Shown: in pieces, positions 1 through 64,000 of the stretch
How positions within the stretch are numbered: position 1 is the first letter of the stretch
Layout: every line of letters starts with the position of its first letter
Assembly: GCA_034687125.1 (NCBI GenBank)
Contig: JAQGBZ010000136.1
Coordinates: 62,001 to 126,000, forward strand
Direction of reading: 5' to 3'
Source of the DNA: Neelides folsomi
Lineage: Eukaryota > Arthropoda > Collembola > Neelipleona > Neelidae
DNA: 64,000 nt
Notes under the pieces: generated by a model
What the model saw: only the letters and a program-made list of their open reading frames with translations
Databases searched by the model: none
What the model was told of the DNA's origin: nothing
Program-made: the position numbers and the translations under genes

Positions 1-192
1 TCGCATCTCGTTAGAAAGTTAGCTCTTGTCTTGAGTTCCCGCTTTTTGGAACATTTAGATACGCATACCCAATTTATATCTATCACAATTAAAACTAATG
101 TTAATCTAAATGATGTTCTAAAGGGAACTCAAGAGCCAACTTTTTAATGAGAGTAATAGAGTATTAATACATATAAATTACTATAATTTATT

Positions 193-356
193 CGAGCCGG
201 GAATACACATGAGTTTGAACGAACCGCTAAAATATTATTGAAAATGCTCATGTGGGGCTTAAATGGTAACTTGCACCAGCGTTTCCTGGGCCCACATATG
301 TGCATTTTCAACAATATTTTAGCGGTTCGTTCAAACTAGCGTTTATTCCCTGCTCG
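193..356. repeat. 164-bp near-perfect palindrome (foldback/MITE-like)
   Basis: Two arms of about 65 bp are inverted copies of each other. The left arm starts CGAGCCGGGAATACAC and the right arm, read in reverse complement, starts CGAGCAGGGAATAAAC. Both continue through AGTTTGAACGAACCGCTAAA to GAAAATGC and a GTGGG end. About 35 bp of unrelated spacer separates them. No ORF lies inside, so this is probably a non-autonomous foldback or MITE-type DNA element. The superfamily cannot be assigned because the target-site duplication is unclear. Confidence 0.75.
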
Positions 357-2780
357 ATTAAAGATAGTATCTATAGTATATTATTATATTATTGAATCAG
401 AATTTATCTTATTGGATTTAGATTTATATTAGAATTAAAAAAATTATCAATAGAATAATGAAAGGAAAAATACCAATAGGTATTTGGCATTTTTTTGCAT
501 TTATCGTATCTTTGAGCCTAGCCACACAAAAAATATTTTAATATTATTATATTTTTTTTGTTTTTGAGCGCCATTTGAATCGTGTTTCATATTTTAATTT
601 TACTCAAAATGAAGCGTCTCATTAACTCGTTGCTCACATTGACATTGACAATAGTGAGTTTAGTCGTCGTTTTGGTTTGGTAACTCACAGGTAACGATTT
701 GTGTTATGTATTCGTAGATTACATTATTATTATTTACTAAAAAAATAAATATTTTATATTTTAGTATACTTAAGATAGGCAGCATAAATGCTATCTTTAT
801 TTATATTAGGACTTATTGTTAGATGAAACTAATTATTTCCCCTCGCAAAACCATTTTGTAAATTTCGCGAAATTGATTTTTGTGGGTGTTGAGGAATGTG
901 GTTATATGATACTTATAAGCCGAGAAAATTTCCGTTTCGTGCTTAATATTTTAACTGTTCGTGTATCGGGGGCCGCTGCTTATTCCAATCATTTATTATT
1001 AATACCAACTTCCCCAGTGAAAGCCTACGTCCACAGCTACTAAATACATTTTCAAAGCATTTTTCTTTCAACTCTTTCACCTAAAAGGCATTTTTGTTTC
1101 TTGTAACAATTTTGAACTTACTAAAGATTTTGTGTTAAGATTTCATTCGAGAAAGAACAAAAATCACATTGTCTTAAAGCCTATCGCATCGATATTCAGT
1201 TAACAAGTAAAAAATAATACATTCGTATATTATTTATTTAAGGAATGAGTATTACAAGATAAAAAGTCACATATAAAACATTTAGATTTAAAAGGCAATT
1301 ACAATATTATATATATTTAAAGTATGCAAATACATAATATTGTAAACTCTAAATGTAAGTATATAAGTATATTTGTAATATTATAATATCATTAATTACT
1401 AATAATCTCATATTTATATGCTCGACCAACCATTACTTACTGCGAGAGAAAGTTTATCTAATCTCAACAAATTTCGTTATAATTATTATGTTCGTTATAT
1501 TATGATCGTGCATTACATAATTACCTAAATATTTCCATTACATATTGTATGGGTTAAATGAAGAAAAGAAGAAAAATTTTATTTGTGTCAATTTGATAGG
1601 CGATCTTGAAGAGAAATGGTCGGAGACTTTTGAGATCTCAATGGCTGGTGTCGGGTGGCGGGTCTACCCCCAAACACCATGGTTAACTTCAGTTTTGTAC
1701 AGGAGGAGGAGAAACCAGGTAACTGCATAAATTTTTAATATTCAATTAATGGAAATAGACCTCAATTATTGAGGGAGTGATTGATATCCACTCGATATAG
1801 GCCAATTATTTATGGACAACTTTTAAAAAATTGTTTCACCTCTAACTCTAACTAACCATATAACAGTGTAACATTAGGAAATTATACCTTGAAGAATGAT
1901 TTTAGTTTTAGTTTTTTAGTTTTAGTCTTATGTTAGAATAGAATTATTTTAGTTTAGAATTATGATTAATGTAATATATTATCCCGAATACTGAATACCG
2001 TAAGGGCGAAAGCTATTTAATCGAACAATAAAAACACATTCATTCATTAATTCATAACAGTGTATGAATCTAACAGTACATTCTAACAAACCAATTATTC
2101 ATTGTAAAATAACATAATCAAATTTTCACTGACGTTTATAATATTGGTATTCGTGGTCCCAATTAACATGACAATAACTATACATTATTTATTGTCGTTT
2201 AGGAAAATCCAATATAAAATCCCGGATTAAAATGGTAAAATGGAATAGTTGTACTTTCTACTAACTACATCATCTGTATATTTAATGTATTTATTTAATA
2301 TATAGCTATCTGAGTATGTACTGTTGGATATATTTCTAGAGACTTTGAAATTGTTTTTTTCTGTTACAATGACAAAGCCCCTATTTCAGAATTGAGAGAT
2401 TTTGGTTAACTTTAAACCCAATTTACATAAAAACACATTTTTTCCTTCGAAATTTTAATATGTTGTAGAAAAACTATCATTTAATTAAATGTATAAGTTT
2501 CATGTTCGTGTAACGTTGTTGAACAGCGTGAAAATTCTTCTCATGGGGGTTGTTTCCCTATCACAATACAATATATGTGATATCCCCGCACTTTTTAAAT
2601 TTTTATTTTAATATTTTTTTAAAGAATAACACAAAATTAAATTGATTGAAGTATTTTATTTTGAATAATTAAATAACGCTCTTGAAGGTCCACCGATTTG
2701 TTCGTTCGTGTAACTTTTTGTTTTTTAATGATTAAACTATTTGTGTAACTATTTGCACATTTCTATATACTATTTTTAAT
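357..2780. other. AT-rich intergenic sequence, no gene seen
   Basis: Mostly A/T-rich DNA with short spurious ORFs. No domain, splice-consistent exon or RNA gene was recognised. The only structured part is the possible retroelement tail at about 1590-2055, listed separately. Upstream untranslated exons of the flippase gene could lie here but nothing identifies them. Confidence 0.5.
1590..2058 (+). mobile_element. Possible 3' tail of a non-LTR (LINE/SINE) element
   Basis: A GC-richer block (about 1600-1720, with GGTGTCGGGTGGCGGGTC) is followed by an A/T-rich stretch. It ends in TAAGGGCGAAAGC, an AATAAA signal at about 2026, and a short CATT-type tandem tail (CATTCATTCATTAATTCAT). A 3' end made of AATAAA plus a short tandem repeat is typical of RTE/Jockey-like LINEs and the SINEs they mobilise. 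No reverse transcriptase or tRNA-like head is visible, so the assignment rests on the tail alone. A 61-codon ORF at 1545-1730 has no recognisable domain. Confidence 0.3.
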
Positions 2781-3340
2781 TTTAAAACAAACTATCATAC
2801 ATGTTTTTTGTGCAGTGCCATAAGAACCTATGTCTCACTTGAATTGCGTTATCCAGATATGCATTATAATGCATTTTTATAGAAGCCAAAATTTAGATTA
2901 TAAAAATCATTTAGAAACTAACATTTGATTTGAGCTGTATTTTAACCAAAATCTGCACAATTCTGGGACAGGTCCTTCTTTTAAAGTTTTGCGTCCTTGA
3001 CCTTTTTAAAAATCAACATTTTACCATATTTCTCCTTTATGTAGTAATTAGAAAACAATATTAATCTCTATAGAAAAAAATAAATAATAAACAAATAATA
3101 AAAAGGTCTTGCAATGGTATGCTGCGCGGACTATACAATGTATTTAGAAAACGCAATTAAAAAACCACAGGTTCTTATTACACTGCACAAAAACATATAG
3201 CTTGTCTTGAAATTAAAAATAGATTTATATGAAAATCTCTATAAAAATATAAATAATTTTAAAACACACTATATGTTTTTTGTGCAATGCCATAAGAACC
3301 TGTGTCTCACTTGAATTGCGTTAACCAGATGCATTATAAT
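2781..3340. repeat. Degenerate repeat: two direct copies and one inverted copy
   Basis: Copies at about 2781-2872 and 3255-3340 share TTTTTTGTGCARTGCCATAA, then GAACCTRTGTCTCACTTGAA and a GCATTATAAT end. A third, more diverged copy at about 3149-3220 is inverted (ACAGGTTCTTAT, then CACTGCACAAAAACAT). The head-to-head arrangement suggests an old DNA transposon or MITE with subterminal repeats, or nested insertions of the same short element. No coding capacity is seen. Confidence 0.6.
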
Positions 3341-3838
3341 CGACTGAGTTTTGAGTCTTTCCAAGCCATTATTAATTTATTAAGGTTATTTAATTTCTGA
3401 TTTAAATATGTAAGGGTTACTAAAATCCGTTAATAACAATTTAAGGATATATAGGTAGAGGTAACCCTCGGCTCGGGGACTATGTGATATGGGGCATGAG
3501 GGGGATCGATAAGTTAAGAGCCAAGACAGCGCACACAACCTTTCCCTCAATAGTCTCACGGCAACGAAACTCAAGACACGAACTTCCCCTGCCGCTTAAT
3601 TTATCATCCTTTAATAATCCGCTATATTTGCTATTAAAATTAATTTATTTTAATCTTTATTACCTATAACAGATTTGTATTGTTTTTATTGAGATTGCCC
3701 TGAATTCCACCCTTGTAAATACATAATTTGTAAAATTAATGTGACATTTCCTCCTTCTACGTGTCATCATCATGTTTGCGAATTGGGAGAGGAGGGAGCT
3801 GTGGGAGTGTTGAGCAATGGGAAGATTGTCATTTAGAA

Positions 3839-6800
3839 ATGTCTTGTGAGGATGAGGGCGGGGCTTCTGCTTCGCTTCCCGTCCCGCCGTGTAAAACCCG
3901 CCTGTACATCCCGAAGAAAAAAGGTCGCAGGTCACCATCTTCTTATTCTCCTCAGATCAGTGATGAGGAGGGGGAAGATGTTGTGACCGACCCTTTACCT
4001 GTCCCTCCACGAGCCGCCAGTATCAAAATGTGTCGGGCCAAGGTGACAACTCTTGAGGAAATCTTGAGAGGGCAAAGGGAGGAAGTGAGGCCTGAAGTGA
4101 AGATCACCTTAAGTCCTCCAAGTGAGAGTGACGGTAAAGGATCAGCTGGTCCTCCAGAGTGGGATGGGAGCGAGGAAGGCGGTGTCAGGGTCCAGAGGAA
4201 TTTTTTCACTTGTTGTAATAATCGTGAAGGAGAGAGCGAGTCGTTGTCGTCCGCCGAGAGAAATTCATCTTGGCCACATTTGTGTATTCTACGATTCTCT
4301 GCATTTCTTACCAAACTTTATTGGAGAGTCGTTGATGGATTGTTTGGCATCGAACCCCCTTTTAGGGATCAGGATGGTGAAGGTGAAGATAATAATAAGA
4401 TAAATTAGATATTGTGTTAATTCTTGAAAAGATTTTAATTTCTCCTTTTTTAATTCAGAGACAGAGCGGAGAATCCGAGCAAATGATCCTACTCACAATG
4501 CAAAGTATTCTTATGCTGTAAGTTTTCAATTTGAACTTTATCATTGAAATATTTATAACTAGGTATACGGTTAACTAAAAATTAAATAATATTTAATTAA
4601 TATTAAATTTGTTGATAGAATAATTATATCAAGACGTCAAAATACACTGTGCTAACTTTTCTCCCATTGAATCTATTCGAACAATTTCAACGTCTCGCGA
4701 ATTTTTACTTCCTCTGTCTCCTCGTACTACAGGTTCACAATCGTTCATTAAATATTGGACCAAATAGAATATGAAACCGAATTCTAACCAATTTTAAATT
4801 AGGTAATTCCCGTAATATCGTCCCTTACTCCATTCACAACTGCTATCCCGCTCATCCTCGTTCTCGCCCTTACTGCAATCAAAGATGCTTATGACGACTA
4901 TGTAAGTCCGCTTTTAATATTTGGGTTAATTATTAATTACTATTTAACTGATAAATATTAATTATTTAACATTAAATTTTCAGCAAAGACATCGAAGTGA
5001 TTCCCAAGTTAACAATCGTAAATCTATGGTGCTGAGAAATGGACTACTAAAAGAAGAAAGATGGTTCAAGGTAAAAATTCTCTAATATTGAAAGGTCAAT
5101 ACGAAATGCTCCATGGCGGACTCAATTCTTGACATTTACACAGTTAACATAAGATATAAGTATATTATAATAGTATAGATAAAATATATGTAATGCACAA
5201 TAACTACCTAATTCCTACATATACTAATATAAGAGATGAGATGCTTAATACATTAATACCATACACAGTAGATACATACATGCATGTCTACCGGCGAACT
5301 ACATTTAATAACATAAAATAACTTTTCAAATGTCAGTCTCTCTTTCATTGACATTTAATATATTAAGTATAAGCATTTTTATTTTATTTATTGAATAGGT
5401 TCAAGTTGGGGATGTAATTCGTATGGAAAATGATCAATTTGTCGCTGCGGATGTTTTGATTTTATCTACTTCCGAACCAAATGGGCTCTGCTACATTGAA
5501 ACTGCTGAACTTGATGGGTTTGTTTAATCACATTTTTAAAATAACACATGTAAAATTAAGTCTCAACATGTAATATTATATTAGACTAATATTCATAATA
5601 TTATATGTTGGTTAATTTTTGGACTTTCAAATTCCAGAGAGACCAATTTGAAATGCCGACAGTGCCTTTTGGAAACTGCAGAAATGGGGCAAGAACCGGA
5701 AAAATTGGGTAGTTTCAAGGGAGATATTATCTGTGAGGCTCCGAACAATCAACTCAACAAGTTTGATGGGACCTTGACGTGGAAGAACAAAAAGTTTGTT
5801 TTGGACAACGACAAAATTCTTCTTCGTGGTTGTATTCTGAGGAATACTCAATGGTGCTACGGTGTGGTCATCTTCGCCGGCAGAGATACCAAGCTGATGC
5901 AGAACTCGGGAAAAACAAAGTTCAAAAGAACGAGTATTGACAGACTTCTCAACTTCATAATCCTCGGGATTGTATTTTTCCTCTTGTCGATGTGCCTTTT
6001 CTGCACAATTGCGTGTGCAGTTTGGGAGACAATGATCGGACAATGGTTTCGTCAATTTCTTCCTTGGGACTCATTAGTTCCAACTGAGCCTGTCGAAGGT
6101 GCTGTGATCATTTCCCTTCTCGTCTTCTTTTCCTATGCCATCATCCTCAATACCGTCGTCCCTATATCCCTTTACGTATCGTAAGTTTATAGTATATAAT
6201 TTCATTACATATAAAAAATCCTATTTAATATCAAATTAACTAATTTTTGGAAATGTCATTTATTTATTTATATTGGGTAAATAAATAAATAAATTTATTG
6301 CAGGGTCGAAGTGATTCGTCTACTCCAGAGCTTCCTGATTAATTGGGATTTAAAGATGTATCATGAGAGTAGCGGAACGAGTGCAAAAGCTCGAACCACT
6401 ACACTAAATGAAGAGCTTGGGCAAATTGAATACGTCTTCTCTGACAAGACTGGAACACTTACACAAGTACAATGCATATAAATATTCAATAGAATTTTCT
6501 CTTTTCTCTATTGAATGAGCTATGAATTGATGTGCATTTTAGTTTTTAATATAAATATTTCTTATTTATACATATTATCTATTATTACAGAATATCATGA
6601 CTTTCAACAAGTGCACTATTGGGGGGAAATCATACGGAGAAGTTTTGGATCCAAGAACTCGTGAACCCATTGAACAATTAGATGTTCGTTTATTCGAATT
6701 TTATCTTTGTTTCATTTATGACATAAATAATTTGTTTTTTTTTCGAAACAACCGACCTTTAGTCTGAAGTTTTTATTATTATTCCTTTTATAAAGATAAA

Positions 6801-9800
6801 TTCATCAACTCAAATTAATTGTGATACATTACTTATAATGTTTATTAACTATATAGGGTCTGAGTCCAATTGATTTTTCTCGTAATCCTTATTACGAGCC
6901 GAAATTCCGGTTTTATGATGAGAAACTCTACGATGCCGTAAAGAATGCAGATGAAGATGTTCATATGTTTTTCCGACATTTGGCTCTCTGTCACACTGTT
7001 ATGGGTGATGAACGAAACGGTATATTTATTACTGCAATTCACAGTTATCCTAACATTTTTCTTATTTTAAAAGTATTTGTAATATTCTATATTTTGGATA
7101 TTAAATATTAAATGATTTTTTGCTGAAACTAATTGGGAATTGTTCTAGGTGTTTTGGAGTATCAAGCTCAGTCACCTGATGAAGCTGCTCTGGTTTCAGC
7201 AGCTCGGAATTTCGAATTCGTATTTAGAGAACGCTCACCTGACTCTATAACAATTAGTGCTGTTGGAGTTGAAGAATCTTATGATCTTCTTTGCATCCTG
7301 GATTTCAACAACGTGAGAAAACGAATGTCCGTCGTCGTCCAATCGCAGAAAGATGGAAGAATCTTACTTCTGTGCAAAGGAGCAGATTCAATTATTTATG
7401 AAAGGCTCGAAATGGGAAGCCATGATTTAAAATCGAAAACACAGGAACATTTAAATGTATTACCTAATTCAAATTTCCTTTTCAATTTTTATTATTAGAA
7501 ATGATTAATATTAATTGTTTCGATTTTTGAACAGAAATTTGCTGGGGAGGGTTTGAGAACACTTGTACTTGCAGTCAAGGAATTGAGTCCAGAATACTTT
7601 GAAGATTGGAAGGAACGACATCATGAAGCTGCGACATCACTTCGAAATCGGGAAGAAAAATTGGATGCCATTTATGAAGAGATTGAGAAAGACATGAGGT
7701 TAATTGGTGCTACAGCAATAGAAGATAAACTTCAAGACGGTGTTTCCTCAACTATTGCAAATCTTCTACTTGCTTCCATTAAAATATGGGTCCTCACCGG
7801 AGATAAACAAGGTGTGGAGAGCTTATACGATCTATATAACTAACTATATTATTTTAAAATAATTTAAGCTATTCCATATATTGTATTTGTTGTTAATAAG
7901 TAATATTTTACTTTAAGTTTAAATCTTAATTATTTTATTAGCACATTGATATACCACCACAGAAATTATACTTAATATGTATAAATTTTAATATTAACAT
8001 CATGATAATTTTTAAAAATAGAAACTGCAATTAACATCGGCTATTCAGCTCAACTACTCAATGATGAAATGAATGACATTTTCATTGTGGATTCGTCAAG
8101 CTTAGAGGAAGTTCGTAGTCAACTAACCAAATATCTCGACGCGATACAAAAGGGAGCTTCAGCTCCAGTTGATCAAAAAATGGGTGACGTTAGCATGGTG
8201 ACATTCAGTGAAGACGAATTCGGTCCAAGATTCCATGATGGAGAAAACGGGGATGGAGATTCAGATGGTGCTTATGCTCTGGTCATTAATGGTCATTCAC
8301 TCGTTCATGCACTCAACCCACAATTGGAACAAAATTTCCTCAACCTTGCCACTCAATGTATGATTCCAGCCAATTAAATATCGTTTATCCTGATAATTAA
8401 TATAAAAATTGAATTATAATTAATTAGACAATATTTACAGATTTATTTATTTATTAAAATTTTACATAAAATATAATAGGCCGCGCAGTTATTTGCTGCA
8501 GAGTGACTCCCCTTCAAAAAGCTCTTGTTGTTGAGCTAGTAAAGAAGTACAGGAAAGCAGTTACTCTTGCTATTGGTGATGGAGCTAATGATGTGTCCAT
8601 GATTAAAAGTAATTCATAGCTTTGGTTCAAGTTAATTAAATAAAATATTAAGTTCTTAAATATATTATATTTAAGGTAATTATTTTGTATATTTACGTTG
8701 GAATTTTATTGCTAATATTTAATTTATTACAGCCGCCCATATTGGTGTTGGGATAAGCGGGCAAGAGGGAATGCAAGCTGTGCTAGCGTCTGACTACTCC
8801 ATAGCACAATTCAGATATTTGGAACGTCTTTTACTCGTCCATGGCCGTTGGTCGTATTATCGGATGTCAAAGTTTCTTCGTTATTTTTTTTACAAGAACT
8901 TTGCCTTTACTCTCACGCATTTTTGGTTTGCATTCTTCTGTGGTTTCTCTGCCCAGGTAAAAAATTAAATTCAGAGTCAAATATTCAAAAAAAACATTAT
9001 TGATTAATAACATTATACTTTACACATAGTATGTAGTCACTACATTGTAGTGTATTTTATATTATTTAATTCTACGTATTTAAATTATATCTATATACTA
9101 TAATTGATTAAAATTTTCCGAATTAAAAAACAGACGGTGTTTGACCCAATGTTCATATCGGTGTACAACTTATTCTACACATCACTTCCCGTCCTCAGTA
9201 TCGGAGTATTTGACCAAGATTGTAGTGACGCCAATTGCCTTCAATACCCCAAACTTTATACACCAGGTCATCTTAATCTCCTTTTCAATAAGAAGGAGTT
9301 TTTCAAATCTGCTCTTCATGGTTTCGTCACATCTTGTGTTCTTTTCATTATTCCATATGGTCAGTTTCTTGTTTTAATTTTATTAATTTAGTTGAATTGT
9401 TCCAAAACATTACTTAAATGGACTTTCGTTGTAGGGACGTACAATCACGCGATTTCTGGAGATGGTCAAGGACTTCATGACCACATGTTGTTTGGCTCTG
9501 TTGTTTCAACTATTCTAGTCGTTGTTGTAACCGCCCAAGTAAATCCAACTACGATTCCATTCCATTCCATTTTATAATTCATTGTACAACTAACTTAGAT
9601 TAAATCTTTTAAAACCAAATTAATTAAACTCAAATTACAGGTAGCTTTAGACACCTCGTACTGGACGGTGTTCAATCATATAACGATTTGGGGGTCTTTG
9701 TTATTTTTCTTCATTCTACATTACATGTACAATTTTGCTATACGTGGAAGATACCTTGGATCGCTCACAAAAGTATAAATTTGTTTATTTTTTCCATTTA

Positions 9801-10621
9801 CCAGTGAAGTTCACTTTGTTTTTATGATATACTTAATGTTACATATTTCTTTATTATCATTTGTTGACAGGCCCTTCAAGAGGCGAGTTTTTGGTTCACA
9901 TTGGTGCTTACAGTCATGATTTTAATCATACCTGTCCTCGCTTGGAGATTCTACTTCCACGACGTTTTCCCCACCCTATCTGATAGGGTCCGACTTAAAC
10001 AAAGATTTGCTTCAGCCAAGTAAAATAACTTTACAACAATAAAATTATAAGTATAATTTATAACTTACTTGATTTTTAAATACAGTGTTTATTTTAATTT
10101 CGTACTCGTTGAAAGCAAGAAATTGGTTTTTTATAACAACATATCTAATATTTAAATTGGGTCTCTTTTTAAAAGGGTTATCTAGGTATTCATTATATTT
10201 ATTAATCAATTTAGAAGTCGGTTGGGACATGATAAAACATCACGAACACCATCGGCGAGACGAAGTCGAAGATCTCTTCGATCATCATATGCTTTTGCAC
10301 ATCAAGAAGGATTTGGACCCCTTATCACATCTGGGAAAATCTTTTTGTCGCGAGGAAAAGCAATTGTAAGTGTGTTTTTAATACACCTAAAGTAATTACC
10401 CCAAGTACCTAAAGTAATAGCCCCATTACCTATATACAGATAGAATAACATTTATTGATATATTATATTTTGAATAGGCGAAGAACAACAACCACGGTGT
10501 GGCTTCTCTCATCTCATCTGTCTCATTTGGTCGAACTGATGGGCGAAGTGCTGATCTAGCGAAAAGTCCAAGAATCACAATGGTCAGCCCACAAGAAAGA
10601 ACCGAAGATGATCCCTTGTGA
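3839..10621 (+). CDS. Class-I P4-ATPase (phospholipid flippase, ATP8B-like), 21 coding exons
   Basis: Predicted exons: 3839-4376, 4459-4517, 4619-4732, 4803-4901, 4984-5070, 5399-5517, 5638-6180, 6304-6466, 6591-6683, 6857-7019, 7149-7456, 7535-7811, 8022-8357, 8480-8608, 8733-8956, 9134-9359, 9435-9538, 9641-9772, 9871-10019, 10218-10365, 10478-10621. All junctions are GT-AG and keep frame, giving about 1384 aa. Hallmarks in order: [10 protein letters not shown] near residue 180; DGET (about 338) of the actuator domain; PISLYVS (514-520) in TM4; DKTGT with the phosphorylated Asp567; KGAD (736) and TGDKQE (850) of the nucleotide-binding and P domains; [11 protein letters not shown] (999-1009); C-terminal [11 protein letters not shown]. 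Known members flip aminophospholipids to the cytosolic leaflet, usually with a CDC50 partner. All catalytic residues are present, so it should be active. The first about 180 residues, acidic and Pro/Ser-rich, have no recognised similarity. The start ATG (3839) is the first in-frame ATG of a long open exon; upstream coding exons cannot be excluded. Confidence 0.95.
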
Positions 10622-10789
10622 TGTAACCGCATTAATCACTACTTATGTGTATCTCTCCGCAGAGGATAACATTTTTCTCAATATCATTCTATAAACATTA
10701 TAATTATTATATTCAGAAATCCGTCACTTCATTATTATTGTTAAAAATTTAAATAATCTATTTTATACGATTTCGTACATTCCACGTTT

Positions 10790-10795
10790 AATAAA
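10790..10795 (+). terminator. Candidate poly(A) signal of the flippase gene
   Basis: An AATAAA hexamer lies about 170 bp after the flippase stop codon, in A/T-rich DNA with T-rich sequence downstream. It is the first canonical hexamer after the stop. Confidence 0.5.
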
Positions 10796-11151
10796 AATTT
10801 GTAAAATTTTCTTTCTATCCAACATTATCACATTTTTGCTTTATTTCTCGCATTTGTACAACATATCAACTTCTCTATAATTACATGTAATTATAAACAT
10901 TTCATTTAATGAGCATGGTATAACAGTATTGTGTTAAGAAGCAATTTAATTTAATTCACAATTAGATTCATTTCCTTTCATCTCCCATTGCTTGAAGTTA
11001 ATCACAGCTTCATTTCTATTGCTATGTACATAATATGTATTTTACATATTTGTTGTAATAAATGGTAAATATTAGAAAGTACCAAAGATTGCAAAGATTG
11101 TAACGATGAGACAAGACGAGAAGGAATCGACAATTTTTTGATGAGCCATTT

Positions 11152-11154
<3 letters not shown>

Positions 11155-11202
<48 letters not shown>
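11155..11202 (+). repeat. (AAT)16 microsatellite
   Basis: Uninterrupted trinucleotide AAT tract of about 48 bp. The lack of interruptions suggests it is young and length-variable. Confidence 0.95.
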
Positions 11203-11204
<2 letters not shown>

Positions 11205-11339
11205 ATCGAATTTTTCAAATTCTATTTTTTATTGTAGGAATGTTCATAACATATAAGATTTACATACTTATAAATTCGTAAGATCTTTCTGGTCTGTTGA
11301 TAGCAGGGAGGAGGCAGTAGCTTAATTAGATTGTGTTGA

Positions 11340-11537
11340 CTATCCGAACCACTTTTCCTCCTCTATTGATGACTTCTTGCGTCGGCTATTAATCTTTGAT
11401 TCTGCATAATCATCTCCTTGATTTGATATTGTGAGTCTCCTTATCTCCTCATCTTTCAAATCAACCTTCACCTCCTCGTTCCTCCCTTCTTGGTTCAACT
11501 CGTCCGGTAGTACTAATAATAAAGACCCTTCTTTCAT
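11340..11537 (-). CDS. Weak candidate small acidic ORF or 3' exon (65 aa)
   Basis: An ATG-initiated ORF rich in Glu, Asp, Lys and Arg (for example NEEVKVDLKDEEIRRL, ending EEEKWFG and a stop). Its composition is more protein-like than the surrounding A/T-rich DNA. No domain is recognised. A T-rich stretch followed by AG (TTTCCTCTTTAG) lies just upstream and could be a splice acceptor, so it might be a terminal exon of a minus-strand gene. No partner exon was found. It may equally be a chance ORF. Confidence 0.15.
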   Translation of the reverse strand: MKEGSLLLVLPDELNQEGRNEEVKVDLKDEEIRRLTISNQGDDYAESKINSRRKKSSIEEEKWFG

Positions 11538-13262
11538 CTCTAACTATTTATGACCTAAAGAGGAAATCACTCAATTTTTCATAATAATAAATAAGATTGT
11601 CAAACTCCGCCATAAATTGGATTCATTGTGCATCGTCTCTTTCCATTCGTTCGCCGTCCACTTACACACATCCAAATAACCAATCGAAGGATAAATATCA
11701 ATATCTTCAGTTCACGTGCTGCCAACTTAAGTTGATATTCCTTCCGTTTAATTTTTTTATATTTTCGACTTGAAAAGAAACCAGACTTGTTAATCATGAA
11801 ATTCGAGATGGTGTATTCAGTAGAATGCACTCTACTTATTACATAATGACTTGTAGAGGAAGGGATAAACCCAATTGAGTCGGAGCCTCCAGTTTGTTAT
11901 AGGTAAAATAAATTATGGCTTAGGTGTCTTCTCTGTTTTCTTTGCTTCATTAGCAAGGGAAGAAGAGGAATGGGCGTGCTTGGTCGGTGGAAATCATTTG
12001 CTCGCATCATATTTAATGCACTTAGCATTTGAGGTACCCGAGGCTTGATCCTCAACGATTCGGCTTTTCATCGTTTCTTTTCTAAGGTTAAAGGCGGGTC
12101 CAGAACAAAAGGAGTAACGAACACCACAAGTCATTAATTAGAACTGATTAACAAAGGTCCAAGTGGTAGGTCATTTAAAAACAAACTTTCATTGCAGCAA
12201 TAAAAGTTGTCTACAAAAATGAAAACTAATATTTATGTACTCTATAAGAAGATATACAATATTATGTATACCATATTTATCAACATAATATTTTTGGTCA
12301 CATATTACATAAAATAACTTTTAAATTAACGGCAAAGAGTATTCGTTCACTTTAAGAAAATGTTTAAATTAAGATGTTTATATTAAGAAAATCTGATTAA
12401 TAATAATTTTTAATTAATTTTTTATATTATAGAAACATAAATATTATAAGGCCTATGTGATATGTGCAATATAAATAATCCACATAATTCATGTAAGCTC
12501 TTGGTTTTATTCGCCAAAAGTGTAATAATGAACATTGTCCTAATTATAAATGCAATAGTGTATAATATTTACCAATGCATTACATTAATTGTTAATTGGT
12601 ATATAAAATTGGTAGCTTCGAAAATAAATATGTACCGTGTATATAATATGAACAACATGTTAATTATGGGCTTATTGGCAAATACATTATTTATATATGT
12701 ACCATATACATGATATATTAAATGTAAGTATTGCATTTGGTTTAAATGGAAATAAAGACAACAGTATTTGGCCTTTATTTATTAGCCGTTTGCAACTCAC
12801 CGCATTTGGTTCATTAAGAGGAGAATCGATTGAAAAGTTGGGATCGGGTGGATTTAATTGTAATTACAACGCAGGGTCCGAGTCAGGTTGGGACTAATTG
12901 AAGATAATTTCCGTTTAATTGAAAGTAACTACTGGCTTTAGCTGAGTAAAGAGGATTATTGGGTCCTTGGTCGAGAACAAGGAATTCATTGGTTAGTGGA
13001 GTCTTCGAGAAGGCGGGTTGATGGCAGAAGCCAACCCCTTGAATCCCCTCACCTCTAAACTCACCTGTCCACCGTCGACCATCCCGAGAGTCAGAAGAAT
13101 CACACTCATTCAGTCTATTAAACTCCTTTCAACCCCATGTTCATTCTATCTCTCACTTCCCCTTCCTAAATTCTCCCAGGGATTGAAGCTTCAATTAAGG
13201 AAGTTGGATAGTGTCAGTTCACATGTGTCATTCCTTGTCAATGTGAAATCTTTTAAGGAAAA

Positions 13263-16200
13263 ATGGACTTGACTTATCGTTCGACTGAAAAAATGATCTC
13301 TGAGGATAAACCAGTGAATAACCGACAGGCTAAGAGTCTCTTTTCTATTCGGGATCTTGTCAAATGCGACGAGGGTAAATACACTCCTTATAATTATAAT
13401 ACATCTTAATCATACATACCATATAATACTAGTACTCAGTAGTACACATTTATTGGTTAGTGAAAAATATATGGTAAATATTGTACCAGACATTCTCCCA
13501 TTAATGCATGCATCTTGCATAATTAGCATTATATTGGCATTCACCAAATATTGAACATACTACAAATAATAAGTATGTACAATAGTACATAAAGTACAGA
13601 TATCTGTAACTTTATGAAAATGGTAGTTTGAAATTATGTGCATGTAAACATGTGTTCAAATTACTTTTTACATTGACTGTCATTTTTATTACATTGTGAG
13701 CATTTAACTAAAAACAATGTATGTATAGTATAGTTAAGGAGCGGGAAGTATCTTAATTTCGAGCTTTAAGGAAGATTTGATTTGGGCGATCATTATTGTT
13801 TCATGACAAGTGGAGATAGGTCTGCCGGCTCAATAAGGAAATAATAGACGTGTGTTAGAGAAGCAGGAAATTGGTTAAGGAACAATCAAAATGTCATTTC
13901 TACATTGAAATCTAATTAACTTCTCTAATATTGAGGATTCGAGGTTGTTTATTTTGAAGAACGAGTAATTTATTACAATCAATTCTCAACAATTGAGTAA
14001 TGATAAATTGAGCGTTTTTATAAATGTACATTTATTTAAAACTTATATCCTTTACAATGTTAATTCCTCCAAAGGTAGTACATGAATCGTAAATATTCTC
14101 ACATTTAAGAGTTCATTTCGTTTCATCCGTATTAGGTAAGTAGATAACAATTTGTGTCTTAGAGGAATAATGTATATTGTATAATTGTATACTAATATGT
14201 ATGTGTGATTCAATAAATAATGAATAAGAATGTTAGAATTTTGTATTGTGGAACTTGATAAGAGTAATCAAATACTTGTAAATTGTAGATCATTGTTGGT
14301 TTCAAATGATAGAAAATTATAGACTAAGGACTCATATATGTAAATGTAATGAGGAACAATTTGTTTTTCTTGCATTTGTGGTTAATACAGTTCGCACGTT
14401 TGAAATGGCCAATGCCAACTGGAAAATAAAAATTAAAGTAATTGTTACTCGAGCTTAATGTAACATTTAGGAGGACAATTCACACCCTGGCAGTCAAGAA
14501 GTTAAATAGAAAAGTGTTCTATCAATAATTATAATTTTTCATTTTCTTTATTAATTTTACCATATTTAATTTTAATGGATAATGGTGATTGTTTTAGTCT
14601 TTGCTTGGTTTTTTAAAACGGTTTGTTTCTGACAATTTTATCTAATTGGTCTTAACTTTGTCGTTGCATGTTTAATGAGGAGTAAAAATTCCAGTAGCTT
14701 GATGAACGAAGGATTGAAATAATTGAATTTCTGTCTTCCCTCATCTCCATCGAGTGGGCAGACGGAATTCAGTCAATAAGCATTTCTTTACAATTCTCAG
14801 ATAGTTAGTCATTAGTTAAGAAGGGAAAACCTACCATATAATTATAATTAAGGAGCAAAAAAGGTTGTTTGAATAAATTAAACTTAAGCCCATTTTCTGT
14901 TTGTTCTTTCAAGAGGCGGAGCTGAGAGGTCACGAAATCCTCATTAGCTTTAAAGATTTAATGCAATTAGCTCAATTATTATTAACCGGCCTCTCTGGTG
15001 AGTCGGGAATTTTCAAATGATCCTCTCCCATTACCAAACATTAACTTCTCTCTATTTGTTTCTCCATTAAAATTCACCTTTCAAGTGGACCACAAAAAAT
15101 GAACATTAACACTCACAACTCAAGTTCTTACAATTTATTAGTCCACCCCCGTCATTACACGCCATTCGATTTCCCTTTTAGAACACATGCAACTTCCTTC
15201 TTTAGCCCATTTACTCTTTTTTCAAAAAAGCTACTCCGTCAATACCTAAAGAGCTCAACCCTTAAGGTCAATATTATATGCAAGTTGGAAGCATTTACAT
15301 ATATAATCCACTTTTAGTTAAGCACAATAAATTGAGAGTTAAATGCATATGATATTATAATGTTATAATTTTATTTATACAAATAATATAATTTACATAA
15401 GTTTATTGACTAACATTCTTTCGAAAATACATTAAATTGAATTGACATTATTTGATATTTGGTTTGACAATATTTGGTTAAACATGGGTAATAGTGTAAT
15501 AGTATAACAGTAGCTTATTAATTATAATTTTTAATTATTAATTATTAGTTTAATTTGAGGTAAGGTTCTTAATACTTGTTAGAATAACATTAAAAATTTA
15601 TATGAAATGATGAGAATGAGGAAAAAGAGTCATTTACTCTGAATAATCTAAATATTTGATCTTATAATAATATTATTGACGCATAGAAAAATAGACAGTA
15701 AAAAGTTAGCGTTAACATAAATAGGAGTCAATTAACCAGAAAGTTAAAGTTTAATTATAAGTTTATGTCTCACAGTAGAGTAAGTATTCATGTATTCTGT
15801 ATTAGTTAATTGTAAATAGAATCATATAAATTTGACAAGCAGATCAACCTATTGATTGGACTCAATTAAAGGACGGTCGAGTCATTCGGAACTAATTTGG
15901 GAAATTAAAAAGAGGGAGAGCTTGGTACAATTAGGATTTCCCATTATTCCGAGTAATTGCTCTCATTTTAATTATTATTTGGGGCTGAAGGACTCGCTTT
16001 GTGTCCTCGACAGAACTCCGGTTTACAGGTAGAAAAGAACATTGTTTGGTAATGGAAGCCCCAAGGCTCCGCTTTTTTGGATAAATGGGCAAGTTAAGGG
16101 GTTCCCTTTTTTCTCGTCTCGCTTCGTCTTCACTCACTGAGGACTGACGATTGGAGGTTCTTTGTCTTTTACACTGCCAGGCTTCAACACCTGAAAAAAG

Positions 16201-19200
16201 TGAATCCCTTCACTTCTACCTGGCGCCTCTAAATTTCACTCTCCTTCCTGCCTCATCATTTCTTTAATGAATCCAGAGATTGATTGATTTCTCTTACTTT
16301 TCTTCCAGGAAATCACGCCCACTCTTTAACATTATTTTCAGTTATTTTGGTCAGAAAAAATACTTTTACAGTTCTTTTATAAACTTTTATTTCTTCTGCA
16401 CAACAACACAACGTAGGATAGAAATTGAAAATTACATTAATTTAAAGTATACTTTAAAGTATGTATTAAAAAAATAGTCAAGAAATTCATACATACTCGT
16501 ATTTATACAGGAAGATATACCATATACGTAGGTATACCATAATGATAATCTGTAGGTGAGTGGTTGGTGAGTGATGTCTGATGAATCAAGATTCGTTATT
16601 TACAATTACGATTCGAAGTTAATTACAATTACAATAATACATGTTAATAATGGAATTATTTTTTATTTACTTAAGGTATGAAATATTATCAGTTCTAATG
16701 AACAAAATGCATTAGCATTTTCATTTTTAAGAAGTTGTAAGAGATAAGAAAATTAATTTGCATTTAAGAGAAGTTCCTTAAATGAGTGAATTAAAAGCTC
16801 AATTTGGCAAAGTATTTTAATTAGGGACGATTAGACGCTGATGTTTGTCAAATCGACCGTATGATTAATGAATGGACGGAGTTGAATGAGCCGGAGATGG
16901 TCGCATAGAGAAAGACGCTCTTGGTCGTGGATCTAATGGATAGGTCATGTAACCCTTATCGCACGTGTTTCCATCATTTTTTCCCGTAAAATCACTCAGA
17001 CACTCTGACTCAATCTCCATTACAAGAGTCGCCCGTCTGTCGAATCCCATTAACTCCCTAGTAATGCTCTTGCCAATGAGCTTCGCGAGTCCTTTGCCCT
17101 TTATCATCTCCGTAATTCGATAAGCGTAATGAGTCAATCTGAAGCAATAAATGGTTTTAACGCTCCTCCTCCTCTGGAACATTCCTATGGATTCCTTCCT
17201 AAGTGGGTGGAGAGATAGGGAGAGTAAATTAAATAATTTGAAGTTAAGGAACTTCCATTAAATGTGGCTCAAAGCGGATCTAATCAAAGAAGAAGCGGAA
17301 TAACTGACGTTCACTCTCCATAATGGAAAAAGGAAGTTACAGATTTGGGGATGAAGGAATTAAGGTGTACAAAGTATAAAAGATCTCTCCAAGAGTCTCG
17401 CTCAGGAATTGGTATATGGCTCCGGCAGAATGGGCCCAATTTTTCGGAAGATCGAGTAGAAAAAGGTTATGTTGTTCCACATGAAGGTTCTCCACCTTTT
17501 TCCACTTTCCACGCCAGGTTCAACAACAGCGGCGGTGACAAATGTAGCGGCAAAAGGAAGTGGTTAAAGTGTGACCGGAGATCATTTAGGCACATGCTCT
17601 TCAATAATAACTCACCGTGCATATCATCTTATTTTTTATTCATTCAACAAAGAACCCTTTCAAATTATTCTATGTAATTTCCTAATTTACCAATGATGAT
17701 GTTTGGTGGGATAAGAGAAGTTGCTACACATAAGGAGTTATTCGAAGCAATTTCTGCATTCAATCTTATTTTTTAATAGTACAATAAACTAACCATGCTT
17801 AACATTTTTTAGAGAATCGAGGAGAAGAAAGACCAACAAAGGACGAACTCATTAGAGTTGTGGATTCCCCACGAAGTTCAATCCTCGACAGCGGCGGCGA
17901 CCACGAGGACGGTAGATCTTCCAAAAGCGGCGACAACGACAATGACATTATGGGCCGAGACGAAGGCTTGTCTGATGAAAATGGTTCTGAGGGAATTGAT
18001 GACATCCCTAAACGAAAACAAAGGAGATATCGAACCACGTTCACAAGTTTTCAGCTTGAGGAGCTTGAAAAAGCCTTTGCTCGTACACATTACCCTGACG
18101 TCTTCACAAGGTGAGAATTACAAAATCCATTAAATAAGCAATTAAAATCCATTAGACCAATTCAAAATTTTAAAACCTAAATCATAAAATCTTTTAATTT
18201 AAAAAAATAAGATAATAGCAAATGTGGATTTTTTGAGGCACCAAAAAATAAATTCAAACTCCGATTTCTTTTGATGATATTTATACACCCACATACTTAT
18301 CGTATATTGAATTCCTTTTATAATTAATAGTAATAACTACTGATATAAAATAATATGTGTATTATGTACTAAAAAAAGTACATACCTATTAATATTATTG
18401 CAATGGAACTTGTATTTTTTATATTCTGTATCGAACTAATGTCAAGTTTACAATAATAAAAGTTTCTTTATTGCAAGTTAAATTTTAGTGCGATATCCTT
18501 ATGGATGAACCAATCTCATTGTTTTAGTATGTACAGTTCATAAGTACATGTATGTATATTTATTGTTAATCATAAGTATAGATTATACACATATGAACAG
18601 GTTATGTTATTCTTCAAGTTAGGAGAAGAGAGATAAGTGAACAGATTTCTATTTAATTTAAAAATTGGATTATGATTAGAGTAATAAAAAGATTGTAAAT
18701 TACAGAGTTAGAATAAATTGTAATGAGAATTGAATAAAAAGCGAGTCGACGTTTTCTGGCTCGCTCTTAATAAGGAGAACTTGTTGGTTGCAAGTTGTTT
18801 GAGATGATAGGAGTTCTTCTAGTGCACACACAATAAATATCCATCCACTTCGTATTGTATGACTTGTTTTGAGTCACATAATGAAAAAGAGCTTGCCCTT
18901 GAAGAATCCCACTTTGCTTTTTCTCTCTTAATCTAATTGTGGTCTAATGGATGGGTAATAGTCGAATTGCAATGGTGAGAATTGAGAAATAAATCTCTTT
19001 CAGAGAGGAGCTTGCCATGAAGATTTCATTGACAGAAGCAAGGATCCAGGTAAGCTGTTTCTTCTGTTCTCCCCTCTCCGCTCCAATGGATCATCCAGGA
19101 TAATTATCCGGTTTTTACAATTGACTGTCTCTCGGCCGTCTCGGCCCCAGCGACCAAGGGTGGTCCTAAATCATGTTATACGTCAACCCACAGACTTTCA

Positions 19201-21560
19201 CTTATCACCATTTCCCTTAATGTAATAATACAATCGAATCATTAGGAATTAAAAGGAGACGACATTAGGAGCCTTTTCCCCATTTCTACTTAACTCGTCA
19301 GTCCGCTGGAGCCAAGGGACTGGCCCGTGACTTTTGAAGGATAATGAAAGTGAAGTGGCCCGATGTTTGGAGTTAAAGGAAGTTCAAACTTTTATTTGCA
19401 ATAAAAAGATTTGGAAGGTATAAAAATAAAGGCCCTCGTTTTGAATTTTATCACTACTTCTTTCAATAGAGGTTGAAACATTAAAATATCGTTAGGGCCA
19501 GTTTAAGGGAGTCGTCGGGGCTAATGGACATACGAACCAACTTTTCATATTGGAATTCAAGAAGATAAAAAAGCTTTTAAGGGCAAGAGAAGTCGTTTCT
19601 CAACTCATATTTAATCACTTCCTATCTCTAACAATTGGAGACTCCTCCTCAGACCCTTTTCCTCATTTCTCACAATTTACGAAATGAGAATTTAATTAAA
19701 GAATTCAATTACCGCTCTCGTGAAATATCATTGTTACATTAGCCAACATAAGTAATAAGATGATGATCTATAGGGAAGTAAGTAACACATGACATCTTAT
19801 ATTGTAGATTAAAAGAAATGTTTTTTTTCTTTTGTGGATTTAACAACTTGAGAAAATCTATGATTTCAATATTTGGTTTTTTATATTGAAGTGTACCATA
19901 AAGCCATAATGTATGGTATAATACATTATAAATATGTAAGTAGTAGAGTATATTAATAAGTAGTATTTACACAATACAAGGGCATATTTATTTATTAAAC
20001 AAGAAATACCTTTTCATAAATTAAAAAAATAATAATAAAATAATTTTTTAATTTACAATTTCACATAAAGCAAACTTTTAAAATGGTAACATTTTTTGAG
20101 AGCTGCTAATTGAATGAGTTAAGGGAGAGTTTTGTCAAAAGAGCTCCTCCTTGTACAGCTGTAAATGTCGCGTTGGGTCCAAGCGACCAGAAAATTTATG
20201 AGTCAACCGCCCTCGAAATGAGTCAAACGAGAATGGCACTTTGGATTCCTCGCATTCCTCTTGAAACCACTCAATTTGAGTGACACATTTGGGGCCCTTT
20301 AAACTTATTGTTGTCCTCAACTTTGTAGTCCTTAATTGTGAGAGACTCATAACATTCCAAGTTGATGTCAAGATGTCTCCGGGTCTTTAAAAATCATATA
20401 TAGAACTTTATCTTTTTCAGACCACCAGACCTGACCTCTCCTCAAATATTTTACAATTTTACTCCACTTTCTCGAAGCCATTAATGAGCTTAAACAAGTT
20501 ACTTAGGATCATTACGTTCACATTCTTTTCTACATTTTTCCGTAATGAACAATTGATGGGGTTTTGTCGTAGGTGGAATTTAAGCTGGATATAATTTAAT
20601 AGAATGAAAAACCATCTGTAAGTTATGTCCATCGTGAATCCTTGGTCGTTGAACGAGTTGCCAATAGAAAAGAGTTGATAATGTTAAGGGCGAAACCAGA
20701 GTGGATCTAAAGCGAGGCGAGAGAATTTAGATTGGCTCCGGATAGTTAATTTATGTCGTGTTCATTCTCTTCATGTTCACCATTCACGAGTTCCCTAATA
20801 GTCTCTAATTTATCACTTGAAGTTCAAATGGTGAGGATTCTCTTTCTTCTCTCAACAGGTTTGGTTTCAAAACCGACGAGCAAAATGGCGAAAGAACGAA
20901 AAAGTTGGCCCTACCAGTCACCCGTACAATCCATTTTCCACCACATTGACACTAGGCGGCCCGCCGTCTCATCCCATGCAACAAGGAGGAAGCCCAATGA
21001 ATTTCGGCCCTCTGTTCCTTCGAAAACATCCAGAACCGCTGCCGTCTCCTCCACACAACTCCCATCCCATGCTCCCTCATCGAATTCCTCATCCTTGGTC
21101 TCCGCATCTCCCCTATTTCCCATCGCTGTCTCCGCATGGTGGGAGTCTCAATTTCCGCCCGTCCTATTTGAATCCTGCAGTGGCAGCGGCGGCCGCGGCG
21201 GCTTATCTTCCCGGCCCACCCTCCTTCCAGAACCTTCTTGCATCCTTCCAACTCAACTCCCATCACCATGAGTCCTTGATGAGGTCGGGAATGGTCCCGG
21301 GCCATCATGAGCCTTCAAGCGACGGTGAAACGGAAATTGGTGGGCGCGGAGGTGAGCGAGTGAAGGGATCCCCGACGAGAGACGTTGATGAGAACTCGAG
21401 TGATTTCAGCCCTACTCTGAACGGGAGCTCAAATCCTAAAAGCACCACAGAGATCGAGCGACGGACATCAAGTATCAATTCTCTTCGGGTTAAAGCCAGG
21501 GAGCATGAAATGAAATTAGAAAACATAAGAAATGGGTCCGGCGTCATTGTAACCAGTTAA
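13263..21560 (+). CDS. al: Aristaless-type paired-like homeobox transcription factor, copy A (complete, 4 exons)
   Basis: Exons 13263-13374, 17813-18110, 19004-19049 and 20859-21560 encode about 385 aa; phases 1, 2 and 0 match at every junction. The homeodomain (residues 107-166) reads [20 protein letters not shown] at its start and [15 protein letters not shown] at its end. Gln50 makes it Q50 paired-like. It is followed by [13 protein letters not shown], as in arthropod Aristaless. Introns cut the homeodomain in codon 31 and between 46 and 47. Exon 1 carries LFSIRDLVK (26-34), similar to the eh1/octapeptide Groucho-binding motif. The C-terminal region has a seven-Ala run, PHRIPHPWS and a recognisable OAR motif ([19 protein letters not shown], from 356). 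In known arthropods Aristaless patterns distal appendages; nothing here shows expression. It is orthologous to al/ARX/alr-1 in the broad sense. Exon 1 lies 4.4 kb upstream and was chosen because phase, the MDL start and the motif match the paralogue at 47.4 kb. Confidence 0.93.
14911..14990 (+). promoter_or_regulatory. Conserved non-coding element 1, copy A (al-A intron 1)
   Basis: Contains GTCACGAAATCCTCATTAG (14929-14947), then ATTTAATGCAATTAGCTC (14956-14973) and an AATTATTATTAACCGG end. The same ordered blocks occur at 27312-27386 (same strand) and at 44481-44560 (opposite strand, so the same orientation relative to its own gene). From GTCAC to the CTC after ATTAG I count about 41 of 45 identical positions with the 44.5-kb copy. 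Clustered TAAT/ATTA cores suggest a homeodomain-bound enhancer; that function is inferred. Confidence 0.7.
17553..17576 (+). promoter_or_regulatory. Conserved non-coding element 2, copy A (before al-A exon 2)
   Basis: A 24-bp block containing GGAAGTGGTTAAAGTGTGAC is perfectly matched on the minus strand at 42627-42650, before exon 2 of the paralogue. A CACATGCT motif follows shortly after in both copies. It lies 237 bp upstream of exon 2. It could be an intronic enhancer or an alternative promoter element. The surrounding 110-codon ORF (17345-17677) is not conserved in the paralogue. Confidence 0.65.
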
Positions 21561-24500
21561 GATCACGCCTTACCAATTTTAAGTGAGTTTTATGTTTTCA
21601 TTCATATAGGTATTATAAAAGCAATTGTTATTTCATATTCCTAATTCCTAATATCAATTACGTAATTGATTATATGTATAATATATTATATGGGAAATAA
21701 ATTATTATTCATATAAATATTATTACAATAAACATTAAGCTCATAACACATATAGTATCGTATATATATATGTACTTATATAACATATTTATAAAGGTCA
21801 TTTTATTACATTTATGATTATATTATAAGAGAAATGAATGCATTTTTTCACTTTCTTATAAGTACATAAAACAATAAATAAATGTAACATGCCTATACAA
21901 TATTTGTTTCTGATAATTTATGAAATTTATGGAATTTATTGCAAACACTTTGTTCGTGGGTATAAATGTTTAATGTAAAATGTTTTAGTCTTTTGGAAGG
22001 GTGAAAATGTGTGTAAATTATTCATAAGACAATTTTCATTATAATTTAATAGGATATTTATACTTTAGTTGAATACTCAGGATAACGAAGGGAATCTCAT
22101 TTGGATGTAAATGGATTCGAGAAAGCCAAGATGTATTACTGTAATTGTATATACAAATTATTACAAACTCATGAATTGTCCTATTGAGTGACTTATTATA
22201 CAAATATAAGATTAATATTAATGATTCAATTGAATAAAATAGTAGTTTTGCGAATTAAAAACCCCTTTTCCATAAATTAATTATCTTTTCATCACGAAAT
22301 GGCCGAATGGGCCTTTCAATATGCGCAACGGTCTCAAGCTCTTCCGAGAGGCCCATTGGTAACGAAACAAAAAGACGAATGTGTTTATCTTCTCAATTAA
22401 ATCTCATTGATATTCCTTATCTCATTGATTTATTAGAACTTGGGATTGTGACAAATTGGCCGTGCGAGCAGAACATGCAGACATTAAATTCTCGTAGTTG
22501 CCTCACAGGTTGGAAAAAATTGTTAGGCGCAACTTTGTGGATGAGCATTGAATGAAAGATCCAGCACGTCGACGCCATCGGAATGGAGGAGTTAACATAT
22601 CTCCTATAGACACACTCAAGACGGAGAGGAATTAAGGAGAAGGAATGGGGATGGATTCTAATGTGTAATGAAGATTGTAATTAAATTTGCGGCGATCCTA
22701 ATGATGATCTTTACTGTTAAGAACCCTCGTTCCTCGATTTATGATCCGCTCCACCTCTAGTCGGAGGAGGAGGAAAGTGAGCAAATAACTCGTTCTTATC
22801 GTGACTTCATCGCATTTGTCTTCGCTCAATGACATCGAGGCATGTTGAACAAGATTCACTTAAACATCGGGAGAGAATCAAAGTTGTTTCTCCACTCGCT
22901 CAAATCCCCAATGCTTCTCTGATTGACAGTTTTAATTACCGCCGTCTTCTAATAAATGAATGTCCGACCTCCTATAAAGTTACCATTTGTCGAATTTACC
23001 CGACAAACACGCCGACGCATCTGAGAGCCATTTAGTCTTTCATGTTTCAAGGGAAAATGGAGGAGTCTTTTAATCCAATTTCTTTCATTAACTCTCGCTC
23101 AATTGTGAGATGAGCATGAAAAGGGTGAGAGTTTGCTCGATAATAGTTATAAAATTAATAAACTAATTTGGAATGTCCTCATCTCTCGTTTCATCTCATC
23201 TCATCTCATCGGTGCGGTGTGGTGGCTCAAAGTGAGATAATATACAAATGGACAACAATGCTAATTGGATGATCGTGACTTGGCAGGTTTGAACTTTAAA
23301 GCGGTTGAAGGAAGAAGGGAAGTTTGCATGGAGCCGCCGATGGCCAATCCACGTCTCTTTGCTCTTACAACAATGCGAGAGAACTTCCTTTTTTAAATTC
23401 CCTTTTCTTTTACGCCCATTAAGCTTCTTATGTTTTTACTCCTTCCTTAAGCTCCTTTAATTCATCGACCACCAATTGGACTTTTTTCTCTTTTCGGATG
23501 AATTGAGAAACTTTGTCTTATTACATGAGAAAACTCTATGAATTGTGGATAAATTGCTTAATTTCCGTACTTGCATTATTACTATCTAAATAAAATACTT
23601 GCCATAATTGTAATTTCCAACTTTCAACATTAGCAGTTAGTTAATTTGCTGTTCATTTACGCTCAATTTCATCTAAAGCATAATTAAACCCAAGCATTCC
23701 TTCACACTCATTCGAGCAATAAAAGAAATAATAATTATGTATTCGTATAATAAGAGGCAATTTTCTCCTTTAATTGTTTACAAAAACTGTTCACACTTGA
23801 ATAAATGAATTGTTCTTCGGATTGCACAAGAGAATCAAAGTAACCGTGCCCTTATTATCCTAATTATTAAGAAATTCTCCATCACAACTTTTCATAATTA
23901 CGAGTTGAAACAATATGAGTAATTGTAATGACCAATAAGAAATCGTACAATTAGGTTCATTTTCTAAAGAACATTTAGATACTATATTATTTATTAAGCT
24001 TTCATGAAGCCGTTTATTGAAATTGAAGAGATGAGTGACGGCAAATTGCAAAGATTGACAAGAAAAAGTTACAATTATGTATTTCATTTAACTATTTGTA
24101 AGCAAGATTCTCATGCCACTGGATTTTATAACTCGGGAGCTCATACCCAAATGTTTCGTTCATCAATGAACCGCAAGTAATGAGCTAGGAGTACATTTGG
24201 AATGGGCAAATAATGGAAGTAGCTAATTTTTGAAACTAAAGGAAATAATTGTAGGTAGGAAGTTTTGGACGATGGCCGAAGGGCTCGAGGCCTTTAATGA
24301 TACTAATTTCCTAATGATGGGTTTAAGAAAAAGCGAAGTGATTAGGGTAATGAAAGGCGCCTAACCTGAGAGTCAAGAGGTCATTGTGAGAGCAGGGAAA
24401 TACGTGACTTTTTCTTTTGTCTCCTTTAAATTGCGATGAGGAACCCAGTCATCATCATCGCAGAGACACAGAATTGTCCATGAAAAGGAGAATTAATAAT

Positions 24501-27311
24501 CGTCCCTTATCATAGCACTCCACCAGGTGAACGTCGTTCTCCCATTATCTCCCAAATTCCTTCACCTTCATGCGAGGACCCAAAAGACGCCCATTAGCAC
24601 TCAAAATATAATTCCTCTAATAGGCTCTCATCATTATCTCTGTTCTCAAATGGTCTCAAAGGGTCGGGTAGACGCAGGTTGTTGAAACAGAATACATGTC
24701 TAATAGAGCAATAATGAGATGCGGTTTATCTTAATGATAATTGAGAATTGGAGATTGAAAGAAATTTCTCCAATCGATTATGCTAACAAGCGACTCCATC
24801 TCAATCCCATGAATCAGCATTATCAATCAATGTACAACAGATAGGGAGTGTATAAATATTTCCAAAGGTAATTTCCTTAAAGGGTGGATGAATTGGAGAG
24901 CAAAGGGAACAGGGAGATGTATCTTTTCCTTTTACATACTACTTATATAGGGTCTTATTGGAGTCGTGTCCCAAAGGCCGCCGCGAGACCCAACTCCTAT
25001 ATCATAAATTGTAATTAAGAAACAGATTTTCTGGAAACGTTTTACGGCCCCTAATGACGTACAATTTCCTTCGGTGTGTTGTTTTTCCCCTCTTGGCTCC
25101 TCTGTTTTTGTGTCTCTGCTGGTCCCCGCCCGCCCCGCCGTCGACGACTCCCTTTGCCCTTTTACTTAAAAACATAAACCTCAAACTCATTTCTCACATA
25201 TTAAGTGAAAGTTAATTTCACAAATTCCCCTTATTGAAATGCGCGCTCCCTCGATTATGCTCAATTAACTTTTTGTTCTTTCAAAAGGCCTGACCTCCCT
25301 TCCACTCACAAACTGCAAATTGTGAAGAGGCTTTGATTTCATTTAATCTTTGACTTCTGCGCCATTTCCCTCTTATCTCAAATGAACAATGGAAATGAAA
25401 CAAATTGGATTTATTTAAATGCACAACAATCATATATATTACTTGTGTACGTCTTCATATCTCATCAAAAATTATATAGGCAGCGATATTAAGGTAATGA
25501 ATGTACTAAGTAGGTATACATGTGAATATAAGATACTCTATAAGTACCTTAAATACTTATTCAACCTACATACAATTTACACACTGAATAATTGCTACAC
25601 TATAAATACATAATATTTATGATAAAAAATAAATCGTTTAGAGGAGTTCTAGTAAATGAAGCTGAGTAAATTGTGTTTAATTTTATTAATTACATTTAAT
25701 TTACACTTGTAAAACTTTAATATTTTCCTATTTTTTATATACATAGTCGTATGTACATATACTTGAAAGTACATACCTACTGTATCTGAAAGTTTACTAG
25801 CATATCAGTAAGTTTACTTGGTATGTAATATACTCTATGTACCTAGGTATATAAAATTTACATTTAATATCTTAATATATGTATATATTGAATATTTGTG
25901 TCTACAGGTAGATAAATGAATTAATACTTATTCTATACCTTTCAAAGTAAATTAAATAAAATAGTTGTTCAATTCATATCTGTTTCAGAAAATTAAATGC
26001 AATTAAAATCTTGTATTTGTAAAGCAATTCCCACAATTTTAATAATTTGCTTTGTAGACATGTGTGAATTATTTTTGTGGTTAATATTACTTCCGTTTCT
26101 TTCCTTTTCTCGTTCACGACTTGTTTTTATAAGAAAGGGGCGAGAGAAGCGAATTGACTTAGGGAAGACGAGTTTTACATTATGAACCACCACAATGAGA
26201 AAAACGAGCGTCTCTACTCATTTAGACTTATTTAATGGAGAGGCTAATTAAATAAAAATTTGACTGATTGCTTCCACCGTCGTTTATTTAACTTCTCCTG
26301 ATTGTTCTCCTCTTGTTTCCTCCCTACCAATTTAACAGTTTGCGGTCCCTAATAAAAGAGAGTTCAATGCGAGGTTTTGTACTTACTCTATACATACATT
26401 AAATGCTGGAAGGTAAGAGCCTAGGAAAATATTGAATCTTGCAAAATGAGGAGTGGAAATTACGGACAGAGTTGTTAAAGGCCTCAATTAGGAATGTTGA
26501 ATTGAGTCAAACCTCAGACTTATTATCATTACCATGAGTTGGTTAATTAAGCTTCAAGAGAGTTTTTCTCAATGCCAAGCGTGAAATAAAATTATATTTG
26601 ATTGTCGTGTTCATGTGCAAAGCGTTGTCCATGTTCTCCATTTATGTGTTAATTAATATAGCAGATCGTTGTTTGCATTACATTAGTCTCCCTATTTGCA
26701 TCTCATTTATTTGAATGTTAAGTGGTTGGAAAAACAACCGTGGTGCGTATTTTTTGTTCTCGAGGACTAGAAAGAGAGGGACGATGGAGATTTGGGTATA
26801 ATTGCTTAAAGGCAGTTTAAAATACTCTCTAATTGTATGTACATTGTTCATACAATATATGCATTGGTCTATGTAAATGAGAAGTGGTAAACCGGTAGCA
26901 GCTCTCATTCTTGATTAATTAAACGAGAGTTTTTCAAATGAACTCTTACATTGCATTATGGCTAACAATAAGTAACAAGGTATGGTATGTACTATATATC
27001 TTGTATTATGCATATTAGTCGTGTAAGAAATTGTGGAAGGATTGCGTGGAGAATATTTTTCAAATATCCAAGTCTACCGATGAGTTGAATGCTCATAAAC
27101 AAATGGATGAGCCTCGGAGGTTGAAAGAATAACATTGAATTTGAGCAAGCTTAATTATAATTAGTCGAGGGGCAAAAACGAAGCCAACAGATGCATTTAT
27201 GTACACATTACGATTTCTTCCGACATTTTGTGTAGGAACAAGCTCAAGACATTCTCATGGGCTTTGGGTGAAATAAATCCAAGAATTCCAATTTTCTACT
27301 CATTTCTCAAA

Positions 27312-27386
27312 GAAGGCGTATCAGAAGGGTCACGAAAATCTCATTAGCCTAAAATATTTAATGCAATTAACGCAATTATTAACCGG
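27312..27386 (+). promoter_or_regulatory. Conserved non-coding element 1, intergenic copy B
   Basis: Carries GGTCACGAAAATCTCATTAG, then ATTTAATGCAATTA and CAATTATTAACCGGC in the same order and spacing as the two intronic copies. Its upstream flank AGGCGTATCAGAA resembles the 44.5-kb copy (AGGCGTGTCAGAA) more than the 14.9-kb copy. It is in an intergenic position with no adjacent homeobox exon, so it is not a simple by-product of duplicating the gene with its intron. Confidence 0.65.
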
Positions 27387-30300
27387 CTCATGAAAGAGCT
27401 CCTTTTTCCTCGAGTCGGCCGAAGCAGCTAATAAACTTCAAGCGCACCTCAACACTTTTCTTATGTAATTAGCCTCAAATGAATCTCGTGGTTTGGATGT
27501 TTAATCTCAGATCCCCTTCGCCGCTGCTCTTTAACTCGATCATAACTCCCGAGCGAGGCAAAGGCATATTTTAGAATTAGCAGATGGGAGGATGAGAATG
27601 TTGGGAAAAGGTGTAAGTATCTGAAGATTTGTTCCTTCTCCGCTCAACAACTCACTTTTCCTACATTTTGAAAAGTGATCGCTGTTAATGAAGGGAGTGA
27701 AGGAGTTGAAGGACTGCGAGTGTTGAAGAGGGAGATGAACCAAATCTCGCAGGTTGGAAAGGGAGGAGAGCCAAAGGCAAAATTAATTAAGTTGGAAATG
27801 TTTTCCACAGCAGGGTTCCAATGATTCTGATGAGCCCCTCGAAAACCTCTCTTCTTCTTCCCCGACGAGAAACAAAAGGAGCCTTCGCTAAACTCCTCTT
27901 TTACGGAAAGTGACTGAGGGTGATTTCCCCGAAATGGGAACAAAAGGGGGGGAGGGAAAGGAAGAGGAGGCGGAAAAACAAAGTCGGCCCGTAATTTCCC
28001 TACTATGAAAAATTAGTGGATTCGGAGAACAGCGCGGAAGAAGAGGTTTGCCCACTAATAACAATAAGTATCTTCTGACACACCTTCGACCGACCACTTC
28101 GCCTTATTGATTTTCCCTTTTAACTCATCTTTGTTTATGAATTACCCGTCCTGGGGAGGACGGAAGTGGGAGCGAGGGATCTCCTAATCAACCTACAGAG
28201 GTGTGCGTAGACCGGCGCTAATCCTCCGATCCGGTTTCCAGACCTAATGTGACCTGACGCCTCCCTATGGGCTTCTATTGTATTGGAGGTAATGGGGAGG
28301 GCGGGCGGAGTTGGGACGGCGCTAAATCATAGAGCTTCACTTCTACACTAATGTAATAATCCGACGGGGATTCAATCATGGAGATTTTAATTGGGAGAAG
28401 ATCTACTGCCTCGCGTGTTCACTCCAGACTTCCCGCTTCGACCCTTCCATACAAATATTAACTCACTTCAACTCCAAGACCCAGATTTACCTAATTTATT
28501 CTTCCTCAACTGACCCAATTCACATTTCTAATTTCTACTTCATTTGCTTACATAGTTTTAAATCAGTTCGTAATATGATGATAATACTAACGCTTAGAAA
28601 TATTAATATTACCTTATGTACAGTAAATAAATTTATGGTACATTTCTAATTTTAATTAAATATGTACAATTCAAAAGGATTAAGATAATTGTAAAGAACC
28701 AAAGGCTGAGATGAATCTTTTAATAGCAAGGTTAATCCCGAGCTAATTTCATTTGTTAAAGATTATGATTGGTAAGAAGGATAGAATGAAGTGTAAAGGA
28801 GGGTTGGCCGTCCAACCTCTCCACTTGTTGAGGGAAATGAGTGGAAAAAGTAAATGATGTTGGGCCAAGGAAGGATTACATTGGACCTTACACCTTTAAT
28901 TTGTAGCTCAGTGGGAGACGGTCCATAAAACAAAATGGTTAAATCATTTATTTCTTTTTCCTCAGTCCGCTATTCATAAATAAGTAAAAGAAGTTAAGAG
29001 TTGATATACCAAGGGATCGCAGACCCTTCAAACAATTTATGAACCACAAGTTTCCACAATGAATCCCGACGGAAGAGCAATTGATTTCATTTTCCTCAAC
29101 TCCATTTAATACTCCTTGTAAATATATGTAATGTATTTATACGTATAGGAACTTTCGGCTTTATTTTTAAGATGGGCTTGAGATGGGCCTTATGGGAACT
29201 TAATTGCCTCGACCCTTCTCTGAACTGCGGGCGACCTCGTCACGACATCACCAGAGTTGTCCAACGACCGAGTAGATTTCAGTTAATTGTATAATCATAG
29301 AGCGAGGAAATGATTGTTGATTTTGTCGAGCGGAGAGGAAGTGAGAGGAGAAAGGGACTGGACCCTTCGCATTACCTTGCAATTAGGGCTCCGTTTAATT
29401 ACGCTCTCTTCAACACGCCATGGTTTAACTCCTTGAAACAAATTGGAAAAGTACACGGAAAGACGCCCAGAATTCTTTCCCAGTCTGCTTCATCGAATCC
29501 CCCAATTTTCTACCTCAAGGGAAAAAACCAGAATTCCTTTACAATATTCCAAAGAAACTTTTGGAAAATTAGATTAGAAATTAGCCACCCACGGCACACG
29601 GCAATTTCCTTCTTTTTCTCACTATCCCTTTTCTCGGACGCTCAACAAGTTCATGTTTGATTATACCTTATTATTACGCAGGTAAGTATAATGTAAATAA
29701 GGCTTTACAATGTAATTCCCTTTTTTCTTTTGCAAGTTAAGCTTGGTTTTATACATTACTCTTTAGAACATCGCGTAGTTAAGAGCTGAGTTTCTTTATG
29801 ACTCTTTTAGGAAAGATGGAAGCCCGGTTTGGCTATTAGGATATTAGTGTAGAAAGTGAATGCTAATGATGCTAATGAAGAATGAAACGATGAGTAAGGA
29901 CATTATGAGAAATATTATGACAGGTTGAGTTATGGTTTCCCCATATTATTATTTTATGGAAAAGTTCGGTGGTGGTGAAAGAAGCGCGGCAGCTGGGTGT
30001 GGACGCCGTGTGAGACTCCTGTTGTTCTCCAAGGCGCCAGTGGACTGAATGGTTTAATGCAAAGAAAACACTGGAGGTTCTTGAAATAAGGGACACTTGG
30101 GGATTTGAGGGAGGAGGAAATTAGGAGTGTGGAGGAGACCAGCAGGAGAGCAATTATTATATTGGACAAAACCTTGGGTCAACTTCACTCTGCGGAGATC
30201 ATTAATTATTCCGCTCCTCTATAATTAGTCGGCAATGACTTGGTCCATTCACCCCCTTCAATCCTCTCCAAATAGGGACCAAATATGGAATATTTCAATT

Positions 30301-31937
30301 CAATCCACAATGCTCCTTTTAAAAACATATTCTTCGGACTCCCCTTTTGAGCCTTTAATCCCTTAAATAATTATTATAGTAAATATCATTCAATAATACT
30401 AATAATAGTAAGTGTATTTAATTATTAGGTTTCAATAAAGTAATTTAATTGCACACTTTAATTTAGCTTTGATTCATAACTAAATTTAACATCAGTTAAT
30501 ATTTAATGAGAATAAATTCTTTTATTAATAGTTATTATGAAGATAGAATTATATGTTATTGCTCATAATCAGAATTTGTTTAATAAAGTTGAACATTATT
30601 TTATGAGAGTGTGTTATACTCTTGTAATATAGTCTTGTAATATAGTAATTATAGTTATAATTATATTAGTAATATTAGAATTAGCGCTTATGATAAAACA
30701 AAGTAGCCAGTCAAAGGAATGTTCACATAAAAGCATTTAAGTATGTTAGAATCACCAATGTTAGAATCCTGAAGGTAAAATGAGAGATGTAAAAATGAAG
30801 AACAAGTACTTTCAATTGTCCTCCACTGGGAAGCTGAAGAGGTTACAAGTTTTCAAACAAAGTTGGTGCCTCATGCGGAGATTTATCGTTAAATAAATTC
30901 GGAATAAAATAAGTAGCTGCAAAACTCTGCAGGCATGTTGATTGTTGACTTAAGACAAAATATAAATCCAATCGATAAGTTTCTTATTTCAGTGGGAGGT
31001 CTGAAATTCAATTAAATTCCCAACATCTCTTGCGTGTCTCTTCGAATAATTCTCATTCTTCTCCTTATTAGTCGATCAAGGGAAATCCAAGCCAAGATTT
31101 TCCATAAAGCCTTTTCCTAAACATTTTTATATCTTGATTTAATAACCAATTTCCTCCCCATGTTGTTTGGTTAATAATAAAATAATGCGTGTCTTGCCTT
31201 TACATCTTACCAATTTTTTACTTGAGAAAACACGGAGCATTATTTTATGATGGACCGAAGAAGGGTCGTCGGAGAACATAAGGGACAACCAGGGCGAGTT
31301 GGCGTGTTTCACGGAAACCCCAAACAGCAGACTTCAAGGCACCTTCAATTTTTTCTCATTACAAGCATGTGTAAATAGAAAATTAATCAATTACTTGAAA
31401 ATCAAATTTATTCACACATGTGTTGGCGCAACTGATGAATTACCCGGTTTTTCATTTAATTTTCAAATTCAACATGTTGATGTATGATCTCTGTTTAATT
31501 CACCATTTTGTGTGATGGGAAGATGGAATCTCAACCTGTTGATGGTATTTCGCGTAGTCGGCATCATGTAATACAATAAATATTGTTTATGATTTGTAAT
31601 TTCGTAAAATGATTATACAAAAGATTTGTACAAACTTTGTTTACGATGAGAAGAACATAAAGTTAAAATTTCATTACGCGTTGGGCTATAGAGGATATGT
31701 ATAAAGGAATGAGTTGTTTTTCTTTATGAATTTTAATCAAAGTTAAAGAATTAATTTGAAGTTTAGGCGAAGTCATTATTTATTCATTAGAATATATAAT
31801 AGTGGATGATTCGAAATTAATCTGGCATATTGGGACTTGTGTTATTAAGTGGTGGAGATCATAGGGAGCGAGGTAATTGGAGTCGGAGCTCCGTGAATCA
31901 AAGATATGAACTTCAAATGAATAACAGAAAGGGAGAA

Positions 31938-32029
31938 GGTCAATTTCATCAATTCTCATAATTATATTTTCACCTTTAGTAATTAGTTTGAAATGACTCA
32001 TCAAATTTGCATCCACTGCCGCTGCTGAC
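31938..32029 (+). promoter_or_regulatory. Conserved non-coding element 3, copy 1
   Basis: Ordered blocks GGTCAATTTCAT, AATTATATTTTCACCTT, TAATTAG, ATGACT, TCAAATTTGC and GCTGCTGAC. The same blocks in the same order lie at 38042-38134. An overlapping minus-strand ORF (31780-32091) is not preserved in the second copy, which argues for non-coding conservation. Confidence 0.6.
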
Positions 32030-35000
32030 CTCACCCTTTCCTCAAGTAGCAGCAGAGTGGGAAGTTGGAAGTTGATCCAATTCCTTGTCATCAGATTTGA
32101 TTAGATTAAAAACTCCTTCGGCATCCCTCCAGTCAATCTCACTTATTTTTTACATCATTTTTCAATCTCATCCTCTCTTAGATCCCTTTGTTCTCCCTGC
32201 AAATCAAGTTTTGCAGATATAAATTAAAACTCTAATTAGCTCTGACATTCAATTCATCTTTTCTATTTGTCTTATTATCTTCATTCCCTTGAGCCTCATT
32301 ACCCCTTCCCCATTTAGTCATTATCGTTTAATTCTTAACTCTCTTTCTCATTACAGGAGATTTTGAAAAGGTCAGGAAAGATTGATATGAATTCCACTGG
32401 TTTAATCCGCCATTTGAGATTCCTTATGTAATTGCCCCAATTATCTTTCTTTTTTGCTTGAGAGGAAATTGCAATTTGAAATATCTGATTGAAGGATTTG
32501 CGTTGTTTGGTCTGAGGAATTCACCAGTAGCTGAAGTGGAGTTGTTAAGTTAATGGGGACTCAACTCAAGTTCACTACAAGAGATGCGGAGTTGAAATCA
32601 TGAAGTTGGATAAGTTTAGTGGGATAATCTAATAATCTCATGCAAATTGAATCATGAGGAGAATAATTGGGGGAAGATGTACAGCTTTGCGTGATGTGCT
32701 TCGAACCACAGGGGTTCTTCTACCCTTTTTCCCCTTTGATCGGTCTCGGTCAAACCCATTAAGATCTGAGTGTTTCCACTATTTTATTTTCGGCCTTTTT
32801 TTACTATGTCAAGTCTTCGGCGCTTTCCTGACTCTCGACCTTTACTAATTTATGCACTGAATAATCATTTAAACTACAAACGCCTATTTCCCCGAGTTCT
32901 CTATCTATCTGTGGTCTTTTCTATTTAACACATACAACATAGTTACATATCCATTGCTCTTCCTCTTCACACATAAATTATCTTATCTCCTACATTTATT
33001 CTCTCTTTATAATATGTGTGTAAAAGTTAATCACAAACTACTACGACTAGGATACATAATACTATGAATGTTATTGTAAAAATAATATACCATTTAATTC
33101 AAAAACAGTATTATATTATGTACATACAAGAAGTACAAGTACAGTACATTAATACATTACTTTTTATTATTTTTGAAGCACTTTTGTGCAATTTTGTAGC
33201 TATTTAGGTATATGGTACTCCTGCATTTATAGTAGAATTAAAACAAGTTTAATATTTAATAGAATAATTCTCAAGATTAAAATCCGTGGAATGAAATTAA
33301 GGGAAAGTAATTAAACCTCTAAGGGGTTTCTGGTATTTATTTAATTTTCCAATTACGTGTGGAAGAAGGGCCCTTCATTTATGTAATGATCTCATATCAG
33401 GGGGATCTCAAAGGAGGTCTAAGATTTGTTGCCCATGTTAATTGAAACTGCCAATCAAGTTAATGAAGCTATGCATGGCATGAAATCTGAGCCCCAACAT
33501 CTCCCATGTAAACGAAGCTCCAAAGCATTCATCTATGGTGTTTCAGGGAGGCGCCCAGGAGAAACTCTGATATAAATAATGAACGTATATCAAACGATGG
33601 CTCCCGATACTCCTCAGCAAACTCAGTTAGAGTATAAAAAGTTTGCCAGGTGTCATTTAGAAGAAAACAAATAGTTTCCAGTCACGATCAAAACTACTTA
33701 GCGAGTTCACCATTGACGATGGCTATCGTCGGTTTTCAAACTCCGCCTTCCCCATCAATCCATTCCATTTAATTGAAGTTCAAGAAAAATATATTCAAAA
33801 GTTTAATAAACTCACCTTATCCTTTCATCTCAAACCTTCATTTTTCTTATGGTGTAATTTATTACAAGTGGCATGATGGAGAACAATTATGTAATCTTCA
33901 ACATCCTTTTAGTAATGGATACCATATAATAGTAAAGAGTCCAGTTCATTAGGATTCCATTACAATTTAAATAATTACATTTAATTAATTATTTGCTTAT
34001 TCAATTCACTGGCTTTGAATTAACTATTTCTAATTCAATGCGCTACATACCTGAATTTGAATTTCTTTAGACCTATCATAGCTGTGATAAGATTGTGTAC
34101 TTCTAATATAATACCTTTGCATTTATAAATATCAAATATCCACTCAAGGATATAAAGTCTAAAGACAAATAGAATTTAATTATTTATTCAAGTAGCATGG
34201 ATTGGACATTCATTGATGTATGAACATGATGTTGAAGCATGTTAGGAGTTGATAGAAATCGATTGACGTGATCGTTAAATAATAATAATTCATCGTAGCA
34301 AATTGATAAAGGGAAATTAGGATAAAGAAGATGGTGGGCATTGTGATGGAGGCAAACGGTAGCTGAATGAAAATTTAATCACTCATATCCTCTCCAGCAT
34401 CTGAATTGCATTACGAAGTTGGAGATCCCCGCTGTCCTCCCAATCTCTCCCATCGGACCGCTTTTTATTCCAACATTTTTTGATTTGTGATTTATTTAAT
34501 TTCTCATTTGACTCAATGAAGGACTTCTCTTATGCGATTATCCAGACTTGGAGCCAGACAGATAATAAGTTTAACTTTCAGTGGACCACCCGGTCGTTTC
34601 AATTAAATCTCTCTTCTACCGTTTAATATTTATGCTCTCTTCAATCCACTCGCGCATTTGCTCTTATGATTCCTTGCTTAATTTCTTCTATTAGAGAAAT
34701 AATAAAACTGTCAACTCAAATGACTTTTCGATTCAATACATACATACATAGATAACTATCTAAAATGTAAAAGAGACATGTGCTCATATGTATTCGAGGA
34801 TGTAAGGTTTGTAAAATTGAAGTATCCATTTACATCATTAAATTATAATTTTTACAAAATTACCAAATGCTACTCATTTTTAAACATTTATTCATCTCAA
34901 GATTTCCTTAATTCTAAATGCTTTCCATAATAATATTAATTGCATCAGATGGCAAATATGAAATTCAAATGAGGTAAACACGAGAGTTTTCCTTAGGAGT

Positions 35001-37130
35001 CAAAGTTAAGTAATAATAGAGTCGGTGGGTCAAGTGACTAATTAGAATTATTATTCTGGAAACGAATCTCCCTCTGAATAATTCTCTCATAATTTGTGGA
35101 AAAGAAAAAGCAGAAAAAAGAAAGAAGTTTGGGTCTCTTGGCATGTTTTACTTTAATTTTTCTCTCGCTTCAACCTCGGGACCTCTCCTAATCAGTTATA
35201 ATTAATGGTTCTCCGTATAAGGAACCCTTTAAGGGATTCTCTCTATTCCACAAAATAATATGACCCACCGATTTACCATAACTTTAACTCTTCCCCTTCC
35301 TTAATGAGCTTTGTTGGAAAACAGGAGACTTTAACTTACAACACAAACACAATTCCTCTCTTAGGTCCCCCATTCATCAAATCTCAATGAGACAAATCTC
35401 TCGAGAGCTTCATATTGAATAAAATTACATTCATTGTAGATATATATTACAAGTATACCCGATGTAATACTCGTAATATACAATTAATTAAGTAGGAATA
35501 TTATTTGCAAACACGCTCGCTGTTCCAATCACGTCAAAATTATAAATTACTAATATTTTTATTCTTATAATTTAGCATATTGGTTGTATCTATTTATTAT
35601 TAGTTTATTAGACAATACGAGAAGATGGTTATTTTGATAATAAAAAACAGAAGTTGTAATCCGATTTGTCCTGCTGATGAGGGAAAAGGTGAAGGGTTGA
35701 GTGTGGGAGATGAAAGAACCATTCTGGCGGAGTAATGGATTGCCCAATGCGGAGCTGAGTGTGTTCATGGCTTTCCCTGCTGTTTGGACCAGAGAAATCT
35801 TTCAAAGCCTTGTCAGATTGATGGGTACGAATGAGCAACTGGCCGAAGCTTCCGATCTCGTAAATTACCAACTCATTCTCTCCCCCTCTCAACCCTTGTA
35901 ATTCCTCAGATAGGTGATCATCTGCTTGACCTTTAATCGGGTCGAGAGTTCAATCGTTTATCTCTCTTCTTCATCCTTACCTTTGTGGTCATGTGAGGCT
36001 CGGAGACTCATGCTGCTTCTTCTCTATTTCATTTAATTCAGGGCAGCGGAGGGCTTCAATTCAATATGCCTTTCAATTATTCTCATTTACCATCCCATTA
36101 TTGTTCCTCTTTTGCTTATTCATCTTCCTACCATTCGGATTCAAATAATGAAATTTAATATAGGCTTCCATAAATTATCATATAGACTCCCTACTACAGA
36201 TATAAGCAATCGATTATTAAATATTAATAGAACATCATCAACGTTGATCAAGCTAAAGTAACTTCTTGTGCATTTGTTTAATACACGTACATACCTATAT
36301 TTATTTATTATTAGTCTACTATAATCATTTATCATGTTTGCCTTTATTTATTAAATATGCAGTATGAAACATCTACTTACAGCAAATACTCAATAATAAA
36401 TGGGCAATGATAATTGTAAGGTAGGTAATAGACTTTGTAAGAGATTCTTATATTAACAATGGGATGAGGGTGAGGAAATGAAAGAATCGTTGATTTGGTA
36501 AACGAGATGGATAAATCTTTGGACTGGAGCAAGGGGATAAAAGGAGGTAGTTACCGTCTATGAGGTAAACAAATGTTTGTCAACGCAGAGGGGGATCACT
36601 GCGGTGTTTTTAACGGTTCCAGCGGGGCTCCTTGAGCTCCCTTTACACAAACAGACGGAGGTAATTGTGCGAGGAGATTTCCCTTTCAAAGAATTTTCGG
36701 CGACTCAAAGGAAGGATCAATTGGGCGAGTTGAAAAGGACGGAGGTTCTTCGAGGACTTACAATTACAATTTATCTACTCGTGTAATACATCGCGCTTGA
36801 CCACCTTGCGACCGAAACTTCCTCAATTGCTCGTAATTACGCTTTAACAAACTCTCCCACACACGCACTCCAAAAAATGTCGAACCTTTGTCGCCTTATT
36901 GACTTTTTCTGTATCTGATAGATATCGTGTATCGTGGAGATATTTCCATCTCTTAATCTTTAATTCTTTTAATCATTAGGACATGATGTTTTGAATATGA
37001 TTCTTGTTCATACCATGGGTATTTATTGTTTGTAAGTCATATCAATGATTCAACTTTGATCGAACTCATATTTTATGGAATGAATTTAAAAGAGCTCCAC
37101 TTTTGTTATAATTTTTTATTGTTTTATATC

Positions 37131-37567
37131 GTGCCATTATTTATCTTAGAGCACATAGGGAATAGAGAGTTTCAGGAATCTTCCTCTTCGACTTGAGCTT
37201 CCTCTTGATGACGTAGAAAGGCAAGGGGCAGAGCAAGAGAAACCTTATAATCTACTTTCAGGAAGTTTCTTCTTGTGTTCTTTCTCTTGGTTTGTGAAAT
37301 GCTGCACGAGAAGTGAGTGCGGATGTGCGAAAGGTTCGCAAAAGGCAAGAATATTCAATTTCATTGAGTCCTATGCAACCAAGATGAGTCATGCTTTTTT
37401 AGACTCCCACTCCAGCATCCTCTTGCCCGATAGAAGTTACTAGGGGTTTCAAGTGGAAGAACAAGTCGAAGTCAAACCCTCCTATAAGTCCCAAATGAAA
37501 ATAATAGGGAAATCCATGGAAATTTTGTTGAAATTTTGCCCAATGTGCTCTAAGATAATAATGGCAC
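37131..37567. mobile_element. 437-bp MITE-like element with about 25-bp terminal inverted repeats
   Basis: The left end GTGCCATTATTTATCTTAGA and the reverse complement of the right end, GTGCCATTATTATCTTAGAG, are inverted copies differing by a one-base indel; both run on to GCACAT. The interior has no transposase ORF. TA dinucleotides flank both ends within a few bases, compatible with a Tc1/mariner-type insertion, but the exact boundary is uncertain. Confidence 0.65.
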
Positions 37568-38041
37568 TGTAAAGTATACGAAATTAATGGAATAAGGAGC
37601 GGTTTGAATTATAAATAAATGGCATTTGAATTGACATTCACGAGTTTCGTTCATCATAATGTTTTGCTCCTTGCATAATAATTAGAGATTTTAAATTAAA
37701 TGGGCCATTGTTGATACCGCTTATAATGGTAGTAATTAAAAGATTGAGCAATGGAGATGATTGTGATATGACCGCTATGGGATAAATGAGTGTATTAGAA
37801 TAATGTTTTAGCGCGTTCGAATAAAAGGGCCGATAAGGTTGATAATGGTTGATAATAGTAATTACAAAGTCAAAAGTAATTGTCAAGAAGCGTAAAATTC
37901 GTTCTCAATCTGGCTCAGATTTGGACAAAGGATTAAGAAGAGCATAGGGGATGTATATATATAAAAAGGTGAATTTCATATGAAAATACGTAGTGGATCA
38001 TAAAGGGGCTGGCGAACGCAATTATCTTGAATAATGAAGGG

Positions 38042-38134
38042 GGTCAATTTCATTAATTATATTTTCACCTTCAATAATTAGGAATCGATGACTGGTCAAT
38101 TTTGCTCTCGAGTTTCCTTTTACAAGCTGCTGAC
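38042..38134 (+). promoter_or_regulatory. Conserved non-coding element 3, copy 2
   Basis: Matches the copy at 31.9 kb: GGTCAATTTCATTAATTATA, TTTTCACCTT, ATAATTAG, GATGACT, TCAATTTTGC and GCTGCTGAC, colinear over about 95 bp with small indels. It lies about 1.7 kb beyond the 3' end of al-B and points the same way as copy 1. Confidence 0.6.
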
Positions 38135-39822
38135 ATCATTATCACATTGGACCGGCAGCCAACAAACATCCCCTTTAAACCCTTCTTTAGCGCAAGTAAA
38201 CCAAAGGGATCCAGGTGAGCTAATTTATTTCAAGTCATCTCATTTGATTGGATTACAAGATCCATGAAAAAAACATAAAGAAAACTTGATATTTTGCTTT
38301 TCTAATCTCAACTTTCAGACATCAATTATTCAATTAATTTTAAAATGTATGTTCATTTCTGTACTATGGATTTTTACGTACATGTAGGCTATGTACTCTA
38401 CTACATGTTAGACGTTGACAAAACATTCCATTTATATATGTATAGTACATAGGTTTTAAATATTTAAGACGAAGAAAAACGCCCGTGTTTTTGAAGAAAG
38501 TTAAGGTTTAAAGGGCTTGAAGAGCGTTTTCAAATCTTTAGAAAGAGGGGAGTTTGTACGAAGAATAAGAACCAACGAGCTCATTAGTGTGTTATTTAAC
38601 TTCAGTTAACAACCTGCTTTGAATGAGAATCAAAGGAGTCTTTTAAGGAGGCAGAGAGGTCATCGTTAAAGGCGGATGATGAATTGCGGATCCAAGAAGT
38701 TTGCAAAGAAATGAAATTGAATTCCAATTTGGTTGAGTCAATAATGAAACCCATTAGTTGTTGTAATTTATTAGTCACAACTCACGTTTATTTACTATTT
38801 ATTAACGATCTCAATAGTATTAATATTGTAAAGAGATTCATTTCGCTAAATGAACATCCATTAATTATCTTATTACACACGTTATACAAATTTAATCACT
38901 TGCGTAGGTTTGTAATATATTGTGCTTACAAATAACACAATTCCAATACGTTACTATACGTAGAAGTGCACACATACATAATATGTATATTAAATTAATA
39001 CAATGTTTCATTTATCAAGATTAAAAAATAATTGGATTATCATATAAATGGATTTATTATTAATTACAGCATAATTCATTTAATAGTCCAGAGTTGACAT
39101 TTGTCAAGGAAGAATGATTAAATGGTCAATGAAGCTCATTGGGAACTCGTAGGAATCTGATTGATGTATTTAGTTACATGGGAGAAGAAAATGGTTTGGG
39201 AACGAGTCTTTAAATCTCCAGTGAGACCTGAAGAATTCCCTTGTGTGTATGTGAGTTATATGGCCAGGGATGTTGAATTGAAGACTAATTGCCATTCAAT
39301 TCTCCCCAATTGTCGCTCACTATTGAAAAATGTGTTCTTATTTGTACAATTCTGAATTGATTGGGATTTGATTGAACTCCATTTCACTCTATTCATCTCC
39401 CATGACCCCTTCTGAAGAGTTCACTCAATTGAGATCAAAGGAATTATCATTACCTAATGAACCCTAATATTCACATCCAAGTCGTCTGAAAAGTACGTGG
39501 AGAGACGTAATGGAAATTACAGGTTGAATGAAGAAGGTTCATTCCTCTTAATCTCTTCACTAAATAATAATACTAATAATCTAATTCCATATAAAGGCTC
39601 TTCTCCTTACAATGTGGATAATATATATGACATTTTCATACTTATGGTATCACTCGACTCGGATTTTCCTCGGTAATCCATGTAGAGGAATTTCGTGGCC
39701 CAAGGGCTTAAATTGTAAATGTAAATAGGGGAGTAATGAGGGAAGAATAAATAATATGAATCGATTTGAAAGAATGATGAAGGTCAATAAGTGATTGAGC
39801 AGTTTTGATCTCCTTCTTTCGC

Positions 39823-42800
39823 CTACCTCTCGTCTTCTCCATCACCGCTGCTGCTCTCTCGAGCTTTAACCTTTTGTGGGCCGCTTAGAGGGAATTTGGC
39901 CAATTCGAGCTTCTGCCCTCCCCACTTCTCCTCAGAGTTGAACAGATCCCGCAGTGGAAGGTCGGAGGCGAGGTGAGGGGGGAGGAACAGCGGCTGCTCG
40001 TTCACGAATCCCCCGCCCACGCACGCCCCGACGTTCAAGTGAGCAAGTAGGGATTGGAAGGAAGGCGGGTAGGGAAAGAACGGCGACCCGCGACGGACGC
40101 CTCCAGATAGATATCCCACCGGCTGGGAACTCCAGGGATGAGGAATCCGATGCGGGAAGAAATGGTGAGAAGGTGGGGATGGCAATGGGGAAATATGAGC
40201 TTCAGGCTTTCGCACATACAACGGTCCAAATGGAGAGGACATTTGATTGGACCCGCCTGGCGAACCTCCGAGATGAATTCCCCCGGCAAATGGATTATAA
40301 GGATGACTTGCAGGACCAACTTTTTCTTGTTTTCGCCATTTGGCCCTCCGGTTTTGGAACCAAACCTGAAACATTTTAAATCGTCTTAATTAACATCATA
40401 TCATTCTTATCCAATTTGGGATATTTAATTGCACGAGTCATTTCCTTATATGTGCATCTATCTATATTAGCGTATTGTAAATAATTGACAATGGTTTTAT
40501 TTCATATGTATGTATTCTAATGGAAATAGACATTAGATAAATAAAGGGGAACTTCAACTTATTAGAACGCCAGATGAAATTCAACGAAGGAGGAATTAAC
40601 ATTTGTTCCATCATGGAAGCGAGTGCTTGAATGCCGAATCTTTTGTATGTACGAGTACTTATATAATATGGACGGATCAAAGGGCCGGAAAAGGAATTTG
40701 AAGGGATTTGAGTGAAATATGATCGGCTTCCAGGCTCACCTATTTCTCATCTGCATAAATACATATAAGAACTTGAATCAATTCTTCCTTGTCTGGAACC
40801 TCTCAAAAGTGAAGAATTCATAGAAGTTCATCTCTTTTCGTCACTCACACTCTGCCCGGTTAAGATGGATAAATAATTATATGGAGTATTTTGGAAATGA
40901 CAGGACCAAATAAATAAAATGGAAAAAGAAGAAGAGTGGGAAAAGGTGAAGGAGTTGAAAAGATGCGTCCAGGGAAAGAAGAAAAAACCGTTTTGTTTTA
41001 CGAACCACCCCCCATTGAGTTACAAATGAAAATGGAAGAGCGATCTCTAATTCTATTCTCTACCTGCTCTCCTTTAGCATTTTCTCGGGTAAATCCAAAG
41101 TGCTCTGGGTTAGAACCATTAGAAGATATGAGACGAAAATATCCTTTATTTTTCACAAACCACATTTAATGAGAACACGAGGCCTTAAAATATTAAAAAG
41201 GAGCAGACGGAAAGTAAACGATGGTTCGACCATTCATAACATCCCTTTCCAGACCTTCAGCCAAATTTGTCTTTTTCTTAATTAGCCATTGGAGATCCTT
41301 TGTGTAGAGAAACGAGGGTGAAGATTTTAAACAAAACCTCTACTAAATACTTTAAGTTATATGGGGTTACTTCGTTATATCTATGTATGGCTTATCCTAC
41401 ATTCAAATTACATTTACGAATTCTTATGTGTCTGTGTTTACTATTCTACTAATGTTCCTATTGTCGAATAGTAACTTCGAGCTTAATAGACATTTGTGAA
41501 TTGAAGAATTGAGTTTATGTCTAGGGAAAGATGTAATGTATAATCTATTTAGTGGCATTGAAACAATCCAGAAGGGTGAACATGGGCCAATTTTGTAAAA
41601 GTAAAAAGGCGGGGATTTGAAGACGACCACCAAGAAAAAGGTAAAGTGAGCGCAATGAGGCGTATGGGCGTAGATGTAAATTACAAGGGAGAGCGGGCAG
41701 GAAACCCTCCTCACACTCTAATCAATGATTAAGGCACATCTTTACCTGAATTCGAGCTTCAGTCAATCCGACCTTCATGGCAAGCTCTTCCCTACAAAAC
41801 AAAACATCAATGAAGTGCCTTTCCAAACATCCGCTCTTTTGTTCAATGAATTTAAATTGAGCTTTTTAGGCCCTTAATAGTTGTAGACCAACCAGGAGAA
41901 AATAAAAAAAGTTTTTAATTAATTGAAAAGTTTAAAAGAATAATGGAAATTTGAAATTGAATTGAAAGTTTGGAATAATGGACTGATAAAAATTATTGAG
42001 CATACGAACCTTGTGAAAACATCAGGGTAGTGGGTTCGTGCAAAGGCCTTCTCAAGTTCTTCTAATTGAAAGCTTGTAAAAGTGGTTCTGTATCTTCTTT
42101 GCTTTCTTTTCGCCGGCATTTCATCGACTTCATCAGTTGATCCGTTTTCATGTTCATCGGAGAATCTTTCTTCGTTGTCCATTGAGTCTCGACGATAAGA
42201 TTCGGTGCTTCGCCCTTCCTCATCTGCGAGTTTCTCAAAGTCTTGGGACTCCTTGGGCGATAAATTCCCAGCTTCCTCATCCTTATCTCCATTTATGAGA
42301 TCTGGAAAAGAGAATTGAAAGAGATGAGTCGCAAATTACTTCCCAATTTCCCCCTTCACATCTCATTGCTCTTCAATTATTCTGTTCGACGATTAGGCAC
42401 GGGATCCACAGCCAGAGCGAGTCCCATTAAATTGAAAAGCAAATTCAAATCTCAAAGTGGGGAATCTTCTTGGAACATTTTACATAGTTGAGTGAATATT
42501 GCATTTAAGAATATCACAACTGTGCTATGAATGTTCTTCACCCCATTTAATATTGGAAAATTGGCTGGGGATCTTAATGTTTTTCATGGTCCTTGAGTGG
42601 GCTATATTCTGTAGCATGTGCTACATGGTCACACTTTAACCACTTCCTTTCGGACCTGCAACCATTGTCCCTTTAAAGAAGGGACCAGAATGGAAAAAAC
42701 GAAACGTCGGCAATTTTCGCCTTTATGATCCTTAAACTCCTTGAAATGTGTCCATTAAGGTAGGTGGGCACTCGGCTTGCCGTTTATTTCCACAATTTCT

Positions 42801-45800
42801 AACTTCCTTTCATTACTCTTTCGAACCGCTCGTCTTTCTCATAAGAAACACCCCTTTCAAATACTGCAAAAATTACATTAGTCAGTCGTAAAAAATTAGC
42901 TAATGATGCCTAGCAAAGTGAATGGACCCCAACCCAAGCACCTCTTAATTTCAAAGGTTCAGTATATATTAAATCAGTAAATAAAGTTTGCACTAGTTAT
43001 AGTAGATTGTTATCTCGAGTACATCTTTGGATGTTTCTACTCAAAACGACTCAAATTAAATTAGTACTTTTGTAGTTACACGTATCATTATAATTACCCA
43101 TAACATTTTTTATTGTTGGAAGAACCTGTACTATTGATAATATGTTATCATTTGTCTACATGATATCAATTTAATTAATATAGACTTAATGGTAGGTGAA
43201 CAAAATATTACTAATATTACAGACACACCTATTGTATCCTAAATAGGCCAAAATGTTCATAAATTGAAGAAACGGAAGTCAATGAATGAATTGTTTTATT
43301 TGATGGTTGATTGGTTGTTGAAAGCGATGAAAGCGTGATTTGATGATGAATTTATTTTATTAAAAAGGATAATGAGCTCTCATATAAGTTTCATATATGA
43401 TGTGGATGGAATTGAAATTTCCTTGTAAACTCGTTTTGGAAGAAAAGTCTTGAGGGTGTGTGGAATGGCGTCTTGTCCTATTCGAAACATGGAAAGTGTT
43501 GTTTATTTGAGTTGGAGCAAATAAGGATTGTGGTGTTATTATCATTATCATAACATCTGCCTAACCGTGTTCCGAACCAACCCGACTAAGAGCTCATCAA
43601 TCACAATCAGGTCCTCAATCATCCCTCTGTGTATTCAAGAGCGCCTCCTCTCAAATTCACACGGCAATAATTTGAGTTTGATTACATGATCTGGTCTTTT
43701 TCCTCTTCTCGAGCAAATTTCAATTTGCTCCTGTGGTTTCTCAGTTTCCTCCTCCACTTCCATTTCATCCTTGGTGGAAAGGACGGCGAGGGCATTGAGG
43801 CTCGAAATTGGTAAAATGTTCTCTATTAGGTTAAAAATCAACGTTATGGGAAATTACATCTAGGGCTATTGAGTCGTTGGAAGTGGATCTATGGATTCTC
43901 AAAATATTCCATTAGATCCATAATCATCCGTGTAATACTCCTCATTTTCGACTTGCTTGTTTCTACCTGAGACGACCGCATCAATTTTCAATAAAGTTTC
44001 GTAATGATGCGGCTTCCTGAATTTCTTTCTCAGCAACCCTCATTTCCTCCGTCTCTCTTTGGAGTTGTTGGGAGCTCCAATGGTTCGGAAACATAATTCA
44101 AATACGCTTCTCACTCTCATCATGGATGGGGAAAAGGGAAAAACAAATTGCGGTGGCCGCCAAATCAATCATTGATCTGTGAATGAGATTTTTTCCCTCT
44201 TAGCCTCCAAAATCATGTAAAGTTTATCTTTACAATGGCCTTTATCCTCTCGAAATTGATTTTGATCATTTTAGTAATTGAGCCTCGTTTTTGTGAACTA
44301 ATGTCTTCTCCTTATAATTAATCCTCCTTTGAAGTATTGCTACAAGGAAGTATTAAGGATCTTTACCACCTGCATCAAACCCAGTCCTAACTTGATTATG
44401 GATTCTGTGAACACGAAGGATTCGAATGTCCTTAAGGTGTGGAGTAGTTCGAGCTCCATTGTTATTCCTCCCTTTTTTGGTGGCAGTTAATAATTGAAGA
44501 GCTAATTGCATTAAATCTCTGTACCTAATGAGGATTTCGTGACTTTCTGACACGCCTCCTCCGCAAACACTGCCAAATGGGTCCGGAGGCATTTATGCAA
44601 AAAAAACTCCTTTTCCACCTAATTATAATTATCCATCATACACTTTACAAACATATGAGTTTCAGTATTGAGTTCCTAAGATTAAAAACTTAATAGCAAC
44701 AGTGTCCAAAGCAAGTTTTTAAATTCTTCAACGCAAATTGATACTTCTGTGAAACCAAAAGCTGTTCCGGTGAATAAAATGCAAATTATAATTTCTAATT
44801 AACAAGTGCGAGGTGAAAAGTGTCAAAAACGAGAAGCTTTCCAAATTCCTCAATCAATAATCACCTTTCGATTTAATTATTAATGTATTTTGAGGTAATG
44901 TTAAAAACAAGTAGGAGAAATAATGGCTAATAAAGACATTCGAATGCAGGAGAGATTCAATGAGCCTAATATGAGATCTAATGAGCGAAAATACATGAGA
45001 GTTAATGTTGTGTTTTCCTATTGATTATTCTTTATTCTATGTATCATATACGCGTAAATGGAGCTGAGGATTTGAAAGAGGCGGAGGAAACTCGACAGCC
45101 CCTCGCCTTCGTTAATGCCTGAATTAGCGTTAAAAAGGCGTCGAAACCAAGCGTTGACTATCTTTAATAACCAAACTAAATTAGTCGTAAAATTAACTAT
45201 TAAACTCAGAAGGCTCTCAACATCTAAATTGCACTTATTAAAATTCTTATATTCCAATTTTCTAAATAGCTCAAAATTTTCTGACAACTTACACTCACTC
45301 ATCTGTCAGTAAGAGAAAATTACAATTTTTGTATTATTTATTTATGCATGTGTGAGTCTATTAGTATAAAGTTAAGTAGTCTTTTAAAAAAATCTTAAAT
45401 GGTGTAATTAAGCTTAAAAGCTTCAATGACCTAATTACTAATTGAACTTGAACATCTTTTTGTTAAAAATTAAATTAAATTAATAAATTCCTTCTTATCA
45501 TTATTATTCTACCCATAGAACTCTTATTAATTCATTATTCATGTTTTAGCAGATAAGTTTGCTTACAATATGTAATCACTTAATTCTTCCCCATCATTTT
45601 AATTTTTAATAATTGGCATTAGATGTATTACAGCGAGTTAAACAAAAGATGAGGAGGTGAAACTCGGGCTTTTAATTAAAGCTGACTAAGAGGTTTGTGT
45701 GAACAAATGTAATTAATTATTCCCATTACTTAGACATGGCGAGATTAGGTGTTTTTTCCTTCTAGAAATTGTGAAAAGGCTTGAAAAGTTGATGGCCTTC

Positions 45801-47411
45801 GCTGGACATAAGTTAACGAGAGGTCCATCTCTCCGTTTTAATTAATTCGACTCCTCCAATAATTTAGTATGTAAGGAGGATCGTAAAAGTTGTAGTGGAG
45901 CTGACTCAACGTTGAACGTCCCTCATTCTCATTCTCAACCATTGTTTCCTTTTATTGGTTTAATGTTGATTCTTTGTACCTTTTCTATTAATATGTCCCA
46001 AGACTGAATTTTAAAAGGATTTTATATTTTATCTCCCTGCATTTGCAGTTCAACTGGTCGAAGGAATGAATTTCAGGTTTCCTCACTCCCAACACTCTCC
46101 TTTTCCTTTATGTCTGGCTAATAGGAAATGATAATTTGAGATTTATTGGAGCTCCTGCAAATCATCCTTATTATTGTAAAAGCTGTCATAAAAGTGCGTG
46201 CCCATTAAAGAAATAGATTTTAAATGCTCGGAATCCCATATGGCTGAACCAAAATGCTTTTCTATATTCACATCATACATTTTTTATTAAAGGTCTCAAA
46301 TTACGGTCTGACAGTTGTATAAAAGCAACTTGTAAGTCATATAAATATGCTTTACTAATGTATTTTAAATAATAGAAAGGAATATTAAGAGTTCTAAAAC
46401 TATTAGGAAAATTAAGTTTGTTCATAAAGGCAGTTGTGGAAGGTGAGTGAAATGAGAATAGTTGTTGGAGCAGCGGGAGGGGGATTATCGCCTCGTAAAA
46501 ATTAGATCAATGGGATCTCATTCTCATTTAATAATTGTGGGGGATCGTAAAACTGGGGGTTGGCTCCTCGAGTCATTAACATGCGAAAAGTCGAAGACCA
46601 TAAACAAAAAAGTCGTAAAAGCAAGTAAAGGGAGAGAAATGTGTTGAGAGGCCCACCTTTCAATTTCTCCTTTTCTTATTATTAGAACGAGAGGCGGTTA
46701 ATTAACTCACGTCAATTCCCACCTCTCAACCCCATCCCAAATAAATAATGGTCTTTAATGAATAAAACCATCCATTTGTCGTTAATTTTGAAAATATTGT
46801 GATTTTAAATATTAGAAAGCAAAGCTGCTTGGTTCAATAATAATGTAGTAAATACGTACATAAAAGATACGAATTGATCTAGAATAATAGTTCGAAATGT
46901 AAATAAAGAATAGAAAATGGTTCGAGTCTTTTGTAAATAAATATTTTTCATTTCATTAAAAGGTCGGTTGAAGGTTTTGGGAACTAAACAACTTGAGGGA
47001 TTTAATGGGTGTTTTGGTCTCACAAAGAGCCATTAGTTCATTTTGGCATTTTTGGTGAAGAGTTTTTGGAAGAGACTCTAATTGGTAGTTAAATGCTGCT
47101 CAAATGATCTTTTATGGATCCACAGTTATCCATTACCATCGACAGAGAAATGAAACAAAGACGTGATTTGAGACCTTTTATGGCCTATTATTCCTCCTCC
47201 TCTTTCAACTGAGGGCGGCTGTAATTCTTTTATTGCCTCATCATTAGAAGATTACCATTCAGTCCCACACGTTTTCATTACCTATTGAGTCAGAGTCAAC
47301 TTTGACCAAGTCGCGGATGGAAAAGAGAGTTTTAGCCGGCCGGATTCCATTTCCTCGCTTCTCCTCCTCACCGTTCTTCATTTCGAGCCCCTTCGAACAA
47401 CTCAAATCCAT
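39823..47411 (-). CDS. al: Aristaless-type paired-like homeobox transcription factor, copy B (complete, 4 exons)
   Basis: Exons, in transcript order, 47411-47282, 42301-42010, 41791-41746 and 40365-39823 encode about 336 aa. Intron positions and phases equal those of copy A, and exon 3 is 46 bp in both. The homeodomain (111-170) differs from copy A at only three positions that I can see (Ile38Val, Ser39Gly, Asn59Gln). It is followed by [13 protein letters not shown]. Exon 1 encodes MDLS at its start and LFSIRDLVK (29-37). The C-terminal part shares PHRIPHPWS and PPSFQ-LLA with copy A but lacks the Ala run. The OAR motif is reduced to KVKARE at residue 321, followed by an acidic tail ([10 protein letters not shown]). 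This is a tandem, convergently oriented duplicate; loss of OAR suggests altered activity. About 2.4 kb separates its start codon from the 3' end of the next upstream gene. Confidence 0.93.
42627..42650 (-). promoter_or_regulatory. Conserved non-coding element 2, copy B (before al-B exon 2)
   Basis: On the minus strand this reads as the same 24-bp block (GGAAGTGGTTAAAGTGTGAC core) found at 17553-17576, followed by AGCACATGCT. It lies about 326 bp upstream of exon 2 of al-B, matching the position of its partner in al-A. Confidence 0.65.
44481..44560 (-). promoter_or_regulatory. Conserved non-coding element 1, copy C (al-B intron 1)
   Basis: Minus strand: AGGCGTGTCAGAAA, GTCACGAAATCCTCATTAG, ATTTAATGCAATTAGCTC, CAATTATTAAC. 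It lies in intron 1 of al-B, upstream of element 2 in transcript order, exactly as in al-A. The 79-codon ORF covering it (44353-44592) is not conserved in the other copies. Confidence 0.7.
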
Positions 47412-47520
47412 TCTTCACTTTTCAACTTATGATCTCATTAAATTCTTAATATCCTTCAACTTTTTCACAATATATTAAAAACAAACACTGGAGTCATTTT
47501 ATTGACTATTAAGTTTATTA

Positions 47521-47580
47521 TTGAAATAAAAACCAAGAAATGTTAATTATTTGAAATAAAATCCAAGAAATGTTAATTAT
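47521..47580. repeat. 30-bp tandem duplication
   Basis: Two adjacent 30-bp units (TTGAAATAAA, then CCAAGAAATGTTAATTAT) differ at one position. The near identity indicates a recent slip or duplication about 110 bp upstream of the al-B start codon. Confidence 0.9.
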
Positions 47581-49746
47581 TAATGGTTTTTCTATAAACA
47601 TACTATCTCGGAGTTGTATCTCGGAGTTGTGTTATTAGCAAATTCAGTATTTAGAATAAAACAACGAGTTTATGAGATTTAATTAACTTTTTGTTCGCGA
47701 AAATTGAAAACTGTTTATCTTATCGGTGGGATTGTGGAAGGGAAATTAATATTCGTGTAAATAATTTAAACTAATTAGCGGCCATAAAGTGTGGAAGTAA
47801 TTAAAAATAGGAAGTTATATGATAGATTATATCAGAGGAGGGACGGAAGCCGACTGACTCGCAATTCTCCATTTCCCCAACAACGACACGAAGGTGAGAA
47901 AGGAGAGCAGACAGGTAAATGAGAGGGATGAACCAAAGGATCAAAACCACGCCTTCTCAAAACCCCTTAAGACCAATGGACTCACCGGAGCTTTGGAACG
48001 TGTTTCACTCCAAGAACACTGTGGTTCCCCCAATGCTTACCTGAGTTACCTGCTCCTTTATATACCAAAGGCCATATATCGAGGTAAAAGAGTTTTGAGA
48101 TGGCCCCCGCTGGAACCGCTAATAATGTGATTAAACACTAGAGTCCCTCTACCTCAATTAATCCCAATTATCTCCAATTATCCTTGATTGCTCTCTATTA
48201 CCACAAAGATAATTAGGCTTATTATGAGAAGAATTTTGAAGCAAAAAAGGGAATCCTAATGAGCCGCCTTTAATTCGGATTCTTTATTAGTCCTGGCGCC
48301 TCTCCTCATTAGCCTCCATTTATTTTATCCCTCATAATGATTTTATGGAAGCGGAGATGGGACTTTGCAAATATTTTCATCTAATTTCTTCATATCACCT
48401 TCTTTCATCGGCGAACCTTCGGACGTGAGTTGAATATGAACTGGATTCTAAATTCATCATGATTCATTACTCCACTTATAACATAAGTGTAGATTCGCTT
48501 TTTCAACTCTTCTATTAACTTTATTATGCCGCTCATATTAAACCAACAGCAAGCTTATAAATATCTTGACTTGCGATTAGAACAATTCTTCCGACAATTA
48601 ACGAATGCTAGTTTATTAATATTCATTACAATAGGCTATATTTTCTTGATGGACTTATTTTTATTTATATTAATTATGAGCAGTTTGACAAATTGAATAA
48701 TTTCTCAATCGTTTAATTACTAATATTTAATTAGTATGCCTACATACAAGAGAAGATGAAAAAGCCCACGTTTTTATTTTTAAATTCTAATGATGAGAAG
48801 GATATATTAAACGTAAAGACTAAAATCTACAATGGGATAGAGAGGATAGGAAAGGAAATAAAGGTAAAAAATAAACATCTAGAGAAAACTATTTTATTGT
48901 AAGTAATTTAAATTTTTATTTGGAAGTTAAACGACATACATTACATAATTAGTGCGTAATATTGTTTCATATATTTACTATTTAGTTATTATGTAATTTA
49001 TAAACGTCTTTTAGTGGAAAAATATCACAATGAAGTTGAATTTTTGTAAACATTTTTTTCTCTTACATCTTTAAATTTCTACATATCTTTATTAGGTTTA
49101 ATTTTTTCTATTTATAAGACAGTTAAAGTTTAAGACACTTGATGGTAAATCCCAAAAACCCCTATTAAAACCAAAGAAAACTCGACTGAAAGATATCTAG
49201 CAAGTAAAGGTAAAATCAACTTTGATATTTACAAATTCAATCTTAATAAAACTATTGATTAATATTATTTAAAGGTTATTACACTACTATCTATCATAAT
49301 GTTCATTTGACTCAATAGAAAATAAACTCAATAGAACTTTATATACATAACAAAGTAGGTTCTCACACAATCACGCTAACATGTAGATGTGTAGTTTAAT
49401 TAGAGTTTATTTCTTCTCTTTTACGCACATTATGGTTCAATGGTTATCATCATCAACAATATAAGTATCAGTAAAGGTATTTAAAATTGCCTAATTGTAA
49501 ATGAACTATACAGACTATACTCAAATATCTACACATGAATGTCTATTTTGTGGCATAGAATGCAAAAAAATCTACAGAAAACAAAATGCCCTCGTGACAC
49601 TCAAATTTGACAAAATTTCAAGTTAGCATCAATAGGATTTAACACGCTAAAACACATAAATATCATTCAATTCTCCATCATTTTCATTCAATTCCATGAA
49701 TTAAAGAAAATTAAATCTAATAGAATCTAAAAGAATATATACAATT

Positions 49747-49752
49747 TTTATT
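49747..49752 (-). terminator. Candidate poly(A) signal of the STELLO-like gene
   Basis: Minus-strand AATAAA about 105 bp beyond the stop codon at 49856-49858, in A/T-rich DNA. Confidence 0.45.
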
Positions 49753-49855
49753 TAGCTTAATAAAATGAAAGTGTACTTGAAGTTTGTAATTTTACTCATC
49801 ATCTGCTCTATAAATATTTAAAAATGGCAATAATATATAACTATATAAATCTGTT

Positions 49856-52800
49856 TTAATTTTGTAAGATCTTTAGGAAATATTTTGAACAGAATGTTTG
49901 CCGGACATTTGGCTCAGAATACACTTTATGGAAGTTGAAAGGATGAATGTAATGTTGAGGTATCTCTGATTCGCCCGCGTCTAATGTTCTATTGAGACGG
50001 AGCCAGTCGGACTCGAGGGCGAGGCCTCTAAATAAAAGCGGAAGCGCCAACTCGTCCATCACACCATATTGGAGTAAAATATTTGCCACTGAATAAAATG
50101 GTTTCGTTGTCCAGGTTGGAAGATAATACACTGGGATTGTGTCGTGGAACAATCGAATGTCCCGACCAATGTTGATGTTCAAAAGTCCCACGTAGGATCT
50201 AAGCGTGGTGCAAAGATCGGATTGGTGACCGTCGTCGGTCATTGTACACCGAATGTGCCGAAATTCTCTTGGAGAGATTCGATGAGATTTTGCATCTTCC
50301 AGACTTCCTCCACCTGTAAGGGCAAACAAATATTGCCCAATTGACTACAAATTCAAAGTATCTACTAACCATAAAGGCAAAGCATTCATCTCATTTGATA
50401 TAATAATTTATAAAGATGTCATTATAAGACAATTATAATTAAATAAACTTACCTTTAACATAATATTTTAATCTTACCGTAATGTTTTCAACAATTTTAC
50501 TTTATTAGTATATTTGAATAATTTTACGTATAAAGTATTTTTGCAGCCATTTAAGTTATAAGTTATGTTATAATTATTTAGTTATAATATAAATAATGTA
50601 ATTTTTTATTTAATATATTAAAATATATGTTTAGATTAGATGATAAATTAATAAAAATGATCATTATCAAACCTTCATAATTAAAATGCGTCGTTTTATC
50701 AACGTTGCTAGCTCGATAGTCGGCAACGAGCGCAGTGAGATTTCCATAACTATCATGAAGAATCTCTAGAGCGGATTCCATGAAATGTTTCAATTCGGCA
50801 TCAGCATGGTCGATTGCAGGTACGTAATATTGACTCGCCGCTGCATTGCCATCTGTAGCACCTGGCTGAGGAGATTGAGTGGAGGGAGATTCTCCCAATG
50901 GATCCCTCTCAGTTGTAACAGGTGGACTCGTCGGTCTGCTCCCACCTTTCCAACTTCCTTCAACGGCCAGAGCAGGGATTTCAGAAGTGATCGCAGATTC
51001 CCCTTCGCTCCCCACCGCTCCTTCTGTCGCTCCTTTTGTTCCGTCTTTGTCCATCCCTGGAGCTGAAGTTGTACTTGAAATGTCTTCTGGCTTATGCCAC
51101 GTGGGGGAGGTCGGAGGTTCAACGTGTTCAACATGGTAAAGCGGAACACCGACTGAACTTTCGGATCCGATGGTTGTTGTTGACGATTGCGAATCCCCGT
51201 CATCGTTCATTTTCCAAAGGGTTGAATTCTCTGGGACTGCGAGGGAATCCTCAGTTGGAGTAGCCAAAATCAAAGCCTCGTCGTCTTCATCCGTTGTTTC
51301 TTTCATGTTGGTGGAGGGAGGTGATGAGAAAATGGAAGTTCCTTCGCTACTCGTCTCCTCTGTCTCAATTTCCTCTTCATTTTCTTCCCCTACTAAAACA
51401 TCCTCTTCGGTCGTTTCGTCCGTTCCTGAAGAGCTAGTTTCGTTTGTTTCTGATTTTGAAGAAATTTTAACAACATCGGGTTTTGCATTTTTCAAATAAT
51501 CCCAATCAGAAAGCAGAAGATCGCCACCGCTTTTGTTTTCATCTCTTGCTGGAGCTGGGGATTGTATTTGTAGAGAAACCTCCTCGGCGTTTTGATCATG
51601 TTCCTGGGTTCCATTTTCAGCATTTGCATTTCCATTGAGGGACCATCGATAATTGGGAAGATGAATGTACGCAGTTTCATCAGTGTCCAAACTCTCATTG
51701 GAATCTTTTTTCTCGGGCTCTGGCTGATTTTCCGCTTCAATGCTCCGTTTTTTAATTCCTCCACTTGAAGTGGCGGCTGTGTTTCTCGTTTCTAGAAATT
51801 GGTAAGAGTCTGAACCAAGAAGAATTGAGGAGAGCAGTTTCCACGTGGAGATGATTCCATCAAGGAGTTTTGGAAGTTTTTGACCACCAGGATCAAGTCG
51901 TGGCCAAGAGGACCTTGTCACTTTGGCATATCCCGACGTGCTCAACCAAAGCTTTGTTTTGTCAATATTTTTCATATTCCAAGTTTGAAGCAAAGTCTCG
52001 TCAGTGACGACCATGTACCCTTTGACCTCATAATTCATTTCCATTGCTCCAAGTACACATTCGTAAGTTGCTCTGGTGTAAGTTGGAAGAAAGGAAAACG
52101 ATCGATGTTCAACAGACTGATATTTCCTCAAAAATATTTCAACTGATTCGTGGGGATGCCCGCAGTAAAGGATGTTTGAAAAAGTGGATCTGTAGAGAAC
52201 TTCCAGCGTTGGGATGAGATCGTAATGTTGGTTCGTGAAGACGACAATGAGAAGAACGTCACTCTGTCGATTTGCTGGTTCATAGGGGAGCAACGGAGCA
52301 AAGCCAGGACACATGTTGTCGGCAATTGCTTTCAAAATAGGAAACTCTGAAGAGTCGGGATGGTTCTTGTGAGGTTCAGAATAAGGAAATCCTTTGAACT
52401 GCTTTCCATTCCTCGACTCCCCGTTATTATGAAATGGCTTCGACTCGTCCCCAAGAAGAGGAAGAACTCTTCGGCTCAAAGCGGGCCTCGCCGACTCCGC
52501 GAGTATTTCCACGTGATAAGGAATTGAGGCGTCTCTTCTGTAACTTCCTTGGTCCGTGGCTTCTTCCTCGTTCTCGCCCTTCTTTAGTAAGGGAATGTAG
52601 TATGAGTCGTTGGCAACTTCCGCAGGGTTCGGTGGGATGTTGTGATACGAAGCAGCTTCCTCTTCCTGCTCCACCTGCCCTTTCTCAATCTCCGCCGCGT
52701 AAGCTTCCCAATCTATTGGAGCATAAGTGGAGTTCTCGTCCGGAGGAATCAGATCGGTCGCGAGCATTATCGGAGACGACTGTGTGGTTGAAGTGAGGTC

Positions 52801-55800
52801 GACTGATTTAATTTCCGGTCGCTCGGTTTGGCGTTTGTCTCTTTGCCCAATCCGAGAGCCCTCGGATTGTTCGATGACCCTGACGAGGTCTCTGAGTGTT
52901 TGGTTTCGCTGGGCCATGTAGTCTTCAGATGTGTGGGAAACGTCAGGTTCGAGAGCTGGGAAAAAAGAAACTCCATGGAGGCCGTCGGCTCCTAAGCATG
53001 GGTTTGTGTGGGAGCGACGTTTGGGAAGGATCGGCGGCTCTGTATAGTGGATGCTCCGTAGGTCGGCAATCCAGGCGTCAATAAGGGAAGTGTCATTTTT
53101 ATTCATATACACAGATTTGGCGAGTTCCTTGGTCATGCTGTGGAGGCAGCGGTAGGTAGAACGGTTACGGCAATGCCAACGCTTGAGGAGCTTTGATGAA
53201 CCAGTCCGGTTATTCCCGTTCGTGTGTCCACCGCCTAAAGGATTCTGTGTCGGCTCGTAGTCACCCCCAACAAAGAAATCTTGATTCCTGTATCACAACA
53301 CACATTTTTAATTATCACTCTTCCTGTCTTCCTCCTACGTTCAACAATCCCCAACATGCATGGAACAATACATAACTACATTTATGTAGACAATCGTAGA
53401 CAATTATTGTAATAATATAATAACTACATCTGACTCACTGACGACTGCCTCTTATAAGGGAAATCTTCTCTTTTTTTCATGGGAAATAAAGTTTAAAATC
53501 ATCACTAGCGTGTGGCATTTAAACGTATTTATTAAAAAAAATTTGGATACTCTATCAATTTGTGTGTACGAAAATCACGCAAGGATAGAATTAATTTCTC
53601 AGGAGCTCAACTACAGGTATTATCAAATCCCAGCCATGTCATGTCATTGATGTCATTAAAGATTAGAACTTTGTATATTATCTTAAAGATTAACTTTGTA
53701 TTCAATTGCTAATGAAGGAACTACACATGTATGGAATAATACTTGTATTAATTAATTACATGTACTATCCTACATTATCCACATACCTACATACGAGTAT
53801 TATGTAGAGTAGTTATATTTAAATGTGAAAAATCTACTTTTTTAATCCAACCCCATCTTTAATTTTTCCTTTGAATGAGAATTATGTATTTATATGGTGT
53901 TATATAATATATTTGCTACTCGTATAAAATAATTAATCTTTCAACTAATGGTTAATATGTATATGTATCCTCTTCCTACATATTGCCTATTACAATAATA
54001 TCCTCCAAGTTAAACTTTAAAGTTAAACCAATAATTGTCTTCTTATAGTCATAAGCAAATTCTTACAATTGGAGCGTAGGAACTCTTGACAGCGTAAGTC
54101 GAATACTTCCACCCAAATCTCCAAGGAGTGATTGACTCCAAAGACCTCGAATGTACCAAGGTGGAATTCGAGAAGCATTTTGTGGCACGTCAGATAACTC
54201 TAAACTATCCCCTGTGTAAAAAAGATTAAAAAGATTAATTGTGAACTTATGATAAAAATGTCACCAAATCACCTGAAGAATAATCAGGCAAAAGCGGGAG
54301 AGCCCAGAATACTTCAGGTGAAAATAATGTATTTCTTGTACAAAGTGGCGGCATTGTGTCCCCTGGAAGAACCAAGGCGGGGGCTCGAAGATCCCACCAA
54401 CCTTCGTCAATCTCCAAAAACTAAAATCAAATATTAATTAATTTTTTATCATCCATCATACACTTCACTTGTAGAGCTCACAACTTCCTTATACGTGATT
54501 AATAATATAAAATCAAGTATCAATAATTGTACCAGGTCAGTAATGTACTCCGTTCAAATAAACATAAAGAAAAGTGAAATGAGTTCAAGGAGAAGCGAAG
54601 GTGAAATGCGAAAATAAGGGAGCAATAATATCACAATATGGTTTTTACTAATATTTACAGTATACCCATTTTCATTACGGGCTTCCCATATTTTTAGTTT
54701 TAATTCTAATACTCGACCTTGGGAATTTTTTTGAAAATATTTGTCATCTTTTTTGTTTACATCCCAGTCAGAGGATCATAAAATTAGAAATTTCAAAGAG
54801 TACCATAACTAATCGCTAATTTGAGGTTAGTCATGTGTTAATATTTTTGCTCAATTCAACAATTACAACAAGTACATAGGATTTAAAAAAATTGCAAGAA
54901 CTGAGAGGAGTAATTTAAGCTTTTAATGTTAACTTGTTCTCATTTATATTAGAAAAAGGATTAAAATTATTAAGACAACGAAGGTTAAATGAAAAAAATT
55001 AAAAAGCTTATAACTTATTTAAGTATACTATGTAGTATGTACCATATAATGCACTGCTGAATTTGATAAATTGATGATAAATGACGTCCATAAAAAGAAA
55101 TTAAACCTTGGAATTTTTATTTATCACTTTCAAAAATGCGATTTTCTCTCATTAATCGATTTAATTGAAGCATCTGTGTTGTTTTATGAAGTAAAAGTTT
55201 TTGGTTTGGAGGAATATTAAAATGCCAAATGTTAAATGAAGCTGAATGAAAGGAAAAGTAGAAGGCGAGTGGCGCTTTGTTATCGACTATTGTAGAATCA
55301 TTCTATCGAACAAAGAGTGTCAGCTTTAGGAAACTGATATGAATGAACTATAAAGCAAAGTAAGAACAATGAACGAGTTTCTTTCTTCCTCGATATTGCC
55401 CTATAGGAAGAAGCGCCATATATCTAACATTATACTCTAGTACTATTCAAATGAGATAAACGGTTTGAGTTTCAACTAATAAATCACAAATAATAACATT
55501 CATCCAATTACGCTTTTGAAGTAGGAGATGAAAGACGCTCTTGGTAATGAATTAAGAGAATTGAAAGTCACCGGTCACAAAGGTTGAATTGGCAATGATT
55601 CACTTTGATCTTATTTCATATTAAGGATAAAGCAAAGTTAAAATAAACAACCGTAAGAATTTAATGACATTATAACCCACTGTATCTAAAAACGGTAAGA
55701 GGGGAAGTAAAAAGAGATGCGACGAATTGAAAAAGGAAAGTGAAGGAGAACCGTGACCCAGGCCTTCTTTTTTTAAATTCTTCAATATATCTTTTGTAGT

Positions 55801-58800
55801 GTTTAAAAGGAAAAGGAAATCTCGTCAATTTATCATTAACTGCACAACACTCACGTATTCGTGCAAGATATATTTTATATAGAGCAACATTCATCAATCT
55901 ATCAAATAATTATAGAAATTAATAAGTATTAGGTATGTAGTAGTATGGAATTAAGTATTATTAGATATTTATGATATGCAGAAATACATACCTAGTAATT
56001 TATTATACATTTTATATGTTGTATTTGCATCCATATTAAATATTAATATATGCATTCATATTGGACGTACATACATATAATGGGTATGTATGATATCTAT
56101 TAGCCTTAAAAGAATTATCACAAATTACAATCATTTAATCAATGATTGACTGTTAATTGATGAAAGTGAAAGAAAATGGAACAGGATGTATTATTTAAAC
56201 TTTTCTCTAGATGAGAATTAGGAAGTAGGAAGTGACTTCTTTCTATGATCATCATTTAATTGAGAGGAGTTCATTTGAATAATGAAAAAAATCTGTAAGT
56301 ATTTAAAGCTAACAATATAATAAGGGTCTAGTTAATGTGTTGTGCACATCTCATGGATTGCGCATAATAAGAAGCTCAACGGAATCTCCTTGAGTTCATT
56401 GTTGTAAAGTTCAGAGATAGCATAAGTCTAATTACTTTATCTTTAGTTCCTTTTTCCTTTGTTGCTTCACTCTGTAATTGAAACTGAATATCTTCGTTTA
56501 TTATGCACTTTCATTCATGGTCTTTACAAGATTTGCTTGAGAAGATTTGGAACAGGAAGAACTTTTCTACTAAAGCCTCATATTGTCAATTTAAAAGTCA
56601 CTAACAATTAGTCACAGTCACAATACATGCACTCAGAATGTTATTTTTATAATGTATTGTATTAATAATGTATTTCTGTTTAGTAAATATTAAATGTGCA
56701 CTTAGGTAAGTATACTATTCATACATTAATATTACTGTAATATACATACATGATTAACTATAATTTATATTAGCGTCATGTCTGAGTTCCTAATTTGGAG
56801 TATAAATTAAATCAATAATTATGAGTACCCAAAGAACTTGAGTATATTAAATAAATTATCTGTAAAGCGCCAGGTAGTACATAATATGCATGTACAATAC
56901 ATTATTTTTACATGTATGATTTATCAGAAATTATGTAAATATAATTTGTTTCTGAAAGTGTATTGTATGATTGTATGAAAAGTTTAAATAATGTTTAGGT
57001 ATGAATAATATAAATGAAAAGGAAAGTATGTCAATGTAAATTACCTTTTCAATCGACGGAGGCCTCACTTCGCAAATTCTGAATGTTGGAAATTCTTGGA
57101 TTCTCGGGTGATTGGCCAAGTGGCTCGAGTGGCCATGTCCGTGACCATGCCCAAGTCCTAATGTCGAATATGCATGATGGGCCATTTGTCCCGTCCCTGA
57201 CCCGCTTGGTAGGAGCCGGACGTCCGGACGTCCAAAATGACTGTAGGGATTCCTGAACCAATTGGTTCTACTCCGACTACGTTCTTCAACGAGGGCGAGT
57301 GACTCATCAAGGGCGAGAGTGTGAAGTTGACGGTGTAATTCTTCTTCGAATTTTGAAAGGGATACTCTGGCAAATTTTATCGATTAATAAGAGTAATAAG
57401 TAATTTAAATAATTTTACAAACAGTAATAATTTTTTAATTATATATAATCGACTAAATTGCCAATTCCTACATAAATAAAAAGTAATGTATTCAATATAC
57501 AGGGTGGGCCATAAGTATCTTTCTTTTTTATACGATTGTCTATTTTTAAAAAGAAAGATTCTTATGGCCCACCCTGTATATTGAATACATTACTTTTTAT
57601 TTATTTATAATAATTTTAAATAAAAAGGAAATACCCGGCAGCAAGATATTCTTCAACATAGGCATCAAAGATATAGCGTGCTCCACGGTGCATGGCCCAT
57701 ATATAAGCGAGATTTCTGAACGATTCTCTGTATGCTTGAGGATGAGAAGATGAATCTATCAAGTTCTTCATCACAGTTGAAGTCCGATATGTCATCTTAA
57801 GGAACTGATTCTTGTGAATAGGATAGCAGTCTGGCGTCCTTTATCAAAAACTTTAAATTAACCAAATAATAAAGAATAAACTATTGGTACATTATACTTA
57901 TATGTTCCAATGTTCATTACAAACACAAACTACATATTATAATATTAAATTTGAATAACATTTTGGTAATTCAATCTTTTCGGATGATTGGCAGGAACAT
58001 TGAAAATTAAATTAATTTCGCCCTCATTTTCATAATGCACAATTGAACGCTAATTTGTTGCATTGTAAGGTTCATGCCCTTGCGAATAAAAGAGCAGGAT
58101 GAAATTAAATTCGTGAACATGGTTTTAATAAAAGGTCTTGACAGTCTTGACTTGTCAACTTTTACTTTCAATGAGATTGACCTTTGTATACTCAATCATC
58201 ATATCATTGATTTCCCCCAAATTACACACTTTTGTTCAAATTGAAAACGCTTGTTCATCCATACCATGATCCTTTCATTCTATTAATATTAGTATATTGT
58301 TAGTTTCATTCATAGTTTCATAGATTAATAAAAATAATAAAAGATTGTTGGTTTCAGTAGTTATAATTCATATACTTAGCTCAAGAACCTGACAGGATGA
58401 CTGAAGTTTATAATATTTTCCAGACTGACTTTAATTTAAGTCCTCACGCATTCATAATTTTTCACAAATGTAACATATTTTTTGTTATCAAGGCCTATGT
58501 TATGAAGAGAATCACAATTTCACAACGGAAAAAGTTTTTACAGTCACTGTCAGTGTCAGTTCACTATGGAGGAAAACTCTAGGAGGGTATGCTACAACGA
58601 AATATTTTTATTTTTACCTTATTTTACCTTCAATAAAATTTATTAACTAAATGAAGTACGTATTTATTTATTTAACTCATTTAAAGTTAACTATTATACA
58701 ATAAACAGCGGCCTGAAATACGTACCTAATTGTAATTGGTAATTAAAATTAGGTACTTATACTTTCCTTATACTACTTTCCTATGTATGTAGGTAATGTC

Positions 58801-60867
58801 TAAATTTTTGCTTCCTTTCACTCTTTCTATTCAATCCTTCACTAACATTACTAACATATTAATTAATTCCTCCTATAAAAATATAATATTTATAATACTC
58901 TGTCGTGCGTATAAAGTATCCTGTATTTAAGTATCTTTAATAGCTTTGAATTTCTGGAAATCGCATTTTTACGATGCTTGAATTATATTAAGATTTACAT
59001 ATTGTGTAGTACATATTACGTATATATACTACCAACTTACTAATAATTTAATATATACATATGTAAATACTATACATGCATATACTGAATGTGAATAAGT
59101 TAAATACTTACTGAATACTGATTCAGCCATACATACTGATTGTATATTGGTAATGCATTAGGTATGTATATTTATAAAGTGTAATGTTACTTAAAATTAA
59201 GCTTAAAATGACATTTTCAAGAAAAAGTTGGTAGCAATTTAACAAGGATCTCATCTTTTAACCGGCCAATTTTTCAACGTTAAAAAAGAATACATTGGAT
59301 AGAATCTAGATAATATCATGTATTGTACATGTACATTATCATATACTGATATTTAAGTTGCTTAAAAGTTTCTTTCATGACTTACTTTAGAGTACATTTA
59401 TTATATAAGTATAAGACCTGTTGAAGTAATGAAAAAAATTGGGAAAGACTTTTATAGTCATCGTTTTATTTTTTTTTAAAATAAATTGATGTAAGGTAGG
59501 AGTGTTAAGGTGAGCAGTGAGCATAATGGCGATGATTATGTAGAATTATTTTTGGAAGATTTTTATATCTAACTATTATAAACATCTGTACTTTGGAGTT
59601 CATTTAAGGCTCTGGACATAAAATCGCAACGTATTTAATTCAACGTAAAGTTACTTACCGCTTGCATGCGATAACATTCATGTTTAATCTATTCTAAAGT
59701 ACTCTACTCACAATGAAAATAAAATCCATTTGGTGTGCAATATAATTATGGATTTTCTCGATTTTTTATATATACATACTACTTAAAGGTTAATCATTAT
59801 ATTAGAGTATGTACCTGGATAGTTGAGTAGTTATGTACGTACTATATACTAGTACTATACACATGTATTTAATATTTAGTACTAAATAGTATATAATATT
59901 GTAACTACTCTATATACTTTTGGTCATGTAATGGAAGAAAATGGCGAGCACATATGTAAATAAATTAATTTATTTTTGTTCATGTGCAAAAATAAACAGA
60001 TGGGTATGTATTATGTTAGGATGATAAAATTTATGTTTATGATAAAATATTATTATATTCGATAATTGAATTATTACAACAAATGCATACTGTTTGCACG
60101 ATGCAGAATACCAAATTGTTCATATAAGTATGTATGAACCTAGTAGTGCTAATTTAATGTTATAATCATAAGTCATAAATCTGTGCTTCCTATATGAAGG
60201 CATCATTTTTACCCTAAAAAATGAGAAAGTAAAATATATTGCAATACTATTTGTATTTAACATAGAGTATGTCATATGTATTTTATGTTTTTTCTGCTTG
60301 TCTATATTAACATTTTATTAGCACTTACCAATAAAATGGATAATGTTAGCAATATTAGCATAATCTTTTCTGAAAAATTATGCCGGAATTAAAATTAATC
60401 ATATTTTATTCTACCGTCATTAGCACATGGCTAAAAGTTATTATTTACGTAATAAGTACTTATGTACATATACATATTTATGAATGTGTAATGTGTGAAT
60501 CTACCTATCTTATAAAGTTACCTCTTAAAGTTAGTAATATGGTAAATCTCTAACTCTGCAAATATATGCAGATAATTATTGATGTTTGCAGGTGGTTTTT
60601 CTGGTTTTATACATATTATATTATACATATGTATGTTAATATATTTTGTAAAAAATGAGAATATTTTGATAAAAAGAAAAATCATACTTGCAACAATTGA
60701 GCTTGTGACCAATGATGATGGTTTTCCATCCGGCTTCTCGGGAGACGTGAGCCAATGAGCATACATAATTTCTCCCAATGCCAAAATCATTTTCTTCTTC
60801 CAAGTCGGGATTTCCAACAATCACCCATTTGGCTGTCGAGGCTGCAGGAAGCGTATGCCCGGACGCA
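49856..60867 (-). CDS. STELLO/DUF288-like putative glycosyltransferase with large acidic insertions (5' end not found)
   Basis: Exons in transcript order: 60867-60688, 57838-57635, 57366-57045, 54420-54273, 54211-54067, 53287-50673, 50313-49856. Phases agree throughout, giving about 1356 residues. Family-type segments: KWVIVGNPDLEEE; AYIWAMHRGARYIFDA; NPYSHFGRPDV; LVLPGDTMPP with NTLFSPEVFWALPLLP; RGLWSQSLLGDLGG; then ILYCGHPHESVEIF and VKGYMVVTDETLLQTWN; and a C-terminal VYYLPTWTTKPF. These resemble DUF288 proteins of nematodes and plant STELLO1/2 (Golgi proteins linked to cellulose-synthase assembly). The animal role is not known to me. The 2.6-kb exon adds several hundred Ser/Thr/Glu/Asp-rich residues with many N-glycosylation sequons; the third exon has a GHGHGHGH run. 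Acidic residues expected after IFDA (DADD-type in plants) are replaced by YVEE. No N-terminal membrane anchor was found, so the start probably lies upstream or outside the window. Confidence 0.8.
57472..57607. mobile_element. Mariner-type MITE forming a perfect hairpin inside an intron
   Basis: Arms of about 58 bp (AGTAATGTATTCAATATACA, then GGGTGGGCCATAAG) are almost perfect inverted repeats around a loop of about 20 bp. The TACAGGGTGGGCCATAA block resembles terminal repeats of Tc1/mariner elements. It occupies about half of the 268-bp intron 57367-57634 of the STELLO-like gene. The near identity of the arms suggests it is young. Confidence 0.8.
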
Positions 60868-63800
60868 CTAAAATTCCCGAAAGAAAAATGTTGTCAATTG
60901 CTAATTTTATACACGCGTTACATAATAAATTATATACCTAATATTATGATTTACAAAATTATGAAGGCATTTTGTGGATTTTTGTGGTTATTCAACTAGA
61001 TTATTGTTTGGCTTATTTTATTGTAAATAAAATTAATCTAGAAAAACTCGCTTTTAACTTTAATAAATACCTATTTATGTATATTATGTACCTAGTATGC
61101 ACCCTTTACACATTATTTGTAATTTGAAAAAAATATTACTTTATAAATGATATCTTATAAATTCAATGTAGCATCACGGAAATGGCAAGCAAAATTTTGT
61201 CAATGTATCAAGGCACAAAAATGAAGCGCATTAATAACAATTAAGTTTTTTCCCTTTTTTATGCACTATTATGACAAGAGTGAGAGTTAACTTTTTAAAT
61301 TTCATTGTTCTTCTTCACTGTCACGCTCCTCGAGTTGCTCACTACCCCCAACTACTTTATATAAATATATTAAGCTTTTCTATATGCAAATCTCATCATA
61401 ATTGCACTTCCATACATTGTTCATCAAATTCGTTTAAAAAATATTTTATGCTATTTGAATTAAATATTGTGAGAGATTCATTCAAGAGCAATGTGAGGAA
61501 TGATTATATCAACTTCAAAACACTCGTCATCTACTATTACTGCGTATGTACAAGTAACTATCTGTAAATTAGCTTGTGAAATGAGATCGCCATTTGAACA
61601 TTGACTTTGAGTAAAATTCATTTGTCATTCTGAATTGTTTTCACTTCCGAGAAAATTGTACTCTGTTCTGCAAATAAATCACATCCTGGAGAATTGCACA
61701 AAAATAAAAAATCTCAAATTATTTGTACATTCATTATTACAGGCGGAAATGGAAACGACAACGACAAAGATGATTAATCCCTTTCCTTTCCATATTAATA
61801 TTACATACCTTTGTACAGAGTAGGTCTAAAGTCGCCTCAGATTTTTTAATCCTTGGTTTCTGAATGTCTGAAGCGACTTTAGACCCACCCTGTACAATAC
61901 GTATAGTATCTATATAAATATTATGTTCGTGTACTTATAGGATAATTACTAATCTAACTGCTAACTTTATTAGATTAAAAGTAAGTACCTATATAATATA
62001 TGATTTGATTATGAAGTTTTATTACTTTATTAGTAATATTGGCGGGATTAAATAAAATGATTCTTTAAAAAAAATTCCATTAATAATAAAAATTCTCGGG
62101 GTACTTAACTTGAATTCCCCAGTGACTCAGCGCCAGATTACTGCGTGTTCAATATTTTTTTCCTTCATGAGTGTGACATTCAAATATTTTGACAACGTTT
62201 AAAATATTTAGGAACGTCAATCACAAATACATAACATGAAATGGTGTAATATCCAAAGAATTAACTTTTAATTTATTGCCTGATTCACTTTATTAGTATT
62301 TATCCTAACTTAAAGTCACTTTTAAAAAACTCAATGCCATTATATTATGTTCTATTTATGATGATTGTATAAGTCAAATATGGAAATATGAAAATTATGT
62401 CATTTATAAAACATGCATTAAAAATGAAACATGCTTTGCCTTTTTTATTACTATAAACTTCATGCTATTATAAACACTGTTATCGAATTCTGTTAATACA
62501 ATCATTTAATAGTCTTTTCGATACATGACCTCATGATATATAATCTTTCAGCATAACTGCACATTTAACTGGCGTTGAGGTCTTACAATAAACGCGTAAA
62601 AACTTCTAAGATGATTTCCCATATTTAAAATTTCTCGAACATAAAAGTCTCAATAATCTAATGCTATTTACATACTAATGCTACTAATGCTAGTACTTAT
62701 TAATATGCCGGCAATATACAACATTACATATTGTAATTGTAAAATCACCAAGTTCAAAAAAATACTTTTTGACATTAAGAATTCGCGACAAGTACTTTTG
62801 AAGTAGGTAAATGTCCACACGTGCTAACGGTACTAGGAATTCATTGCCAAACTGATAAAAAACTGGACGAGTGTTCAGATATTTAATTTAACATAATGTT
62901 AAGGCCATGGCTCCCCGCATGAACTGTTCATGCGAAAATAATGTGAGTAGAGGCTATCCGGAAACGATCTCTTTATTAACACATACACAAATTATGAGAC
63001 ATTTAGTATTTCTTCTTCTGGAGTTTCAAATGGCAATGAGAATTTAATCCTATCATTAGACAATTAGGTACGAGGAAGTTTAAAGTGATAATTTCACTTT
63101 GAAGTTTGTAAAAACTCAACTCAAACATGTATCTTGAGTCATTTAAGAAGTCTTGTAAAAGCAATATATAAATGAATTGTTTGGAAAACAAATCGTTTAA
63201 AACACCTTCAAATAATTAACTTGTTCGTGTTCATATCTGCATTCTGCAAACCTCAAAAATTGAGAGGTGTTATTAATTTCAACATGTTAATTTCCGTATT
63301 GTACTTGTAGTTGAATATACATAATTATGACAAGATTTGTTACAATCATTGTTTCAACAAAGAATTGGTCAATGTCGTGTTTGAGTGCAAGTGCAAACTC
63401 AAATAATTAAGAAGGAATAATAGTTGAATGTTTTGAGATGTGTAAAAAATGTAATTCGGGAAACAATTAAACTTCATTCATATCGTCATCGCTTATTGTT
63501 AATTCAAGAGAGCAACTTCCATCTTGGAATAAATAGTGTAAAACAAGTGTAAAACAACTTAATTATTTTGAAAACAATCCTGTGACATTGTAAGTAATTA
63601 TCTATAATGAAATAAAATTTAAAAAAACGCCATGAATCGAGTTTTAAATAATGGCAAATTTAATGTAAACTTTTTTGTATTAGTAACGCACATTTGGTTT
63701 GATGACTAAACTCTTGTTTTCCTCTCGGTGAATTAACTGCTTGTGCTAATTTGCAACTTCATTCTTATACTTGGAACCTCCACGCAAGAACATTTAACAA

Positions 63801-64000
63801 GGGTTTGTTTATTGATGCAATTGCGGAAGTTAGGAAAAAGTACAGAATAAAGGTACTTTACTCTGACGACTTTGCACTCAACAGATTGCATTACATCTAA
63901 TTTAAATTGCAAACCTTTGAAGATTAAAGGCCTTCATTTTCCCCTCATTTCAATATAAGCAAGGAACATTTATCATTTGTAATTTAAGCAGAATTTCAAT
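60868..64000. other. A/T-rich region upstream of the STELLO-like exons, no gene recognised
   Basis: Expected to hold the missing 5' exon(s) and promoter of the STELLO-like gene, but no exon with a membrane anchor and matching phase was identified. One mariner-type MITE lies at 61811-61897. The remaining short ORFs look random. Confidence 0.4.
61811..61897. mobile_element. 87-bp mariner-type MITE
   Basis: Left end TTGTACAGAGTAGGTCTAAA, then GTCGCCTCAGA; the right end in reverse complement reads TTGTACAGGGTGGGTCTAAA, then GTCGCTTCAGA. The CAGGGTGGG ends are shared in type with the MITE at 57.5 kb, so both probably belong to related Tc1/mariner-mobilised families. It has no coding capacity. Confidence 0.75.

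Follow-up and report, generated by a model that had tools for sequence, protein, structure and literature searches.

How tandem developmental genes come to share or divide their switches is a question to which the locus described here adds a small case, enhancers retained after duplication being best known from vertebrates. In the window, a stretch of 64,000 nucleotides of the collembolan Neelides folsomi (assembly GCA_034687125.1, contig JAQGBZ010000136.1, positions 62,001 to 126,000), two aristaless genes, A on the forward and B on the reverse strand, are convergent neighbours, and an interval of 18 kb, called the desert here, separates their 3' ends. A 77-bp element, el1, lies within intron 1 of each gene (copies A and B) and recurs, as copy D, in the desert, where it sits away from any exon (Table 1). 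Why, then, are these three copies alike?

Table 1. Positions of exons and shared non-coding blocks in the window
Feature	Position	Strand	Remark
Gene A coding exon 1 (MDLTYR...)	13263..13374	+	resembles gene B exon 1; donor GTAAAT
TAATTATAATTA palindrome, copy A	14839..14850	+	5' of el1
el1, copy A	14914..14990	+	intron 1 of gene A
el2, copy A	17551..17576	+	3' part of intron 1, gene A
Gene A first homeobox exon	17813..18110	+	ends approximate
Gene A second homeobox exon	19002..19052	+	approximate
Gene A third homeobox exon	20856..21560	+	with OAR motif
TAATTATAATTA palindrome, copy D	27152..27163	+	5' of el1; spacing 178 vs ~90
el1, copy D	27314..27387	+	between 3' ends of A and B
el3, copy D	28895..28940	+	desert
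Gene B third homeobox exon	39823..40368	-	
el3, copy B	40986..41031	-	intron 3 of gene B
Gene B second homeobox exon	41740..41793	-	approximate
Gene B first homeobox exon	42009..42301	-	ends approximate
el2, copy B	42627..42652	-	3' part of intron 1, gene B
el1, copy B	44482..44560	-	intron 1 of gene B
TAATTATAATTA palindrome, copy B	44620..44631	-	5' of el1
Gene B coding exon 1 (MDLSCS...)	47282..47411	-	resembles gene A exon 1

Both genes are probably Aristaless orthologues, their homeodomains being closest to Aristaless; namely, the best PDB match of the gene A homeodomain is Drosophila Aristaless (3a01_B, 62 of 65 residues identical), and the first homeobox exon of gene B is 90% identical to that of gene A. 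Gene A also encodes a C-terminal OAR motif (PF03826, E 1.5e-5), and residues V28, E42, A43, R44 and Q50 are present in the homeodomains of both. In the whole genome, only these two aristaless-type homeobox exons were found at an identity of at least 90%. For the Arx family, an ancient tandem duplication in arthropods is reported in PMC10726417. Homeobox regions were inspected at 20 places in the genome; as a side observation, contig C20 carries eight Hox-type homeoboxes, read as lab, pb, Hox3, Dfd, Scr, ftz, Antp and Ubx, without abd-A or Abd-B, and ends 97 kb beyond Ubx, so that a loss of these genes is not inferable from it. An absence of abd-A is reported for acariform mites (PMC3766265, PMC12220506). 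No intradiol dioxygenase family, of the kind that false spider mites carry, turned up, and an origin from such a mite was discarded.

The original prediction of three el1 copies at these places and on these strands, with the two intronic copies oriented alike relative to their own genes, was confirmed in the sequence, and the intron concerned is the same in both genes. Across alignment columns 10-86, the copies are identical at 62/74 (A-D), 60/76 (A-B) and 58/73 (D-B) positions, and the ungapped scores are 67.4, 64.1 and 36.7 bits, respectively, the last being cut by an indel. Against 20 unrelated stretches of this genome, each 10 kb long, the three regions gave top scores of 25.0-32.2 bits, with one of 37.4 bits. 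The similarity of A-D and of A-B is far beyond chance; that of D-B is not beyond this control on the ungapped score, and a gapped whole-genome search places it beyond chance (E 1.4e-7). Other cross-matches at 24-31 bits, e.g., D-B 36607/48125 (31.1) and A-D 12132/35207 (31.2), fell within the control range and were set aside.

Three copies, one of them without a surrounding gene, could also be what is left of a dispersed repeat or a transposable element. Nonetheless, DNA searches of the 75.1-Mb genome with copies A, D and B as queries, which need seeds and which very diverged copies could escape, each returned exactly three el1 places and no fourth, all inside one 30-kb locus. The restriction of el1 to this locus, which had been set as a check, thus holds with no dispersed copies found; el1 is therefore not a dispersed repeat, and we regard this as the least probable of the explanations weighed here. 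As for the reach of the search, el3 and the repeat at 28349 each matched nothing but themselves, so that the second copy of el3 went unnoticed; such diverged pairs escape this search, and very diverged el1 copies could as well. Taken singly, the short blocks of el1 are less special: TTTAATGCAATTANC occurs at 12 genomic places (reversed-pattern control, 2), and GTCACGAAANNCTCATTAG with up to two mismatches at 16, three of them exact and all three in the aristaless locus (control, 5). A single match of the first block in viral contigs, with the rest of the element absent, was taken as chance.

One reading frame is open through all three copies, with an acceptor-like CAAG (14910-14913) before copy A and a donor-like GTGAGT (14998-15003) after it, as would be expected if aristaless transcripts included el1 as an alternative first exon or a cassette exon. 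Copies B and D, however, have no donor at the corresponding place in the sequence read, and the changed codons are mostly non-synonymous (A-D 4/4, A-B 7/8, D-B 9/10), as opposed to 4/38 in the homeobox exons (p 4.5e-5 for A-B). Judged by its codons, el1 is non-coding, as had been claimed, in that its changes do not track codons and synonymous changes do not predominate. This pattern rules out a coding exon despite the open frame, and transcription as an exon is very improbable. El1 was also rejected as a structured RNA: Rfam gave three sub-threshold matches in 10000-50000, none at el1, el2 or el3, no tRNA was found in the window, and no stable fold is common to all copies, the fold z on the gene strand being inconsistent (A -2.07, D 0.38, B -0.14).

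The nearly saturated fourfold sites in the exons of the two genes, diverged at 20/35, serve as an internal clock for el1. Between A and B, 60/76 positions of el1 are identical as opposed to 15/35 fourfold sites (p=0.0004), and the best ungapped core, chosen after the fact, reaches 38/42 (p 1.3e-5). The 400-bp flanks of el1 show 43-50% identity, with random pairs at 37-55%. El1 therefore appears to be conserved above the neutral level, as judged from 35 fourfold sites only, and the proposal that selection has kept it since the duplication stands. Inverted neighbouring paralogues can convert each other, and gene conversion instead of selection might have kept the copies alike. In that case, however, the longer coding homology would hardly have diverged at its fourfold sites; the alike tract spans only 77-150 bp between flanks at background, and the differences are spread throughout el1. 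We thus consider conversion extremely improbable.

The statement that the introns show almost no other similarity around the copies was too strong. Homology between A and B extends 5' of el1 up to the TAATTATAATTA palindrome, about 150 bp overall, and two further shared non-coding blocks, el2 and el3, had been missed. For the palindrome of copy D, the chance of one inside 200 bp is 0.0025. The two el2 copies are identical at 25/26 positions, and those of el3, in the desert and in intron 3 of gene B, align at 43.0 bits; each block has two genomic places only at up to three mismatches. Within el3, GTAGCTCAGTGGG resembles an A box, but el3 was rejected as a piece of tRNA, since copy B differs and ARAGORN finds no tRNA. 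Repeats internal to the desert, 28349/32625 (48.0 bits) and 31949/38044 (41.8 bits), are real, yet were not counted as evidence because 7/20 control stretches, which were not exon-masked, hold internal repeats of at least 43 bits.

At the centre of el1 lies a paired-class palindrome, TAATGCAATTA (TAAT-GCA-ATTA, P3), invariant in all three copies, where sites matching TAATNNNATTA are at 14959, 27359 and 44503; homeodomain-type palindromes are present, in support of the homeodomain part of the enhancer proposal. The chance of a P3 site in 77 bp is about 0.018, and counts of 17 in the window and 34 in 200 kb of control show that P3 matches are no rarity. The TAAT/ATTA cores described as dense are present at 5-6 per 77 bp, a density that is only moderately high and is reached by 6-13% of window positions. 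Likewise, the ATGCAAT read as the POU part of a composite enhancer is there, but the POU claim is weak because this motif sits inside TAAT-GCA-ATTA and is mismatched to the octamer.

Q50 paired-class homeodomains are described to prefer P3 (PMC8319359), and V28, E42, A43, R44 and Q50, i.e., the residues found in both proteins here, are named for cooperative binding to TAAT3NATTA (PMC10325903). Autoregulation by Aristaless via el1 is possible because both homeodomains carry these residues, but the palindrome would also be a target for other proteins of this class. The invariant palindrome and these residues fit paired-class P3 binding as those sources and PMC12636397 portray it; differences are that the el1 spacer is GCA, whereas the preferred ALX4 probe has TAG (PMC12636397), that P3 matches are common in this AT-rich genome and that binding to el1 is a prediction. 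Furthermore, the palindrome is reported to be dispensable in a module to which Alx1 binds in the sea urchin (PMC8319359). The Aristaless-C15 composite site (T/C)TAATTAA(T/A)(T/A)G, as given in PMC5402979, was rejected for el1: the best match was 9/11 per copy, no better than random pieces (9/11 or better in 240/382 pieces of 165 bp).

We therefore favour, with a probability of roughly 0.78, the reading that el1 is the core of a duplicated intronic enhancer kept in both aristaless genes, with a third copy in the interval shared by them; most likely, it is a gene switch that selection has maintained as the surrounding DNA changed. One ancestral aristaless gene would have carried the enhancer in intron 1, gene duplication would have copied it, and both daughters would have kept el1. 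The element may consist of homeodomain-type sites in a fixed arrangement, with the P3 palindrome central and the TAATTATAATTA palindrome upstream, in which GTCACGAAA..CTCATTAG and ATTATTAAC are putative sites for partner factors. A paired-class dimer, possibly Aristaless itself, would bind the palindrome with its partners and start or maintain transcription of A and B in the same cells, and the desert copy might assist one or both genes.

Two origins come into question for the desert copy: local copying of the enhancer or, with lower probability, a third aristaless gene since lost, of which it would be a relic. The second, which varies the enhancer reading as far as this copy goes, supposes that el1 and el3 there are remains of a tandem gene whose exons were lost and whose enhancers, under selection, now serve the neighbours. 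Indeed, the order and orientation of the two elements in the desert match those in gene B, whose copies enclose two homeobox exons, the 12-mer TAATTATAATTA palindrome also recurs, and the five ORFs scanned in the 18-kb interval have no Pfam match. Two elements agree in order and orientation by chance one time in four, however, and the internal repeats of the control stretches make local copying of small pieces the cheaper explanation. Decayed aristaless exons were sought in the desert by tblastn and nhmmer, and no remnant was found, in line with the earlier remark that this copy has no homeobox exon nearby; el2 was not found there either, and the genome holds no third aristaless-type homeobox exon at the above identity. 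A lost gene is, therefore, an unlikely source of the desert copy; were it true, regulatory DNA would have outlived its gene, with its switches taken over by two neighbours.

Among known systems, the enhancer reading is closest to the duplicated conserved non-coding elements (dCNEs) of vertebrate developmental genes, reportedly described by McEwen et al. 2006 and Vavouri et al. 2006. As in those, el1 consists of homologous non-coding copies beside paralogous genes, i.e., a short element kept beside duplicated transcription-factor genes and far more conserved than its surroundings. Unlike vertebrate dCNEs, which came from whole-genome duplication, el1 belongs to an inverted duplication confined to one locus of a compact arthropod genome, has an extra copy without a gene, and is conserved between paralogues in one genome. 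Among the publications listed as matches, with subscription journals mostly outside the scope, no title or abstract beginning mentioned a non-coding element common to aristaless paralogues. A second parallel is the LAE enhancer, which lies between the tandem Drosophila limb-patterning paralogues bric-a-brac 1 and 2 and serves both (PMC8959175); it, too, is a regulatory element common to neighbouring paralogues and placed in their interval. LAE is, however, one intergenic element, with others in bab1, and it was tested in flies, whereas el1 is intronic in each gene with a third, intergenic copy and is a candidate enhancer. The three copies of el1 reveal, furthermore, which of its bases stay unchanged.

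Two aristaless genes, A and B, lie in convergent orientation within the window (positions 62001-126000 of the 155,103-base contig C136), with an interval of about 18 kb, the desert, between their 3' ends. FSIRDLVK is present in exon 1 of both, and the homeodomain of gene A shares 62 of 65 positions with Drosophila Aristaless (3a01_B). In a genome search (75.1 Mb in 840 contigs; 17 matches) with 42 residues of gene A, gene B was hit at 90%, and no other match exceeded 78%. Also, upstream of gene B, a 904-aa open frame (50578-53292, minus strand) matches STELLO (Pfam PF03385, E 2.1e-9).

Coding exons and shared non-coding elements of the aristaless pair (window coordinates)
Feature	Position	Strand	Remark
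Gene A coding exon 1	13263-13374	+	
Gene A homeobox exons	~17813-18110, 19002-19052, 20856-21560	+	
Gene B exon 1	47411-47282	-	
Gene B homeobox exons	~42301-42009, 41793-41740, 40368-39823	-	
el1, copy A	14914-14990	+	first intron
el1, copy D	27314-27387	+	desert
el1, copy B	44482-44560	-	first intron
el2	17551-17576 and 42652-42627		shortly before first homeobox exon of both genes
el3	28895-28940 and 41031-40986		desert and gene B intron 3; 46 bases

As originally predicted, a 77-bp non-coding element, el1, is found in the first intron of both genes, in gene orientation each time, and once more in the desert, with pairwise identities of 62/74 (A-D), 60/76 (A-B), and 58/73 (D-B). The genome scan proposed with that prediction returned the same three places and no fourth with each copy as the query, although such a DNA search can overlook diverged pairs (e.g., the second copy of another shared block, el3, was not recovered). 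In a position-weight scan, furthermore, the el1 copies scored 61-67 bits, and the rest of the window plus 240 kb of other sequence at most 1.1. The short blocks of el1 taken singly are not unique genome-wide; TTTAATGCAATTANC, for example, occurs at 12 places (nine outside the aristaless locus) versus two for the reversed pattern. Including its upstream extension to TAATTATAATTA, the A-B homology spans about 150 bp. The window has three occurrences of this 12-mer, each el1 copy having one upstream of it; the 240-kb control likewise has three.

Between A and B, el1 (60/76 identical) exceeds the fourfold sites of six alignable coding blocks (15/35; p 0.0004), and its best ungapped part, picked after the fact, is identical at 38/42 positions (p 1.3e-5). 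The flanks in 400-bp pieces (43-50% identity) sit within the range of random pairs (37-55%); it is el1 itself that was retained and not the surrounding region. Copy A (14910-15003) has an acceptor-like CAAG before it and a donor-like GTGAGT after it, and a single reading frame stays open throughout the three copies; the codon pattern nonetheless argues against el1 as an exon. Since changed codons in this frame are mostly non-synonymous (4/4, 7/8, and 9/10), unlike those in the homeobox exons (4/38), el1 was conserved as DNA.

With their exons masked, the regions of gene A (10 kb) and gene B (10 kb) and the desert (17.5 kb) were also aligned with one another by an ungapped, composition-aware score, with 20 unrelated 10-kb stretches as the control (30 comparisons; top scores 25.0-32.2 bits plus one of 37.4). 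el1 stood out from the control at 67.4 and 64.1 bits (36.7 for D-B), as did two further blocks: namely, el2 (40.6 bits, 25/26 letters), common to both first introns and including GGAAGTG and GTGTGACC, and el3 (43.0 bits across 46 letters; 8 transitions and 1 transversion), shared by the desert and gene B. Each has two places in the genome when as many as three mismatches are allowed; no above-control match was seen for el2 in the desert or el3 in gene A. The top control score came from a 36-bp match between desert 24541-24576 and an unrelated contig (L018:1557-1592), by chance or as a short repeat.

The desert el1 lies 1.5 kb before the desert el3, in the order and orientation of gene B, where two homeobox exons stand between them. 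The loss of all exons from a third aristaless gene would produce such a remnant, but this origin is unlikely: two elements in matching order are weak evidence, 7 of the 20 control stretches contain internal repeats of at least 43 bits, and no exon remnant was found in the desert, in line with the predicted lack of a nearby homeobox exon. A local enhancer copy is the likelier reading. The desert also has direct repeats (28349-28417/32625-32693, 48.0 bits; 31949-32010/38044-38105, 41.8 bits), not above the content of control stretches.

Being non-coding, under constraint, and placed in the first intron of a developmental transcription factor gene, el1 is most simply, and probably, an enhancer. 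Of the homeodomain/POU composite originally proposed, the homeodomain part is upheld by the invariant centre TAAT-GCA-ATTA, a P3 palindrome (TAAT-3N-ATTA), and the POU part lacks independent support. According to PMC8319359 and PMC10325903, Q50 paired-class homeodomains prefer P3-type sites and bind them cooperatively, with residues 28, 42, 43, and 44 named; since both Aristaless proteins carry V28, E42, A43, R44, and Q50, Aristaless itself could bind el1. Several points speak against treating such binding as established. The genome is not short of P3 matches (17 in the window); similar binding is predicted for 8 of 23 human paired-like factors (PMC10325903); the ALX4 probe has a different spacer, TAG (PMC12636397); a palindrome was dispensable in vivo in an Alx1-bound module (PMC8319359); and an Aristaless-C15 composite site was not found in the el1 copies.

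Judged from sequence, the closest kind would be the duplicated conserved non-coding elements of vertebrate developmental genes, el1 being known here from one genome; its special features are the local inverted duplication and the gene-free third copy. In function, the nearest counterpart may be LAE, an enhancer of the bric-a-brac pair (PMC8959175).

For two more pairs of linked homeobox genes, named by our own reading, the comparison took in 8 kb around each gene. The Pax3/7-like pair (C192) gave ten matches of at least 29 bits. Five are strong (64-510 bits) and agree in reading frame; another two, of 41.1 and 34.2 bits, also agree in frame, at 70% and 77%, and are likely though not certain to be coding; the last three (29-31 bits) fall inside the control range. 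The single match of the Otx-like pair (C60) is the homeobox exon. Neither pair, few as two are, thus has a clear shared non-coding block. The Pax3/7-like pair also shares a 308-bp block (L049:5203-5510 and L050:5829-6136) at 96% identity, perhaps from gene conversion; its homeobox exons are at 82%. Contig C20 (L029-L036), consistent with an acariform mite in its Hox content, has eight Hox-type homeoboxes, all pointing the same way and read as lab through Ubx; neither abd-A nor Abd-B was found on it.
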